Source: Bacteroidaceae bacterium (GTDB lineage: Bacteria > Bacteroidota > Bacteroidia > Bacteroidales > Bacteroidaceae). From it: 59,362 nt of DNA. Under the pieces are notes generated by a model. That model saw only the letters and a list, made by a program, of their open reading frames with translations. It was not told the origin of the DNA and did not search any database. Position 1 is the first letter of the stretch; every line of letters starts with the position of its first letter. Positions 1-59,362 of the stretch are shown one piece after another. Position numbers and translations under genes: made by a program. The stretch is taken from positions 1 through 59,362 of the forward strand of contig JAGBBX010000007.1 in assembly GCA_017938245.1 (NCBI GenBank), given 5' to 3'.

Positions 1-384
1 TAGGGGCGATTTCCAATCGCCCGCTGCTGCTTCATTAGGTTAGGATTGCTTAACGTAGAATACTGAACCGTTTTCATCTTCACGCCATTAATTCCCCTCG
101 TTCAGCTTGGGCCGATGGTACTGCATTAAGCTATAGGTAGAGTATGTCATCGCCACTTTTTTTCGAAGGAGCTTTATAATACTAAGGCTCTTTTTTTGTT
201 ATAATTGCTTTGCCGTTAATTCCCCTCGTTCAGCTTGGGCTCTTTTTTTTATGCTGTTAATGGTTGCTTGTAGGGGCGATTTCCAATCGCCCGCTGCCGC
301 TTCATTAGGTTAGGATGTCTTAACGTATAATACTGAACCGTTTTCATCTTCACGCCATTAATCCCCCACGTTCAGCTTGGGCTT
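1..384. repeat. Imperfect 110-bp direct repeats with REP-like hairpins
   Basis: Bases 1-110 and 271-380 are about 93% identical by eye; a partial third copy of the 3' end lies near 206-235. Each full copy opens with the short palindrome GGGCGATT-TCC-AATCGCCC (4-22 and 274-292). The same palindrome recurs at 8328-8346 and, inverted, at 8452-8470. No credible reading frame is present. This looks like a dispersed intergenic repeat family; no transposase is seen. Confidence 0.75.
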
Positions 385-586
385 TCAAATATTCAATTCT
401 CGCGAAGTAAAAAATACTTTTGGGTCACCCCCGCTAGTAAGGGCAAAGTAAGTAAACTTACATTTACACTCGCTTAATCGGCTGTTTCCAATTGCCCGCT
501 ATCGTATTCCTGTGGGAACATTAATACTTCGTCGTCGCTTATTTACTTAAAAACTAAAAATAATTAAATGATTTTTCTGAATGAAA
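385..586. other. Gene-free AT-rich stretch with repeat fragments
   Basis: No gene is supported here. The 16-mer CACTCGCTTAATCGGC at 467-482 recurs in inverted orientation at 8397-8412. A decayed hairpin follows near 484-500. The stretch therefore belongs to the same composite repeat family as 8.32-8.47 kb. Confidence 0.5.
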
Positions 587-618
587 TTTGTAAAATCCAT
601 ATAATGTTTGCATCTTTG
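587..618 (+). promoter_or_regulatory. Promoter of the first glycosyltransferase
   Basis: TTTG at 587-590, a 20-bp spacer, then CATCTTTG at 611-618. This matches the Bacteroidetes TTTG/TAnnTTTG pattern with one mismatch in the -7 box. It lies 48 bp before the start codon at 666. Confidence 0.55.
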
Positions 619-665
619 CATAACGTATTAGAGTAAACTGCATTGGCTGTAGAATTTCAAGATTT

Positions 666-1451
666 ATGAAAATATCTATAATTACTGCAACTTATAATAG
701 TGCCGAAACATTAAGGAGTACGTTTGATTCAGTATTGAGTCAGACGTACACAAACTATGAGTATGTAGTAGTAGATGGATTCTCAAGTGATGGTACACTG
801 GAAATCATAAAGGAGTATGAGCAAAAGTTCAATGGCAAAATGCGATATATAAGTGAAAAGGATAAAGGCTTGTACGATGCTATGAATAAAGGTCTGGCAA
901 TGGCAACCGGTGACATTGTAGGCATATTAAACAGCGATGACTTTTATACCTCTAATGATATCCTTGATATTATTGCAACCACCATTAAAGAGAAGAATGT
1001 AGATGCGGTATATGGTGATATACATTTTGTTAACAGTAATGATTTGACGAAATGTGTAAGATACTATTCATCGGCTATCTTCTCGCGTCGTCTTATGCGT
1101 TTTGGATTTATGCCGGCTCATCCTTCGTTTTATTGTAAGCGTGCGGTATATGAGAAATATGGTGTTTTCAATACAAAATATCGTATAGCGGCCGATTTCG
1201 ATTCGCTATTCCGTTTTATATATATAAATAGAATAAGTACCTCATATATTAAGCGCGATTTTGTTACAATGCGTACGGGAGGTGTCTCTACAGATGGTTT
1301 CCGCAGCCGTTGGCTTATAATGAAAGAACACTCCAAGATTATGAAATCTTACGGAGTATATACAAATATGCTTTTCTTTGCAATACGTTATCCATATAAG
1401 ATATATGAGATTCTTTCATCACGAGTGAAGAATCAGTTCAGCAGAAGATAG
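666..1451 (+). CDS. Family 2 glycosyltransferase (WcaA/GT-A type)
   Basis: A 261-residue GT2 enzyme, expected to transfer a sugar from a nucleotide-sugar donor during surface polysaccharide or glycoprotein glycan synthesis on the inner face of the membrane. The N-terminus MKISIITATYNSAETL is the family's first beta strand. VVDGFSSDGT follows, and the metal-binding NSDD is near residues 90-93. The acceptor side carries PAHPSFY and an AADFD segment. It has no membrane segments, so it is probably soluble or peripheral. It stands alone, with its own promoter and a hairpin after its stop, and no capsule cluster lies beside it inside the window. The substrate cannot be read from the sequence. Confidence 0.85.
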   Translation: MKISIITATYNSAETLRSTFDSVLSQTYTNYEYVVVDGFSSDGTLEIIKEYEQKFNGKMRYISEKDKGLYDAMNKGLAMATGDIVGILNSDDFYTSNDILDIIATTIKEKNVDAVYGDIHFVNSNDLTKCVRYYSSAIFSRRLMRFGFMPAHPSFYCKRAVYEKYGVFNTKYRIAADFDSLFRFIYINRISTSYIKRDFVTMRTGGVSTDGFRSRWLIMKEHSKIMKSYGVYTNMLFFAIRYPYKIYEILSSRVKNQFSRR

Positions 1452-1459
1452 ATTAAATG

Positions 1460-1484
1460 GCAGCAGCTTATATAAGGCTGTTGC
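1460..1484 (+). terminator. Probable terminator after the glycosyltransferase
   Basis: GCAGCAGC (1460-1467) pairs with GCTGTTGC (1477-1484), with one G-T pair, around a short AT loop. A T-rich stretch follows. Confidence 0.45.
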
Positions 1485-1561
1485 TATTTGTTTTGTAATT
1501 AGCTCAACAGTTGTTTTTTTTGCTTTTTTCTTTATTGGTTGCAAATAATTCAAAATATAGT

Positions 1562-1734
1562 TATATTTGTCTAACGACATATATACGCTGCACTCGCTGT
1601 GAAATATCAAAGTAAACTTTGACTATCTCGCTCGTTTGTTCGTATATTTGGAGTAAACTTCGAATATATCCTGCACTCGCTGCAAAATATCCAAGCAAGC
1701 TTGGCCTTATTTCGCTCGTTTGTTTGTATATTTG
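1562..1734 (+). repeat. Tandem promoter-module array A, upstream of the MarC-type gene
   Basis: TATATTTG occurs at 1562-1569, 1643-1650 and 1727-1734, spaced 81 and 84 bp. Before the second and third boxes lie short dyads: TCAAAGT-AA-ACTTTGA and CCAAGC-AA-GCTTGG. The third is 15 bp from its box. Between dyad and box is a CTCGCTCG-like tract. The last box is 60 bp before the MarC-type start codon, so it can serve as that gene's promoter. The module is related to those at 32.42-32.64 and 44.75-45.02 kb. The whole 1485-1793 gap is otherwise empty. Confidence 0.7.
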
Positions 1735-1793
1735 TACGAACTCGTTTGAGAGTAAATACGACAAGTTTTTAACACAATTTAAATAGGGATACT

Positions 1794-2402
1794 ATGGAGT
1801 TCTTGACCGATTTTAATTTTATGCACTTCTTGAGTGCTTTTATAGTGTTATTTGCAATAATAGACCCTGTTGGTACTATGCCAATTATTGTTGGTATACG
1901 TGAGAGTGGGAAAAGAATTGATGCCGGAAAGGCGGTGTTGTACTCTTTCTCGCTTATGATTCTTTTCTTCTACTTGGGTGATTGGATGTTAAGTCTTTTT
2001 GGTGTTGATATTAACTCCTTTGCTGTGGCAGGTGCTCTTATTTTGTTCTTAATGGCTTTGGAGATGGTCTTGGGAATAGAAATCTTTAAAGATTTTGGTG
2101 AACTTGCCGGTAACGCAACCTATTTGCCGGTGGTATTCCCACTTTTGGCCGGCCCGGGTTCTTTTACTACGCTTCTATCGTTAAAGGCTGAATATGCGAC
2201 ACTGAATATATTTCTAGGACTGATGCTTAATGCGGTTGTAGTATTTTTAATGCTTAAGTTTACCAAGCGTGCTCAGAAGATATTGGGACGTAGCGGTGTC
2301 TACTTTATGAAGAAATTCTTTGGTGTAATTCTACTCGCTATTTCTGTTAAGTTGTTTGCCTCGAATATCTCGTTCCTGTTGAATGTAGCACACGTACAAT
2401 AA
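1794..2402 (+). CDS. MarC family (UPF0056) integral membrane protein
   Basis: A 202-residue inner-membrane protein of the MarC/UPF0056 family, whose molecular role is unsettled. It was once linked to multiple antibiotic resistance in E. coli, and that link was later withdrawn. About six hydrophobic segments are visible. The family pattern IDPVGTMPIIVGI lies near residues 25-37, and FPLLAGPGSFTTLL is in the middle of the protein, as in relatives. The length is normal for the family. It is a single-gene unit read from the repeat array upstream and ends at the strong hairpin at 2411-2451. Confidence 0.85.
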   Translation: MEFLTDFNFMHFLSAFIVLFAIIDPVGTMPIIVGIRESGKRIDAGKAVLYSFSLMILFFYLGDWMLSLFGVDINSFAVAGALILFLMALEMVLGIEIFKDFGELAGNATYLPVVFPLLAGPGSFTTLLSLKAEYATLNIFLGLMLNAVVVFLMLKFTKRAQKILGRSGVYFMKKFFGVILLAISVKLFASNISFLLNVAHVQ

Positions 2403-2410
2403 TTTATCTA

Positions 2411-2451
2411 AAATAAAGACTTTGCTCCTACAAGAAGCAAAGTCTTTATTT
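2411..2451. terminator. Bidirectional terminator between convergent genes
   Basis: A perfect 16-bp stem, AAATAAAGACTTTGCT (2411-2426) with its complement at 2436-2451, around a 9-nt loop. A/T runs on both sides let it work on either strand. It overlaps the stop codon of the DUF2812 gene. Confidence 0.85.
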
Positions 2452-3038
2452 TAGTGCTTGATAGCTATTTCAGATACTAACTTGTTCATTTTTTTACGTA
2501 GGTTGTTTAATAAAGGTACCCAAACAATAGCTATACTCCAAATAGCACCTATACCTACGCCCATTATCATTCCTTTTAATATATTTTTAATGGTTGGTTG
2601 GTCGAGAATGTTTAGGGCAAGTATAAACAATACAAGTAAGATTGCAAAATAGCGAAGTAGTTTTGTGAGTGTATCTATAGCATAGCTGTATGCCTTGTTG
2701 CACATTATTAACTTAGGGAATAGGTCGTCCTTTTTGTCAAACGGCCCGTCTGAGCTTTTTTTACGTAAGTATAGCCATTGCTTTTGTTCGCATACAATAT
2801 CAATACCACATTCGGTGAGAAAGTCTCTGTATGATAGCTCATTATCTCTATACTCTATATTGTCGGGTAAATCGAGTTTGTAAATATATTCGCCTTTAGA
2901 GCCTTTTTCGAATACATATCTTAATAGAAAATTGATTCGAACCAAATGCCAACCATTTTGCGCCATTTGGTTTAGCCATTTGTTTTCTTCCTCCCACTGT
3001 GCAATAGTAAAGAATCTCCATACAGTTTTAGTTTCCAT
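2451..3038 (-). CDS. DUF2812 domain membrane protein
   Basis: A 195-residue protein. The N-terminal 100 residues match DUF2812: a WRFFTIAQWEEEN opening, then WLNQMAQNGWHL and the YRFV-like LLRYVFEKG. Two hydrophobic segments follow, around residues 125-145 and 155-178. The function of DUF2812 is unknown. The family typically sits directly after a PadR-type repressor, as here (5 bp gap), which suggests that the two are co-transcribed and that the membrane protein responds to the same signal. It ends inside the shared terminator stem. Confidence 0.8.
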   Translation of the reverse strand: METKTVWRFFTIAQWEEENKWLNQMAQNGWHLVRINFLLRYVFEKGSKGEYIYKLDLPDNIEYRDNELSYRDFLTECGIDIVCEQKQWLYLRKKSSDGPFDKKDDLFPKLIMCNKAYSYAIDTLTKLLRYFAILLVLFILALNILDQPTIKNILKGMIMGVGIGAIWSIAIVWVPLLNNLRKKMNKLVSEIAIKH

Positions 3039-3043
3039 AGTCT

Positions 3044-3358
3044 TTATTTTTTTAGAATTGATTTTCCATTTGTTACAAGCTCATTTAAGCGAAGCAACTC
3101 TTGTTCAACTACTTGACGGCCAGTAGCTGTGATTATATACTGCTTTTTTCGAGAGTCGGCAGGTGTTTCAATTTGTTCAATCCAGCCCTTCTCCATAAGG
3201 GTCGATAGGGCACCATAAAGTGTTCCTGCCGAGAGATAAAGTCTGCCATTGCTTAAAGTGGCGGTACGCTGCATAATTCCATAGCCGTGAAGTGGCTCTA
3301 TGAGAGCAAGCAGAATGTAGTATACTGCTTCGGTGAGTGCATTGTTCGAAGTATTCAT
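3044..3358 (-). CDS. PadR family transcriptional repressor
   Basis: A 104-residue winged-helix regulator. The PadR signature is clear: the ILLALIEPLHGYGIMQ helix, then SAGTLYGALSTLMEKGWIEQ (recognition helix) and a wing with DSRKKQYIITATGRQ. It is a short PadR with little C-terminal domain. It is first in a two-gene unit with the DUF2812 protein. Three copies of an ATATATCGYCTRCC-like box lie at its promoter and start codon, which points to autorepression. The inducer is unknown. Confidence 0.9.
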   Translation of the reverse strand: MNTSNNALTEAVYYILLALIEPLHGYGIMQRTATLSNGRLYLSAGTLYGALSTLMEKGWIEQIETPADSRKKQYIITATGRQVVEQELLRLNELVTNGKSILKK

Positions 3359-3422
3359 ATATCGTCTACCATTATATTGTTTTACGTTATATCGTCTGCC
3401 GATACAAAGGTAGGCGATATAT
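3357..3422 (-). promoter_or_regulatory. PadR promoter with three operator-like boxes
   Basis: On the minus strand ATTG (3433-3436), a 20-bp spacer and TACCTTTG (3405-3412) form the promoter. Boxes with consensus ATATATCGYCTRCC lie at 3357-3370 (over the start codon), 3387-3400 and, inverted, 3409-3422. The last two form an inverted repeat around the -7 box. This arrangement is what an autoregulated PadR operator would look like; binding is inferred. Confidence 0.7.
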
Positions 3423-3490
3423 TTTGAATATGCAATAATTCCTGGATTAAAAAGAAAAAATGGTGTGATAAAATAATGAAACTATATAAT

Positions 3491-3538
3491 AATAACCAAT
3501 AATGCTCCTCGCTGCAGCGAGGAGCATTATTGGTTATT
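3491..3538 (-). terminator. 48-bp perfect palindrome, apbE terminator
   Basis: Two 24-bp arms (3491-3514 and 3515-3538) are exact reverse complements with no unpaired centre. It overlaps the apbE stop codon. It can form a very stable hairpin and most likely ends the apbE transcript. Confidence 0.75.
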
Positions 3539-4526
3539 GGTGATATTTTTTCATTCCGTCGGTCTCCCGAGTGTTTATTGTACCTTCCGGTGTACTGTAA
3601 ATGAAGTAGGCATCAATCTCTTTCTTTTTGCATAATTCCACTGCCTTATCGATTCCCATAACCATAAACGCTGTTGCGTATGCATCTGCGGTGGCACAGT
3701 CGTTGGCAATTACCGTTGCCGAGAGTAGGGTATGTGTCACAGGATATCCGGTACGTGGGTCGATGGTGTGCGATAGTTTACGACCATCTTCATAACGGTA
3801 ATTGCGATAGTTACCCGATGTTGCTACACTCTTACCGCTTATGTGAAGTATCTCCTGAAGCTCGTTTATTGCCCCCGATTTATCATCGGTGGGTCTGCTT
3901 ATTCCTATGCTCCACTGTTTCGACTTATCGTTCTTTCCTTTAGCAACTACTTCGCCACCAATCTCCACCATATAGTCTTTTACACCGTAATACTCTAACA
4001 TACGGGCAACGCAGTCGCATCCGTATCCTTTGGCTATGGCGCTACAATCGAGCATAGTTTGTGGGTTTTGCTTTGTTACTTTGTTGTCAGTGAGTCTTAT
4101 GCTCTTATATCCTACATATTGCAACAAACTGTCTACCGTGATACTGTCTATTGTAATTCCTTGCTTAAATCCGAATCCCCACGCATTTACAAGCGGTGCC
4201 ACTGTTATGTCAAAAGCTCCGTCGGTGGTTTCTGCTATTATCTGTGCAAGGTTGAAAACATCGGTGAATTGTGCATTGACAAGGGTATCGCGGTTTTCAT
4301 TGATGGCTGTTATCACAGAGTGTTTATTGAATGGCGATAGTGAATTGTCGACGCTTTTTAGAGTGCTGTCTATTTTTTGCTGGAGATTATTTTTGCTCTT
4401 GTAGCATATATTATAATAGGTACCGAAAATAAACCCTCGGTCGGTGTGATATGGTGGCTCATTCTTTATTATTAGTACCGATGCTACTATTAGGAATAAT
4501 AAAAACAATACTTTCCAGGATTTCAT
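3534..4526 (-). CDS. apbE: ApbE family FAD:protein FMN transferase
   Basis: A 330-residue flavin transferase. ApbE enzymes split FAD and attach FMN covalently to a Thr/Ser in partner proteins such as the Rnf and Nqr subunits, outside the inner membrane. An N-terminal hydrophobic anchor (about residues 5-20) has no lipobox Cys. Family blocks are in order: DITVAPLVNAWGFG, MLDCSAIAKGYGCD, MVEIGGEVVAKG, LSHTIDPRTGYPV and CATADAYATAFMVMG. The length is normal. It lies 110 bp downstream of the DUF6048 gene on the same strand, so it may be the last gene of that operon. The partner flavoprotein is not in the window. Confidence 0.93.
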   Translation of the reverse strand: MKSWKVLFLLFLIVASVLIIKNEPPYHTDRGFIFGTYYNICYKSKNNLQQKIDSTLKSVDNSLSPFNKHSVITAINENRDTLVNAQFTDVFNLAQIIAETTDGAFDITVAPLVNAWGFGFKQGITIDSITVDSLLQYVGYKSIRLTDNKVTKQNPQTMLDCSAIAKGYGCDCVARMLEYYGVKDYMVEIGGEVVAKGKNDKSKQWSIGISRPTDDKSGAINELQEILHISGKSVATSGNYRNYRYEDGRKLSHTIDPRTGYPVTHTLLSATVIANDCATADAYATAFMVMGIDKAVELCKKKEIDAYFIYSTPEGTINTRETDGMKKYHQ

Positions 4527-4636
4527 TGTTGCTTACAGATTGTTTTAAAGATTATACTGATTTCTATGCGATTATTTATCCTCCTCATCCTTGTGCTGCA
4601 CGATTATCTTCGGTGGATACTCCTTTAGAGAGACTC

Positions 4637-5326
4637 TTATTTAAAAGGAATCTCATATATAAGGCTGTATGTGCCGCCGAATGTGGTGTGTCTGCTGTTG
4701 CCGAATCCGGGAATATACCACATACGCGAATTGCTGCCTGTAACCTGGTTGGCGCGTGCTTTGTATCGTACACTCCAACCCATATGGAAATTTTTCAGAA
4801 TCTTTACCTTTACTCCCACACCCAACTCAATCCAACTGTAATATCCGCTCACATCATTAAGGTCGAGACCAACAGAGCCACCCCATACAGGGTCGGTGAT
4901 AGGTGGTGCCGATACATCATAGTCGGCTCTTGTCCAAGCGAAGCGGGCAAGGCCGTAGATGTAGCTGTGGCGAGGCTTTTTACCAATTTTATTACTGAAG
5001 TTATAGTTCAGACCGATTTTATAGTATGGTGCAGCCGATTTGTAATATATTCCGAACGTCTCATCGGTAAAGTCAGTGCTGCCATAACCAACCTCTACAA
5101 CAGGGTAGTATTTATTGCCAAGATTTATTTCTAGTGCCACCTCGCCACTTGTGTAATCCTCGAGTAGCGAATAGGCATAACCGAAAAGGTCGGTCGAGAC
5201 GCTGAGACCGCGAAAATCGAGTAAACGTCCCGAGACGGTGTCGTTCTTTACCTCGTCTTGCGATGTTGCAGTCAAAGGGAGCAGTGCCAACAGACTACTC
5301 AGCAATATATAACTTGATATTTTCAT
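4637..5326 (-). CDS. DUF6048 family outer-membrane barrel-like protein
   Basis: A 229-residue protein with a signal peptide (cleavage after TATSQ, about residue 22). Alternating, aromatic-rich strands such as VVEVGYGSTDF and SYIYGLARFAWTRADYD suggest a small outer-membrane beta barrel. I recognise it as DUF6048, usually found next to DUF6452, as here. The start codon lies inside the end of the DUF6452 gene (32-nt overlap), which implies translational coupling. The function is unknown. Oddity: just past the stop, another frame continues for about 22 codons with a plausible polar tail (VSLKEYPPKIIVQHKDEEDK), so the reading frame may be shifted near its 3' end. Confidence 0.75.
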   Translation of the reverse strand: MKISSYILLSSLLALLPLTATSQDEVKNDTVSGRLLDFRGLSVSTDLFGYAYSLLEDYTSGEVALEINLGNKYYPVVEVGYGSTDFTDETFGIYYKSAAPYYKIGLNYNFSNKIGKKPRHSYIYGLARFAWTRADYDVSAPPITDPVWGGSVGLDLNDVSGYYSWIELGVGVKVKILKNFHMGWSVRYKARANQVTGSNSRMWYIPGFGNSRHTTFGGTYSLIYEIPFK

Positions 5327-5780
5327 TTGCGTCGAAATTGATGAATGGATGAATTATAGCTGCCGAATCAATAAAATTATTTGTATGTCGCACTCCTGTG
5401 ATATTATGGTACATTCCGGTTCCGCAATCCATTGAGATGAAATAGGGGATATTGGTGTGCTCGACAAATAGCGTATCGGTTGTTATTGTGCCAAATTCCA
5501 ATAGAAGTGTATCGCACTCTTGTGTGTAGCACATAGGAAGAGCAAGCTCGGTGTCACTTGTCATATTGTTTATTACAAGCGAGTCTGTTCCGTTTACTAT
5601 GAGCCTTATATCGAGTGGCTCGGGGAAGGTATAGGGAATCTCCTCTCCTGTTGTGGCATCTATGCTGCGGAATAGTGTGCGATAGTATGCTGTATTGTAT
5701 ATCTTGCAGTCGCCACCATTGTCGCACCCCAAAAGGAGTATTGTCAATAGGGAGACTAAAGTGAAAAACGTTTTTTTCAT
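5295..5780 (-). CDS. DUF6452 family lipoprotein
   Basis: A 161-residue predicted lipoprotein. The signal peptide ends in the lipobox LLGC (Cys at about residue 19), so it should be lipid-anchored in the outer or inner membrane facing the periplasm. The body is beta-rich with several conserved cysteines (CDNGGDCKIYN, MCYTQECD, MDCGTG). I assign it to DUF6452, a Bacteroidetes family of unknown function normally paired with DUF6048. It is 15 bp after the glycosyltransferase gene and overlaps the next gene, so it is part of one operon. Confidence 0.75.
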   Translation of the reverse strand: MKKTFFTLVSLLTILLLGCDNGGDCKIYNTAYYRTLFRSIDATTGEEIPYTFPEPLDIRLIVNGTDSLVINNMTSDTELALPMCYTQECDTLLLEFGTITTDTLFVEHTNIPYFISMDCGTGMYHNITGVRHTNNFIDSAAIIHPFINFDANENIKLYIAE

Positions 5781-5795
5781 TGTTTGTGAAATTGT

Positions 5796-6746
5796 TTAAA
5801 TCTCTTTTGCAATATTGTATTTGTTGCGTTCTTGCGATGTGCGGCTTATAAGCTCGGCCAAGAATCCTGTGAGGAACAGTTGTGTTCCAATAATCATCAT
5901 CGTTAGCGACAGATAGAAATAGGGCGAGTCGGTAACCAGACGGAAAGGTATGCCTTGCGACAGTGCATAAAGTTTACCTACTCCCAATACTGCGGCTGCA
6001 ATAAAACCTATGAAGAACATCAGCGAACCCCATAATCCGAAAATGTGCATTGGGCGGTAGCTGAACTTTGAAAGGAACCACAGCGACATAAGGTCGAGGT
6101 AGCCGTGAAAGAATCGGCTTATACCAAATTTGCTTGTGCCATACTTACGTGCTTGATGGTGTACCACAAGCTCTCCAATCTTGCTGTATCCTGCATTTTT
6201 TGCAAGATAGGGGATATAACGGTGCATATCTCCGTACACTTCGATACTTTTTACCACCTCGTTACGATAGGCTTTCAGACCGCAGTTAAAATCGTGCAGG
6301 TTTTTTATTCCCGATACAAGGCGGGCAGTAGCATTGAAAAGTTTGGTGGGGATAGTCTTGCTCAACGGGTCGTAACGTTTCTGCTTGTACCCCGATACAA
6401 GGTCGTATCCCTCCTCGGTAATCATTCGGTAAAGGATAGGTATTTCGTCGGGACTGTCCTGAAGGTCGGCATCCATTGTTATTACCACATCGCCCTGTGC
6501 GCGCTCGAATCCGCAGTAGAGAGCAGGCGATTTACCGTAATTTCGACGGAATTTTATTCCGTGTATATTGCTGTTCTTGCTTTGCAAGTTTTCTATAACC
6601 TCCCAAGAGTTATCCTTACTACCGTCGTTGATGAATATTATCTCGTATGTGAATTTATTCTCGTTCATTACTCGCTCTATCCAAGCGGTTAGCTCGGGAA
6701 GCGACTCGGCTTCGTTATATAAGGGTATTATAACAGAAATATCCAT
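5796..6746 (-). CDS. Polyprenyl-phosphate glycosyltransferase (GT2, DPM1/GtrB type)
   Basis: A 316-residue membrane GT2. The catalytic domain (about residues 1-220) shows the opening MDISVIIPLYNEAESLPEL, INDGSKDNSWEV, and the DxD-bearing ITMDADLQDSPDEIP. Two C-terminal membrane helices (about 228-252 and 272-300) match GtrB/ArnC-type enzymes that load a sugar onto undecaprenyl phosphate. It lies 11 bp after the DUF4199 gene and 15 bp before DUF6452, in one operon from the promoter at 7366-7397. The sugar cannot be predicted. Confidence 0.9.
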   Translation of the reverse strand: MDISVIIPLYNEAESLPELTAWIERVMNENKFTYEIIFINDGSKDNSWEVIENLQSKNSNIHGIKFRRNYGKSPALYCGFERAQGDVVITMDADLQDSPDEIPILYRMITEEGYDLVSGYKQKRYDPLSKTIPTKLFNATARLVSGIKNLHDFNCGLKAYRNEVVKSIEVYGDMHRYIPYLAKNAGYSKIGELVVHHQARKYGTSKFGISRFFHGYLDLMSLWFLSKFSYRPMHIFGLWGSLMFFIGFIAAAVLGVGKLYALSQGIPFRLVTDSPYFYLSLTMMIIGTQLFLTGFLAELISRTSQERNKYNIAKEI

Positions 6747-6757
6747 TCTTAATATCT

Positions 6758-7288
6758 TTATTGTTGGTTACGTTTAATAAATAGTGCAATTATTATGGCG
6801 ATTATTGTACCGTTCATAAGGTTCGATGTGGTTATATTAAGTACAATATCGCGTATGCTTAAACCGGAATATATCTCAAATGCCTCTTTGAATTGTGTAG
6901 CTGATTTACCATATATCTGTGGCTCTTGCTCTATTATCTGAATCATTTTACCCATTGTGTCGGTTAGAACCGTACTGTCGAAAAATTTCAGATATACGAA
7001 TATTACTATTGCCGATAGCAATGAGGCACACAAATACTCCATAAGTACAAACAACCAGGCTTGAGAGAACCTCATAGTGTTGTTGCAATACTTCTTACGG
7101 AAACATTTTGCTAAATAGGCGGCATAGAATGGTGATGCAATAAATAGTATCATAAAAAAAGGCAGGTATGATGGATTGGACATACCGCCAACTGCTGCCG
7201 CATACATTGCTATCCATAGAAGTCCCAAGAGGGTGCCGCTACGCATTGCCTCATTATAAAATGTCTTTCGGTCTATATTGCTGAACAT
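6758..7288 (-). CDS. DUF4199 membrane protein
   Basis: A 176-residue protein with four hydrophobic segments (about residues 15-35, 42-60, 75-100, 148-168) and a loop between the last two that may face the periplasm. It matches DUF4199, a Bacteroidetes family of unknown function that commonly precedes a GT2 gene like the one here. It is first in the operon, with a strong promoter 78 bp upstream of its start codon. Confidence 0.8.
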   Translation of the reverse strand: MFSNIDRKTFYNEAMRSGTLLGLLWIAMYAAAVGGMSNPSYLPFFMILFIASPFYAAYLAKCFRKKYCNNTMRFSQAWLFVLMEYLCASLLSAIVIFVYLKFFDSTVLTDTMGKMIQIIEQEPQIYGKSATQFKEAFEIYSGLSIRDIVLNITTSNLMNGTIIAIIIALFIKRNQQ

Positions 7289-7365
7289 CTGTATTGTCTC
7301 TTTTCTTGTTTATAAAGTCTTAAAGAAAACTTAAATTACGAAAGCAAACTTCATCTTTTAATATG

Positions 7366-7397
7366 CGAAGATAGTGCAAACTAACGAACAACGCAAA
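7366..7397 (-). promoter_or_regulatory. Promoter of the DUF4199-GT2-DUF6452-DUF6048 operon
   Basis: On the minus strand TTTG (7394-7397), a 20-bp spacer, then TATCTTCG (7366-7373). It is back to back with the plus-strand promoter at 7404-7435. Confidence 0.75.
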
Positions 7398-7403
7398 CAT
7401 TGT

Positions 7404-7435
7404 CTTGTGCTTTTGACGATTATTCATTACTTTTG
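7404..7435 (+). promoter_or_regulatory. Promoter of the MurU-like gene
   Basis: CTTG (7404-7407), a 20-bp spacer, TACTTTTG (7428-7435). The predicted transcript start lies past 7440, so translation must begin at the ATG at 7459, not at the in-frame GTG at 7435. Confidence 0.65.
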
Positions 7436-7458
7436 TGCAAATTTCCAAAGACATAATT

Positions 7459-8262
7459 ATGAAAGCTATGATTTTTGCGGCGGGGCTCGGTACGCGCCTT
7501 AAGCCGCTAACCGATACGCTGCCAAAAGCGCTTGTCCCTGTATGTGAAAAACCTCTGCTCGAACACGTGGCGCGCAAACTTATGGCTGCCGGATTCGACG
7601 AGGCGGTTGTGAATATACACTATTTTGCCGATAAGATAGAGGAGTGGGCTGCTACTCAGTCCTGGATTGTGTGTTCGAAAGAGGAGAAGAAAGAGGGGAC
7701 AATGTTGTTCGAGTTTAGTGACGAGAGGGCGCAATTGCTCGAAACGGGTGGCGCTGTTCTGCACGCGCGACGTTTCCTCGAAGGGTGCGGTTCGTTCCTT
7801 ATACACAATGTTGATATTCTCTCCGATTGCGATGTTCATTGGTTTGCGTCACAAGTAAAAACAGATGCTCTTGCTTCGTTGTTGGTGAGCGATAGAAAAA
7901 CAACACGTTTCCTGCTTTTTGCTCCCGATACATTGCGTCTTGTGGGATGGATGAATACCGACAGTGGTGATTATCACGTTATTTCTCCCGAAATTATACC
8001 GTCGCAGTGCAGGGCGCTTGCTTTCTCGGGAATACATATTATGAGCGACCGTGTCTTTGCTCTTATGGATGAATATTTAAAGGAGAAAGAACTGCCCATA
8101 GATATTGTAAATGGCACACGTTTCCCTATAATGAGTTTTTATATGTGGGCTGCTGCACGTGAGCCAATCTATGGTGTTGTTGCCGATAGTCTCGAGTTTA
8201 TCGATGTTGGCAAACTCGATGCACTGCGTCCTGCCGAGGAGTTTGTAATGCGTGGAAAATGA
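7459..8262 (+). CDS. MurU-like sugar-1-phosphate nucleotidyltransferase
   Basis: A 267-residue GT-A-fold nucleotidyltransferase. The signature MKAMIFAAGLGTRLKPLTD with the PKALVPV lysine binds the nucleotide; IHNVDILSDCD carries the metal-binding Asp. The closest functional analogue by pattern is MurU, which makes UDP-MurNAc from MurNAc-1-phosphate in cell-wall recycling; a GlcNAc- or mannose-1-phosphate enzyme is possible. The matching AmgK-type kinase is encoded about 10 kb away (18351-19775), and the two are often adjacent in relatives. The start was chosen from promoter position and the family N-terminus. Confidence 0.8.
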   Translation: MKAMIFAAGLGTRLKPLTDTLPKALVPVCEKPLLEHVARKLMAAGFDEAVVNIHYFADKIEEWAATQSWIVCSKEEKKEGTMLFEFSDERAQLLETGGAVLHARRFLEGCGSFLIHNVDILSDCDVHWFASQVKTDALASLLVSDRKTTRFLLFAPDTLRLVGWMNTDSGDYHVISPEIIPSQCRALAFSGIHIMSDRVFALMDEYLKEKELPIDIVNGTRFPIMSFYMWAAAREPIYGVVADSLEFIDVGKLDALRPAEEFVMRGK

Positions 8263-8323
8263 TTCCTGTTTTTATATTATTACTGTCCGATAAAAATATA
8301 AAGTGTTTATATCCTCGCGGACA

Positions 8324-8474
8324 GTAGGGGCGATTTTTAATCGCCCGAATCATTGTTTTAACCGAAACAGCTGCAAAAGTAACTTCCAGACTAACTGCCG
8401 ATTAAGCGAGTGCAAAGGAAACTTGTTTACTGTGCTCATCACCTCGGTTGTGGGCGATTGCAAATCGCCCCTAC
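8324..8474. repeat. Inverted pair of REP-like palindromes
   Basis: GGGCGATT-TTT-AATCGCCC (8328-8346) and GGGCGATT-GCA-AATCGCCC (8452-8470) are flanked by CAGTAGGGG and CCCCTACA, so the two lie in opposite orientation about 105 bp apart. Between them is GCCGATTAAGCGAGTG (8397-8412), the inverted match of 467-482. The 8263-8500 gap holds nothing else. It is the same family as 1-384. Confidence 0.65.
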
Positions 8475-8501
8475 ACGCAATGAACTTTATTTATATATAG
8501 C

Positions 8502-8538
8502 CATCGGGGTGTGTCAAAATTATTGACACACCCCGATG
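8502..8538. terminator. Terminator between convergent MurU-like and kinase genes
   Basis: A 16-bp stem (8502-8517 with 8523-8538) encloses an AATTA loop. It is suited to terminate both converging transcripts. Confidence 0.8.
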
Positions 8539-8562
8539 ATGCTGATGTCTTGTTAAGACTTT

Positions 8563-9396
8563 TTATTTATGATACTCAATCAGTCCGTTCATAGGACTCT
8601 CTACGATGTTGCCTATTGAAAGTCCAAGACTTTCGGCTGTCTCTTTCAGTTCATTAGCAAATGTAATTCCTATTCCGCCCACAATATGTATAGGTAGCCA
8701 CGAACGGCGATATATCATTGTGTTGCGTTGGAAGAAGAGGGTGAAGCAGTGCTTCAGTAGTGCTTTAATCTCGGCATTGTTGCGGTTCTCGGCAAGGAAT
8801 GGTGCAAAACTTGCCAAGTAACGGTTGGGGAGCGGCTCGTGATATACGCGCTCCAGAATTCCTGCAATTGTAAGGTTGTATTGTGTAAGGAATTTTTTGC
8901 ATATAGCGGCGGGCAACTGTTTCTTTATGCAATCGCTAACAAGCTGACGACCAAGATAGGCACCGCTTCCTTCGTCGCCAAGAATATAACCCAATGAGGG
9001 GGTGTTCTCTACTATCTTTTTTCCATTGAAAAGGCAGGAGTTTGAGCCTGTTCCCAGAATACAGGCAATTCCCTCCTCGTGCCCGCAAAGAGCACGTGCA
9101 GCAGCCAAGAGGTCGCTGTTAATCTCTATTTTTTTTGTTGTGAAAATCTTGCTCAGTGCGGTACGCATCCTTTCATTTGCACCTTCGTAGGCACATCCGG
9201 CACCATAAAAATATATGGTATCGGGTGCATCGGAGCTAATCTTGTCGGCAAGTTCCTCTTTAAGTATGTTGTATATTTCCTCGCTCTCTTGAAGAGTAGG
9301 ATTCAGTCCTTGTGTTTTTACTCTTGCTACGATGGAGTTGCTGTCGTGTAGAACCCAATCGGTTTTTGTAGAACCGCTGTCTGCAATCAGTATCAT
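8563..9396 (-). CDS. BadF/BadG/BcrA/BcrD-type N-acetylglucosamine kinase
   Basis: A 277-residue ASKHA-fold kinase. The phosphate-1 motif MILIADSGSTKTDWVL opens the protein, GIACILGTGSNSCLFNGK is the phosphate-2/substrate region, LGYILGDEGSGAYLGRQ follows, and HIVGGIGITFANEL is the adenosine motif. Relatives phosphorylate GlcNAc or other hexosamines in the cytoplasm. The upstream neighbour on the same strand is the GH20 hexosaminidase, which would release such sugars. A MITE-like element lies in its 5' region. Confidence 0.85.
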   Translation of the reverse strand: MILIADSGSTKTDWVLHDSNSIVARVKTQGLNPTLQESEEIYNILKEELADKISSDAPDTIYFYGAGCAYEGANERMRTALSKIFTTKKIEINSDLLAAARALCGHEEGIACILGTGSNSCLFNGKKIVENTPSLGYILGDEGSGAYLGRQLVSDCIKKQLPAAICKKFLTQYNLTIAGILERVYHEPLPNRYLASFAPFLAENRNNAEIKALLKHCFTLFFQRNTMIYRRSWLPIHIVGGIGITFANELKETAESLGLSIGNIVESPMNGLIEYHK

Positions 9397-9457
9397 AGAA
9401 ATAGGTTTAGAAACTATTTGAATTTTTGATAAATATATCTTTAAAATGTGTCTGTTC

Positions 9458-9650
9458 TTAGAAACTGTTTAAATTTCTAAAAAAAATATTATTTTGGAAG
9501 CTGCTATTTCGTTGTCTTTTATGTTCAAAAATGCCTGTTTTTCTCTTTTTTCTCGGTTACGTAGCCCGCTACGCGCCCTCAAAAAATAATAAAACATTCT
9601 ATTTTTGACCTATAAAAAACTTAACGATATAAATTTAAACAGCTTCTTAA
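9458..9650. mobile_element. MITE-like element, about 190 bp
   Basis: The end sequences AGAAACTGTTTAAATTTCT (from 9460) and, inverted, AGAAGCTGTTTAAATTTAT (to 9647) agree at 17 of 19 positions, so they form terminal inverted repeats. The inside has no reading frame and carries a small central hairpin (CGTAGC-CC-GCTACG near 9560-9573). A related partial end lies at 9406-9433. It separates a possible upstream promoter (minus-strand TATCTTCG at 9658-9665) from the kinase gene. No transposase is in the window. Confidence 0.5.
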
Positions 9651-9720
9651 TTTTTTGCGAAGATACTCTATTTTCGGTGAAGTTTCAATAAGAGTAGATG
9701 AATTTTTATCAACAGTTCGA

Positions 9721-9757
9721 GGCTGTTTAGATTTATCTGTAAATTTTAACAGCTTCT
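9721..9757 (-). terminator. Hairpin after GH20, resembling paired element ends
   Basis: GGCTGTTTAGATTTA (9721-9735) faces TAAATTTTAACAGCTTC (about 9740-9756). The two halves look like the two terminal repeats of the MITE-like element with its middle removed. The hairpin sits immediately after the GH20 stop codon and may act as its terminator. Confidence 0.4.
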
Positions 9758-11373
9758 CATTTACGAGGCGAAATTTCAAATGGAACTCTGAAAGATACTC
9801 CGCTGCGCATAAGGTCGTCGAGGTTTGGCATTATGCGCTCTTTAAAACCCTCCCAACTGCGTTGTTCCATAGTGCTCCATCCGGCCTCGGCAATAGCAAG
9901 ACCGCGAGGGAAGAACATATAGTTCACGCGGTTTATGTCTTTAATAGCTTCGGCCCACATTGTTGCCATTACTCCCATTATGTGATGGCTCTCTTCTTTA
10001 GGAAGATTGTATGATGGGTCGAGCTTGTACGAGGTCTCAAGAGTGGTTATCGGCATTCCCCAATTATTATATTCGGGAAGGTCGTTTTTCCACTGTGGAT
10101 AGTCGAGGTAGGTGTGTTCGCCGGGTGCCATAATAAGTTTATGCCCATATTTGTGTGTCAGTTCAATGCATTTTGGTGTGAGGGCATTGCGCCAAGTAAC
10201 AAGAATTACGTCTTTGGGGTAGGGGAACAAATAGTCGTTTGCGGGTGGCCATATATTATCGAGCTCGCACCAAAGGATTGCCTTTTTGCCGTTGTTGCGC
10301 ACGCTCTCGAGCATACGTCCAAAGAAGATATTCATCAGTTGCGATGGCTGTGTGTAACCGTTTTTCTCCATAAGCGCCTTACAGTTGTCGCACTTTGCCC
10401 AATTCTCCTTTATGGCCGCCTCGTCACCGCCAAGATGAATATATTGCGACGGGAAAATTGCTGCAACCTCTTTAATAATATCATCATACACGCTGTATGC
10501 CTCGTCACAGTTGGCGCAAAGCATCATATTGGTTGTTTTTCCCAGCTCAATCTTTTCGCCCTGACGGAAGCCGCATCCAAGCTGCGGGTAAGCGGCGAGA
10601 ATTGCCACCGAGTGTCCCGGAATATCAAGTTCGGGGATAATCTCAATATTACGCGCTGCAGCATAGTTTACAAGCTCTTTTAGCTGCTCCTGTGTGTAGT
10701 ATCCGTTGTCAGGGCCGTTATCGCCGCCACGTGGATTGCGGTGTGCTCCGATTGTTGTCAGTTGTGGATGGCTTTTAATCTCTATGCGCCAACCCTGGTC
10801 GTCAGTGAGGTGCAGTTGCAGTATATTGTATTTATATTTTGCCATCTGGTCGATGAAGAATTTTACATCCTCGACGGGCAGAAAATGGCGGGCGGGGTCG
10901 AGCATCACTGCACGGTGTGCATAGCGTGGAGCATCCTCTATATATATCTGTGCAATTTTGCCTTTTGCGCTGTTGTGTGTGTCGCCAAGCAGAATCTGGT
11001 CTATTGTCTTTAGAGCATAGTATATGCCTTTGCGGCTACCCTCTATCACAAGGCTCTTTTTGCTTACCTCTATTTTGTATGCCTCGGGCGATAGCGAGTT
11101 ATACTCTTTGATAATTATTCTGTTGCCTCCTTTTGCCGGCAGTGCAACCCCTGTGCGACTCTTTATAATACTTTTAAGCTCTTCTATAATAAACAGGCTG
11201 TCGTTCATTTGGCAATCTATTGTGCCTACTTTGTTTAAATTAAACTCTTTCCCATTTAATAGCTCTACTTTCTGAGGCATAGGCAGCAATGCCGAGATAT
11301 TCTCTTGTGCCGATAGAGCTGCCGACAGCAGAATTAGTAACGAGAAGATTGATTTTCTTAAATAATTTTTCAT
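9757..11373 (-). CDS. GH20 beta-N-acetylhexosaminidase
   Basis: A 538-residue exported enzyme removing terminal beta-GlcNAc or GalNAc from glycans by substrate-assisted catalysis. Signal peptide to about residue 22 (LLSAALSAQ). The N-terminal GH20b domain spans about 25-145 and the TIM barrel starts at YAHRAVMLDPARHFLP. The catalytic pair is D317-E318 in YIHLGGDEAAIKENW. There is no lipobox, so it is probably periplasmic. It starts 10 bp after the mltG stop codon, so it is likely co-transcribed with it. Related function nearby: the GlcNAc-type kinase downstream. Confidence 0.93.
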   Translation of the reverse strand: MKNYLRKSIFSLLILLSAALSAQENISALLPMPQKVELLNGKEFNLNKVGTIDCQMNDSLFIIEELKSIIKSRTGVALPAKGGNRIIIKEYNSLSPEAYKIEVSKKSLVIEGSRKGIYYALKTIDQILLGDTHNSAKGKIAQIYIEDAPRYAHRAVMLDPARHFLPVEDVKFFIDQMAKYKYNILQLHLTDDQGWRIEIKSHPQLTTIGAHRNPRGGDNGPDNGYYTQEQLKELVNYAAARNIEIIPELDIPGHSVAILAAYPQLGCGFRQGEKIELGKTTNMMLCANCDEAYSVYDDIIKEVAAIFPSQYIHLGGDEAAIKENWAKCDNCKALMEKNGYTQPSQLMNIFFGRMLESVRNNGKKAILWCELDNIWPPANDYLFPYPKDVILVTWRNALTPKCIELTHKYGHKLIMAPGEHTYLDYPQWKNDLPEYNNWGMPITTLETSYKLDPSYNLPKEESHHIMGVMATMWAEAIKDINRVNYMFFPRGLAIAEAGWSTMEQRSWEGFKERIMPNLDDLMRSGVSFRVPFEISPRK

Positions 11374-11383
11374 AGGAAAATAA

Positions 11384-12412
11384 TTATTGTTTTATATTTC
11401 TCTTGTTAAGTGCCTGCCGGTAGCGTAGTGCATTTGCATTGTGTTGTGCAAGGGTAGTGGCAAAATTGTGCGTACCCGAAAAATCCTCCTTAGCACACAT
11501 ATATAAGTAATTGTGTTTTTGATAATTCAGCACGCTCTCTATTCCCTGTATGCTTGCAATGCGAATGGGGCCTGGGGGCAGTCCTTTATATTTGTATGTG
11601 TTGTAAGGCGACTCGGTTGCGAGGTCTGCGGTGAGGATTCGGCGGCGTGCAAAATCGCCGAGTGCAAATTTCACTGTGGGGTCGGCCTGCAACAACATTC
11701 CGCGTTTAAGACGGTTTATGTATAATCCTGCAACAATGGGTTTTTCGGCATCGTTGTTTGTCTCCTCATCCACGATGGATGCAAGCGTCATTACCTCTTC
11801 AATGCTAAGTCCTATAGCTTCGGCTTTAGCCTTTCGGCTCTCGTTCCAGAAATTGCGGCGCTCGTTCATCATTCTTATCATAAAACGCTCGGGCTTCACG
11901 TCCCAGTAAAATTCGTAAGTATTGGGGATGAACAGTGTCGGCAGTGTCTCTTTTGTATATCCTATGCGTGAGAAGTATCCCGGGTGTTCGGCAAATTCAC
12001 TCAGTTGCAGCGAGTCTATCATAAGTTGCTTACATACAGCGCCAACCAATTGCGAGACAGTACGTGTTGATGGGATAGTCACTTTCACAGGTGTCTGTTG
12101 GTTCGAAACCAATCTACGGTAAAGAGTGTGCATATTGTCGCCATCTTTTATGGCATATCGTCCTGTACGTTTCTGTTTGTCGAGATTATTATGCCGAGCC
12201 AATAATTTGAAACCGAGCATACTCTTTGGCGATGCAGCCTTCTCAATCTTTTCTATTATTGATGTAGCAGAGTCAGTTGGGTAAATGTAGATATATGCAG
12301 TCTCGTCGAGGCTAATCAGTGGGTGTATAACGAGATAGTAGGCATATCCTAGAACTCCACAAACTATCACTGCTAAGGTGACGATAGCTGCAATTATTTT
12401 CTTTATTTTCAT
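11384..12412 (-). CDS. mltG: Endolytic murein transglycosylase MltG
   Basis: A 342-residue inner-membrane enzyme that cuts nascent glycan strands in the periplasm and ends their elongation. There is one N-terminal membrane helix (about residues 7-29). A LysM-like region follows, then the YceG domain with FIPNTYEFYW, MTLASIVDEETN (likely catalytic E217), GLYINRLKRGMLLQADPTVKF and SPYNTYKYKGLPPGPI. It heads a two-gene unit with GH20, so wall and hexosamine enzymes are linked. A consensus promoter lies 26 bp upstream. Confidence 0.93.
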   Translation of the reverse strand: MKIKKIIAAIVTLAVIVCGVLGYAYYLVIHPLISLDETAYIYIYPTDSATSIIEKIEKAASPKSMLGFKLLARHNNLDKQKRTGRYAIKDGDNMHTLYRRLVSNQQTPVKVTIPSTRTVSQLVGAVCKQLMIDSLQLSEFAEHPGYFSRIGYTKETLPTLFIPNTYEFYWDVKPERFMIRMMNERRNFWNESRKAKAEAIGLSIEEVMTLASIVDEETNNDAEKPIVAGLYINRLKRGMLLQADPTVKFALGDFARRRILTADLATESPYNTYKYKGLPPGPIRIASIQGIESVLNYQKHNYLYMCAKEDFSGTHNFATTLAQHNANALRYRQALNKRNIKQ

Positions 12413-12437
12413 TTGTGAATAAAACTTTAGTGTGATG

Positions 12438-12469
12438 CGAAGATAATATATTCCTAACTAAAGAGCAAA
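12438..12469 (-). promoter_or_regulatory. Promoter of mltG-GH20
   Basis: On the minus strand TTTG (12466-12469), a 20-bp spacer, TATCTTCG (12438-12445). Confidence 0.75.
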
Positions 12470-12538
12470 CTTGTGCCGAAAAAAAGAGTTGTTGCGAAAA
12501 ATAGTGTAAAATATGACTATTATATTAAAAAAAAATAA

Positions 12539-12546
12539 TATCTTCG
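12539..12546 (+). promoter_or_regulatory. -7 box of the GH85 gene
   Basis: TATCTTCG, 75 bp before the start codon. No clear -33 TTTG is seen at the normal distance, so promoter strength may depend on an activator. Confidence 0.45.
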
Positions 12547-12621
12547 TCTGTTAGTGCAATTTAAAGACTCTGTTTTTTTCGATTGTAATTAACATATATA
12601 TTTATTTAAAATTTTAATTTT

Positions 12622-15600
12622 ATGAGAATCAGACATTTACTACTGTCAGCAGTGGCGGCGCTGTTTGCTGCGGGTGCTTATGCCCAAAGCGTGCCTACCC
12701 ACGAAATGTACGTACAGTACGCAATGCCGTCCGACATTGTTACTGCATTGAAAAACTGGTCTCCGGGTAAATCTTGGGGCGAGGGTGCAAACTACAAAGA
12801 CGAGAATTTCTTTATTTCGCGTGTTCCGATGAAAGAGCGTTTCATCCCGGGTGATTATGCCAACAAAGCGCTCAACGACGAGAACGACAAACGCCTCGGT
12901 TGGTGTGTTCCTACAGGTGAGATGACAAAGAAATGGGGTGCTCTTCCTCGTTACAATTTCGATGGCGATAACTTCAACCTGTGGCAGTATATCAACATTC
13001 ACTCGAACTGGTCTAATGGCTGGTGGCGTGTTCCCGGTGCTTTCAACGATGTTGCGCACAAGAATGGTGTAATGACAGGATGTACCTATTTTATCGATTG
13101 GGGTGCGGGTGTCAACCAGATGGAGGAGCCCGGAAAGACTCTCTTCGAACTTTCTGCCCCCGGTACAAACGACAAGGGCGATAAATACAAATACTCTCGT
13201 AAACTCATAGAGTTTTTACGTTACTACGGTATCGACGGTCTCTGTTTGAATCCCGAGGGTTATTGGGGTTACACCGTTTACAGCCGTTTCATTCCTTTCT
13301 TGGCCGAGTGTCATAAGATTGCCGATGAGTTGGGTCATCCTTTCCACGTCGATTGGTATGCTTTTGTAAGCAATACAGGAACGCTCAGCGACAACGGCTG
13401 TAAGCTTAACTCGAACAACCAGAATTGGTTCCATCACAAGCAGACTAACCAGCCTGTGACCGATATGTTCTTCCTTAACTACAACTGGAGCGATGCCGGT
13501 CTCAGCGAGAGTGTCGAGACTGCTAAGGCTCTTGGACGTTCTACATTCGACGTTTATGCGGGCTTCGACCAGCAGGGACGTGGTTACGGAAAGTATGGCA
13601 ATGCAGGTTGGGAGTCACTTATGAAATATCCTGTAAGTATTGTTGTTTGGGGTGCTCACGATCGCAGCCAGCTTTACACCTCATCTAATGAGGGTGGACA
13701 GAGCGACTATGCTGTTCAGAACGAGTATGTCAAGAAGCAAGAGCTTCTCTTCTCGGGTGCCAACCGTAACGTCCTGAGCCTTCCCGCATTAAATACCGGT
13801 AACACTACCGCCTCTTACAGCGACCTTTCAAAGTGGCACGGTTATGCAAAGGCTGTTCGCGAGCAGTCGACACTCTATGAGTTGCCTTTCGTGACACGTT
13901 TCAATCTTGGTAACGGACGCTTTATGAATAATGAGGGTGTTACCACCTGGAACCACAAATGGTATAATATAGGTATGCAGGATATGCTTCCTACCTGGCG
14001 TTGGTGGATAGACAACGGCGATGGTAAGAGCGTTCCCGCTCAGGCTATCCAGATGGACTTTACATTTGACGATGCTTGGTTCGGCGGCTCTTGTCTAAAG
14101 GTTCACGGTGCAACCGAGCGTTCCGATGTTCGTCTCTTCGCAACAAAATGGGATGTTAATGCTGCCGATGATATTTTCCGCATAGTCTACAAGCCTAATG
14201 TGGCTACACAGCACCTCACTCTTATGGTTGCTAAGGCTGGTGGCGAGAATAACTTTGCTACAGTGGCACTTCCTGCAAACGTAAAGGTGGGCGAGTGGAA
14301 TACTGTAGAGATTAAGGCCGGCGAGTTTGGTCTTGCTTCGGGCGATGTTATTGGTTGCGTTGGTCTCTCGGTTAAGAATACAACAGCTGCTTACGAGACA
14401 CTTCTTGGTGAGTTCGCTTATATACCCTCTTCGTTCAACGAAGAGCCTAAGACTCCCACAATCACTCACGCCGAGGTGATGAAACGTTTCTACAATCGTG
14501 GTGACATTAAGGTTATCTTCGATATGCCTACTCCCGAGACACGCAAGGCAGAGTATGAGGGTCGTCCCGTATATAACGAGGAGGTTGGTGCTTGGTACTA
14601 CGAGATTTGGGTTAAGCAGGGTGATGTTGAGACACTCGTTACAACAACAACATCTTGGGCTGCATACGCAGTCGATGCACCTCTTATTCCCGGTGTCGAG
14701 ACTCTTCAGATTGGTGTACGTGCCGTAGGTAAGGATGCTCGCGCAAAGAGCAATATTGTTTGGAGCAACGAGATTGAGCAGGAACTCACAATGATTGAGA
14801 CTCTTACAGTGGACAAGGGCATCATCAAGCCCGGTGAGGAGTTTACAATCGGTTTCGAGGATCCCAACCACGCTAAGGCCGATATATACATCTATAACGC
14901 GTTCACAGGCGAGCTTGCAGCCGAGGCAACAGGTGTGTTGGCAATGACAACAACACTTCCCGCTATTGGCAGCTACGACGTTAAGGTTGTAACAGGTGAG
15001 CAAGAGGTTATGAACCGTTCTCTCATCCTTGTAAGCCCCGAGGAGACAGGTCGTTTGCCTCAGATTAACGGTATTAAATCCGATGTAACCGAGGTGACAG
15101 GGCCCGACCAGCAGGTTAACTTCACAGCCGACATTGCTAAGGGTACCGAGTATAACGGTGCTCCCTGTACCGTATCGCAGTCGCTTTATATGAGCGAGCC
15201 CTATCAGCTCACAGTCGATGCATCAATTATGAGTGAGTACACAAATACCTCATTTGCTCTCTGGTTCAAGGTCGAGAAGTTCGAGCACGCATCGCTTGGA
15301 ACATTGCTTATGACAAAGGTTAACCGTAACTGTAATGCAACCTGGACCGACAATGTGTGGGGCGAGATGTGGACAGCTATCCGTCCCGAGGGCTACGCAG
15401 CCAAGAACAATATCGGTCGCAATAATGCTCCCAACGAACTCTCTGTTTGCTTCGATGCTCCTCCCGCAGGTACTCCCAATTACGAGCACAATAACGACGT
15501 TGATGGTCTTTCCGATGGTTACACCTTGCAACCCGGTACCTGGTACCACGTATGTGCGGTAAAGAGCGGACGCAACGCCAAGCTCTATCTCAACGGTAAA

Positions 15601-16431
15601 AAGATTATCGATTGCGAGACACGCGGTCGTGGCCCGTACAACTGGAAGAATGGTGCCAAGTTCTATGTTGGTGGTTCAATGACTAACCTTGCCAGCCTCA
15701 CAGGATGGGTCGACGAGGTTCAGGTGTGGAGCAAGGCTCTTACCGATGCCGAGGTAGTAGAGGCTATGAAGGGCTTCAAGGAGATTCCTGCAAACCTCGA
15801 GGGATACTTCACATTCGAAACAAAGGCTACCGATGAGGATGGATACATATACTTCCCCAATACAGGTAAGAACTCGGCTGTTCCCGGTGCTTATATGACA
15901 ACAGGTAAGGAGGAGAACGGTCGCACCAACGACTACAAGCAGAACCAGCTGACAACAGCTCTTGGTGTACCTATGCTCACAGGTAGCAACAATATCGTTT
16001 ACGAGTCGTCACGTTGGATGCTCGAGGGTGCCCGTCTCAACAGTTCTACCGAGACAACGGCAAACGCAACATACGTTGCAGGCGATGGTAAGTTCCCCAT
16101 CACACTCACAGCAAACAACTCTTGGGGTTCGGCAACAAAGACCGTAACCGACTATATCGTTGTAACAGCTATTGACGATGTAAATGCCGAGGGCGGTTAT
16201 ATGATTTATCCTAAGGCATTCGATGGCACAGCCGATGTGCTTTTCGCTGCCGATGGTGTCTACGACGTTGTAGTCTTTGCAGTGGATGGCAAGAAAGTGG
16301 GCAGCAATGTCTTTGAGGCGCGTGCAGGAGAGCTTCGCACAATCTCACTTGCTCATCTTAGTGAAGGCGTTTACGTTGTAACAATTATGAAGGATGGCAA
16401 GGCTGTTCGTTCATTCAAGATTAAGAAATAA
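12622..16431 (+). CDS. Secreted GH85 endo-beta-N-acetylglucosaminidase with LamG and type IX sorting domains
   Basis: A 1269-residue multidomain enzyme that should cut between the two core GlcNAc residues of N-glycans. Signal peptide to about residue 21 (AGAYAQ). The GH85 catalytic barrel covers about 30-430. The family N-x-E pair appears as N210 and E212 in GIDGLCLNPEGYWG, with FIDWGAG and FFLNYNWS on the way. Beta-sandwich and FN3-like regions follow (about 470-800). A LamG/concanavalin-like domain lies around 850-1070 (TSFALWFKVE, GTWYHVCAVKSG, GWVDEVQVWSKALTDAEV). The last 70 residues look like a type IX secretion C-terminal signal, ending SFKIKK. It is a single-gene unit and is expected at the cell surface. 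Confidence 0.9.
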   Translation: MRIRHLLLSAVAALFAAGAYAQSVPTHEMYVQYAMPSDIVTALKNWSPGKSWGEGANYKDENFFISRVPMKERFIPGDYANKALNDENDKRLGWCVPTGEMTKKWGALPRYNFDGDNFNLWQYINIHSNWSNGWWRVPGAFNDVAHKNGVMTGCTYFIDWGAGVNQMEEPGKTLFELSAPGTNDKGDKYKYSRKLIEFLRYYGIDGLCLNPEGYWGYTVYSRFIPFLAECHKIADELGHPFHVDWYAFVSNTGTLSDNGCKLNSNNQNWFHHKQTNQPVTDMFFLNYNWSDAGLSESVETAKALGRSTFDVYAGFDQQGRGYGKYGNAGWESLMKYPVSIVVWGAHDRSQLYTSSNEGGQSDYAVQNEYVKKQELLFSGANRNVLSLPALNTGNTTASYSDLSKWHGYAKAVREQSTLYELPFVTRFNLGNGRFMNNEGVTTWNHKWYNIGMQDMLPTWRWWIDNGDGKSVPAQAIQMDFTFDDAWFGGSCLKVHGATERSDVRLFATKWDVNAADDIFRIVYKPNVATQHLTLMVAKAGGENNFATVALPANVKVGEWNTVEIKAGEFGLASGDVIGCVGLSVKNTTAAYETLLGEFAYIPSSFNEEPKTPTITHAEVMKRFYNRGDIKVIFDMPTPETRKAEYEGRPVYNEEVGAWYYEIWVKQGDVETLVTTTTSWAAYAVDAPLIPGVETLQIGVRAVGKDARAKSNIVWSNEIEQELTMIETLTVDKGIIKPGEEFTIGFEDPNHAKADIYIYNAFTGELAAEATGVLAMTTTLPAIGSYDVKVVTGEQEVMNRSLILVSPEETGRLPQINGIKSDVTEVTGPDQQVNFTADIAKGTEYNGAPCTVSQSLYMSEPYQLTVDASIMSEYTNTSFALWFKVEKFEHASLGTLLMTKVNRNCNATWTDNVWGEMWTAIRPEGYAAKNNIGRNNAPNELSVCFDAPPAGTPNYEHNNDVDGLSDGYTLQPGTWYHVCAVKSGRNAKLYLNGKKIIDCETRGRGPYNWKNGAKFYVGGSMTNLASLTGWVDEVQVWSKALTDAEVVEAMKGFKEIPANLEGYFTFETKATDEDGYIYFPNTGKNSAVPGAYMTTGKEENGRTNDYKQNQLTTALGVPMLTGSNNIVYESSRWMLEGARLNSSTETTANATYVAGDGKFPITLTANNSWGSATKTVTDYIVVTAIDDVNAEGGYMIYPKAFDGTADVLFAADGVYDVVVFAVDGKKVGSNVFEARAGELRTISLAHLSEGVYVVTIMKDGKAVRSFKIKK

Positions 16432-16457
16432 GTACGAAACTTTTTTGGTTAATATAA

Positions 16458-16489
16458 AGTGTGTGCGTCTCTTTCGGGACGCACACACT
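16458..16489 (+). terminator. GH85 terminator
   Basis: AGTGTGTGCGTC (16458-16469) and its complement (16478-16489) enclose an 8-nt loop, followed by CTTTTTAT. Confidence 0.85.
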
Positions 16490-16673
16490 CTTTTTATATA
16501 AACAATATAAACAATTGAGATATTGATTCCACAATCAAAAAACACTGTTTACATAACGGGTAGCCCATACTGTTCAATGGAGAATCTAATTTAGAGTTGC
16601 TATTATAATAGTCAGCAATGAAAACAAGAGGGTATATCTCTGTAAATAAGAAATTATCTTATATACGAATAGG
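16490..16673. other. Gene-free spacer between GH85 and gdhA terminators
   Basis: AT-rich sequence between two convergent units. No reading frame, repeat or structured element was found in it. Confidence 0.6.
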
Positions 16674-16715
16674 AACAATCAGCAGGCTATGATTAATCAC
16701 AGCCTGCTGATTGTT
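16674..16715 (-). terminator. gdhA terminator
   Basis: A 15-bp stem, AACAATCAGCAGGCT (16674-16688) with its complement at 16701-16715, and a 12-nt loop. It lies 25 bp past the gdhA stop. Confidence 0.8.
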
Positions 16716-16739
16716 AAAATATTAAGTATTATTCTATTG

Positions 16740-18074
16740 TTATACCACTCCCTGAGCCATCATAGCTTTTGCAACCTTAAGGAATCCTGCGATGTTTGCA
16801 CCCTTAACATAATCAATGTAACCATCTTCGCGTGTACCATATTTTACGCAGGCACTGTGAATGTTGTGCATAATCTCGTGCAGTTTCTCATCAACCTTTG
16901 TGCTGCTCCAATTGAGCTTGTATGAGTTCTGCGACATCTCAAGACCCGATACCGATACACCACCTGCATTAGATGCCTTTCCGGGTGCATACATAATCTT
17001 TGCCTCTTGGAATACGTGGATTGCCTCGGGGGTAGAGGGCATATTTGCTCCCTCTGATACAGCAATCACACCATTTGCAACAAGTGCGCGCGCTGCCTCT
17101 TCATTAATCTCGTTTTGTGTTGCCGAGGGTAGGGCAATGTCGGCTTTTTCGGCCCAGGGCTTAGCGTCGGGTACATATTTGCAACCGTATTTGTCGGCAT
17201 ACTCCTTGATGCGTCCGCGACGTACGTTCTTAAGCTCCATAATAAAGTCGAGCTTCTCGCGGTCGATACCATCGGGGTCGTAGATGTAACCGTTTGAATC
17301 GCTCATCGTAAGCACCTTACCTCCAAGCTGAATAACCTTCTCGACGGTGTATTGTGCCACATTACCCGAACCCGATACGAGGCAGGTCTTACCCTTAATG
17401 TCGAGACCGCGCATCTGCAGCATCTCGCGCAGGAAGTAAATATTACCGTATCCTGTAGCCTCGGGACGAATGAGTGAACCTCCAAACTCGATGCCCTTTC
17501 CTGTGAACACTCCGTTAAACTCGCGTGTGAGCTTTTTGTACATTCCGAACATATAGCCAACCTCACGTCCGCCAACACCGATGTCGCCTGCGGGGACGTC
17601 CATCTCGGGGCCGATGTGACGCCATAGCTCTGTAATAAACGCTTGGCAGAAACGCATCACCTCGGCGTCGCTCTTGCCCTTGGGGTCGAAGTCAGAACCG
17701 CCCTTTGCGCCTCCCATAGGCAGAGTGGTGAGTGAGTTCTTGAATGTTTGCTCAAAAGCAAGATATTTTAATATTCCGATGTTTACCGAGGGGTGGAAAC
17801 GGATACCGCCCTTGTAGGGGCCGATAGCATTGTTGTGCTGTACACGATAACCTGTGTTTACTTGAATTCTACCTTTATCGTCCATCCAAGTTACTCGGAA
17901 TGTGAAAATGCGGTCGGGGATGCAGAGACGTTCAATGAGGTTGCTCGCTTCGAATTCGGGATGTTTGTTGTACTCATCCTCAATTGAATGTAACACCTCG
18001 CTTACTGCCTGATAATACTCCGGCTCGTTGGGAAACCTTTTCTTAAGGTTCTCTAATGTTGTCTCGACTTTCAT
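16740..18074 (-). CDS. gdhA: NADP-type glutamate dehydrogenase
   Basis: A 444-residue hexameric-type glutamate dehydrogenase making glutamate from 2-oxoglutarate and ammonia in the cytoplasm. The catalytic-lysine region LPMGGAKGGSDFDPKGKSDAEV, the PAGDIGVGGREVGYMFG segment and the nucleotide-binding VSGSGNVAQYTVEK are intact. The start MKVETTLENL was chosen because the family begins here. A longer in-frame extension to 18203 would run through the -7 box TATCTTCG on the minus strand at 18113-18120. The length is standard. It is a single-gene unit. Confidence 0.95.
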   Translation of the reverse strand: MKVETTLENLKKRFPNEPEYYQAVSEVLHSIEDEYNKHPEFEASNLIERLCIPDRIFTFRVTWMDDKGRIQVNTGYRVQHNNAIGPYKGGIRFHPSVNIGILKYLAFEQTFKNSLTTLPMGGAKGGSDFDPKGKSDAEVMRFCQAFITELWRHIGPEMDVPAGDIGVGGREVGYMFGMYKKLTREFNGVFTGKGIEFGGSLIRPEATGYGNIYFLREMLQMRGLDIKGKTCLVSGSGNVAQYTVEKVIQLGGKVLTMSDSNGYIYDPDGIDREKLDFIMELKNVRRGRIKEYADKYGCKYVPDAKPWAEKADIALPSATQNEINEEAARALVANGVIAVSEGANMPSTPEAIHVFQEAKIMYAPGKASNAGGVSVSGLEMSQNSYKLNWSSTKVDEKLHEIMHNIHSACVKYGTREDGYIDYVKGANIAGFLKVAKAMMAQGVV

Positions 18075-18291
18075 TTTGTTATTATATTTAAATTGTTTTT
18101 TTTCTTGCGTTGCGAAGATAATACTTTTTGGGAAAATAAGTGGATAAAAGTGAGATTTTTTTTGAAAAAATATGAAATTTGCTCTTTTTGGCGCAAAAAA
18201 CAAGACTTTTTTCTGTTAACTTGGCGTTTTATCGGGATTTTTGTCTTTTTGTGTTGTTCTTTGTGCTTTTGACTAAAAAATAGTATAACTG

Positions 18292-18322
18292 TTTATTAAT
18301 TGAGCAAAATGTCTTATCTTCG
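18292..18322 (+). promoter_or_regulatory. Promoter of the kinase-RapZ gene
   Basis: TTTA (18292-18295), a 19-bp spacer, TATCTTCG (18315-18322). The box lies after an in-frame TTG at 18300, which rules that codon out as the start and favours ATG at 18351. Confidence 0.65.
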
Positions 18323-18350
18323 CCAAATAAGATACAAAATTATTTTTCTG

Positions 18351-19775
18351 ATGCAGGAGACTCTTAATATATTATTTAATAAGGTAACGGGCGCTCTGCC
18401 GCAGTCGGTTGTCAAACTGACAGGAGATGGTTCTAACAGAGCTTATTATCGTATGTGTGGTGATGGCTGCTCGTTTATAGGCGCTGTAGGAACATCGGTA
18501 AAGGAGAATAGGGCGTTTGTGACTTTTGCTCGTCGTTTCCGCGAATGTGGCATTGCGGCTCCCGAGGTGTTGGCTGTATCTGACGATGGATTGTGCTATC
18601 TTCAGCAAGACTTAGGCGACTTGTCGCTGTTCGCTCGTATGAAAGAGTCGCGCGAGAGTGGTTGTTTCTCGCAGCAAGATACCGATGCCCTGCGTGCGGT
18701 GATGTCGCAGTTGCCTCACATTCAGTTTAAAGTGGCGCAGCAGCTCGACTTCTCGGTATGTTATCCTGTTGCCGAGTTCGACCTTCGGGCAGTAATGTGG
18801 GACTTGAACTATTTTAAATACTGTTTTCTTAAAGGCGTGGGGGTAGAGTTCGATGAGAAACTGCTCGAGGATGAGTTCGAGGCTCTCTCGGCAATACTGC
18901 TCGATGAAGAGGCCGAGACGTTTCTTTATCGCGATTTTCAATCGCGTAATATTATGTGGCACAACGACCAACCCTGGTTCATAGATTTTCAGGGTGGACG
19001 CAAAGGTCCCATCTACTACGATGTTGCTTCATTCGTGGGACAGGCACGAGCAAAATACACTCCCGAGGCTATCGAGGCTATGCTCGATGCCTATCTTCAG
19101 TCGCTTGCCGAGTATAAAACCATATCTCGCGATGAGTTTATGGCTAAATTGCGCTGTTTCAGAATATTCCGTTTGCTACAGAATCTTGGAACATACGGCT
19201 ATCGTGGCATAATAGAACACAAAAAGAAGTTTGTCGAGAGTATCCCTGCGGCACTAAAGCAGCTGCGCGAACTGCTTGCCGAGGATTCATCGGCATTTCC
19301 TCTTCTGACCTCCATAATAAATGATGTATCGGCGTTGCCTCGTTTTGCACCGCAGCAAAAAGGAGAACTTGTTGTAGATGTGTATAGTTTTTCGTATCAC
19401 AGAGGTATCCCCGAGGATTACTCAGGAAATGGAGGTGGCTTTGTCTTTGACTGTCGCGCAATACATAATCCGGGACGTTACGAACCTTATAAGAAACTCA
19501 CGGGAATGGACGAACCGGTAATAAAATTCCTCGAAGAAAATAGCACTGTGGCGGTATTTCTTGAACACATCTATTCGCTTGTCGACGAGATGGTCGAGAA
19601 GTATTTAGAACGAGGTTTTTCGCACATTCAGGTCTCTTTTGGATGCACCGGTGGACAGCACCGCTCGGTCTACAGTGCCGAGCATCTTGCTCATCACGTT
19701 TTCGAAAAGTATGGTGTAAAAGTGAATGTCAACCATATTATGCAGAATAAACAGTATACGCTTAATCCTAAATAA
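18351..19775 (+). CDS. AmgK-like amino-sugar kinase fused to RapZ C-terminal domain
   Basis: A 474-residue two-domain protein. Residues about 1-330 are an aminoglycoside-phosphotransferase-fold kinase. FLYRDFQSRNIMW gives catalytic D195, and WFIDFQGGRKGPIYYD gives metal-binding D212; the DFQ form is typical of AmgK, which phosphorylates MurNAc/GlcNAc at the anomeric carbon. Residues about 345-474 match the C-terminal domain of RapZ, with NPGRYEPYKKLTGMDEPV and GCTGGQHRSV (431-440). The RapZ N-terminal P-loop domain is absent. In E. coli that C-terminal domain senses glucosamine-6-phosphate. The natural partner is the MurU-like enzyme at 7459-8262. Substrate and sensing role are inferred. Confidence 0.85.
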   Translation: MQETLNILFNKVTGALPQSVVKLTGDGSNRAYYRMCGDGCSFIGAVGTSVKENRAFVTFARRFRECGIAAPEVLAVSDDGLCYLQQDLGDLSLFARMKESRESGCFSQQDTDALRAVMSQLPHIQFKVAQQLDFSVCYPVAEFDLRAVMWDLNYFKYCFLKGVGVEFDEKLLEDEFEALSAILLDEEAETFLYRDFQSRNIMWHNDQPWFIDFQGGRKGPIYYDVASFVGQARAKYTPEAIEAMLDAYLQSLAEYKTISRDEFMAKLRCFRIFRLLQNLGTYGYRGIIEHKKKFVESIPAALKQLRELLAEDSSAFPLLTSIINDVSALPRFAPQQKGELVVDVYSFSYHRGIPEDYSGNGGGFVFDCRAIHNPGRYEPYKKLTGMDEPVIKFLEENSTVAVFLEHIYSLVDEMVEKYLERGFSHIQVSFGCTGGQHRSVYSAEHLAHHVFEKYGVKVNVNHIMQNKQYTLNPK

Positions 19776-19802
19776 GAAATATTCTGTTCACGTAAATAGT
19801 GC

Positions 19803-19838
19803 AAGCAACCCGCTCTTGACTTTTGAAGCGGGTTGCTT
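19803..19838 (+). terminator. Terminator after the kinase-RapZ gene
   Basis: AAGCAACCCGCT (19803-19814) pairs perfectly with 19827-19838 around a 12-nt loop, followed by a T-rich tail. Confidence 0.8.
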
Positions 19839-19940
19839 TTGCTGTCTTAATAATTCTATTCCCTTTGCCATAAACTTCTGACAAACCTCTTAAACTATAT
19901 TATAACAATACATTTGTCATATATATATAAGGTACTTTCT

Positions 19941-19971
19941 TTTGTTTTTCGGAATTTTTTAGATAACTTTG
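19941..19971 (+). promoter_or_regulatory. ileS promoter
   Basis: TTTG (19941-19944), exactly 19 bp, TAACTTTG (19964-19971). A full match to the Bacteroidetes consensus. It probably drives ileS to DUF4296. Confidence 0.8.
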
Positions 19972-20017
19972 CGCGATTAAATAGAAAAATTGCAAAACTA
20001 TATAGTTTTATCCCGAA

Positions 20018-23000
20018 ATGAAAAAGAAATTTCCTGTTTATAGTAAGTTGGATTTACCTCAGCTAAACAAAGAGGTACTTGGTGAGTGGGACGAAAATGA
20101 TGTCTTTTCAAAGAGTATGACCGAACGCGAAGGTGCTCCCTCATTTGTGTTTTTCGAGGGGCCTCCTTCGGCAAACGGTATGCCGGGTATTCATCACGTA
20201 ATGGCGCGAAGCATAAAGGATGTTTTCTGCCGTTTCAAGACAATGAAAGGCTTTCAGGTTAAGAGAAAGGCCGGATGGGATACACACGGACTCCCCGTTG
20301 AACTTGGCGTAGAGAAGAAACTGAACATTACAAAGGAGGATATTGGAAAGAAAATATCTGTTGACGACTACAATCGTAACTGTCGCGAGGAGGTTATGAA
20401 GTACACTAAAGAGTGGACCGACCTTACTCGTCAGATGGGTTATTGGGTCGACTTGGAGAATCCCTATATTACATACGAAAACAGCTACATCGAAACCCTT
20501 TGGTGGTTGTTGAAGCAACTTTATAACAAAGGACTGCTGTATAAAGGTTATACAATCCAGCCCTATTCACCCGCTGCAGGTACAGGACTCAGCTCGCACG
20601 AGCTTAACCAGCCCGGATGCTATCGCGATGTGAAAGATACAACAGCGGTGGCTCAGTTCCGTATGCTCGACCCCAAGCCCGAGATGAACGAGTGGGGTAC
20701 ACCATACTTCGTGGCTTGGACAACAACTCCCTGGACACTTCCTTCGAATACAGCACTTTGCGTTGGTCCTAAGATAGATTATGTGGCTGTGCAGACATAT
20801 AATGCATATACCGGTGAGCCTATCACAGTAGTGCTTGCAAAAGCTCTTTTGGTAGCTCATTTCAATGCCGCAGGTGCCGAGCAGCCTCTCGATAGCTATA
20901 AACAGGGCGATAAAATTATTCCTTATAAGGTAGTTGGCGAATACAAAGGTTGTGACCTTGTAGGTATGCACTACGAGCAGCTGTTCCCGTGGGTAAAACC
21001 CATTGTAAAGGATGGCGATAATATCGTTGACGCTTCGGCCGATGCATTCCGCGTAATTCCCGGTGATTATGTCACAACCGAGGATGGAACAGGTATTGTA
21101 CACATTGCACCCACATTCGGTGCCGACGACGCTTTTGTGGCTAAGGCTGCAGGTGTTCCCTCGCTGTTTATGGTTAACAAGAAGGGCGAGACACGTCCTA
21201 TGGTCGATTTTCAAGGACGTTTCTGGTGCATCGAAGAACTTGACGAGCAGTTTGTGGCAAACTGTGTAGATACAGAGTTGTATTCAAAATTTGCAGGTGC
21301 ATACGTAAAAAATGCCTACGACCCGCAATATACCGTAGATGGTCGTTACGACGAGAAGGCTGCAGCAAAGGCCGAGACACTCGACGTTGCTTTGTGTATG
21401 GTACTGAAACAGCAGAATAAAGTATTCAAGATTGAGAAACACGTACACAATTATCCCCACTGCTGGCGCACTGATAAGCCCGTGCTTTACTATCCCCTCG
21501 ACAGTTGGTTTGTACGCGCATCGCAGATGAAAGAGCGTATGAGCGAGCTGAATACCACTATAAAGTGGAAACCCGAGTCGACAGGAACAGGCCGTTTCGG
21601 AAAGTGGCTCGAGAATCTGAACGACTGGAACCTCAGCCGCAGCCGTTATTGGGGTACTCCGCTGCCTATCTGGATAAGCGAGGATGGCGAGCAGAAATGT
21701 ATCGGCTCTATTGCCGAACTTTTCGACGAGATTGAGAAGTCGGTGGCAGCAGGCATAATGGAGAGTAATCCTTTCAAAGATAAAGGTTTTGTTCCCGGCG
21801 ATTACAGCAAGGCAAACTATGACAAGATAGACCTTCACCGTCCTTACGTAGATTATATTGTGCTTGTATCATCTACAGGCAAACCTATGAAGCGCGAGCT
21901 CGACCTCATAGACGTATGGTTCGACTCGGGAGCTATGCCATACGCGCAGATTCACTATCCCTTCGAGAATAAAGAGATTCTCGACAATCGCACCGTTTAC
22001 CCCGCCGACTTTATAGCCGAGGGTGTCGACCAGACACGTGGTTGGTTCTACACCTTGCACGCTATTGCAACAATGGTATTCGACAGTGTAGCATACAAGA
22101 CCGTAATATCTAACGGACTTGTACTGGATAAGAATGGTGATAAGATGTCAAAACGTCTGGGTAACGCAGTAGATCCATTCGAGACAATAGATAAATATGG
22201 CAGCGATGCATTGCGTTGGTATATGATAACCAACTCGGCTCCCTGGGATAACCTGCGCTTTAATGAAGAGGGAGTGAAAGAGGTTACACGCTCTTTCTTT
22301 GGTAAACTTTACCAAACATACAGTTTCTTTACAATGTATGCCAATGTAGACGGATTTACATACAGCGAAACTGATGTACCCCTTGCCGAGCGCCCCGAGC
22401 TCGACCGTTGGATACTATCGGAGCTGAATTCACTCGCGAAGAATGTAAATGCGTGTCTCAACGACTATGAGCCTACAAAAGCCGGCCGTTTGATTCAGGA
22501 TTTTGTTGTAGATAATGTGAGCAACTGGTTCGTGCGTCTCAGCCGCAAGCGTTTCTGGGGTTCCGATATGAGCACCGACAAACTATCGGCCTATCAGACA
22601 CTTTATACCTGTCTCGAGACTGTGGCACGATTGATGGCACCCATCGCACCTTTCTATGCCGAGCGCCTTTATAAAGACCTCACCGATGTAACCGGTCGCG
22701 GAGAGTGCTCGTCGGTTCACCTCGCAAAATATCCCGAGTGTGACGAGACTATCGTTGATAGCGAACTCGAATATCGTATGCAGCTTGCACAGCAGATATC
22801 GTCGATGGTACTTGCACTGCGTAAGAAAGAGCAAATCATTGTGCGTCAGCCACTGCAGAAGATTGCAATTCCTACAACCGATGAGGTGATGAAGAACCGT
22901 ATCGTGGCTGTCAAGCAACTTATTCTAAGCGAGGTTAACGTCAAAGAACTTGTCTTTGTCGATGGCGCAGGAATACTTGTGAAGAAGATTAAGTGTAACT

Positions 23001-23500
23001 TCCGTACACTTGGTAAGAAATTCGGCAAGTTGATGAAGAGTGTTAATGTTGCCGTTACCGAGATGTCGCAAGAGCAGATAGCACTGCTCGAGAACGAGGG
23101 TAAGATTACTCTTGTTGTCGAAGGACAGAATGCCGAGATTGAGCTTGCTGATGTAGAGATATTCAGCGAGGATGTTCCCGGTTGGACTGTTGCCAACGAG
23201 GGTGCACTCACTGTTGCTTTGGATGTAGAGGTGACCGAGGAGTTACGTCGCGAGGGAATCTCACGCGAGATTATCAAACGTATACAGGCTATGCGCAAGG
23301 ATAGCGGTCTTGAGATTACCGACAGAATATCTGTTTCAATATCAAAGAACAGCGAAACCGATGAGGCGGTACGACTCTTTAGTGAGCATATTGCCAATCA
23401 GGTACTTGCCGACAGCATCGAAGTTGTTGATGCTGTAGAGGGTGGCGAAGAGGTCGATCTTGACGGCATTGTGCTTACCATAGCAATTACAAAGAAATAA
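20018..23500 (+). CDS. ileS: Isoleucine--tRNA ligase
   Basis: A 1160-residue class I aminoacyl-tRNA synthetase charging tRNA-Ile in the cytoplasm. The HIGH motif appears as PGIHH (residues 56-60) after FFEGPPSANGMP, and KMSKR is at 709-713. The CP1 editing domain lies between (TTTPWTLPSNTALCV). The C-terminal anticodon region is long. The length and the absence of a C-terminal zinc cluster fit the eukaryote-like, mupirocin-tolerant type of IleS, although resistance is only inferred. It is first in a run with dksA-like, lspA and DUF4296, an order common in Bacteroidales. Confidence 0.95.
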   Translation: MKKKFPVYSKLDLPQLNKEVLGEWDENDVFSKSMTEREGAPSFVFFEGPPSANGMPGIHHVMARSIKDVFCRFKTMKGFQVKRKAGWDTHGLPVELGVEKKLNITKEDIGKKISVDDYNRNCREEVMKYTKEWTDLTRQMGYWVDLENPYITYENSYIETLWWLLKQLYNKGLLYKGYTIQPYSPAAGTGLSSHELNQPGCYRDVKDTTAVAQFRMLDPKPEMNEWGTPYFVAWTTTPWTLPSNTALCVGPKIDYVAVQTYNAYTGEPITVVLAKALLVAHFNAAGAEQPLDSYKQGDKIIPYKVVGEYKGCDLVGMHYEQLFPWVKPIVKDGDNIVDASADAFRVIPGDYVTTEDGTGIVHIAPTFGADDAFVAKAAGVPSLFMVNKKGETRPMVDFQGRFWCIEELDEQFVANCVDTELYSKFAGAYVKNAYDPQYTVDGRYDEKAAAKAETLDVALCMVLKQQNKVFKIEKHVHNYPHCWRTDKPVLYYPLDSWFVRASQMKERMSELNTTIKWKPESTGTGRFGKWLENLNDWNLSRSRYWGTPLPIWISEDGEQKCIGSIAELFDEIEKSVAAGIMESNPFKDKGFVPGDYSKANYDKIDLHRPYVDYIVLVSSTGKPMKRELDLIDVWFDSGAMPYAQIHYPFENKEILDNRTVYPADFIAEGVDQTRGWFYTLHAIATMVFDSVAYKTVISNGLVLDKNGDKMSKRLGNAVDPFETIDKYGSDALRWYMITNSAPWDNLRFNEEGVKEVTRSFFGKLYQTYSFFTMYANVDGFTYSETDVPLAERPELDRWILSELNSLAKNVNACLNDYEPTKAGRLIQDFVVDNVSNWFVRLSRKRFWGSDMSTDKLSAYQTLYTCLETVARLMAPIAPFYAERLYKDLTDVTGRGECSSVHLAKYPECDETIVDSELEYRMQLAQQISSMVLALRKKEQIIVRQPLQKIAIPTTDEVMKNRIVAVKQLILSEVNVKELVFVDGAGILVKKIKCNFRTLGKKFGKLMKSVNVAVTEMSQEQIALLENEGKITLVVEGQNAEIELADVEIFSEDVPGWTVANEGALTVALDVEVTEELRREGISREIIKRIQAMRKDSGLEITDRISVSISKNSETDEAVRLFSEHIANQVLADSIEVVDAVEGGEEVDLDGIVLTIAITKK

Positions 23501-23539
23501 ACCTAATAAACTAACTAACCTTTTAATATTAGCAAAATT

Positions 23540-23917
23540 ATGTCTGAAAAAGTTCGTTACTCTGATGAGGAGTTAGAGGAATTCCGTGCAGTGATTCTAC
23601 AGAAGTTGGAGCTTGCACAGCGTGATTATGACAAGATAATGCGTGGACTGCGTGGCGAGGATGGCAACGATGTAGCCGATACTTCACCCACATACAAAGG
23701 TCTCGAGGATGGAAGCTTTGCTGCTTCACTTGACGAGCAGATGCGTCTTGCTCAGCGTCAGGCAAAATTTATTCAAGGATTGCAGGGTGCGCTCATCCGT
23801 ATCGAGAATAAGACCTATGGAATTTGCCGCGAGACAGGCAAACTCATTTCAAAGGAGCGTCTGATGGCTGTTCCTCACGCTACACTCAGTATCGAGGCGA
23901 AGAATAATCGTAGTTAA
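23540..23917 (+). CDS. TraR/DksA-type protein lacking the four-cysteine zinc site
   Basis: A 125-residue DksA/TraR-fold protein. The first part forms the helical hairpin seen in RNA-polymerase secondary-channel binders. The C-terminal globular part keeps TYGICRETGKLISKERLMAVPHAT but has just one Cys where the classic family has four zinc ligands. Such forms are usual in Bacteroidetes. It may modulate transcription with ppGpp; note the relA at 32643-34853. It is 39 bp after ileS and overlaps lspA by one base (TAATG), so it is in the same operon and translationally coupled. Confidence 0.85.
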   Translation: MSEKVRYSDEELEEFRAVILQKLELAQRDYDKIMRGLRGEDGNDVADTSPTYKGLEDGSFAASLDEQMRLAQRQAKFIQGLQGALIRIENKTYGICRETGKLISKERLMAVPHATLSIEAKNNRS

Positions 23918-24540
23918 TGGAAGAGACAGATAAAAGGTCACTCGATTTTCGTGCATATATTGTTTGGGCTATTGTGTTGGGAGCCATCATAATAGACCAA
24001 ATAATCAAGGTGGTTGTAAAATTATCAATGTATTTGCACGAGAGTTTCGCCGTTTGTGGCGATTGGTTTTATATCTATTTTACAGAGAATCCCGGAATGG
24101 CATTCGGAATGGAGTTCGGCAGCAAATTGCTGCTGACTCTGTTTCGTATATTTGCAGTGTCGTTCCTTATCTACTATCTTTATAAGATTGTGGGTAACAA
24201 GAAATTCTCTACAGGATATGTGATTGCCATCGCTTTTATACTTGCAGGTGCAGTCGGTAATATTATCGACTGTCTGTTTTATGGCGAAATATTTACCGAT
24301 AGTATAGGGCGTGTTGCTTCAATTGTTCCTTGGGGCGATGGTTATGGTACGTTTCTGCACGGGAAGGTAGTGGATATGTTCCACTTCCCGCTTTTCAGAT
24401 GGCCCGAATGGATGCCTTGGATTGGCGGTGATGTGTTTTTTAGTCCTATATTCAATTTTGCCGATGCCTGCATCAGTTGCAGTGTCATTGCAATTGCGTT
24501 GTTCTATAACAAGTATGTAAGTTATTCGTTCAGAAAATGA
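23917..24540 (+). CDS. lspA: Lipoprotein signal peptidase (signal peptidase II)
   Basis: A 207-residue inner-membrane aspartic protease that removes lipoprotein signal peptides after lipidation. Four hydrophobic segments are visible. The two catalytic Asp motifs are AGAVGNIIDCLFYG and FNFADACISC. Bacteroidetes LspA proteins are longer than E. coli's because of a periplasmic loop, visible here between the motifs. It would process the many lipoproteins in this window. Its stop overlaps the DUF4296 start by 4 nt (ATGA). Confidence 0.95.
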   Translation: MEETDKRSLDFRAYIVWAIVLGAIIIDQIIKVVVKLSMYLHESFAVCGDWFYIYFTENPGMAFGMEFGSKLLLTLFRIFAVSFLIYYLYKIVGNKKFSTGYVIAIAFILAGAVGNIIDCLFYGEIFTDSIGRVASIVPWGDGYGTFLHGKVVDMFHFPLFRWPEWMPWIGGDVFFSPIFNFADACISCSVIAIALFYNKYVSYSFRK

Positions 24541-25325
24541 GCTGTAGAATAAAATATATATTATTGCCGTTGCTGCTTCTTCTGTTTGTCTCTTGTGAGG
24601 TAAGGTATCCCAAGAATATTATACAACCCGATAAGATGGAGGCACTGCTTTACGACTATCATCTGGTGCAGGTTATGAGTACCGATATTGCAGGTAACGA
24701 GTATAAACGTAAACTGTATGCCGAATATGTGTTCGATAAGCACGGTGTTACCAAAGAGGAGTTCGACTCGTCTATGGTGTGGTATACACGTAATCCCAAG
24801 CATTTGTACGAAATATACTCTTCGTTAGAGGAAAAACTCATTGCCGAGGTAGGCGACGAATCGAATGGCAAGGGTAAGAGTGCAAATCCGGCACTTGTCG
24901 ATTCGGTAGCGATGGAGGGCGACCTTGTAAACCTGTGGAGAGGCCCCCGTCTTAACCTTTTATCGGCAACACCGCTTATGAATCGCATCTCCTATTCGTT
25001 TAAAGCCGACTCGACCTATCACCTAGGCGATAGCATAGTAATGAGTATGAATGTACTGTTTATAGCTGCCGAGAACGATATTAAACAATTGGCTCACGCT
25101 GCAATGGTGATAGAGTATTCCGATAGTACTTTTGGAAGTGCAGGACGCAGTGTAAACAATTCGGGCAGACATATTGTTGCAGTACCGCGCAATTACGAGA
25201 AAGATATAAAGGCTGTGCGCGGATATGTCTATTATAACGACAGCGACTCGCTTGCACGTGCCAAGATGCTTATAGATGACTTTGCTGTGATGCGTATACA
25301 CCCCGAGGTGAATGACGGTGAATAA
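24537..25325 (+). CDS. DUF4296 lipoprotein
   Basis: A 262-residue predicted lipoprotein with lipobox FVSC (Cys at about residue 20). Residues about 28-115 match DUF4296: PDKMEALLYDYHLVQVM, YAEYVFDKHGVTKEEFDSSM and YTRNPKHLYEIYSSLEE. A beta-rich C-terminal half follows. The function is unknown. The position directly after lspA with a 4-nt overlap is conserved in Bacteroidales and suggests coupled translation. Confidence 0.85.
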   Translation: MSCRIKYILLPLLLLLFVSCEVRYPKNIIQPDKMEALLYDYHLVQVMSTDIAGNEYKRKLYAEYVFDKHGVTKEEFDSSMVWYTRNPKHLYEIYSSLEEKLIAEVGDESNGKGKSANPALVDSVAMEGDLVNLWRGPRLNLLSATPLMNRISYSFKADSTYHLGDSIVMSMNVLFIAAENDIKQLAHAAMVIEYSDSTFGSAGRSVNNSGRHIVAVPRNYEKDIKAVRGYVYYNDSDSLARAKMLIDDFAVMRIHPEVNDGE

Positions 25326-25367
25326 TTCATATAGGTTCCGGCTCGGTCTAAGAAGATAATTCTAAAT

Positions 25368-25652
25368 ATGTATTACGCTACACACCGACTTTTTGTTTCC
25401 AATAACAACCCTCTTCGGCTTCACGTTGTAAAGGTGGAGCAGGGGAGGGTTCACTCTTTTTTCCCTTTTGACGGTGAACGCCATTCTATGCTGTGGGTCG
25501 ATACACTTCTGCTATCGGATAATGATACATTGAATGGTTTTTCAGCTACTATGAATGATATAATAGATATTGCAGCACCATCGTCGAATGCTCGTTATCT
25601 GTACGAGATAGTGCAGTACAATAAATTGTTTATGCTGAAAAAGCTTCACTAA
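25368..25652 (+). CDS. Conserved small protein, unknown function
   Basis: A 94-residue protein I cannot assign to a named family. There is no signal peptide or membrane segment. The first half alternates like a beta sheet (HRLFVSNNNPLRLHVVKVEQ, then GRVHSFFPFD), faintly like the small sheet at the N-terminus of amidohydrolases, but no catalytic residues are present. It is 42 bp after the DUF4296 gene on the same strand, so it is probably the last gene of the ileS-lspA unit. It converges with the lipoprotein gene at 25655 with only 2 bp between stops. Confidence 0.65.
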   Translation: MYYATHRLFVSNNNPLRLHVVKVEQGRVHSFFPFDGERHSMLWVDTLLLSDNDTLNGFSATMNDIIDIAAPSSNARYLYEIVQYNKLFMLKKLH

Positions 25653-25654
25653 GC

Positions 25655-26074
25655 TTACCATTTACGTAAGGAGTAGGTGTACTCGTTGTGTGACATTATC
25701 AGACTCTCCTTATCAAGTGTCAATATATTGAATGTAATGCTGTCCGATGGCAGATAAAGCATTTTCAACTCCTCTTGCGATGGTAGTTTCTCCTCTTCGA
25801 GGAAACGGCGCATACCGTAAATGGATATTCTGTTTCCGCTATAATCGAGGTTTGCGATAAAACGCAGCGGAATTTTCTCTTCGTAGTGCTTGCTCACCTG
25901 TGCCATATGTCGTTGGAACGAGTAGTAGACACCTTGTGGCTTAATGAGCGTATCGGCACTCTGAATCTGTTGCAGTTGCCACATTCCATCGAGGTCACCG
26001 TTAATATATACCTTGTCAATATCGCACGATGACAGTATTGTTACTATTGACAGTATAACAAGTATTCTTTTCAT
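25655..26074 (-). CDS. Lipocalin-like lipoprotein
   Basis: A 139-residue predicted lipoprotein (lipobox LSSC, Cys at about residue 17). The segment DLDGMWQLQQIQSADTLIKP, then alternating beta strands ending SLIMSHNEYTYSLRKW, resembles the Bacteroidetes lipocalin-like lipoproteins of unknown ligand. Its start overlaps the end of the Wzi-family gene by 4 nt, so the two are co-translated and may act together in the outer membrane. Confidence 0.65.
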   Translation of the reverse strand: MKRILVILSIVTILSSCDIDKVYINGDLDGMWQLQQIQSADTLIKPQGVYYSFQRHMAQVSKHYEEKIPLRFIANLDYSGNRISIYGMRRFLEEEKLPSQEELKMLYLPSDSITFNILTLDKESLIMSHNEYTYSLRKW

Positions 26075-27711
26075 TTTCTTATAAGTTTGTTAATCTCGCC
26101 GGTGTACGATAGCGTAAACATTACACCGCTGTTGTTTCCAATGTAACTGCTCTTGTCGTATCCCAATGAGAGCATTCCCGTCCAATTACTTTTGGCAGGC
26201 GCACAGATGAATTCTGCTAAAAGCGAGGTGCTGTATCTTTTGTCGGCGAAAGGATAGCTATAACTACCCCAGTTCTCGCTATAGGTATATTGCAGGCGAT
26301 AGGCAAGGGGGAACCACTTATCCAACGTACCGTTTATTCCTGCATTGTGTGCTATAATGCGATTACTGCGAAACTGCAGTGTCCCGTTGCTGTTATATGT
26401 CGGGGAAATTATAAGCGGATTACCAATTCCCATTCCCCAATGGCTCCATCCGGGATATATTCCGTGATTGTAATAGTTATCGGCTCCATCCATCTGCTCG
26501 CTGAAATGGTCACTTGGGTCGTGGTACAGCGCACCGCTTTGGTCGCGCGTTGTCAAGTACTCGTATTGCACCGATGTGATGAATGGTATCTTGTTGCTTT
26601 TGTTTGTCAGGCGTATGCCGAGCAAAAAATCTTTCCAGGGGTAGTAAATAACATTCTTCTTGCCATTCTTATCCGACTGATATTCGAAAAAGAAGAGCTG
26701 TGAAAAATCCTCGAAAAGATGTTCGCCATATAGCTTGATGTCTACATCTTTAGTAGGTATGATAAGTGCTGCGTGCCAACTGCCTATTTGGTTTCCCGAG
26801 ATATTTGTCTGTTCTTTTTCGGGTGTGTCATCGCTACCGCTAAGCGGGATGAAAGCTTTCCAGTAGTCGGCAAGAGAGTGTGGCATAGAAAGAATCTTGC
26901 CATCGGCATGAGTGTAAATATCTCCGCCAAACTGTGTGTGCATCTCTAATCCTCCCTCGAATAGTAACGGAAATTTTTCGGCTTTTCCGATACGTACAAA
27001 ACCAGCCTTGCTGTGGTAGAGGATGTTCTTTCCATATCTTTCCGATGGCATTTTTTGTGTGTGCTCCTCTTGGAAATTCTCGTCGGTGAGCATTCCGTAA
27101 GATATATGTCCGCGCACGTGAAGCCATCCTTTTGTGCCGGGAAACGGTGTGTAACGGGGAATCTCTATTCGCACCTGCGGTATCGGACGGCTGTTGCCGC
27201 TGAACGCGAGACTACCACTGTCAAGATTGCTTGTCGGCAGGCTGTAGAGGTTCGGGAAATATCTGTTTGCTAAGTTCGTGGCGAGTGCGGTCCCATCAAA
27301 AAGATTGTTGCAGCCGGTCTCCGAGAAACGCTCTTTGCTGCCTATGGTCAGGCGCAGGAAACGCCAATCGGCCTCAAGATATGCTTGTTGGAAGAGAATC
27401 TCTCGGCCTCGTTCCAATGAGTTAGTATATGTCTCACCAATTCTTATGTCGGCACCAATTTTATAGGATAACTCACTCTCTTTTTTTAATTTTCCTTGTC
27501 CAAGCAGTCCCACACGCATATATCCGTCGTTTTTTGCAACGTTGTTCATTCCTTGACGTAAAGCGGTGAACCAGTATGGCGCATTACTGCCGTCGGAAAA
27601 ATGGTGGTTGTATTGCACTATGTAGCTCAATGTGTTATTCTCTTGTGCCTTTAATGGTGTGCCTATAGCAATCAACATAGTTACGAAAATGATGCCTATT
27701 TTGCGATACAT
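26071..27711 (-). CDS. Capsule assembly Wzi family outer-membrane protein
   Basis: A 546-residue protein with a signal peptide (to about residue 22, GTPLKAQ) and long runs of alternating beta strands typical of an outer-membrane barrel. It fits the Wzi family, whose E. coli member helps anchor group 1 capsule at the cell surface. Family-like features include NAPYWFTALRQGM near the start, RLTIGSKERFSETG and PQVRIEIPRYTPFPGTKGW. No capsule synthesis cluster adjoins it. It is followed with a 4-nt overlap by a lipoprotein. Confidence 0.8.
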   Translation of the reverse strand: MYRKIGIIFVTMLIAIGTPLKAQENNTLSYIVQYNHHFSDGSNAPYWFTALRQGMNNVAKNDGYMRVGLLGQGKLKKESELSYKIGADIRIGETYTNSLERGREILFQQAYLEADWRFLRLTIGSKERFSETGCNNLFDGTALATNLANRYFPNLYSLPTSNLDSGSLAFSGNSRPIPQVRIEIPRYTPFPGTKGWLHVRGHISYGMLTDENFQEEHTQKMPSERYGKNILYHSKAGFVRIGKAEKFPLLFEGGLEMHTQFGGDIYTHADGKILSMPHSLADYWKAFIPLSGSDDTPEKEQTNISGNQIGSWHAALIIPTKDVDIKLYGEHLFEDFSQLFFFEYQSDKNGKKNVIYYPWKDFLLGIRLTNKSNKIPFITSVQYEYLTTRDQSGALYHDPSDHFSEQMDGADNYYNHGIYPGWSHWGMGIGNPLIISPTYNSNGTLQFRSNRIIAHNAGINGTLDKWFPLAYRLQYTYSENWGSYSYPFADKRYSTSLLAEFICAPAKSNWTGMLSLGYDKSSYIGNNSGVMFTLSYTGEINKLIRK

Positions 27712-27871
27712 ATTACTCTCAATTATTCTATTGCGAAGTTATTGCTTTCCTTTCAAAAATCCAAGGGCTTTTATTGTCGTTATGAAAAAATAGATACAAG
27801 TTATTAGTAAAACCGATAGCTGTTATTGATAAAACAAATAGTTTTAAATTATTTTAGAATTTATAAGTGAG

Positions 27872-27879
27872 TAAATTTG
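27872..27879 (+). promoter_or_regulatory. -7 box of the DASS transporter
   Basis: TAAATTTG followed by C, 70 bp before the start codon. No good -33 box at the usual spacing. The rest of the 27712-27948 gap is AT-rich and empty. Confidence 0.5.
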
Positions 27880-27948
27880 CAACGCTAAATTGGGCAAATG
27901 CTTTGCTTATATAGTAATGGAAATCTATAACTTCTAAATAAATTACTT

Positions 27949-29451
27949 ATGTTTAAAAATTTCCACGGATTTAATGTTCTGGAGAAACTTCAGAAAGATA
28001 AAATCCACAAGAGAACAAGGAGTCTTTCTAAGAAAATGACTCTCATCTGCTGTATCGTTCTTACAGCTATTGTAGCGCTTTTGCCTACCGAGTCTTTGGG
28101 TATTCCCGAACTTACTGTAACACAGCATCGTGTGATTGCACTTTTTGTTTTTGCAGCTTCGATGTGGCTCACCGAGTCGTTGCCTTCGTGGGTAACCTCA
28201 ATGGTTGTGGTAGTAGTAATGCTGCTCACTGTATCGAATAGTGCTTTTGATTTCCTTATTAAAGACAGTGAGGGATTTGGTAAGTTGGTGTCCTATAAGG
28301 ACATTATGCACTGCTTCGCCGATCCCACAATTATGCTCTTTATCGGTGGTTTTGTGCTTGCGATTGGTATGACAAAAACAAAGCTCGACGTTGCACTTGC
28401 ACGCGTTCTTCTTAAACCTTTCGGTACAAAATCAGAGATTGTGCTTCTTGGTTTCATTCTTGTAACAGCTATTTTCTCGGCTTTCGTCAGCAACACTGCA
28501 ACTGCTGCTATGATGCTTGCATTCTTGGCGCCCGTACTCCGTTCACTTCCTGCCGACGGTAAAGGTCGTATCGCGCTTGCTTTGGCAATTCCCGTAGGTG
28601 CTAACCTCGGTGGTATTATGACTCCCATTGGTACACCTCCCAACCTTATCGTACTCGACAACCTTAGCAAGTATGCAGGTGTTGAAATTACTTTTGGCGA
28701 GTGGATGCTTCGTATGACTCCTTTTGTACTTATACTTCTTTTCCTTGCCTGGGTATTGTTGCGTATCCTCTTCCCCTTCAAACAGAAGAATATCAATATT
28801 GTAATCGAGGGTGAGATGCGTTGGGATTTCCACACTATCGTAGTTGTTGCTACATTCCTTGTTACAATATTCCTCTGGATGTTCGGTAAAGAACTTTGGG
28901 GATTGAATACAAACGTTGTTGCTATGATTCCTATCGCTGCTTTCTGTGCAGCAGGTATTTTGCAGCGTCGCGACCTTGAGGAGATTAACTGGAGCGTGCT
29001 GTGGATGGTAGCCGGAGGTTTCTCTCTTGGTGTTGCTCTCAGCTCAACAGGATTGGGCGAAGTTCTTGTTAAGGCTATTCCTTTTGCAAGCTGGTCACCG
29101 CTGCTCGTTATGGTTATCTCGGGTGTTGTTTGCTTCATATTCTCGAACTTTATTTCGCACTCTGCAGCAGCTTCGTTGCTAGCTCCTATCTTGGCGCTTG
29201 TAGCAGGTGGTATTGCTGCCGACCCTGCGGCAAGTGAGGGATTTGCAGCAATGGGTGGCGCCTCAGCTCTTATGGTTGGTGTAGCAATATCTTCATCGGT
29301 ATCTATGGTTCTTCCCATCAGTACACCTCCCAATGCTATTGCTCACTCAACAGGCTTCATCGAGCAGAAGGATATGATGAAGGTTGGTATTGCTGTTGGT
29401 TTAATGGGTCTTGTACTCGGCTATCTGATGCTTATCTTCTTAAAGTTCTAA
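27949..29451 (+). CDS. DASS/SLC13 family anion transporter
   Basis: A 500-residue inner-membrane carrier with about eleven hydrophobic segments. Members move dicarboxylates, citrate, sulfate or phosphate with sodium. The first sodium/substrate signature is intact (FVSNTATAAMMLAFLAP), as is PVGANLGGIMTPIGTPPN. The second half has FISHSAAASLLAPI where most relatives carry a second SNT; the repeat-equivalent SMVLPISTPPNAIAHSTG follows. The substrate cannot be assigned. A cytoplasmic stretch of about 35 residues precedes the first helix. A hairpin separates it from the codirectional LysR gene. Confidence 0.88.
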   Translation: MFKNFHGFNVLEKLQKDKIHKRTRSLSKKMTLICCIVLTAIVALLPTESLGIPELTVTQHRVIALFVFAASMWLTESLPSWVTSMVVVVVMLLTVSNSAFDFLIKDSEGFGKLVSYKDIMHCFADPTIMLFIGGFVLAIGMTKTKLDVALARVLLKPFGTKSEIVLLGFILVTAIFSAFVSNTATAAMMLAFLAPVLRSLPADGKGRIALALAIPVGANLGGIMTPIGTPPNLIVLDNLSKYAGVEITFGEWMLRMTPFVLILLFLAWVLLRILFPFKQKNINIVIEGEMRWDFHTIVVVATFLVTIFLWMFGKELWGLNTNVVAMIPIAAFCAAGILQRRDLEEINWSVLWMVAGGFSLGVALSSTGLGEVLVKAIPFASWSPLLVMVISGVVCFIFSNFISHSAAASLLAPILALVAGGIAADPAASEGFAAMGGASALMVGVAISSSVSMVLPISTPPNAIAHSTGFIEQKDMMKVGIAVGLMGLVLGYLMLIFLKF

Positions 29452-29478
29452 TAAAAGCAAATAGAACATTATAAATTT

Positions 29479-29531
29479 TCCGCTCCATAGGTTGGCTTTT
29501 TTCAACAGAAAGTGCCAATTTATGGAGCGGA
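29479..29531 (+). terminator. Two-tier hairpin between transporter and LysR gene
   Basis: TCCGCTCCATA (29479-29489) pairs with 29521-29531, and an inner TTGGC/GCCAA stem follows. It probably ends the transporter transcript. The LysR -7 box TATCTTCG (29537-29544) begins just 5 bp later. Confidence 0.7.
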
Positions 29532-29562
29532 TTTCTTATCTTCGCAGCATTAAAAGTCTAAT

Positions 29563-30468
29563 ATGGAACTGAGGCAACTGAAATATTTTGTAAAAAGCGC
29601 CGAGTATCTTAATTTCTCCGAGGCTGCCAAGCGACTGTTTATAACACAGAGTACACTATCACAGCAGATTAAGCAACTTGAGTTTGAACTTGGATTTACA
29701 CTTTTTATACGTAACAGTCGTCACATAGCACTAACCGAAGCCGGAGAAGAGTTCCTTCCTTTTGCCAAGCGCACCATTCAGGATGCCGAAGACGGGGTAC
29801 AGCGCCTCTACGACCTTCAGCACGTAAAGACCGGAACGCTGAGGGTGGGAGTTACATACAGTCTGAGTACTGTACTCACCGAGGGAGTATTGGAGTTTAT
29901 GAAACGCTATCCCGGTATCAGGCTCGAAATATGCTATAAGACAGTTAACGAATTGCTTGAGTTGTTACGTAACAACCGTCTCGATTTCATTCTCTCCTAC
30001 AAGCCACTTGTCGAGATTCCCGAGGTTGACTCAATGCCGCTGTTCGAGAATGCTCTGGCTGTGGTCGTGAATAAAGAACACCCTTTGGCTTTGAGGCGTA
30101 AAGTTAAGCTCGAAGATTTACAAACACAAAAGATGGTGTTGCCGGCAGTAGGACTTCAGGCACGTATGATGCTCGACCGACTGATGGAAAACAAGGATTT
30201 TACATTATCCTCGCACGTCGAGCTGAACGAGACAAATATTCTGCTGCAGTTGGTGGCTTCGAGTGGTTACGCAACAATTCTCTCTTCGTCGGCAGTGTTT
30301 GGTAATAACCGTTTCCGTTCTATCGTGCTCGATGAGCCGGGAAATGTAATGGAGGCATCGCTCCTGCGTCTGCGAGGTGCCTATCAAAAGGCCTCTGCAA
30401 AGGAATTTATAGCAATTTTGCTCGATACCGATGCTGTAAAGCGTCGATTAATAAATTGGTTCGATTGA
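29563..30468 (+). CDS. LysR family transcriptional regulator
   Basis: A 301-residue LTTR. The N-terminal winged helix-turn-helix is classic: MELRQLKYFVKSAEYLNFSEAA, ITQSTLSQQIKQLEFELG, LFIRNSRHIALTEAGEEF. The effector domain runs from about residue 92 (GTLRVGVTYSLSTVL) to the end. Unusually for the family, it is not divergent from a neighbour. It is codirectional with the DASS transporter upstream and the acyl-ACP thioesterase 22 bp downstream, so its target is not obvious from position. Confidence 0.92.
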   Translation: MELRQLKYFVKSAEYLNFSEAAKRLFITQSTLSQQIKQLEFELGFTLFIRNSRHIALTEAGEEFLPFAKRTIQDAEDGVQRLYDLQHVKTGTLRVGVTYSLSTVLTEGVLEFMKRYPGIRLEICYKTVNELLELLRNNRLDFILSYKPLVEIPEVDSMPLFENALAVVVNKEHPLALRRKVKLEDLQTQKMVLPAVGLQARMMLDRLMENKDFTLSSHVELNETNILLQLVASSGYATILSSSAVFGNNRFRSIVLDEPGNVMEASLLRLRGAYQKASAKEFIAILLDTDAVKRRLINWFD

Positions 30469-30490
30469 TAAACTGATTAAATATATAATT

Positions 30491-31237
30491 ATGGTTGAAA
30501 AATACAGCGCTGTAAAGCGTATTCCAAGTTTCGATGTAGATATGTCGGGTACATTGCGTCCGACATCGTTTCTTAATTTTGCACAGGAAGCTGCCAATAT
30601 CCACGCCGACTATATTGGTGTAGGATACGACTCGATGCACGTTACACGTAAAGCTTGGGTACTTTCTAAGATGCACGTTATATTTCATCGATTGCCAAAG
30701 TGGAGAGAGCATATCAATATACAATCGTGGCACAAAGGAGCCAACGGTTATCAGTTCTTCCGTGATTTTGTGGCATTCGACACCGAGGGCAAAGAGAAAC
30801 TAATATCGGCTACTACATCGTGGTTGGTTATTGATATCGACAGTCGTCGTCTCTCTAAGTATCCTGAGCTTGCAGGTGATGCCGAGAAATGTATCCCCGA
30901 GGATGTAATTGCCGAGCCTGCACCAAAAGTAGTTATGCCCAAGGAGGCCGAGCCGCAGCTGATAATGACACACGCTGTAAACTACTCCGACCTTGATATG
31001 AATGCTCACGTGAATAACGTGAAATATACCGAGTGGGCAATGAACGTAATAGAGCTCGAAGTGGTGAACACCCGTCCCGTGAAAGAACTTATAATTAATT
31101 TTAACAGCGAGGTAAAAGCCGGTGACAACGTAGAACTTTATCGTCATCGCGAAGAAGCAGAGGATGGTACAATTATTTACATAATAGAGGGCAAGGTTGA
31201 TGGTAAAACCTCTTTTGTCGAGAAACTTGTTTTCTAA
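30491..31237 (+). CDS. Acyl-ACP thioesterase (FatA/FatB type)
   Basis: A 248-residue double-hotdog enzyme that should release free fatty acids from acyl carrier protein in the cytoplasm. The first hotdog has MSGTLRPTSFLNFAQEAANIHADYIG. The second has the catalytic region VNYSDLDMNAHVNNVKYTEWAMNV with the Asn-His-Glu set (N, H in DMNAHVNN, E in YTEW). The length is normal for bacterial forms. It is 22 bp after the LysR gene, so it is probably co-transcribed. Confidence 0.88.
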   Translation: MVEKYSAVKRIPSFDVDMSGTLRPTSFLNFAQEAANIHADYIGVGYDSMHVTRKAWVLSKMHVIFHRLPKWREHINIQSWHKGANGYQFFRDFVAFDTEGKEKLISATTSWLVIDIDSRRLSKYPELAGDAEKCIPEDVIAEPAPKVVMPKEAEPQLIMTHAVNYSDLDMNAHVNNVKYTEWAMNVIELEVVNTRPVKELIINFNSEVKAGDNVELYRHREEAEDGTIIYIIEGKVDGKTSFVEKLVF

Positions 31238-31256
31238 GGATTGAGGGAATAGAATA

Positions 31257-31296
31257 AAAAACCGAGGTTCACTTCAAAATAATGAACCCCGGTTTT
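31257..31296. terminator. Terminator between convergent thioesterase and FNT genes
   Basis: AAAACCGAGGTTCA pairs with TGAACCCCGGTTTT (31283-31296), one mismatch, with A and T runs on both sides. Confidence 0.75.
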
Positions 31297-31319
31297 ATTT
31301 ATTCCTAAGATACTTAAGA

Positions 31320-31907
31320 TTAATCTTTGACAATAAATAATCTTGGGATATTGCAACCGATGTAATTGCCAATAACTGCCATTGCCCAAGCAAGCAACAT
31401 CCACAGATGGCAATCTCCTTTATATATTGCAACCGCATAATAAAAAATGTCGGCAACGCAGTGAGGTAGTCCGCAAAGGATAAATGTTGGAACACCAAAC
31501 AGCAGCGGTAGGTAGTTGTTTCTTTGTGCACCGTATACTGCGAGTGACATAATTATTCCCGTGCCAATTCCGGTGATTAGTATAGCCTCGGGTGCGGAGT
31601 TCTGACGGCTGCTGAGTATCTTTTCGAGGGTCTCGGTTATCTGTGGATTACAGCTGTAAATAGTAAATATTGCGGTGAGAAAACATCCTATACCATTTGC
31701 TATGAGCATTGGTAGTAGAAAAATCTGCTCTTTTAATGGCAGAAATCCGGCCTTTCCTGTAAATAGTTGCGATTTGCACATAACAACACACATAAGACCG
31801 AATGCAAAGAGTACAGCTCCGGCTATTCCACCTACATTAAGGTAGGTAAGGCCGCCTATTCCAATGAGCAGGCCTGCAAATATCGCCGGTTTAATTATTG
31901 CTTTCAT
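31320..31907 (-). CDS. Compact formate/nitrite-type (FNT) transporter
   Basis: A 195-residue membrane protein with six hydrophobic segments, shorter than the usual 260-285 residues because loops and tails are trimmed. Family features: LFAFGLMCVVMCKSQLFTG for the second helix, GLPHCVADIFY with the conserved pore histidine, and GNYIGCNI in the last helix. FNT channels conduct formate, nitrite, lactate or hydrosulfide. The substrate is unknown here. It is 37 bp upstream of the DUF1573 gene's stop codon on the same strand, so it is likely co-transcribed from array B. Confidence 0.8.
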   Translation of the reverse strand: MKAIIKPAIFAGLLIGIGGLTYLNVGGIAGAVLFAFGLMCVVMCKSQLFTGKAGFLPLKEQIFLLPMLIANGIGCFLTAIFTIYSCNPQITETLEKILSSRQNSAPEAILITGIGTGIIMSLAVYGAQRNNYLPLLFGVPTFILCGLPHCVADIFYYAVAIYKGDCHLWMLLAWAMAVIGNYIGCNIPRLFIVKD

Positions 31908-31944
31908 CTTTGTGTGTTATTGTGTATTTGTGTGTTTGTAAGGG

Positions 31945-32379
31945 TCAATCCTCGTCAACTACTATCTCCTCGACTGGAGTCTCTTTTGCGGGGAGCATTC
32001 TGCCGGTGATATATAGTCTTATCATCTCCTCTTTGGAGTTATTGTGTATTGAAATGCTCTTACGAATGTTTCCCGGCGCCTTGCGACGACCATCGTATGT
32101 TACAAAAATAGTATCACTTGCCCCGGGTTTAATGGCTCCTTCGGGTATTTGTGGTACGGTGCATCCGCACGATGCAAATGCCTGATGTATATATAGGTCG
32201 CTGTTACCTGTGTTAGTAAATACAAAGTAACATTTTCTAATGGCATCCTCGGCAGGGAAGGTACCTATATTCACTGTCTTTTTTTCGAATGTTATTACAG
32301 GGCGTTTGTCGTCTTTGTTACCTGCAAACAGCGATGCTGTTGCAAACAATACAGCTATTATAAATATGGCTTTTTTCAT
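31945..32379 (-). CDS. DUF1573 exported protein
   Basis: A 144-residue protein with a signal peptide (to about residue 19, SLFAGN). The rest is one DUF1573 Ig-like domain: ITFEKKTVNIGTFPAED, CYFVFTNTGNSDLYI and the signature ASCGCTVPQIPEGAIKPG. Such single-domain proteins are abundant in Bacteroidetes and of unknown role. Its promoter is the terminal box of the tandem array immediately upstream (-7 box 43 bp from the start codon). Confidence 0.85.
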   Translation of the reverse strand: MKKAIFIIAVLFATASLFAGNKDDKRPVITFEKKTVNIGTFPAEDAIRKCYFVFTNTGNSDLYIHQAFASCGCTVPQIPEGAIKPGASDTIFVTYDGRRKAPGNIRKSISIHNNSKEEMIRLYITGRMLPAKETPVEEIVVDED

Positions 32380-32421
32380 CTTTTTAGTTTTTTTCTTGTT
32401 TTGTCCTTATTGTAATTATTG

Positions 32422-32639
32422 CAAAGATACTATTAAGCGAGCGAGAAATATGAAGTTTACTTCGATATTTTTCCCGGCGAGCGCAAAAATCTTCGAGTAC
32501 ACTCAAAGATACTATTAAGCGAGCGAGAAATATGAAGTTTACTTCGATATTTTTCCCGGCGAGCGCAAAAATCTTCGAGTACACTCAAAGATACTATTAA
32601 GCGAGCGAGAAATATGAAGTTTACTTCGATATTTTTTTG
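32422..32639 (-). repeat. Tandem promoter-module array B, upstream of DUF1573
   Basis: Two identical 82-bp units (32422-32503, 32504-32585) and a 54-bp partial unit (32586-32639). Read on the minus strand each unit ends in TATCTTTG (boxes at 32422-32429, 32504-32511, 32586-32593). Each has a dyad GAAGT-AA-ACTTC inside AAATAT...ATATTT, 16 bp from its box, and a CTCGCTCG tract between. The last box faces the DUF1573 start codon. The array fills the gap between relA and DUF1573. Confidence 0.85.
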
Positions 32640-32642
32640 CAA

Positions 32643-34853
32643 TTACACTCGTCGTACCTGTTTTACACCTTTAATATTTTCAATTTTGCCTATTAGTTTA
32701 TTAAGTTTAGAGTTCTCGCTAATCATCAGTGTCAGTGTACCCGAGAAGAGAGTGTCGTGCGACTCAATATTTATTCCTCGCATAATAACATCTTTTTCTT
32801 GTGTTATAAGCGATGTAATATTGTTTACAATTCCAATATCATCGTGTCCCACAATGCGCAGTGTCACCTGATAGAGTCCTTTGTTGGCAACGGTGTCACT
32901 CCAACGAGCCTCTATAACTCGGTAGGGGTAGCGTTCGCGCAGCTGACGAGCATTTACACAATCGGTTCTGTGAATAGATATTCCTCCGTTTATTGTTACG
33001 AAACCGAAAATCTCGTCACCAAAAATAGGGGCGCAACATTTCGATAGTTTGTAATCTATGCCTTTAAGATTGCGTTCTATTACAAGGACATCGCTGCGTC
33101 CGAGGCTATCCTTGTCGGTTTGCAAAGTAAAGTCCTGTGCACTCTGTGTGCTCTCGTTGCTCTCGGGATTGGCAATGGCATTATAGCGTTTGTATATATC
33201 GCCAATGTCAATACCACCTTCGGCAACACGTTGATAGAAATCGCTCAGTCGTTTGAATCCCATCTTGTGAGTGAGTTGGTCCATAATTGCCTCGTCATAC
33301 TCAATCTTATGGTTCTTGAACTTGCGTATGAGCATTTCGCGCGCCATATCGGCCTGTCGGGCGGTGAGGTCTTTCAATGCCTGACGTATCTTGGAGCGCG
33401 CACGACCTGTTTTTGCTATCGCCAGCCAAGCCTGCTTGGGTGTCTGGCTGTTCGATGTTATAATCTCTACCTGGTCGCCATTGCTTAGTGTGTGACGGAT
33501 GGGGACATTGCGTCCGTTAACCAATGCCCCGGTACATTTGCATCCGAGTCCTGTGTGTATGCAGAATGCAAAATCGAGTATCGTTGCACCTTTAGCAAGA
33601 CGATAGAGGTCGCCCTTTGGAGTAAATACAAAAATCTCGTCTTTGTATAGCTCCATCTTGAATTTGTTCTCGCTGACATCCTCCTCGCTAAGATGTTCCA
33701 AAGTGTCACGTATAGATGCAAGCAGATTATCGAGTCCTTTCTCGCTCTTTATTCCTTTGTAGCGCCAATGGGCGGCAAGACCGTGCTCGGCAACGGCATC
33801 CATTCGCTCGGTACGTATCTGAACCTCGACCCAACGTCCCTCGGGACCAATGACGGTGGTGTGTAGCGACTCGTATCCGTTGCTTTTGGGTACCGACAGC
33901 CAATCACGCAGGCGGTTAGGGTTAGGGGTATACATATCGGTAACGATGGAGTACACTTGCCAACATTCGCTCTTCTCGTTCTGTGGTTCGCTATCAATTA
34001 TAATGCGTATGGCAAAAAGGTCGTATATGTTCTCGAACGGCAGTTTCTGACGTTTCATCTTTTGCCATATCGAGTTGATAGACTTTGTGCGTCCCTTAAT
34101 ACGATATTTTATATGCGGATTCTTGCGAAGAGCCGTTTCAATGGGGCGGATGAACGATGCCATATAATCCTCGCGCGATGCAGCTGTCTCTTGCAGTTTA
34201 CGGTCGAGTTCGGCATAAATCTCGGCTTCGGTGTATCTCAGCGATAAGTCCTCCATTTCCGACTTCAGCTTGTAGAAACCCAACTTATGAGCAAGGGGTA
34301 TATATAGCTTCGATGCCTCGTTTGCAACCTGCTTGCGTCCCTCGGTATCAGTTGAGTTAAACAGACGACGCAAAAGTACCAAGCGGCTTGCAATCATAAT
34401 AAGAATTATGCGCATATCGTTGGCAAACGAGAGAAGCAGGTTACGGAAATTTTCACTCTCTATAGTGGGGCTTTTTGCATAGAGACTGTTTATCTGTGTA
34501 AGGTTGGTGAGCATACGTGCAATACTCTCGCCCATACGCTCTTTTACCTCCTCTATCGTTACGGTACCTTCTTGGACACATCGGTTAAGCAGTATACTTA
34601 TAATAATTTCGCGATGCAGGCCAATCTCCTGTCCGACAAGGTAGGCGGTGTGCATATCGAGCACGACGGGGTAGAACCCGAAATTATCGCGCTCAATCTT
34701 TCCCTCGGTAGCTGTTTTTATTATGCACCGTTTTACGAAACGATAATCGGAAGCAGGCAGACGGCCATCGATGTTTTTCTTTAAAAGACGATTCAGGTGA
34801 AGAATCTCTTTTCTTTCGTCATCTGTAAGATATGTTATGCTGTGTTGTGTCAT
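32643..34853 (-). CDS. relA: RelA/SpoT family (p)ppGpp synthetase with degenerate hydrolase domain
   Basis: A 736-residue stringent-response enzyme. Domains in order: an HD-like N-terminal domain, the synthetase (IYDLFAIRIIID, then DWLSVPKSNGYESLHTTVIGP, VEVQIRTERMDAVAEHGLAAHWRYK), TGS (FVFTPKGDLYRLAKGATILDFAF), the helical region, and a C-terminal ACT (YQVTLRIVGHDDIGIV). The hydrolase HD motif is not recognisable: the usual LLHD is SILLNRCV. The protein is therefore likely a synthetase only, and a separate hydrolase is expected elsewhere. It is divergent from the DUF4301 gene. The -7 box is TATCTTCG at 34881-34888 on the minus strand. Confidence 0.93.
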   Translation of the reverse strand: MTQHSITYLTDDERKEILHLNRLLKKNIDGRLPASDYRFVKRCIIKTATEGKIERDNFGFYPVVLDMHTAYLVGQEIGLHREIIISILLNRCVQEGTVTIEEVKERMGESIARMLTNLTQINSLYAKSPTIESENFRNLLLSFANDMRIILIMIASRLVLLRRLFNSTDTEGRKQVANEASKLYIPLAHKLGFYKLKSEMEDLSLRYTEAEIYAELDRKLQETAASREDYMASFIRPIETALRKNPHIKYRIKGRTKSINSIWQKMKRQKLPFENIYDLFAIRIIIDSEPQNEKSECWQVYSIVTDMYTPNPNRLRDWLSVPKSNGYESLHTTVIGPEGRWVEVQIRTERMDAVAEHGLAAHWRYKGIKSEKGLDNLLASIRDTLEHLSEEDVSENKFKMELYKDEIFVFTPKGDLYRLAKGATILDFAFCIHTGLGCKCTGALVNGRNVPIRHTLSNGDQVEIITSNSQTPKQAWLAIAKTGRARSKIRQALKDLTARQADMAREMLIRKFKNHKIEYDEAIMDQLTHKMGFKRLSDFYQRVAEGGIDIGDIYKRYNAIANPESNESTQSAQDFTLQTDKDSLGRSDVLVIERNLKGIDYKLSKCCAPIFGDEIFGFVTINGGISIHRTDCVNARQLRERYPYRVIEARWSDTVANKGLYQVTLRIVGHDDIGIVNNITSLITQEKDVIMRGINIESHDTLFSGTLTLMISENSKLNKLIGKIENIKGVKQVRRV

Positions 34854-34880
34854 TTTGGTCTAATATATGCAAACTCCTTG

Positions 34881-34950
34881 CGAAGATACATCATCTATCT
34901 TTATTTTTTCTTTTATTTATGATTATTTTAGAAATTTATTCCTATTTTTG
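34881..34950. promoter_or_regulatory. Divergent promoter region relA / DUF4301
   Basis: Minus-strand TATCTTCG at 34881-34888 serves relA. Plus-strand TATTTTTG at 34943-34950 serves the DUF4301 gene 74 bp downstream. Neither has a perfect -33 TTTG at normal spacing. Confidence 0.55.
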
Positions 34951-35023
34951 CGGTTAAGCACGAAATTATGTGTGCTTATAAACTAACCTGTATTTATTTA
35001 CAAAACTCTAAACTATACCACTT

Positions 35024-36541
35024 ATGATTATCAGCCAAGCCGATCAGGCGTTACTTGACAAAAAAGGTATCTCGGCCGAGCAGTTTGCCGAGCAGTTAAA
35101 GACATTCAAAACAGGCTTCCCTTTCCTTAAGATTGAGGCTGCGGCAACTCCCGAGAAAGGTGTGCTCTGTCCCACAAACGAGGAGGTAGAGGAGTATATT
35201 AAAAAATGGGCTGCTTTCTGCGAGAAGAAACAGACAGTACTGAAGTTTGTTCCCGCTTCGGGTGCTGCCAGCCGTATGTTCAAGGATTTGTTCTCGTTCC
35301 TTAGTGCCGAGTATGATGTGCCTACAAATGATTTCGAGAAGAAGTTCTTCGATAATATCGAGAAATTTGCGTTCTATGCCGACCTTAACGCTACTTGCCA
35401 AAAGAATCATTCTGCAACAATCAAAGAACTTGTCGCTGCAGGTAAATACAAGGAGGTTGTTGCAAGTTTGCTTGGTGCCGATGGCTTGAACTATGGTGCA
35501 TTGCCCAAAGGATTGCTTAAGTTCCACAACTACGGTAACGATGCACGTACCGCTCTTGAAGAACATCTTGTCGAGGGTGCACTTTATGCTGCTGCCGACG
35601 GTAAGGTGAAACTTCACTTTACAGTATCTACCGACCATCGCGAACTCTTTAAAGCATTGGTTGCCGAGTGTAAGCCTGCATACGAAGCGAAGTTTGGTGT
35701 AGAGTATGAGATTTCATTCTCGGAGCAGAAACCCAGCACCGATACTGTTGCAGCTGATGCTGACAACGAACCTTTCCGCGATAATGGAGAGTTACTGTTC
35801 CGTCCCGGTGGACACGGCGCACTCATCGAGAACCTCAACGATATTGATGCCGATATTATTTTTATCAAGAACATCGATAATGTTGTTCCCGACCGTCTTA
35901 AAGACGATACTGTTACATATAAAAAACTGCTTGCAGGTATTTTGGTGTCGCTTCAAGAACAGGCGTTCGAGTATCTGCGTCTGATTGACAGTGGCAAGTA
36001 CACTCACGAGCAGATTGAGGAGATGATTCGTTTCGTTCAGCAGAAGTTGCAGTGCCGTCACGAGGAGATTAAGCATATGGAGGATTGCGAGCTTGTGCTC
36101 TATCTGCGTAAGAAATTGAACCGACCTATGCGTGTCTGCGGTATGGTTAAGAATGTAGGTGAGCCCGGTGGTGGTCCGTTCTTTGCATATAATCCCGATG
36201 GTTCGGTATCGCTGCAGATTCTCGAGAGTTCGCAGATTGATATGAACAATGCCGAGGCAAAGTCGATGTTCGAGAATGGTACACACTTTAACCCCGTTGA
36301 CCTTGTTTGTGCTGTTAAGGATTACAACGGTGCAAAGTTCAATCTGCCCGCCTTTGTCGACAAGAACACAGGATTCATCTCGCACAAGTCTAAGAGCGGT
36401 CGCGAACTTAAGGCAATGGAGCTTCCCGGTTTGTGGAATGGTGCAATGAGCGACTGGAACACAATTTTTGTCGAGGTACCTCTTATCACATTCAACCCCG
36501 TTAAGACCGTTAACGACCTGTTGCGCGACGTACATCAGTAA
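35024..36541 (+). CDS. DUF4301 family protein
   Basis: A 505-residue cytoplasmic protein. It matches DUF4301, a Bacteroidetes family of unknown function. FVPASGAASRMFKDLFSFL near residue 73 is a glycine-rich loop. FRPGGHGALIENLNDIDADIIFIKNIDN near 265-290 resembles the substrate side of UTP-sugar-1-phosphate uridylyltransferases, so a nucleotide-sugar role is possible. There is no signal peptide or membrane segment. It is a single-gene unit closed by a terminator at 36565-36591. Confidence 0.85.
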   Translation: MIISQADQALLDKKGISAEQFAEQLKTFKTGFPFLKIEAAATPEKGVLCPTNEEVEEYIKKWAAFCEKKQTVLKFVPASGAASRMFKDLFSFLSAEYDVPTNDFEKKFFDNIEKFAFYADLNATCQKNHSATIKELVAAGKYKEVVASLLGADGLNYGALPKGLLKFHNYGNDARTALEEHLVEGALYAAADGKVKLHFTVSTDHRELFKALVAECKPAYEAKFGVEYEISFSEQKPSTDTVAADADNEPFRDNGELLFRPGGHGALIENLNDIDADIIFIKNIDNVVPDRLKDDTVTYKKLLAGILVSLQEQAFEYLRLIDSGKYTHEQIEEMIRFVQQKLQCRHEEIKHMEDCELVLYLRKKLNRPMRVCGMVKNVGEPGGGPFFAYNPDGSVSLQILESSQIDMNNAEAKSMFENGTHFNPVDLVCAVKDYNGAKFNLPAFVDKNTGFISHKSKSGRELKAMELPGLWNGAMSDWNTIFVEVPLITFNPVKTVNDLLRDVHQ

Positions 36542-36564
36542 TAGAAAATTCATATATAACAGTT

Positions 36565-36591
36565 GGGGAGCGAATTTCTTTTTCGCTCCCC
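36565..36591 (+). terminator. DUF4301 gene terminator
   Basis: GGGGAGCGAA (36565-36574) pairs with TTCGCTCCCC (36582-36591), 7-nt T-rich loop. Confidence 0.75.
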
Positions 36592-36621
36592 GATTGTTAT
36601 TAAGAGATTTTTTTAGAGACT

Positions 36622-36649
36622 CTAATTCGACAATTAATTGTCGAATTAG
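36622..36649. repeat. 28-bp perfect palindrome at the edge of the R-M island
   Basis: CTAATTCGACAATT and its exact complement with no centre. It is too AT-rich and lacks a T tail for a normal terminator. It lies where ordinary core genes give way to the AT-rich R-M segment, so it may be a boundary or protein-binding site. The remaining 36650-36865 bases hold no gene I can support. Confidence 0.5.
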
Positions 36650-36865
36650 CACCGGCAAACTATTATAATTTATCAGTCAATTACTACTCTCGGTTAGCCT
36701 TTATGTTCGCTTGTTTCATAGACCTGAGATACAGCGATGCTGCGTTCTCTCATTCAGCATGCCACATCGGGACAAGGAATTGCTGAAAACTAAACGTTAT
36801 GTTCAGTGCATTTTTCCTTAATTTAAAAGAAATTACAAGTATAATTCAATATTCAGAGTACAAGA

Positions 36866-36897
36866 GTTGTATTTTTCATAGTATCTTATTAATTTTG
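36866..36897 (+). promoter_or_regulatory. Promoter of the HTH-methylase pair
   Basis: GTTG (36866-36869), a 20-bp spacer, TAATTTTG (36890-36897) followed by C. The start codon of the HTH gene is at 36925. Confidence 0.55.
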
Positions 36898-36924
36898 CTC
36901 CAAATCTAAAACTTTTTATAAAGT

Positions 36925-37137
36925 ATGTCAAATTTGAATCGATTAAAAGTCGTTCTTGTCGAACAAGGGAAAACTGGGAAATGGCTTGCTGAACAGTTAG
37001 GAAAATCTAATTGTACTGTTAGTAAATGGTGTAGCAATAGCATACAGCCTGATTTGCAAACCATAGACAAAATTGCAATGATACTTAATATAGACAGAAG
37101 AACTTTAATTGTGCCCTCTGACAATGGCGAAAAATGA
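36925..37137 (+). CDS. XRE-type HTH protein of the R-M system
   Basis: A 70-residue protein that is essentially one helix-turn-helix: RLKVVLVEQGKTGKWLAEQL, GKSNCTVSKWCSNSIQPD, LQTIDKIAMILNIDRRTLI. Its size and position match small controllers of restriction-modification genes (C-protein-like), although here it overlaps the methylase rather than the nuclease. The methylase start lies inside this gene (14-nt overlap), so translation is coupled. It probably regulates its own promoter at 36866-36897. Confidence 0.8.
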   Translation: MSNLNRLKVVLVEQGKTGKWLAEQLGKSNCTVSKWCSNSIQPDLQTIDKIAMILNIDRRTLIVPSDNGEK

Positions 37138-39397
37138 AATAAGTTGGTATCAAGGTAGCGTTTATACCAATTCTATTAACAATATATTTAAGGCAATAGT
37201 GTTATCTTCATCCTATTACGATTGGAAGGAAAAGTTCACATATATACACGGAGAGTTTGACACTCAAAGAAAGATTGATACAGCAAAACTTGAATCAATA
37301 TTTAATGTCGAGATAGGCTCTAACCAAGACGAATTATTTAAACTGATTTATAGCCTTGAAACCTATTATTCAATAATACTTAGGATCATTGCACATAAAG
37401 CTGTTTTTGGAAACTGTTCTTGTGATAGAAGTATTTTTGATGATAATACATATATTGCGAAAGGAATAACCAACTATTCATCCGTAAATTATTACAACTG
37501 GTTCTTGACAGTACCTGAAGTAGAGTCTTTAGTTTCAGAAGTTTACAATGCTATTATTCTTGAGGAAATTGAAACAGAAGGTGATACCATTAGCGAAATC
37601 TTTGAACACATTTTTCCCAAGGAGATTCGACATAGTGTAGGTGAATACTACACTCCTTATTGGCTCGCTCGTGAGGTAATAGACAGAATTACAAAGGACG
37701 ACAATGAAGCACATCGCAGAAAGTTCATAGATCCTGCTTGTGGTTCTGCAACTTTTCTTGTTGCTCTAATAAATAAATATAAAGCATCCTCACAGAATGC
37801 AATTTTTGCGAATGTGTGTGGAATAGATATAAATCCACTTACTGTTTTGGCGGCTAAAACAAACTATTTGCTATTATATAGTAGATCATGTATCTTTAGC
37901 GCATCTAAACCTTTAGAAATCCCAATATATCATGCTGACACAATAGCAATCAATGATATTGCCGCCTTGTTTGCAGATACGGATCAATATGATTCCGTTC
38001 CAAAGCAGAAATATGACTATATAGTAGGTAATCCTCCTTGGGTAAATTGGGAATACATGCCCGATAATTACCGAATGCAACATGCTCGATTATGGCAGTA
38101 TTATGGTCTATTTTCACAAAAAGGCTTAAACTCCAATTTTATAAAAGAGGACATTTCAGTTTTATTAACTTATGTTGTAATAGACAATTATTTGGCTACT
38201 GGAGGAAAAATTGGCTTTGTTGTCAAAGAAACATTGTTTAAATCAATAAAACAGGGTGAGGGCTTTAGAAAGTTCAGAATTACCCCCAAAGAAATGGATC
38301 TAAAAGTGATAAGAGTGGATGATTTGACTAAAATCAAGCCGTTTAGGGATGCTGTTACTCGAACTGCCATAATCTATATAGAGAAAGGTCGTAAAACTGC
38401 ATATCCTGTCGACTATATTGTTTGGACTCCGACTTCTAAGATTAAATCTTTTGAAAATAACACATTGTTCAATTTATCCGAATTTATTGATTTTGAAGTT
38501 CTGAAAGCTCGTCCTTCGGTGCAAAATACAATTAACTCTGGGTGGATTACAGAGTCACCAGAAGAAATGAATTATTCAAAATTTACACTTGGAACAAATG
38601 ACCTCGTTGCCCGAACTGGCGTATTTACTGGAGGTGCAAATGGAATATATTGGTTAAAAATCGACTCTGAGAAAAATGGGAACCTTCTTGTTTCCAATAT
38701 AACAGAACGAGCAAAAAACAAGATGAAAAAGGTTCAGCTTGAAGTTGAAAAAGACTACGTTTTCCCATTTTTAACAGGAGACGACTTAGGATTTTGGTCA
38801 TATTCGTATTCTAAGTATATACTTTGTCCTCATACAGCAGAGACAAAAATGTACCCTATTGATAAGAAAATTCTCACTCAACACCCTCTGACAGAACATT
38901 ATTTTGAGGAATTTAAGAAAGAACTGGAGGATAGGAAAGGTTTTACAAGTATGGATCGGCCTATACACGAAAAATTCTATTATGCTCTTCAAAGAATAGG
39001 TGTCTATACTTTTGCGAAATATAAAGTATGTTGGAGATACATCTGTAAGAACTTCACACCTGCTGTAGTAGAATATGCTGAAGATCAATATCTCGGGAAA
39101 AAGAATATCATTGGCAATGAAAAAATAATTTCAATTGCTTTTGACAATAAAGATGAAGCATATTATGTTTGTGCGATTATAAGTTCTACTCCATACAGAA
39201 AGACGATTGAAAATTACATGGTTGGCACACAAATAACTCCAAGCATAATTAGCAGATTGAAGATACCGAAATTCAACAACCAAGATAATCAACATGTTGA
39301 ATTATCAAGAATATGTCAGGAAGGACATAAAAGCATTTTTTCTAAAACTATGTTTATCAATCAAATTGATGCAATTGTCAAGTCTTGGATAAGGTAA
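37124..39397 (+). CDS. N6-adenine DNA methyltransferase of an R-M system
   Basis: A 757-residue modification enzyme that should transfer a methyl group from S-adenosylmethionine to adenine in a specific DNA site. The N-terminal helical region covers about residues 1-170. GEYYTPYWLAREVIDRI leads into motif I, FIDPACGSATFLVALI, and motif IV is DYIVGNPPWVNWEY. The C-terminal 350 residues are likely target recognition. The order is that of large gamma-class enzymes (Eco57I-like); no nuclease motif was seen in it. The start is ATG 37124, since the upstream TTG lies inside the HTH gene. Codons are AT-rich compared with neighbours, a sign of transfer. Confidence 0.9.
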   Translation: MAKNEISWYQGSVYTNSINNIFKAIVLSSSYYDWKEKFTYIHGEFDTQRKIDTAKLESIFNVEIGSNQDELFKLIYSLETYYSIILRIIAHKAVFGNCSCDRSIFDDNTYIAKGITNYSSVNYYNWFLTVPEVESLVSEVYNAIILEEIETEGDTISEIFEHIFPKEIRHSVGEYYTPYWLAREVIDRITKDDNEAHRRKFIDPACGSATFLVALINKYKASSQNAIFANVCGIDINPLTVLAAKTNYLLLYSRSCIFSASKPLEIPIYHADTIAINDIAALFADTDQYDSVPKQKYDYIVGNPPWVNWEYMPDNYRMQHARLWQYYGLFSQKGLNSNFIKEDISVLLTYVVIDNYLATGGKIGFVVKETLFKSIKQGEGFRKFRITPKEMDLKVIRVDDLTKIKPFRDAVTRTAIIYIEKGRKTAYPVDYIVWTPTSKIKSFENNTLFNLSEFIDFEVLKARPSVQNTINSGWITESPEEMNYSKFTLGTNDLVARTGVFTGGANGIYWLKIDSEKNGNLLVSNITERAKNKMKKVQLEVEKDYVFPFLTGDDLGFWSYSYSKYILCPHTAETKMYPIDKKILTQHPLTEHYFEEFKKELEDRKGFTSMDRPIHEKFYYALQRIGVYTFAKYKVCWRYICKNFTPAVVEYAEDQYLGKKNIIGNEKIISIAFDNKDEAYYVCAIISSTPYRKTIENYMVGTQITPSIISRLKIPKFNNQDNQHVELSRICQEGHKSIFSKTMFINQIDAIVKSWIR

Positions 39398-39399
39398 AA

Positions 39400-39438
39400 T
39401 TAATGGCTCAGTCAGATAAACACTGACTGAGCCATTAA
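39400..39438. terminator. Terminator between convergent methylase and nuclease genes
   Basis: A 16-bp stem, TTAATGGCTCAGTCAG (39400-39415) with its complement at 39423-39438, and a 7-nt loop. A and T runs flank it. Confidence 0.85.
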
Positions 39439-39442
39439 AATT

Positions 39443-40603
39443 TTATACATATAACCAAGCTTTACCTGCTTTTACCTCTTTTCCTGCAGGAATGCTATTG
39501 TCAGTAACTTTTATTATATTATCAGAACCATATAATTCAAACATTTCGTCTGCTTCCTTTTTTGTATAGAAGTCCATGTCAAAACGAATAGCTTTGATTT
39601 TTACAATGCCAAGTTTGTGAAGCTTTAGCCCAGCCTTATACAGACTCTTCAATTGAACAAATGTGTCAAATTGCTGAAGCATCTTAAAGATAGTGTTTTC
39701 TGGATTTTCAATAAATCCCACACCATCTACAAGTCCCCAAAGCTCTTTCTTGATAGGACTCGTTTCATTATGAAGAACAAGATCTTTCTTGACAGATATA
39801 GTTTCACCACTCTTGTTAACACCATACTGGCCAGGATCGGAGCTATGAATTAACCCTTGGACAAAAACTCGTAGAAATTGCCCCTGCTTAATTATTAAAT
39901 CCATGCTCCATGTTGATGCTTCATTACGCTGTGCCAACTCGAAATTAGTCTTGGTCACGTTTTGATCGTCTTGGCTCATTGGATTTATATGGCGTCTGTC
40001 AGGTATGAATGACGCTCCGATACTGTGTAAAACTATAGCTAATGCTTGTTCTGCGCCATGTCCTCTCCTCTTTGTCTCTTCTTGTTGTATTTCTTTAGGT
40101 AATAATAGAAAATCAACCAAAGAGTCTACTTCTTCTCGGCTCATCTTATTGAGCACATGAAGTATCGAGAGAACACCTCTGTCTTCCAAGTATTTAGCAA
40201 CAACATTTAGAACCTCTTCCCCTTTTTCGTTTGGAGTGCCAATCAATTTTTTAAAATAGCTAACAGAATGCTTTTTCAAAGAGTAAACCGATTCGCCAAG
40301 AAGATTTATTTCTGAATTGTGGTTATTACGATGTTTGTTGAAGATGTAACTTAGTTCAAGGTACATGCGTTTATCTGTTACACCAACAATTGTTCGCAAT
40401 GTGTCTATAGCATCTACATTCGAAGAAATGATTTGTTTAAGTGTCTTCAAGTCTTCTACATTACCTGGCATTTGCTGTGCAATAGTGTATAGCAATTCTG
40501 AATCAATACTTTTTTCAGCATGTCCGAAGATAGGAATCTCATTTTGGTTTGAAACATGATGCCAGTATTCTTTTCTGAAATCATTGAAAATTTGTATAGC
40601 CAT
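39443..40603 (-). CDS. Putative restriction endonuclease
   Basis: A 386-residue protein converging on the methylase, 45 bp between stops. I do not recognise a named family. The strongest hint is STWSMDLIIKQGQFLRVFVQGLIHSSDPGQYG (about residues 235-265), where an Asp and a later Gln/Lys set could form a PD-(D/E)XK-like site. The N-terminal half is helical. The pairing with a solitary methylase supports a nuclease role. The start is ATG 40603; a longer frame to 40696 would run through the terminator and stem of the folded RNA upstream. Codon use is AT-rich, like the methylase. Confidence 0.65.
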   Translation of the reverse strand: MAIQIFNDFRKEYWHHVSNQNEIPIFGHAEKSIDSELLYTIAQQMPGNVEDLKTLKQIISSNVDAIDTLRTIVGVTDKRMYLELSYIFNKHRNNHNSEINLLGESVYSLKKHSVSYFKKLIGTPNEKGEEVLNVVAKYLEDRGVLSILHVLNKMSREEVDSLVDFLLLPKEIQQEETKRRGHGAEQALAIVLHSIGASFIPDRRHINPMSQDDQNVTKTNFELAQRNEASTWSMDLIIKQGQFLRVFVQGLIHSSDPGQYGVNKSGETISVKKDLVLHNETSPIKKELWGLVDGVGFIENPENTIFKMLQQFDTFVQLKSLYKAGLKLHKLGIVKIKAIRFDMDFYTKKEADEMFELYGSDNIIKVTDNSIPAGKEVKAGKAWLYV

Positions 40604-40633
40604 AATCCTTACAGCCCTCTTTGTCAGAAAAAA

Positions 40634-40785
40634 GGGCGTGGGAGATTTCAAGTTAGTACCAAGGCCTTGCACAGCCCACGTCAGACAACAATCCATCTGT
40701 CCACGCCCATGTTATGTAGCGCAGACACCCTTGTTGTCTTAACTAAACTGACGTATAAGGAGGTGCAAGTTCGGTATTCAGTTAG
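40634..40785 (-). ncRNA. 6S-like structured RNA with intrinsic terminator
   Basis: On the minus strand a long rod folds: CTTGCAC (40769-40763) with GTGCAAG (40672-40666), extended by TACC/GGTA; ACGTCAG with CTGACGT; ACAACAA with TTGTTGT; and a 9-bp apical stem, TGTCTGCGC with GCGTGGACA. Internal loops separate the stems, as in 6S RNA, which mimics an open promoter and binds RNA polymerase. The 3' end has CCCACGCCC (40642-40634) followed by six Ts. GGGCGTGG (40708-40701) can pair with it, which would compete with the apical stem. Compare Rfam 6S and Bacteroidales-1. A leader of the downstream nuclease gene is the alternative. Confidence 0.5.
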
Positions 40786-41025
40786 TCAAGGATGCCTATA
40801 CTATATTTGGTTTGTTTTTCTTCTAAATTGGAATTGTTTTTAGAGATTAATAATTCAGTTAACTATAAGTGCATAAAACACGTTGCGAATTTACTAATAA
40901 AATCTCAAAAAATCACATTTTAATATAAAGTATTAAGTATTCTTATTGATTATTCCTAAATGCTAAAAATTAAGATAAAAAACTATGTTATCAACCGTTT
41001 CCAGTCCTCATAATTAGACTATATC
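40786..41025. other. AT-rich spacer upstream of the folded RNA
   Basis: No gene seen. A weak -7-like CATCCTTG on the minus strand (40787-40794) could start the RNA. The rest is AT-rich and marks the right edge of the R-M segment. Confidence 0.45.
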
Positions 41026-42408
41026 TCACAATAGTTTCTTTACAAGCCCAAACATTTTATATGGCATATAGCGGAAGGGCAGGTCAATCCACGTGGGAGT
41101 CTCAACAACCGAACGACTGTGCGAGAATGCTTTGTAACTCTCCATACCGTGATACTGTCCCATTCCCGAATTACCTACTCCTCCAAAAGGAATATTCTCA
41201 TTGGCAATGTGCATAATGGTGTCGTTTATGCAGGCACCACCCGATGATGTGTTACGCAGTATCTCTTTTCCTACACTGCTCTTGCCAAAGAAGTAAAGCG
41301 CCAATGGTTTCTCGCGTTTGCGTATGAATGATATTGCTTCGCTTCTCTTCTCAAATGTTATCATAGGCAGCACAGGGCCGAAAATCTCCTCTTGCATAAC
41401 AGCTGCATCGGGACTTACATTGTCGAGCAGGGTAGGAGCGATGTAGCGTTCTTTTGCATCGGTGTCACCGCCAAGCACAATATCACCATCTTTTAGATAG
41501 GACGATACACGTTCAAAAGCTCTGTCACTAACCAAGCGTACAAAGTGCTTGCTGCTTTTAATATCTTCGCCGTGCAGCCTTTTAAGTTCCTTTGCAAATG
41601 CCTCGATGAACTGTGTCTTACGCGAGTGGTGTATAAGCAAATAGTCGGGGGCAATACAGGTCTGTCCTGCATTCAGGGTTTTTCCCCAGGCAATGCGTCG
41701 CGCTGCAATCTCAATATTTGCATCGGCATCTACAATGCAGGGGCTCTTGCCGCCAAGCTCAAGCACAACGGGGGTAAGATGTTCGGCGGCAGCTCTCATC
41801 ACACTCTTACCAAGCGTGGGGCTGCCTGTGAAGAATATAATATCGTGACGAAGCGCAAGTAACGCTTTGTTGGTGTCGCGGTTGCCTTGCACAACGGCAA
41901 TATAGTTGCTGTCGAAAGTACTGCTAATCATCTCCTCTAAAACCTTTGATACATTTGGAACATAGGGCGATGGTTTCAATATTGCAGTGCAGCCGGCCGA
42001 TATTGCTCCTACAAGAGGATTCAGAAGCAGTTGAACAGGATAGTTCCAAGGCGATATAATAAGGGCACATCCCAAAGGTTCACTTATTATACGGCTTTGC
42101 GAGGGCATCATCTTCAGCGGTGTACACACTCTCTTGGGACGCATCCACTCTCTTAGGTTGGCAATGTGGTTCTTTATCTCTCCCTCTACAATGCTAAGCT
42201 CGGTGAGTATTGCCTCCTCGTTGCTCTTATGAAGATCGCTCCACAGAGCATCACATATCTTTGGTTCCCACTCCTTAAGCGCTGCGCGCAGTCGTTTGAG
42301 CTGATTGCGACGAAATTCGTAGCTTAGTGTAGCGCCACTCTCGAAGAGGCGTTGTTGCTCCTCTTTTATCTGTCCGATTCTCTCGACCGGTGTATTCTCT
42401 ATATTCAT
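41026..42408 (-). CDS. Class 3-like NAD(P)-dependent aldehyde dehydrogenase
   Basis: A 460-residue ALDH oxidising an aldehyde to an acid. The cofactor region is SPWNYPVQLLLNPLVGAISAG. FFTGSPTLGKSV follows, with the general-base Glu in VVLELGGKSPCIVD and the nucleophile Cys in LNAGQTCIAPDYLL. The length and C-terminus fit the fatty/aromatic aldehyde (ALDH3) group. A hydrophobic C-terminal end may associate with membrane. Its start overlaps the stop of the SDR gene by 4 nt, so the alcohol-to-aldehyde and aldehyde-to-acid steps may be coupled. The substrate is unknown. Confidence 0.9.
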   Translation of the reverse strand: MNIENTPVERIGQIKEEQQRLFESGATLSYEFRRNQLKRLRAALKEWEPKICDALWSDLHKSNEEAILTELSIVEGEIKNHIANLREWMRPKRVCTPLKMMPSQSRIISEPLGCALIISPWNYPVQLLLNPLVGAISAGCTAILKPSPYVPNVSKVLEEMISSTFDSNYIAVVQGNRDTNKALLALRHDIIFFTGSPTLGKSVMRAAAEHLTPVVLELGGKSPCIVDADANIEIAARRIAWGKTLNAGQTCIAPDYLLIHHSRKTQFIEAFAKELKRLHGEDIKSSKHFVRLVSDRAFERVSSYLKDGDIVLGGDTDAKERYIAPTLLDNVSPDAAVMQEEIFGPVLPMITFEKRSEAISFIRKREKPLALYFFGKSSVGKEILRNTSSGGACINDTIMHIANENIPFGGVGNSGMGQYHGMESYKAFSHSRSVVETPTWIDLPFRYMPYKMFGLVKKLL

Positions 42409-43217
42409 TTTTTTCTTCCTGTAAAATGGTCCATAGCGTGGAATATTCCGACAACCTCGCCAAAGATATAATCAAAAATCGAGGTAGGCAATAATGCTTG
42501 GCAGAAGCGTATGAAATGATAACCAAAGGGGATTCCCTTGAAGTTACGGTTTTTCTCTATTGCCTTTATAATCTTCTTTGCTGTGGGTTCGGGCTTAAGA
42601 ATGGGGAATATGCGCGACTTTACACCGTCGAACATTCCGGTGTTAATGAAGTAGGGGGCAATAGTCGTTATATGCACATTGCTCTTCGCCTGATGAAGCT
42701 CTATGCGCACCGAGTCACTCCAACCAATCATTGCCCATTTGCTTGCTGCGTATACCGACATTTTGGGGTTCGAGAGCATTCCGGCCGCCGATGCAATGTT
42801 ACAGATGTGTCCGCTGTCGCGAGCAATCATATCGGGTAGTGCTTGCAGCGCAATAACCATAGGCGCAGTGGCATTTATATTCATTGTACGTTCAATCTCA
42901 TTAACTTGCAGCTTGTCGAACGTGTTATTGCTTGTTACAATACCTGCATTGTTTATAAGAATGTCTATCTTGCCACACTCCCAATGTGTACGCTTGTAGC
43001 ACTCCTGTACCGCCTCGCAGTCCGAGATATCTACTTTATATCCTTTTACATTGCCTTTACTGCGGAACTCTTCTATGGTATTTTTTATGCCCTCTTCGTT
43101 AATGTCCCAGATAATAAGCTGTCGGGCGCCTTTTTCAAGCGCAAGGCGTCCCATAATACGACCTATTCCCGATGCTCCACCGGTTATAAGTACACATTTA
43201 CCTTTAATCTTTGTCAT
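42405..43217 (-). CDS. Short-chain dehydrogenase/reductase
   Basis: A 270-residue classical SDR. The cofactor loop is LITGGASGIGRIMG, the structural motif ILINNAGIV, and the catalytic Ser...Tyr-x-x-x-Lys is seen in NIASAAGML and YAASKWAMIG. The C-terminal 60 residues are hydrophobic and may contact membrane lipid, as in SDRs acting on long-chain substrates. It overlaps the ALDH gene by 4 nt and forms a two-gene unit with it. Confidence 0.88.
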   Translation of the reverse strand: MTKIKGKCVLITGGASGIGRIMGRLALEKGARQLIIWDINEEGIKNTIEEFRSKGNVKGYKVDISDCEAVQECYKRTHWECGKIDILINNAGIVTSNNTFDKLQVNEIERTMNINATAPMVIALQALPDMIARDSGHICNIASAAGMLSNPKMSVYAASKWAMIGWSDSVRIELHQAKSNVHITTIAPYFINTGMFDGVKSRIFPILKPEPTAKKIIKAIEKNRNFKGIPFGYHFIRFCQALLPTSIFDYIFGEVVGIFHAMDHFTGRKK

Positions 43218-43353
43218 TATAATATAAATATAAGTGTTTATTTACTTTAAATATAGTACTTTATGGATTGTTGTCCTAAAGCGGCTGCAAAGTTAGATAA
43301 AAATGAACGGATGAACAAAATTTAATTGCACAAAATGGCGCTGTTTGTGCAAA

Positions 43354-44691
43354 TTAGTTTTGTTTGGTGCTTTTATATGGCATCCCGACAATCTTCTCTA
43401 TTGGGAAGCTTGCCTCTAACATTCCGCTAATTATGGTATCGCGTGCCGAGGTGCTCTGATAGGGGAAGAGGTCGAATAGTGGCATTATGGTTGCAAAATG
43501 CTCCATAATCTCCGATTGTATGCTCTCGTACTCTTTCCAATCGGTAGTATCGGTGAAACAGTAGAACTGAATAGGTAGTCCGTTACTCGTAGGCTCAAGA
43601 GTGCGTACCATAATAAGCAGGTCTTTTCGTATGCGAGGATGGTGTTGCAGATACATCTCGGCGTATGCGCGGAATACTCCTGCATTTGTCTCTATTGTTC
43701 CGTTTGCAGCACCCTCGTTGTTGTTCGTATTTATCATATTACCGGCCTTTTTTTGTTTAATCTTAATATCGATATATTCAGCCATTTTGCTGTCTATCTC
43801 TCTTATCCTGTTAAGGTATTCATCGCTGCAAGGTCTTATGTTATCGAGCTTAATAGTATATCCGCGTGCTATACGTCGGGCACCGCTTGTACTCATACCT
43901 CGCCAATTTACAAAACTCTCATTTATGAGTGTGTAGGGTGGAATAGTGGCTATTGTATTGTCGAAATTCTGCACCTTGACTATGGTGAGTGAGATATCGG
44001 TGACCGTACCATTAATGGCGCTGCCCTGCATCTGAATCCAGTCGCCGATGCGTACCATATCATTTTCGAGCAGTAGAAAGCCACCCACAAATCCCATAAT
44101 ACTATCTTTTGTGACCAGCATCAGAACTGCGGCAAACGCTCCTAATCCGCCAATGAGGTAAAGTGGCGATTTATCGGTAATAACAGATATTACCAATATT
44201 GTCATAATTATGTAGACGATAATTTTTGCTACCTGTATAAACCCTTTTATAGGCCGGTTCTGTAATTTCCTGTTCCGAAAAGCTGTCTCGCCAATAGCTG
44301 TTATAAGGCTGTTTATGGCGCGGGTGAGCATAACAATGAAATATATCCACACTAACATCTGCATATAGTGCAGCATTGTAGCGCTGTTGCTGAATATCAT
44401 TGGCAACAGCGCATTCATAATAAGAGGTGGCAATATCGATGTCTGTTTGCGCAGTACATTATGTTCGCTCAGTTTTAGGAGAAAGGTGTATTCACGCATC
44501 TTTTGTATGCGCCACAGCGTAAACTGTGCAATGCGGTAGACGATTTCGGCAATAAGAAATGCTGCAACTACTATTATGAAAATGTATATAATAGGTTCAA
44601 CCTTATCGAGCCATTTCTCGTGCAGCCCCATTTTCTCGAGGGAGCCTTTTATCCACAACATTATTCCTTTGGCAATTGAATTTGCATCCAT
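43354..44691 (-). CDS. MscS-type mechanosensitive channel (YbdG-like)
   Basis: A 445-residue membrane protein. Five hydrophobic segments precede the pore region (GGLGAFAAVLMLVTKDSIMGFVGGFLLLENDMVRIGDWIQM), the signature of the MscS family. The cytoplasmic beta domain follows (GTVTDISLTIVKVQNFDNTIATIPPYTLI). The long insert at about 295-345 is typical of the YbdG-like miniconductance group. It should release solutes upon membrane tension. It is a single-gene unit, divergent from array C and the thioesterase. Confidence 0.9.
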   Translation of the reverse strand: MDANSIAKGIMLWIKGSLEKMGLHEKWLDKVEPIIYIFIIVVAAFLIAEIVYRIAQFTLWRIQKMREYTFLLKLSEHNVLRKQTSILPPLIMNALLPMIFSNSATMLHYMQMLVWIYFIVMLTRAINSLITAIGETAFRNRKLQNRPIKGFIQVAKIIVYIIMTILVISVITDKSPLYLIGGLGAFAAVLMLVTKDSIMGFVGGFLLLENDMVRIGDWIQMQGSAINGTVTDISLTIVKVQNFDNTIATIPPYTLINESFVNWRGMSTSGARRIARGYTIKLDNIRPCSDEYLNRIREIDSKMAEYIDIKIKQKKAGNMINTNNNEGAANGTIETNAGVFRAYAEMYLQHHPRIRKDLLIMVRTLEPTSNGLPIQFYCFTDTTDWKEYESIQSEIMEHFATIMPLFDLFPYQSTSARDTIISGMLEASFPIEKIVGMPYKSTKQN

Positions 44692-44753
44692 AGTTTTTTA
44701 TAGATAACAAAAAAAGTTACCTCGGTTGTTCGTTATATTATATATATTATAGG

Positions 44754-45015
44754 TATATTTGGAGTAAACCTCGAATATATACTGCACTCGCTTTGAAAAA
44801 TATTCAAGCAAGCTTGATATTTCTCGCTCGTTTGATTGTATATTTGAGATGACCTCGAATATATTCTTTGCTCGCATTGAAAAATATTCAAGCAAGCTTG
44901 ATATTTTCCGTTCGTTTGTCACTATATTTGCGGTAAACCTCGAATATATTCTTTGCTCGCATTGAAAAATATTCAAGCAAGCTTGATATTTCTCGCTCGT
45001 TTGATTGTATATTTG
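44754..45015 (+). repeat. Tandem promoter-module array C, upstream of the FlK-like thioesterase
   Basis: TATATTTG occurs four times (44754-44761, 44839-44846, 44923-44930, 45008-45015), spaced 85, 84 and 85 bp. The three intervening units are nearly identical, each with the dyad TCAAGC-AA-GCTTGA inside AAATAT...ATATTT, 15 bp before the box, and CTCGCTCG or CCGTTCG between. The last box is 35 bp before the thioesterase start codon. Nothing else is in the 44692-45049 gap. Confidence 0.85.
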
Positions 45016-45049
45016 CAGCTGTTGATAACACACTATAAACTTAATAATT

Positions 45050-45424
45050 ATGCTTGAAACAGGACTTACATATACGGCAACAACCGAGGTGACACAGGAG
45101 AAAAGTGCTCTTGCAATGGGGTCGGGTAATCTTATGGTTTTTGCCACTCCCGCATTGGTGGCACTTATGGAGAATGCTGCAATGATGGCTGTTGCCCCCT
45201 CGCTCCCCGAGGGTAGCACAACTGTAGGCGGTGCAATAAGTATACAGCACACCCGTCCCAGTGGAATGGGGCAGGATGTTAGTGCTACGGCACGTCTTGT
45301 AGCTGTTGATGGACGTAAATTGTCATTTGAACTTGTGGCACACGACTCCTCGGGTGTAATAGGTGAGGGTACACACGTACGCTTTATAGTCGATGCCGAG
45401 AGATTTATGGCAAAGGTAAAATAG
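45050..45424 (+). CDS. FlK-like hotdog thioesterase
   Basis: A 124-residue single hotdog domain. MLETGLTYTATTEVTQE, then MVFATPALVALMENAAMMAV with the conserved Thr-Pro and Glu, and GGAISIQHTRPSGMGQDVSATA with the active-site His, match the group of fluoroacetyl-CoA thioesterase-like proteins. Common members hydrolyse small acyl-CoA esters; fluoroacetate resistance is not implied. It is read from the terminal promoter of array C and is a single-gene unit. Confidence 0.82.
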   Translation: MLETGLTYTATTEVTQEKSALAMGSGNLMVFATPALVALMENAAMMAVAPSLPEGSTTVGGAISIQHTRPSGMGQDVSATARLVAVDGRKLSFELVAHDSSGVIGEGTHVRFIVDAERFMAKVK

Positions 45425-45447
45425 AGTGTTGAGTAATAGAAATAAAA

Positions 45448-45577
45448 AAGCCGCCCCAAGGGGAGTAGGGCGGCTTATCCGGGCAAACGCTTTTGACCGT
45501 TCGGGCATCGACTTTCACAAGCAGATGCTACCGGTTTTAATCTATTACTATGAAAAACACATTAATACAACGCAATA
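45448..45577 (-). ncRNA. Candidate small RNA ending in a strong terminator
   Basis: On the minus strand AAGCCGCCC (45476-45468) and GGGCGGCTT (45456-45448) form a stem followed by TTTTATT, a terminator for a leftward transcript, yet no gene lies upstream on that strand. Before it are possible hairpins GCATC...GATGC and AACG...CGTT. A -7-like AACTTTTG sits at 45584-45591. The start is a guess. No known RNA family was recognised. On the plus strand the same hairpin may end the thioesterase transcript. Confidence 0.4.
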
Positions 45578-45716
45578 TTAATGCAAAAGTTCGGATATAG
45601 CGTAACTATTTACACTTTTTAGCTCGAAATTAATTTTTTTTAAAAAAGAAATGTCCTTTTTTACCTGTTTTAAAGCAATAAAAGCATCGAAAATTACAAA
45701 TAAAGATATATAAGCA

Positions 45717-46946
45717 ATGGCAAAGGAACTCATACTAATAAGAATAACCGGTGAGGATCGTCCGGGTCTTACAGCATCTATAATGTCGATACTCTCGCAC
45801 TACGGAGTAACAGTATTGGATATTGGACAGGCTGATATACACAGCACTCTGTCGTTAGGAATACTCATTCGTGTAGTAGAAGAGAACTCGGGACACGTAA
45901 TGAAAGATCTGCTTTTTAAGGCAAGTGAGATTGGCATAAATATAAAATTCTTCCCGATTGATGCCGATGATTACGAGGCGTGGGTAAACAGACAAGGAAA
46001 GAACAGATATATCATAACACTGCTTGGCCGCAAACTCTCGGCACAGCAGATAGAGGCAGTGACACGTCTTATTGCCGACCAGGGACTGAATATAGATTCT
46101 ATTCGCCGTCTCTCGGGACGTATATCAGTAGCCGAACCAAAAAAGAACGTACGTGCCTGCATCGAGTTCTCGGTTCGAGGAACACCGCACGACCGCAATT
46201 TCATTCAGTCCGAGCTGTTGCGTCTGTCGAGTGAGATGGGAATGGACTGTTCGTTCCAAATAGATAATATGTACCGCCGTATGCGCCGACTTATCTGTTT
46301 CGATATGGACTCGACGTTAATACAAACAGAGGTTATCGACGAACTTGCGATGCGTGCAGGTGTAGGCGATAAAGTGAAGGAGATTACCGAACGTGCAATG
46401 CGCGGAGAACTCGATTTTAAAGAGAGCTTTACCGAACGTGTCGCTCTCCTTAAAGGTCTTGACGCAAGCGTAATGCAGGATATAGCCGAGAAACTGCCTA
46501 TCACCGAGGGTGTCGACCGACTTATGTATGTGCTTAAGCGCTATGGTTATAAGATTGCCATTCTCTCGGGCGGATTCACCTATTTTGGCGAGTATCTGCA
46601 AAAGAAATATGGTATAGATTATGTCTATGCCAATGAATTGGAAATAGGCGAGGATGGTAAACTAACAGGACGTTATCTTGGCGAGGTGGTGGACGGTCGT
46701 CGCAAAGCCGAACTGCTGAAACTGATTGCACAAGTCGAGAAAGTGGATATTGCGCAGACAATCGCAGTGGGTGATGGTGCCAATGACTTGCCAATGCTAA
46801 GCGAGGCGGGATTGGGTATTGCCTTCCACGCAAAGCCGCGTGTTGTGGCAAATGCCAAACAGTCGATAAATACCATAGGCCTCGACGGCGTGCTTTATTT
46901 CTTGGGATTTAAAGATTCCTATCTCGACGAGAAGGGTAGAGAGTAG
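45717..46946 (+). CDS. serB: Phosphoserine phosphatase with N-terminal ACT domains
   Basis: A 409-residue enzyme for the last step of serine synthesis. Residues about 1-180 hold two ACT-type regulatory domains (LILIRITGEDRPGLTASIMSIL, then YIITLLGRKLSAQQIEAV). The HAD catalytic domain follows, with the nucleophile at D196 in FDMDSTLIQTEV, ILSGGFTYFGEYL, and VGDGANDLPMLSEAGLGIAFHAKP. The length is normal for Bacteroidetes SerB. It is a single-gene unit converging on clpC. No clear promoter box was found in the 140 bp upstream. Confidence 0.94.
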   Translation: MAKELILIRITGEDRPGLTASIMSILSHYGVTVLDIGQADIHSTLSLGILIRVVEENSGHVMKDLLFKASEIGINIKFFPIDADDYEAWVNRQGKNRYIITLLGRKLSAQQIEAVTRLIADQGLNIDSIRRLSGRISVAEPKKNVRACIEFSVRGTPHDRNFIQSELLRLSSEMGMDCSFQIDNMYRRMRRLICFDMDSTLIQTEVIDELAMRAGVGDKVKEITERAMRGELDFKESFTERVALLKGLDASVMQDIAEKLPITEGVDRLMYVLKRYGYKIAILSGGFTYFGEYLQKKYGIDYVYANELEIGEDGKLTGRYLGEVVDGRRKAELLKLIAQVEKVDIAQTIAVGDGANDLPMLSEAGLGIAFHAKPRVVANAKQSINTIGLDGVLYFLGFKDSYLDEKGRE

Positions 46947-47031
46947 TGATACAAATAAAGGGGTGACTAAAAAGCAAAAATCAGTGTTATGTTTGCCATT
47001 AAAATACTCATTTACACCAAGTAAACTACCT

Positions 47032-47075
47032 ATAACAAACAAAAGGATGACTTAAGTCATCCTTTTGTTTGTTAT
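47032..47075. terminator. 44-bp perfect palindrome between serB and clpC
   Basis: Two exact 22-bp arms (47032-47053 and 47054-47075) without a spacer. It overlaps the clpC stop codon and serves both converging genes. Confidence 0.8.
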
Positions 47076-49609
47076 AGAGCTTTTGTAATATCGAAGAAGA
47101 GTTTTTCCTCTCCCTCTTTATGCTCTACAAGAATAGAATCTCCGTTTTGTAATGCACCGTCCAGCAATAACTCTGAAATCTCGTCCTCGATATAACTCTG
47201 AAGAGCGCGTTTCAACGGGCGAGCACCAAACTGTACATCGTATCCCTTTTCGGCAAGGAATTTCCTTGCGCTGTCGTCGAGTGTGATGCTGTAACCTAGC
47301 TCCTCAATTCGTCTCTTAATACCCGCGAATTCAATATTAACAATTGTGCTTATCGCCTCTTTGCTTAGTTGGTCGAAATTGATAATCTCATCTACGCGAT
47401 TAAGGAACTCGGGAGCAAAGCGTTTGTTAAGAGCCTTTTGAATTACTTCGCGAGAATATTGTTTGTTGCCCAGGCGCTCTTCGCGTGCAAATCCCACGCC
47501 CATTCCAAAGTCTTTCAGTTCGCGGGTGCCTATGTTCGAGGTCATAATTATCACAGTGTTGCGGAAGTCTACTGTGCGTCCGTAGCTATCGGTGAGACGG
47601 CCTTCATCCATTACCTGTAGCAACATATTGAATACGTCGGTGTGTGCTTTCTCAATCTCGTCAAGAAGGACTATAGAGTAGGGGCGACGGCGTACACGCT
47701 CGGTGAGCTGACCACCCTCTTCGTAACCAACATATCCCGGAGGCGCACCTACAAGGCGCGAAACGGTGAATTTTTCCATATATTCGCTCATATCAATACG
47801 TATGAGTGCGTCGGCAGTACCGAACATAAATCGGGCAAGTTCTTTTGCAAGTAGTGTTTTACCCACTCCGGTGGGGCCAAGGAACATAAATGTGCCGATG
47901 GGCTTTGTTGGACTCTGCAGTCCCACACGGCTACGACGTATCGATTTACACAACTTTTCTATAGCACTCTCTTGCGCCACAACTTTGCTGTTCAGCTCGT
48001 TTTGCATTCCTTTCAGGCGGCTCCACTCATCTTGCTGCATTCGCTGGAGGGGTATTCCTGAAATCATCGATACAACGTTTGCAACGTCTTCGGCATCGAC
48101 ACGTTGACGCTTGTCGCGAAGTTCTTTCTCCCATCTCTCCATCATTTGTTTGTGCTCGGCTGTGAGACGTTTTTCATCGTCGCGGTGGTTGGCGGCAACT
48201 TCGAATTGTTGTGCTCGTGCTGCCTCCTCCTTGCTCTTTTTGGCTAGTGCTATCTGGCGCTCTTTCTCCTCAATCTCTTGTGGAACGCTTATGTTTGTTA
48301 TGTGAGTACGTGAACCGGCCTCGTCCATTGCATCAATGGCTTTGTCGGGGAAACTGCGGTCGGTGATGTATCGGTCGGTTAATTTTACGCAAGCTTCGAG
48401 AGCCTCGTCGGTGTAGGTTACATTGTGATGCTCTTCGTATCTGTCTTTTATATTACGCAGAATTGCAAGTGTCTCATCGGCTGTTGTAGGCTCTACAATT
48501 ACCTTTTGGAAACGGCGCTCGAGGGCTCCATCCTTCTCTATGCTTTTGCGGTACTCGTCGAGTGTGGTAGCACCTATGCACTGCAACTGACCACGTGCAA
48601 GGGCGGGTTTAAGGATGTTTGCCGCATCCATAGAACCCGGGGTCGAACCTGCACCTATGATTGTGTGTATCTCGTCGATGAAGAGAATGATATTGGGGTT
48701 ATTCTCAAGCTCGGTAAGGATGGAACGCAGACGCTCCTCGAACTGTCCGCGATATTTTGTCCCGGCAACAACAGCGGTAAGGTCAAGAGCAACAACGCGT
48801 TTGCCAAATAGAATACGTGAGGTCTTACGTTCTACTATTCGCTGTGCCAGTCCCTCGACAAGAGCCGATTTTCCGACTCCCGGCTCGCCAATGAGTACCG
48901 GGTTGTTTTTTTTGCGACGGCTTAGTATCTGCGAAATACGCTCAATCTCTTTCTCGCGTCCGACTACGGGGTCTAAACGTCCCTCGCTTGCAGCCCTTGT
49001 CATATCTACACCAAAGTTGTCGAGCACAGGGGTGTCATTTGTCGATGCTGTGGTTGTCTGTTGTCCTATGAAACTGCCTTTTGTATTAGTTCCTTCGCTA
49101 TTGTGAATTGGCTTTTCGTCCTCCTCGTCGTCGTCGGTAAAACCGAATCCGGCAGTGGGCATCTCGCCCCCTTTGCTATTGCGTATGGCCTCGCGTACAC
49201 GGTCGTATGTGACATTATTGCTCCTTAATATGCCCGATGCAGGACTGTTCTCATCTTTTAAAATACCCAAGAGAAGGGCACTCTCTATGTTGGCGCTCTC
49301 TTTCAGATTACGAGCCTCAAGAGTTGTGAAACGCAGTACCTTTGCAGCGTCCATATTCATTTCAATATCGCTATTTGATTTAACCGGGTTGTCGGTGCTG
49401 CAATCTTTTAATCTAATCTCAATATCGTTAATGATTTTTTCCATATTTACATTCAGACGGTCGAAGATGCGACGTGTGCTCTCCGGGTTACGGCGAATCA
49501 GACCCAACAGAAGATGTTCGGGACTGACACTGCTGCTGTGCAGACGTGTAGCCTCTATTTTACCCTGTGACACAATCTCGGTAATTTTTTGCGAAAATTC
49601 ATTGTTCAT
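47072..49609 (-). CDS. clpC: ClpC-type ATP-dependent protease ATPase subunit
   Basis: An 845-residue AAA+ unfoldase that feeds proteins to ClpP. The Clp N-domain covers about residues 1-140. The first AAA module has Walker A GEPGVGKSALVEG and VALDLTAVVAGTKYRGQFE. A UVR-like coiled middle region follows (around EAARAQQFEVAANHRDDEKR). The second AAA module has GPTGVGKTLLAKELA, RIDMSEYMEK and VLLDEIEKAH. The start MNNEFSQKITEIV was chosen: a GAGGAG-like tract precedes it, and a longer frame to 49696 would include the -7 box TATCTTCG (49667-49674, minus). It is a single-gene unit. Confidence 0.94.
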   Translation of the reverse strand: MNNEFSQKITEIVSQGKIEATRLHSSSVSPEHLLLGLIRRNPESTRRIFDRLNVNMEKIINDIEIRLKDCSTDNPVKSNSDIEMNMDAAKVLRFTTLEARNLKESANIESALLLGILKDENSPASGILRSNNVTYDRVREAIRNSKGGEMPTAGFGFTDDDEEDEKPIHNSEGTNTKGSFIGQQTTTASTNDTPVLDNFGVDMTRAASEGRLDPVVGREKEIERISQILSRRKKNNPVLIGEPGVGKSALVEGLAQRIVERKTSRILFGKRVVALDLTAVVAGTKYRGQFEERLRSILTELENNPNIILFIDEIHTIIGAGSTPGSMDAANILKPALARGQLQCIGATTLDEYRKSIEKDGALERRFQKVIVEPTTADETLAILRNIKDRYEEHHNVTYTDEALEACVKLTDRYITDRSFPDKAIDAMDEAGSRTHITNISVPQEIEEKERQIALAKKSKEEAARAQQFEVAANHRDDEKRLTAEHKQMMERWEKELRDKRQRVDAEDVANVVSMISGIPLQRMQQDEWSRLKGMQNELNSKVVAQESAIEKLCKSIRRSRVGLQSPTKPIGTFMFLGPTGVGKTLLAKELARFMFGTADALIRIDMSEYMEKFTVSRLVGAPPGYVGYEEGGQLTERVRRRPYSIVLLDEIEKAHTDVFNMLLQVMDEGRLTDSYGRTVDFRNTVIIMTSNIGTRELKDFGMGVGFAREERLGNKQYSREVIQKALNKRFAPEFLNRVDEIINFDQLSKEAISTIVNIEFAGIKRRIEELGYSITLDDSARKFLAEKGYDVQFGARPLKRALQSYIEDEISELLLDGALQNGDSILVEHKEGEEKLFFDITKAL

Positions 49610-49666
49610 AACTTCTTTCTCCTCAATCAATCCTTGTTGTGAATAATCGTATTTTATAATCGGCGG

Positions 49667-49907
49667 CGAAGATAATACCATCCGATTGATTGACATAATT
49701 ATTTTATATAAGATTCCTTACAAAAACCGTGCCAAACTATTAATAATCCTAAAAATGACACTGTTTTATGACTCTTTTTCATCTTTTTGTCAACTTTTTT
49801 GGCTTTTCGGCTTTTATTGTCAGCATTTATAACGGCTCTTTCTGCTCCTATGGTGGAATTTAAAACAGCTCTTATATATTATTATATGATTTTTTTCATT
49901 AATTTTG
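49667..49907. promoter_or_regulatory. Divergent promoters clpC / aspS
   Basis: Minus-strand TATCTTCG at 49667-49674 for clpC, and plus-strand TAATTTTG at 49900-49907, 75 bp before aspS. The space between is T-rich and contains no gene. Confidence 0.5.
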
Positions 49908-49982
49908 TGCTCTTGAAGCAGTGGCATCTTTTGTTATGCATTGCCATAGTTAACCCGATTAAGTAAAAATAATAGAATAAGT

Positions 49983-51743
49983 ATGTATCGTACAACAACT
50001 TGTGGCGAGTTAAGACTTGCCGATGTAGAGAAAGTGGTAACCCTTAGCGGATGGGTGCAGCGTACCCGCAAGATGGGTGGAATGACCTTCGTCGACCTTC
50101 GCGACCGTTATGGAATAACACAGATTGTATTCAGTGAGGATGTAAATGCCGAACTTTGTGAGAAAGCCTCTCATCTTGGACGTGAGTATGTCATTCAAGT
50201 GACAGGAACTGTGTGTGAACGTCAGAGTAAAAATCCTAATATCCTCACAGGAGATATCGAGATAATTGCTCAGTCGCTTAATATCCTTAACAGCGCCGAG
50301 ACTCCTCCTTTTACAATAGAGAATAATACCGATGGTGGTGATGAGTTACGAATGAAGTACCGCTATCTCGACCTGCGCCGCGATTGTGTGCGCAGCAACC
50401 TTGAACTGCGTCATAAGATGACAATGGAGGTGCGTCGTTATCTCGACTCTATGGGCTTTATCGAGGTTGAGACACCTATGCTCATCGGCTCGACCCCCGA
50501 AGGTGCTCGCGACTTTGTTGTCCCCTCGCGTATGAACCCCGGTCAGTTCTATGCATTGCCTCAGAGTCCTCAGCTCTTCAAACAGCTGCTTATGGTATCG
50601 GGATTCGACCGCTATTTTCAGATTGTAAAATGTTTCCGCGACGAGGATCTTCGTGCCGACCGTCAGCCCGAGTTTACACAGATAGACTGCGAGATGAGTT
50701 TCGTCGAGCAAGAGGATGTTATCTCGCTCTTCGAGGGAATGGCAAAGCATCTCTTTAAAACTATTCGTGGAGTGGAACTCACCGAGGCATTTCCCCGCAT
50801 CACTTGGCACGATGCAATGAAATACTACGGCAGCGACAAACCCGATACTCGCTTCGAAATGAAGTTTGTCGAGCTTATGGATATAATGAAAGGACACGGT
50901 TTCCCAGTATTCGACAGCGCCGAGTATATCGGTGGTATCTGCGCCAAAGGTGCTGCTACCTATACACGTAAGCAACTAGATGCTCTTACCGACTTTGTTC
51001 GCCGTCCGCAGATTGGTGCAAAAGGAATGGTGTATGCTCGTGTTGAGGCCGATGGCAATGTAAAATCGAGCGTCGATAAATTCTATTCACAAGAGGTGCT
51101 TCAGCAGATGAAGGCTGCTTTCGCAGCCGAGCCGGGCGACCTTATCCTTATCCTCAGTGGCGACGATGCGATGAAGACGAGAAAGCAACTTTGCGAGCTT
51201 CGCCTCGAGGTTGCCGGACAGCTTGGTTTGCGCGACAAAAACACCTTCTCGTGTCTGTGGGTGGTAGACTTCCCCTTATTCGAGTACAGCGAAGAGGAGG
51301 GACGTTATATGGCAATGCATCATCCCTTCACCTCGCCCAAGCCCGAGGATATTCCTCTCTTGGATACCGATATGGGTGCCGTTCGTGCAAATGCCTATGA
51401 TATGGTTATCAATGGAGTAGAGGTTGGCGGCGGTTCTATCCGTATCTTCGACAGCGCTCTACAGAATAAGATGTTCGAACTTCTTGGCTTTACACCCGAG
51501 CGTGCACAGCAACAGTTTGGCTGGCTGCTCGATGCATTCAAATATGGTGCGCCTCCTCACGGTGGTCTTGCTTACGGTCTCGACCGTTGGGTAAGTCTCT
51601 TTGCCGGTCTCGACAGCATACGCGACTGCATAGCATTCCCCAAGAACAACTCGGGACGTGACACAATGATTGATGCTCCTGCTGCACTTGAACCTTCGCA
51701 ACTCGACGAGTTGAACATTGCACTCGACCTTAAAGAGAAATAA
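49983..51743 (+). CDS. aspS: Aspartate--tRNA ligase
   Basis: A 586-residue class II synthetase charging tRNA-Asp (possibly also tRNA-Asn). The N-terminal OB-fold anticodon domain starts [24 protein letters not shown]. Motif 2 is around [23 protein letters not shown], and motif 3 is [15 protein letters not shown]. The bacterial-type GAD insertion lies in the middle. The length is standard. A 49-residue membrane protein gene begins one base after its stop codon. Confidence 0.95.
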
Positions 51744-51744
51744 T

Positions 51745-51894
51745 ATGGCAAAGAAGAGTGAAGCAAAAAAACGTAAGGCTGCCAATAAGAAATTACGTAA
51801 ATGGTTAGTGCGCATAGCAATTATTGTAACTGTGATTGTATTTCTTGCATTTATGATTATTCCGTTGTTTATGGAGCCGAAAATGGTTTCATAA
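51745..51894 (+). CDS. 49-residue basic single-pass membrane protein
   Basis: ATG at 51745, stop TAA at 51892-51894, one base after the aspS stop. The N-terminus is strongly basic (MAKKSEAKKRKAANKKLRKW). One hydrophobic helix follows (about residues 21-43), then a short tail PKMVS. A positive-inside reading places the N-terminus in the cytoplasm. I know no named family. The tight spacing implies co-translation with aspS, and a terminator follows at 51908-51939. The even composition and clean frame make it a likely real gene. Confidence 0.7.
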   Translation: MAKKSEAKKRKAANKKLRKWLVRIAIIVTVIVFLAFMIIPLFMEPKMVS

Positions 51895-51907
51895 TTACAC
51901 ATACATT

Positions 51908-51939
51908 AGGTACTCCCACTCACTCGAGCGGGAGTACCT
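51908..51939 (+). terminator. aspS-unit terminator
   Basis: AGGTACTCCC (51908-51917) pairs with GGGAGTACCT (51930-51939); TGTTTTAT follows. Confidence 0.75.
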
Positions 51940-51946
51940 TGTTTTA

Positions 51947-51982
51947 TATAATACGGTAATGAAATATAATACGGTAATGAAA
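51947..51982 (+). repeat. 18-bp tandem duplication at the NagX-like start codon
   Basis: TATAATACGGTAATGAAA is present twice in a row (51947-51964, 51965-51982). Each copy carries an in-frame ATG (51959, 51977), so the duplication doubles the start region and adds six codons. Confidence 0.9.
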
Positions 51983-53080
51983 AAAGAAGAACGTCTTTTA
52001 TCACTCGATACTTTACGAGGTTTCGATATGTTTTTTATAATGGGTGGCGGCTCTCTGCTGCTTGCTCTTGCTGCCTTTTTGCCCGATGAATGTCGTGGCA
52101 TAGTAACCGAACAGATGGGACACAAGGCTTGGAACGGTCTTGCATTCTACGACCTTATATTTCCTCTTTTTCTTTTCCTGGCAGGTGTCTCTTATCCTTT
52201 CTCAATGGCAAAGCAATTGTCTGCCCGAAAAAGTAAGGGAGAAATAACTATAAAGATTATTCGTCGCGGGTTGTTGCTAGTATTCTTTGGAGTGTTGTAT
52301 AACGGACTTTTGCAATTCGATTTTGAGACTCTGCGCTATGCCAGTGTGCTTGGTCGCATTGGTCTTGCGTGGATGGTAGCTGCACTGATATATCTGTGGC
52401 TTGGTAAAAAGGTCGCATTGTTCTTGTCGGTAAAGATTCTGTTGCTTTATTGGGCTTTATTGGCATTGGTTGTAGCACCCGATGCACCTGTCGGAGCCGA
52501 TTCCTTTTCAATGGAGGGATGTATTGTTGGTTACGTCGACCGTATGTTGCTTCCGGGACAGCTGCATCTCGAAATTCACGACCCCGAGGGAATCCTCTCT
52601 ACGTTGCCTGCAATAGTGACTGCACTTATCGGAATATTTACCGGTGAGTTTGTACGCTGCGAGTGTGGTAGCGGACACAAAAAAAGTCTTGTTATGCTGC
52701 TTGCTGCATTATCTCTTCTTGTCGTTGGTTATTTGTGGGGAATATTCTTTCCTGTAAACAAAAATCTTTGGACAAGTTCCTTTGTGTGCTGCGCGGCAGG
52801 GTGGTCACTTCTGCTGTTTGCTATTTTCTACTTTGTCGTAGATGTGTTAAGATGGCAACGTTGGACACTGTTCTTTCGCGTCATTGGAATGAATTCTATA
52901 ACAATATATCTTGCGCAGCAGTTCCTCGATTTTAATAAACCCGTAAAGACTGTTTTCGGCGGTGTGCTTGCAATGCTCCCCGAGAACCTCTATGCAACAG
53001 GTTATTGGATTGCATATATAACAGTATGCTGGACAATGCTATATATCCTTTATAAAAAGAAAATATTCCTAAAAGTGTGA
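51977..53080 (+). CDS. NagX/HGSNAT-like membrane acyltransferase (DUF5009)
   Basis: A 367-residue membrane protein (373 if started at 51959) with about ten hydrophobic segments. RLLSLDTLRGFDMFFIMGGG opens it, followed by YDLIFPLFLFLAGVSYPFSM and GVLYNGLLQFDFETLRYASVLGRIG, the pattern of the family that includes human heparan-alpha-glucosaminide acetyltransferase and bacterial NagX. A GlcNAc-related transport or acetyl-transfer role is commonly inferred. It is followed by a HexNAc-kinase gene and glycosidases, which fits. The second ATG gives the usual family N-terminus. Confidence 0.85.
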   Translation: MKKEERLLSLDTLRGFDMFFIMGGGSLLLALAAFLPDECRGIVTEQMGHKAWNGLAFYDLIFPLFLFLAGVSYPFSMAKQLSARKSKGEITIKIIRRGLLLVFFGVLYNGLLQFDFETLRYASVLGRIGLAWMVAALIYLWLGKKVALFLSVKILLLYWALLALVVAPDAPVGADSFSMEGCIVGYVDRMLLPGQLHLEIHDPEGILSTLPAIVTALIGIFTGEFVRCECGSGHKKSLVMLLAALSLLVVGYLWGIFFPVNKNLWTSSFVCCAAGWSLLLFAIFYFVVDVLRWQRWTLFFRVIGMNSITIYLAQQFLDFNKPVKTVFGGVLAMLPENLYATGYWIAYITVCWTMLYILYKKKIFLKV

Positions 53081-53130
53081 TGTTTTTCGAAGAAACCGAA
53101 AGAAAGTTGCGAATATAGAACTCTTTTCCA

Positions 53131-53153
53131 ATAAAATTCAAACAGCTTATTAG
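53131..53153. repeat. Solo end of the MITE-like element
   Basis: The segment around AATTCAAACAGCTTATTA resembles the right terminal repeat of the element at 9458-9650. No second end was found nearby. Confidence 0.35.
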
Positions 53154-53212
53154 TGTATCTGAGGCAAATATTACCTTCTACTATAAAAAAAGTGGAAAAT
53201 ACATTGTAAAAT

Positions 53213-53243
53213 TTTGTATTGGATAAAAATATTCATATTTTTG
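53213..53243 (+). promoter_or_regulatory. Promoter of the NahK-like gene
   Basis: TTTG (53213-53216), exactly 19 bp, TATTTTTG (53236-53243) followed by C. A full consensus match, 75 bp before the start codon. Confidence 0.8.
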
Positions 53244-53317
53244 CAATAAGTAGCAGTATGTTAAATACTGTTGTAGAGAAAGAATTTTAATAAACTAACC
53301 TTAAAATATTTACTCCA

Positions 53318-54400
53318 ATGGACAATCTTAAGCAAATTGTAGCGCAGTTCGACATTCAGGGTGTTGTTGGCGAGGTAAAGCCTCTTGGTAACGGACTTAT
53401 CAATACAACCTATCGTGTTGTAACCGAGGGTGATGCTCCCGACTACGTACTTCAGCACGTAAACAATGCCATCTTCCCCGATGTGGAGATGCTGATGAAT
53501 AATATCAATGCTGTGACAAACCACATTCGCGGCAAATACGAGGCAGCCGGTGTTGAGGATGTTGAGCGTAAGGTTCTACGCTTTGTTCCCGCTAAGGATG
53601 GCAAGTATTTCCATTTCGATGGCGAGAAGTATTGGCGAATAATGGTATTTATCCCCGATACTACTTCGATGAGCGGTGTAACCCCCGAGAGCTCATACAT
53701 TGTAGGTGAGACATTCGGAAACTTCCAGGCAATGTTGGCCGATATTCCCGCTGAGTTGGGCGAGACTATCAAGGATTTCCACAATATGGAGTTCCGCCTA
53801 TGGCAGTTGCGTGAGGCTGTGAAAGAGAATAAGGCAGGTCGTCTTGCCGAGGTACAGTGGCTTGTTGACGAGTTAGAGAGTCGTGCCGAGGAGATGTGCA
53901 AGGGCGAGCAGCTACACCGCGAGGGTAAGCTTGCTAAACGCATCTGCCACTGCGACACAAAGGTCGACAATATTCTCTTCGACAAAGATGGTAACGTGCT
54001 GTGCGTAATAGACCTCGATACAGTAATGCCCAACTTCATATTCTCAGACTTTGGTGACTTCCTCCGTTCGGCAGCCAACACAGGCCGTGAGGACGATCAG
54101 GATCTCAACAATGTAAACTTCAATATGGAGATTTTCAAGGCATTTACAAAGGGTTACCTAAAATCGGCTCAGTGCTTCCTCACTCCCCTTGAGATTGAGA
54201 ACCTTCCCTACGCAGCAGCTCTGTTCCCCTATATGCAGACTGTACGTTTCCTTGCCGACTACATCAACGGCGATACATATTACAAGATACAGTATCCCGA
54301 GCACAACCTTGTACGTTCAAAGGCACAGTTCAAACTGTTGCAGAGTGTCGAGGCTCACAAGGAGGCAATGCAGGAGTTTATCAAGGAGCAGTTGGCTTAA
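53318..54400 (+). CDS. NahK-like N-acetylhexosamine kinase
   Basis: A 360-residue kinase of the aminoglycoside-phosphotransferase fold. GVVGEVKPLGNGLINTTYRV is the nucleotide-binding start. The catalytic loop is ICHCDTKVDNILFD (H211, D213), and the metal-binding Asp is D232 in CVIDLDTVMPNF. The pattern fits N-acetylhexosamine 1-kinases, which phosphorylate GlcNAc, GalNAc or related sugars at the anomeric carbon. The neighbouring NagX-like protein, GH92 and GH33 support amino-sugar use. A generic sugar or choline-type kinase cannot be excluded. Confidence 0.82.
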   Translation: MDNLKQIVAQFDIQGVVGEVKPLGNGLINTTYRVVTEGDAPDYVLQHVNNAIFPDVEMLMNNINAVTNHIRGKYEAAGVEDVERKVLRFVPAKDGKYFHFDGEKYWRIMVFIPDTTSMSGVTPESSYIVGETFGNFQAMLADIPAELGETIKDFHNMEFRLWQLREAVKENKAGRLAEVQWLVDELESRAEEMCKGEQLHREGKLAKRICHCDTKVDNILFDKDGNVLCVIDLDTVMPNFIFSDFGDFLRSAANTGREDDQDLNNVNFNMEIFKAFTKGYLKSAQCFLTPLEIENLPYAAALFPYMQTVRFLADYINGDTYYKIQYPEHNLVRSKAQFKLLQSVEAHKEAMQEFIKEQLA

Positions 54401-54456
54401 CATATAAGCAATGTAACGTAAACAGACATCTATAAAAAGATGTCGGCAAAAGAATA

Positions 54457-54490
54457 GGGGTGTGCCCGACAGATAACTGTGGCACACCCC
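54457..54490 (+). terminator. NahK-like gene terminator
   Basis: GGGGTGTGCC (54457-54466) pairs with GGCACACCCC (54481-54490), followed by ATTTTTATT. A small GACATC/GATGTC hairpin precedes it. Confidence 0.85.
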
Positions 54491-54521
54491 ATTTTTATTA
54501 TCGGTATTTGTCTTATTAATT

Positions 54522-56804
54522 ATGAGGAAACTTTTACCACTCTTAATGATATTTGTTGTTACGAATGTTGTCAAGGCGCAAGACCCGGTGCAATACGTTA
54601 ATCCGCTAATGGGAACAGAGTCGAGTTTCGAACTTTCGGCCGGTAATACCTATCCGGCGATTGCAAGGCCTTGGGGAATGAATTTCTGGACTCCGCGCAC
54701 AAATAAAATGGGTGACGGATGGCAATACACATATACAGCGCACCGCATATACGGATTCGAACAGACGCATCAACCAAGCCCTTGGATAAACGACTATGGT
54801 CAGTTCTCCATTATGCCTGTAACAGAAAAAGTGTTGCTCGACGAGACAAAGCGTGCAAGCTGGTTCTCGCATAAGGCAGAGACGGCACTGCCACACTACT
54901 ATAAAGTGTACCTTGCCGATTATGACGTTTCGGTGGAGCTTACACCAACCGAAAGGGCAGCAATGTTCCGCATAACCTTTCCCGAGGCGCAGTCGTATGT
55001 GGTGGTCGATGCATACGATAAAGGGTCGTACGTGAAAATTCTCCCCGGTGAACAACGTATCGTAGGCTACACGACACGCAACAGCGGAGGTGTCCCCAAG
55101 AATTTCCGCAACTATTTTGTTGTAGAGTTTGACAAGCCTTTCGAATATCTATCTACTTTTGGGAGTGACACTGTAGGCGCACAGCTTCGGTTAAGAGAGA
55201 ATGTTCTTGAACTATCGAGTGAGCACACGGGGGCAGTGATAGGCTTTTCTACTAAGCGCGGTGAGGTGGTACACGCACGTGTGGCATCGTCATTCATAAG
55301 CCCGGAACAGGCGTTGCTGAATCTGCAAGAACTTGGTGACAATAGTTTTGATGCACTTCTTGCCGAGGGACGAAAACAGTGGAACGATCTCCTTGGCATG
55401 GTAGAGGTCGAAGGTGGAACTGTAGACCAAATGCGTACATTCTACTCCTGTCTTTATCGTTCGCTGCTATTCCCACGTAAATTCTACGAGATTGATGCAC
55501 AAGGCAACGTATTGCACTATAGTCCATACAATGGCAAGGTACTATCGGGATATATGTATACCGACACGGGCTTTTGGGATACATTCCGTTCGCTCTTCCC
55601 GTTGCTGAATCTTTTATACCCCTCGGTTAATGCCGAGATTCAAGAGGGCCTTGTAAACACATATAAAGAGAGCGGATTCTTCCCCGAGTGGGCAAGTCCC
55701 GGCCATCGCGGATGTATGGTGGGTAACAATTCGGCATCGGTGCTTGCCGACGCATTTGTAAAAGGAGTACGAGTGCAAGACTTAGAGACACTATATGAAG
55801 GTTTGCAGTGGGGTACAAGAAATGTTCATCCCGACGTCTCCTCCACAGGCCGCATAGGGCACGAGTATTACAATACTCTTGGGTATGTTCCCTGCGATGT
55901 CGGCATACACGAGAATGCTGCGCGTACATTGGAGTATGCCTATAACGATTGGTGTATTTTGCAGGTGGCAAAGGCTCTTAATCGTCCTAAAAAAGAGATT
56001 CGCGAATTAGAAAAAAGAGCGCTCAACTATCGCAATCTGTATAATGAGCAATACAAACAGATGTGTGGTAAACGTAAAGATGGTACTTTTGAACCAAATT
56101 TCTCGCCATTGAAGTGGGGTGGTAACTTTACCGAGGGTAACAGCTGGCATTACACCTGGTCGGTTTTTCACGATGTTCAAGGGCTTATAAATCTAATGGG
56201 TGGCAAGCAGGTGTTTGCTTCTATGCTTGATTCCGTTTTTGCAGTACCCCCACATTTCGATGACAGTTATTATGGCTTTCCAATTCACGAGATACGTGAA
56301 ATGACGGTTATGAATATGGGTAATTATGCTCACGGTAATCAGCCTATTCAGCATATGATATACCTTTATAACTATGCCGGTGAACCGTGGAAAGCACAAT
56401 ATTGGTTGCGACAGGTAATGAATCGTATGTATACACCTACTCCCGATGGTTATTGTGGTGACGAAGATAACGGACAAACCTCGGCTTGGTATGTATTCTC
56501 GGCATTAGGATTCTATCCTGTATGTCCCGGAAGCAATGAGTATGTGCTTGGTGCCCCGCTTTTCAAAAAGGCTGTTATGCATCTGGAAAATGGTAATACT
56601 GTTACAATAAATGCACCGGCAAATAGTGACGATAATATTTACATCAGAAATTTGTATATTGATGGTAAAGAGTATACGCGTAACTATCTTTTGCACGACA
56701 GACTTATGCAAGGTGCTACCATTGATGCCATAATGAGCGAAACACCAAATAAAAAGAGGGGAGTAGATGAAGAGGATGCGCCATACTCTTTTTCGCGTAG
56801 ATGA
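54522..56804 (+). CDS. GH92 alpha-mannosidase
   Basis: A 760-residue exported calcium-dependent exo-alpha-mannosidase of family GH92, acting on mannose-rich or complex N-glycans. Signal peptide to about residue 19 (NVVKAQ). The N-terminal beta domain contains NPLMGTESSFELSAGNTYPAIARPWGMN and QPSPWINDYGQFSIMP. The (alpha/alpha)6 domain has NFTEGNSWHYTWSVFHDVQGL, then GYCGDEDNGQTSAWYVFSALGFYPVCPG, which holds the family's acidic residues. There is no lipobox, so it is probably periplasmic. It lies in a cluster with the NahK-like kinase and GH33. Confidence 0.95.
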   Translation: MRKLLPLLMIFVVTNVVKAQDPVQYVNPLMGTESSFELSAGNTYPAIARPWGMNFWTPRTNKMGDGWQYTYTAHRIYGFEQTHQPSPWINDYGQFSIMPVTEKVLLDETKRASWFSHKAETALPHYYKVYLADYDVSVELTPTERAAMFRITFPEAQSYVVVDAYDKGSYVKILPGEQRIVGYTTRNSGGVPKNFRNYFVVEFDKPFEYLSTFGSDTVGAQLRLRENVLELSSEHTGAVIGFSTKRGEVVHARVASSFISPEQALLNLQELGDNSFDALLAEGRKQWNDLLGMVEVEGGTVDQMRTFYSCLYRSLLFPRKFYEIDAQGNVLHYSPYNGKVLSGYMYTDTGFWDTFRSLFPLLNLLYPSVNAEIQEGLVNTYKESGFFPEWASPGHRGCMVGNNSASVLADAFVKGVRVQDLETLYEGLQWGTRNVHPDVSSTGRIGHEYYNTLGYVPCDVGIHENAARTLEYAYNDWCILQVAKALNRPKKEIRELEKRALNYRNLYNEQYKQMCGKRKDGTFEPNFSPLKWGGNFTEGNSWHYTWSVFHDVQGLINLMGGKQVFASMLDSVFAVPPHFDDSYYGFPIHEIREMTVMNMGNYAHGNQPIQHMIYLYNYAGEPWKAQYWLRQVMNRMYTPTPDGYCGDEDNGQTSAWYVFSALGFYPVCPGSNEYVLGAPLFKKAVMHLENGNTVTINAPANSDDNIYIRNLYIDGKEYTRNYLLHDRLMQGATIDAIMSETPNKKRGVDEEDAPYSFSRR

Positions 56805-56837
56805 GATGTATATCTTTTAACCGGGAATAAGACAATA

Positions 56838-56887
56838 ATACAAACAATAAAGCGACACGTTTAAAGGTGTCGCTTTATTGTTTGTAT
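56838..56887. terminator. Terminator between GH92 and HAD genes
   Basis: A 21-bp perfect stem (56838-56858 with 56867-56887) with loop GTTTAAAG. It ends at the HAD stop codon and serves both converging genes. Confidence 0.85.
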
Positions 56888-57294
56888 CACCAGAACCAAC
56901 CTTTTTTCTTCTTAGGCTGTTCGCTACTCTCGCTGTAAATATCGGCCCAGGTTTTCTCTTTTGTAACCATTTCGTATATTCTCCCCCAGTCGGGTAGGCC
57001 GCCTAAATTTCTATCGTCGATGAATAGCTCGGCATCAATCTTGCAATATCCTCTATCATTATCGACATTCTCTTCGGGGAAATTCTTATTCACTGCGTAG
57101 AACTCCACACCGCGCTCTCGGCACCACTCAACAGCCTCGTTAAGAAGAGTACCTTTGCGCACTGTCCACAAGATAAGACGGTGCTGCTCTTTTGTAAGCA
57201 TCTTAAGGGTAGCTGTGGCAAAAGGAATCTCCTTGCCAATTTCGGGATATTTGTGCTCTACTATAGTGCCATCAAAGTCAACTGCAATTACCAT
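56887..57294 (-). CDS. Small HAD-fold hydrolase (BT0820-like)
   Basis: A 135-residue minimal HAD protein without a cap domain. Motif I is AVDFDGTIVEHKYP (nucleophile Asp and the second Asp present), motif II is LILWTVRKG, and the C-terminal DAELFIDDRNLGG gives the acidic pair. The small size and motif spacing fit a group of Bacteroidetes HAD phosphatases with unknown natural substrate. The last 15 residues are a lysine-rich tail ending WFW. It is a single-gene unit, divergent from the sialidase gene. Confidence 0.82.
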   Translation of the reverse strand: MVIAVDFDGTIVEHKYPEIGKEIPFATATLKMLTKEQHRLILWTVRKGTLLNEAVEWCRERGVEFYAVNKNFPEENVDNDRGYCKIDAELFIDDRNLGGLPDWGRIYEMVTKEKTWADIYSESSEQPKKKKGWFW

Positions 57295-57392
57295 AATCTT
57301 ATATTATTGTTTGTTCCTTATAATCGTGTGCTAAATTAAGCATTTTTCGCCAATTATAATGTATGATGGAAAAAAATAATATATATAATTCG

Positions 57393-57400
57393 TATATTTG
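57393..57400 (+). promoter_or_regulatory. -7 box of the sialidase gene
   Basis: TATATTTG followed by C, 80 bp before the start codon. No -33 TTTG is seen at the normal distance. Confidence 0.5.
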
Positions 57401-57480
57401 CTTTATAAACCAAATTTTTATTAAATTTGTCTTTTGGTGTATGGTGGTATCATAATTGAATATACTTAAAATCTTATTAT

Positions 57481-58821
57481 ATGAAGAACTTGAATCGAAT
57501 TTGTGCAACTCTTATGTTGCTTGTGTGTGTGGCATCGCTCAATGCCGGCGATTGGTTGAAGGATGGTACAAAGAAGAAACCTTTTGACCTTTTTAGAACA
57601 TATACTTCCGAGGCTATTCCTTATCGTATTCCGGCAATTGCAAAAACAGCATCGGGTGACCTCGTTGCTGTTGCCGATTACCGTTTCTGTCGTGCCGATA
57701 TCGGATTCGGGCACATCGACCTTCACGCGCGAATCAGCAGTGACAATGGAAAAACCTGGGGCGATGTATTTACTATCATTGCAGGAGACGGTAAAAAAGT
57801 AGATAATAATCCAAACCTCTCGCTCACAGCAGGCTATGGCGACCCCTGTATCGTTGCCGACCGCGAGAGCAACAGGGTGCTTCTAATCTGCGTTTGTGGC
57901 TACCAGACCTATTTTGCTGCAACACGTGAATATCCCAATCAAGTAGCTCGTTTATACAGCGAGGATGGTGGAAAGACCTGGAGTGCTCCCGAGGTTATCA
58001 CCGAGCAGTTCTATGCTCCCATCGATAATGCTCCTATGGGTCCCATAAAATCTATGTTCATCGGTTCGGGACGAATTCATCAGAGTCGTTACACAAAAGT
58101 AGGCGATTACTACCGTCTCTATGCTTGTATGTTGGCACGTGACAAGGATAACAACTTCTGTAACTTTGTTGTCTATTCCGACGACTTTGGAAAGAATTGG
58201 AATATCCTTGGTGGAACAGATGTAGCACACATTCCCGCAGGTGGTGACGAGCCTAAGACCGAGGAACTTCCCGATGGTTCAATTCTGCTCAGCTCGCGTT
58301 GTGGTGGAGGTCGCCTATATAACATATTCAAATTTACCGATGCTGCCAAGGCCGAGGGAGAGTGGGGCAAACACGCTTTCTCGGGCGAAAAGAACAATGG
58401 TGTTGCAGCACTCAATAACTCTTGCAATGGCGAGGTACTTGTGCTCCCTGTAAAGCGTAATAGCGATGGCAAGGATATGTATATCCTCTTGCAGTCGTTG
58501 CCCTTTGGCGGTGGTCGTACCAATGTAGGTATCTATTATAAAGAGCTTGCAGTGGCCGAGGATTTTGATACTCCCGAGAATCTTGCAAAAGATTGGGACG
58601 GACGTTTCCTGGTTACATACAAGGCTTCGGCTTATTCTACAATGATTCAGCAACAGGATGGAGCAATCGCTTTTGCATACGAAGAGGACACATACGGCAC
58701 ACAGGGAGGTGGTTACACCATTGCTTACAAGAGTTTCACATTGGACGAGATAACCGATGGTAAATATAGTTATAACGAGAAGGTAAACCGTAAGAAATTC
58801 CTAAAGAAATTGGCTAAGTAA
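57481..58821 (+). CDS. GH33 exo-sialidase
   Basis: A 446-residue exported sialidase that should release terminal sialic acid from host glycans. Signal peptide to about residue 22 (ASLNAG). The RIP motif is in YRIPAIAKTASGDLVAVADYR, with the first arginine of the active-site triad. Asp boxes are SSDNGKTWG, SEDGGKTWS and SDDFGKNWN. Another arginine is in ILLSSRCGGGRLYN, and the acidic residues of FAYEEDTYG follow. The six-bladed propeller seems complete, and no carbohydrate-binding module is attached. Its product would expose galactose and GlcNAc for the other glycosidases here. Confidence 0.94.
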   Translation: MKNLNRICATLMLLVCVASLNAGDWLKDGTKKKPFDLFRTYTSEAIPYRIPAIAKTASGDLVAVADYRFCRADIGFGHIDLHARISSDNGKTWGDVFTIIAGDGKKVDNNPNLSLTAGYGDPCIVADRESNRVLLICVCGYQTYFAATREYPNQVARLYSEDGGKTWSAPEVITEQFYAPIDNAPMGPIKSMFIGSGRIHQSRYTKVGDYYRLYACMLARDKDNNFCNFVVYSDDFGKNWNILGGTDVAHIPAGGDEPKTEELPDGSILLSSRCGGGRLYNIFKFTDAAKAEGEWGKHAFSGEKNNGVAALNNSCNGEVLVLPVKRNSDGKDMYILLQSLPFGGGRTNVGIYYKELAVAEDFDTPENLAKDWDGRFLVTYKASAYSTMIQQQDGAIAFAYEEDTYGTQGGGYTIAYKSFTLDEITDGKYSYNEKVNRKKFLKKLAK

Positions 58822-58837
58822 AATAAAACTTGCTATT

Positions 58838-58881
58838 AAATTCGTTCCTCTATTGTGCACGCACAATAGAGGAACGAATTT
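58838..58881 (+). terminator. Sialidase gene terminator
   Basis: A 21-bp perfect stem (58838-58858 with 58861-58881) around a 2-nt loop, followed by a T-rich run. Confidence 0.85.
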
Positions 58882-59362
58882 TTATTTACGTTTTTTGTCT
58901 TTAAATATTGAGAGTATTAACGTCTGTTTTTATACAAAAAACTCTGTATTGCATAAAATAGAAAATAAATCGTTGTTTTATAGCATTTTTAGAACTATTG
59001 CTATAGGTATTCTCTGTTTAGTTTCCTCAATTGGCACAAAGCAAATAGATATGTGATTCTTGTGATTAACAGACTTATAGTATGAGTTAAGTTTTGGGAT
59101 TCTCATAATGAGAGAGCCCCATGCTTGTTTTTCTTGACTAGACCTTTATAGTTTCAATTAAGTCTAAAATCATCCAAGTTATTCTATAGAAAACCTTATA
59201 TTGGATGTTCTTATCTCTATTATATTCATCTCTTTGTTATTTGAAAAAATAAGGATTAAAAGCTATTTGTGGACTGTTTAACGTTATTTCGTCTGAATCT
59301 TCTTAATTTTGATTATTCTTTAGTACCTTTGCAAATAATAGTTTGGAAATCTTATCAATATA
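58882..59362. other. Gene-free AT-rich end of the window with an outward promoter box
   Basis: No gene is supported. At 59324-59331 TACCTTTG followed by C matches the -7 consensus on the plus strand. It suggests that a rightward gene begins beyond the window edge. Confidence 0.4.

Follow-up and report, generated by a model that had tools for sequence, protein, structure and literature searches.

Three tandem arrays lie before genes in a 59,362-nucleotide stretch of DNA from a Bacteroidaceae bacterium (contig JAGBBX010000007.1, assembly GCA_017938245.1; hereafter the window), and the question they raise is what kind of repeat would carry copies of the Bacteroidetes -7 promoter box, together with dyads of changing sequence, to unlinked promoters.

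Organization of the arrays and of the repeat unit

The three arrays of a preliminary description are all present, with units of 82-85 bp, and its four inner dyad types were all found. Read from one -7 box to the next, a unit consists of the box with a first dyad (P1), the linker TGCACTCGC, a bulged second dyad (P2), the linker CTCGCTCGTTTG and the next box. Each unit thus holds two dyads; the preliminary description gave P2 and overlooked P1, the conserved linker TGCACTCGC and the one-base bulge of P2. P1 contains the -7 box and has the layout TATNTTTG-stem-AA-stem-CGAANATA, in which TATNTTTG of the box pairs with CGAANATA and the variable box base covaries with its P1 partner. The features of the window are as follows.

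1562..1734, + strand: array 1, two units with three -7 boxes (1562-1569, 1643-1650, 1727-1734), before MarC
1607..1622, + strand: array 1, P2 inner dyad TCAAAGT-AA-ACTTTGA
1643..1668, + strand: array 1, P1 dyad, box included, TATATTTGGAGTAAACTTCGAATATA (sequence; model R1)
1691..1704, + strand: array 1, P2 inner dyad CCAAGC-AA-GCTTGG
1794..2402, + strand: MarC family gene, downstream of array 1 (PF01914, E 1.1e-31)
31945..32379, - strand: DUF1573 gene, downstream of array 2 (PF07610, E 6e-25)
32422..32639, - strand: array 2, 2.6 units of 82 bp, boxes at 32422, 32504 and 32586 (three model matches)
32452..32463, - strand: array 2, P2 inner dyad GAAGT-AA-ACTTC, repeated at 32534-32545 and 32616-32627
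32490..32511, - strand: array 2, P1 dyad with box
44754..45015, + strand: array 3, three units with four boxes (44754, 44839, 44923, 45008)
44754..44779, + strand: array 3, P1 dyad with box, TATATTTGGAGTAAACCTCGAATATA (sequence; model R1)
44804..44817, + strand: array 3, P2 inner dyad TCAAGC-AA-GCTTGA, also at 44888-44901 and 44973-44986
45050..45424, + strand: thioesterase (FlK/4HBT) gene, downstream of array 3 (PF22636, E 1.1e-34; PF03061)

As had been described, the final box stands just before the start codon, with 59 (MarC), 42 (DUF1573) and 34 (thioesterase) bases between. Array 2 is placed between the RelA/SpoT and DUF1573 genes, and P2 is the first part at its 5' end. Tandem Repeats Finder gave a period of 82 at 100% match for array 2 and of 85 at 84% for array 3; it reported no period for array 1, the two units of which are 75% identical. 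The covariance model matched array 1 twice (E 7.0e-13 and 4.4e-16) and array 3 three times (best E 4.4e-20), and the pattern CTCGCTCGTTTG-NNN-GTATATTTG with up to 3 mismatches gave 7 matches, compared with 0 in 100 shuffles.

The period is 83-85 bp, about eight helical turns, in 139 of 187 distinct units. According to the unit consensus and the parses, the box recurs in direct orientation at the two unit ends, which are not inverted repeats. Among 17 parsed units of one genome, the left and right box bases are the same in 15 (8.5 expected), and in 11 the box base complements its partner in P1 (5.9 expected). Of 164 distinct P2 strings, 106 have a single bulged base and continue as helix past it, and 3 are perfect dyads, with G-T scored as a pair; these counts, like those of mismatches, flanks and unit identity below, come from parses that demand anchors.

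Copy number and distribution

The loci described as three unlinked ones are real, and the family is far larger than that count: the covariance model gave at least 103 matches in the window's genome (E<=0.1; 150 of 2046 candidates scored), at least 13 of them within 400 bp of a contig end in an assembly that is 86% complete. In the genus, the module was present in all 39 sampled genomes, with at least 8-108 matches each (E<=0.001, 109 candidates scored per genome). One further genus of the family gave strong matches as well, while a shallow sample of the phylum returned it from the window's genome alone. Viral contigs, searched with the exact pattern, held no module, none was found on plasmids, and a phage search gave one weak 55-bp match. 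The pattern by which loci were collected gave at least 113 stretches, 80 of them listed, and one analysis set used 94 of 111 sources. Since this pattern demanded linker 2 and the box, their conservation in the loci found is by choice; P1, linker 1 and P2 are absent from it.

Position and orientation at genes

To relate the arrays to genes, model matches were merged into arrays by hand, excluding the three weakest of the 103; neighbouring genes were mechanical open reading frames, by which the thioesterase itself was miscalled as lying on the opposite strand. The right neighbour was on the same strand for 50 of 65 arrays in the window's genome, on the opposite strand for 14 and missing for one. 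Without 12 arrays that belong to a larger MITE-like repeat, the count was 47 same-strand neighbours against 6 (53 arrays); it includes three arrays that share the left part of that repeat (L238, L259, L264), without which it was 44 against 6, of 50. Similar figures were obtained for 46 arrays of relatives (same strand 37, opposite 5, none 4). The arrays therefore face genes, as the preliminary description had proposed.

The consensus of the -7 box of Bacteroidetes sigma-ABfr promoters is given as TAnnTTTG in PMC7366714. By their letters, the boxes fit such a putative -7 box just before genes. An intact TAnnTTTG ends 32 of the 53 non-MITE arrays, so the last box is decayed or missing in 21, and 27 of the 47 same-strand neighbours begin 15-65 bp past the array, counted from the mechanical start.

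Paired changes in the dyads

Covariation was assessed in an alignment of 58 of the 60 listed units, two units of the MITE-like class being left out; the units were chosen with TTTG, ten bases and CGAA, and those columns are fixed by choice. Paired changes were far above both controls: 92.0% of cells were paired compared with 81.0% after shuffling, 165 double changes compared with 55.9, and the covariation score was 0.326 compared with 0.035-0.049 in slid alignments. The same trend was observed with 117 distinct units in an alignment fitted to the model, and also within one genome (17 parsed units).

Turnover and tandem amplification

The modules had been suggested to be mobile or amplifiable. 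At the same promoter, sister species differ by whole box-to-box units, and tandem amplification is supported: adjacent units have an identity of 0.906 (10 pairs) versus 0.742 between arrays (287 pairs). A module (E<=0.01) was found upstream of the thioesterase gene at 3 of 20 loci, of DUF1573 at 5 of 20 and of MarC at 3 of 20, the window's genome included; these loci are the best 20, 20 and 20 of the 35, 43 and 33 genomes with a match to the three window genes. At DUF4494 (the best 30 of 40 genomes with a match), the box stands without a unit in 28 readable relatives, one of which has a degenerate unit further up, and the window's genome has a unit there. The sister genome G154 has only box-P1-box at this place and a full unit at the promoter of the divergent neighbour of DUF4494, where the window's genome has none. 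G154 also retains remnants at two of the window's loci, hence some arrays are old. Gain or loss cannot be read from such species pairs because loss by box-box recombination would give the same patterns.

The flanks were analyzed for a target duplication, with the MITE-like class excluded by a right-flank motif and with L046 and L143 being the same locus in two genomes. In 38 single-unit arrays, a set that still includes three G154 copies of this class (L318-L320), the three pre-box bases agree above shuffles (p 0.012, 0.0015 and 0.0035). Among the 31 of 55 leftmost units with a left flank unlike a decayed linker, only one position fell below 0.05 (p 0.025). It is doubtful that a target duplication extends past the box. 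Guide pairing outside the box was rejected: the pre-box bases do not pair with the bases past the P1 partner, and the test gave one weak signal, at right -1, with p 0.07 for the leftmost units and 0.012 for the internal ones.

Interpretation of the conserved structure

The paired changes from which the preliminary description drew selection for structure hold in the wider alignment; the RNA hairpin that it considered is not favoured, because G-T and A-C mismatches are about equal in P1 (15 and 18) and P1 straddles the box. Transcription from its own box would presumably leave out part of P1, and the best reading is that the structure is kept in DNA rather than RNA. In P2 the mismatches lean to the + strand (G-T 13, A-C 5), and P2 lies downstream of every box except the last of an array, which is consistent with selection on hairpins of a structured leader in the 5' untranslated region. 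Such a leader is nevertheless very unlikely, as the dyad that includes the box has no G-T excess, often no dyad lies past the last box, though P1 follows some last boxes; Rfam returned no family at gathering score in the window, and array 3 gave only two matches far below threshold. We give equally little credence to arms that match without any selection on structure, by tandem duplications and template-switch repair perfecting imperfect palindromes. Repair of this kind makes arms match, and adjacent units are often nearly identical, yet the P2 bulge persists, with three perfect strings among 164, the same linkers occur at unlinked loci, and the U-G pair of P1 is retained in 89 of the 105 rows that have letters there, a figure biased by the choice of model units with TTTG and CGAA.

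An ordinary regulated promoter, with P1 and P2 as operators of a regulator or nucleoid protein kept for gene control, would account for the position and orientation of the arrays and for their near-constant period. This is quite improbable, since the letters of the arms vary without loss of complementarity, as they do even from one unit of array 1 to the other, which is not easily compatible with a sequence-reading protein, and the module is absent from most orthologous promoters examined. It is somewhat less improbable, and still unlikely, that the box is a site-specific recombination core and that a tyrosine recombinase belonging to a resident element acts on TANNTTTG to join circular units. 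The resident element might, just as tentatively, be conjugative or mobilisable, with head-to-tail arrays built in promoters and P1 as an attC-like hairpin. In the folded P1, which would have conserved outer arms and a variable inner stem, the box would pair with its own reverse complement, and every insertion would restore the promoter and create a further site for insertion, so that start signals would pile up. In line with such cassettes, the box stands at both unit ends, its left and right bases agree, and an end resembling that of a mobile element (element A) immediately follows TATATTTG at 18 places and TATAGTTG at one. These 19 places are spread over 16 of the 44 genomes of the genus, and at 16 of the places the identity of element A to the query is 96% or more. 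Module sequence precedes it at 13 places, as a full unit at 10 and, by pattern, as the linker alone at 3; at the other 6 it comes after a box that has no module. An rRNA leader was rejected as the identity of element A, a scan of 4 of the 19 loci having given no match to Rfam. The target of the CTnDOT integrase, GTANNTTTGC, agrees with the box letter for letter. Against cassettes, P2 would be without obvious role and the duplication beyond the box is weak.

We favour, with a probability of about 0.6, a REP/MITE-like family of non-autonomous, promoter-borne repeats of about 84 bp that spread between -7 boxes and amplify in tandem. A unit would be gained at an existing -7 box and carry a box at its end, so that the gene would keep its start signal at the normal distance; later units would be added by duplication in tandem or by further gains. 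On DNA, the hairpins may be the structures that the copying enzyme or host process recognizes. Weighing against this explanation, no mobilising gene for the units was found. If it is right, a clade of ruminant hindgut Bacteroidales rewires promoters across its genomes by means of a hairpin repeat that leaves the target gene intact, and would offer a testable system for the spread of small repeats, for structure outliving sequence and for tandem boxes tuning expression. It is also a warning that many contig ends in these assemblies carry such repeats.

Comparison with known systems

Integron attC sites have conserved outer arms, a variable inner stem, an extrahelical base and head-to-tail arrays. 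The module resembles attC cassettes in all four respects; in contrast to them, its consensus has no GTTRRRY core and its unit holds no gene. With the ends of IS200/IS605 elements, as outlined in PMC6006769, it shares hairpins near the end and a short sequence matching the insertion site, whereas its unit has a box at both ends and lacks a TnpA gene, and the window's genome gave no Y1 match.

REP/BIME sequences, as described in PMC6006769 and PMC3733652, are likewise high-copy intergenic palindromes in tandem clusters, with bulged stems in some classes and a conserved tag beside the stem. The module is indeed a high-copy intergenic hairpin, but it differs in having one orientation, at promoters, and the GTAG/GTGG (or CGTC) REP tag is absent from the 58-unit consensus. 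In the Bacteroidetes, RAYT subclass 2.6 is described as having atypical hairpins on its flanks that recur at other places in the genome (PMC6006769). The Y1 (RAYT) transposase, PF01797, had no match in the window's 86% complete genome; among 44 genus genomes, several incomplete, 5 had matches and 39 none. Four of these five loci were scanned: at one, a module (E 7e-10) stands 1.3 kb off, in front of a different gene, and at another, a marginal match (E 0.01) lies some 430 bp from the transposase gene. A RAYT as mobiliser is thus not supported, and the family falls outside the REP/RAYT group.

BrickBuilt, a MITE/minisatellite of Porphyromonas gingivalis, is described with a 23-bp repeat in leader and tail, 19 sites and promoter activity in parts (PMC4596501). 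Both it and the module are dispersed, intergenic tandem repeats of Bacteroidales. While small inverted-repeat ends are given for BrickBuilt in that account, no terminal inverted repeats were seen in the module, which is distinguished by its 84-bp unit with a -7 box at either end, its roughly 100 matches and its two covarying dyads.

Architecture of the Repeat Unit

The three arrays reported in the preliminary description are present at the positions given there: 1562-1734 (before the MarC gene), 32422-32639 (DUF1573) and 44754-45015 (thioesterase). They consist of a unit for which two successive -7 boxes are the best limits, and 139 of 187 distinct parsed units are 83-85 bp long. In an alignment of 58 units (A1), the elements follow each other in this order:

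Box TATNTTTG
Inner stem whose loop contains AA
CGAANATA
Linker containing TGCACTCGC
Dyad P2, centred on AA
Linker CTCGCTCGTTTG and a few free bases, then the next box

The single dyad proposed earlier corresponds to P2 and is retained, but a second one had been overlooked, namely P1, in which the box and the following stem form one long dyad. P2 is perfect in 3 of 164 distinct strings, while 106 show one bulged base with a helix continuing beyond it and 55 the inner stem or less. A variant in which P2 is longer (e.g., GTGTAAAAATAAATTTTTACCC, GTGTGAAAATAAATTTTCACCC), also with paired changes, was noticed by eye at four loci (L126, L336, L341, and L175).

Pairing and Covariation

Paired changes in the dyad arms, likewise claimed before, were found far above the controls. 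In A1, which was built by MAFFT without structure, 92.0% of the cells were paired compared with 81.0% in shuffles, both-sides changes occurred in 165 cells versus 55.9, and the covariation score was 0.326 versus 0.035-0.049 with slid partners. Alignment-free parses of fixed length agree with this covariation. An alignment of 117 distinct units, drawn from both this genome and its relatives, gave 91.6% versus 77.4% pairing and 357 versus 116.6 double changes; it was fitted to the covariance model and is hence biased toward it. In this genome alone, the box base and three of the four inner P1 pairs covary and the fourth hardly varies, as judged from 17 parsed units that exclude the MITE-like class (units inside a larger dispersed repeat) and include non-independent tandem copies.

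A strand test was based on mismatches in contexts that are partly non-independent. Since P1 showed 15 G-T and 18 A-C mismatches (28 others), it is strand-symmetric, as would be predicted were structure important at the DNA level. P2 leans, not decisively, to the plus strand, with G-T/A-C counts of 13/3 in the 31-base class and 0/2 in the 29-base class.

Copy Number and Spread

The suggested covariance-model search of the genome and its relatives revealed numerous copies. At an E-value of ≤0.1, at least 103 matches were found in this genome with 150 of 2046 candidates scored (BLAST gave 48), at least 13 of them no more than 400 bp from a contig end; the assembly comprises 2.70 Mb in 63 contigs and is 86% complete with 6.9% contamination. 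All 39 sampled genomes of the genus contained units (8-108 matches each, E ≤ 0.001), and the high counts are lower bounds because 109 candidates were scored per genome. Of 121 genomes sampled from the family, 41 had a match (E ≤ 0.001, 35 candidates scored each); among those listed, strong sets occurred in seven genomes of the same genus and in three of six from another genus (g30), two further genomes had 16 and 24 weaker matches, and most others few and weak ones. In the phylum sample, this genome was the only one of 296 with a match at E ≤ 1e-8, the scored candidates numbering 14 in each genome. Named genomes scanned with a pattern yielded at least 113 stretches. The 80 titles listed all denote metagenome-assembled genomes, named as Bacteroidales or as a family or genus that we placed there, 67 from ruminant or deer gut samples and 13 with no source given.

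Position Relative to Genes

After merging, this genome has 65 arrays; the right-hand neighbour lies on the same strand for 50 of them, on the opposite strand for 14 and is absent for one. Twelve arrays lie inside the MITE-like repeat (3, 8, and 1, respectively). The remaining 53 bear out the proposed placement facing genes, with 47 same-strand and six opposite-strand neighbours, at least one of these last (the thioesterase of the window) being an ORF miscall. For 27 of the 47, the mechanically assigned gene start is 15-65 bp past the array. The unit box matches the published -7 consensus TAnnTTTG (PMC7366714), an intact copy of which ends 32 of the 53 arrays and is missing from 21. In relatives, 46 arrays chosen among the best matches had 37 same-strand, five opposite-strand and four absent neighbours, and 44 had an intact box.

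The larger dispersed repeat exceeds 300 bp, ends near TTATCGGACAG and carries one module unit (L016-L027, L317-L321); in this genome and its sister species G154, many copies are at contig ends, without orientation to genes. A second dispersed hairpin, TAGGGGCGATT..AATCGCCC, gave 15 matches in the fetched loci, overlapping loci being counted twice (L008, L019, L022, L253, and L257). A perfect 18-bp tandem repeat (2.1 copies) is located at 51946-51982 of the window, at the start of ORF 51959-53080.

Turnover Between Species

Units come and go at promoters, and single cases do not separate gain from loss. Upstream of orthologues (E ≤ 0.01, this genome counted), units were found at 3 of 20 thioesterase, 5 of 20 DUF1573, and 3 of 20 MarC loci. 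By protein identity at the three window loci, G154 is the closest relative found. Its thioesterase match is a remnant, in which array 3 retains its left flank and first box, followed by P1 and linker 1 only. DUF1573 there retains one P2 and box (E 0.017, hence outside the five counted). The DUF4494 promoter of this genome has one full unit flanked by two TATATTTG boxes; G154 has, by our reading, box-P1-box, and among 28 readable relatives none has a unit at the box and one a degenerate unit ∼160-240 bp upstream. The divergent neighbour of DUF4494 has a full unit at its promoter in G154 and no match in this genome. Among 34 parsed units, adjacent ones within arrays share a mean identity of 0.906 (10 pairs, 0.75-1.0) versus 0.742 for units of different arrays (287 pairs), which indicates that arrays grow partly by tandem copying. 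The stretch 32379-45050 of the window spans ∼12.7 kb; the two genes that border it lie ∼8 kb apart in G154 and in another genome, G127.

Unit Ends and Element A

The firm result on the ends is that copies of the same box bound the units. In 38 single-unit arrays, the variable base is common to both boxes in 32 (15.5 expected), and the three bases preceding the box agree above shuffles. Of 55 leftmost units, 31 have a left flank unlike a decayed linker; the box base is shared in 26 of these, and the preceding bases are near chance except at -2.

A separate sequence resembling a mobile element, element A, directly follows a box at all 19 places found (TATATTTG 18, TATAGTTG 1; L327-L345, this genome's copy being L338) in 16 of 44 genus genomes. 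At 16 of the 19 places, its identity to the query is 96% or more. Thirteen sites follow module sequence (10 full units and three linkers only, by our pattern) and six a box without module. Element A may be one end of a mobile element, conjugative or otherwise. The letters of the unit box are also those of GTANNTTTGC, the target of the CTnDOT integrase.

Comparison With Known Systems

The family departs from REP systems on two tested points: the foot GTAG or GTGG is absent from the consensus of the 58 aligned units, and this genome as well as 39 of the 44 genus genomes, some of them incomplete, gave no Y1 transposase match. A diverged relation to RAYT systems may nevertheless exist, since a Bacteroidetes RAYT subclass with atypical hairpins is on record (PMC6006769). 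Among the four RAYT loci scanned, one showed a marginal match to the module ∼430 bp away. At L313 (genome G101), a Y1-type transposase gene occupies 1408-1854, and the nearest module is 1.3 kb off, before another gene. No fitting family was found in Rfam, and no description of the present unit in the literature covered, most subscription papers being beyond its scope. BrickBuilt of P. gingivalis is closest in spirit, but its unit differs from the present one (PMC4596501). The unit family behaves like a promoter-tied REP/BIME or MITE family.
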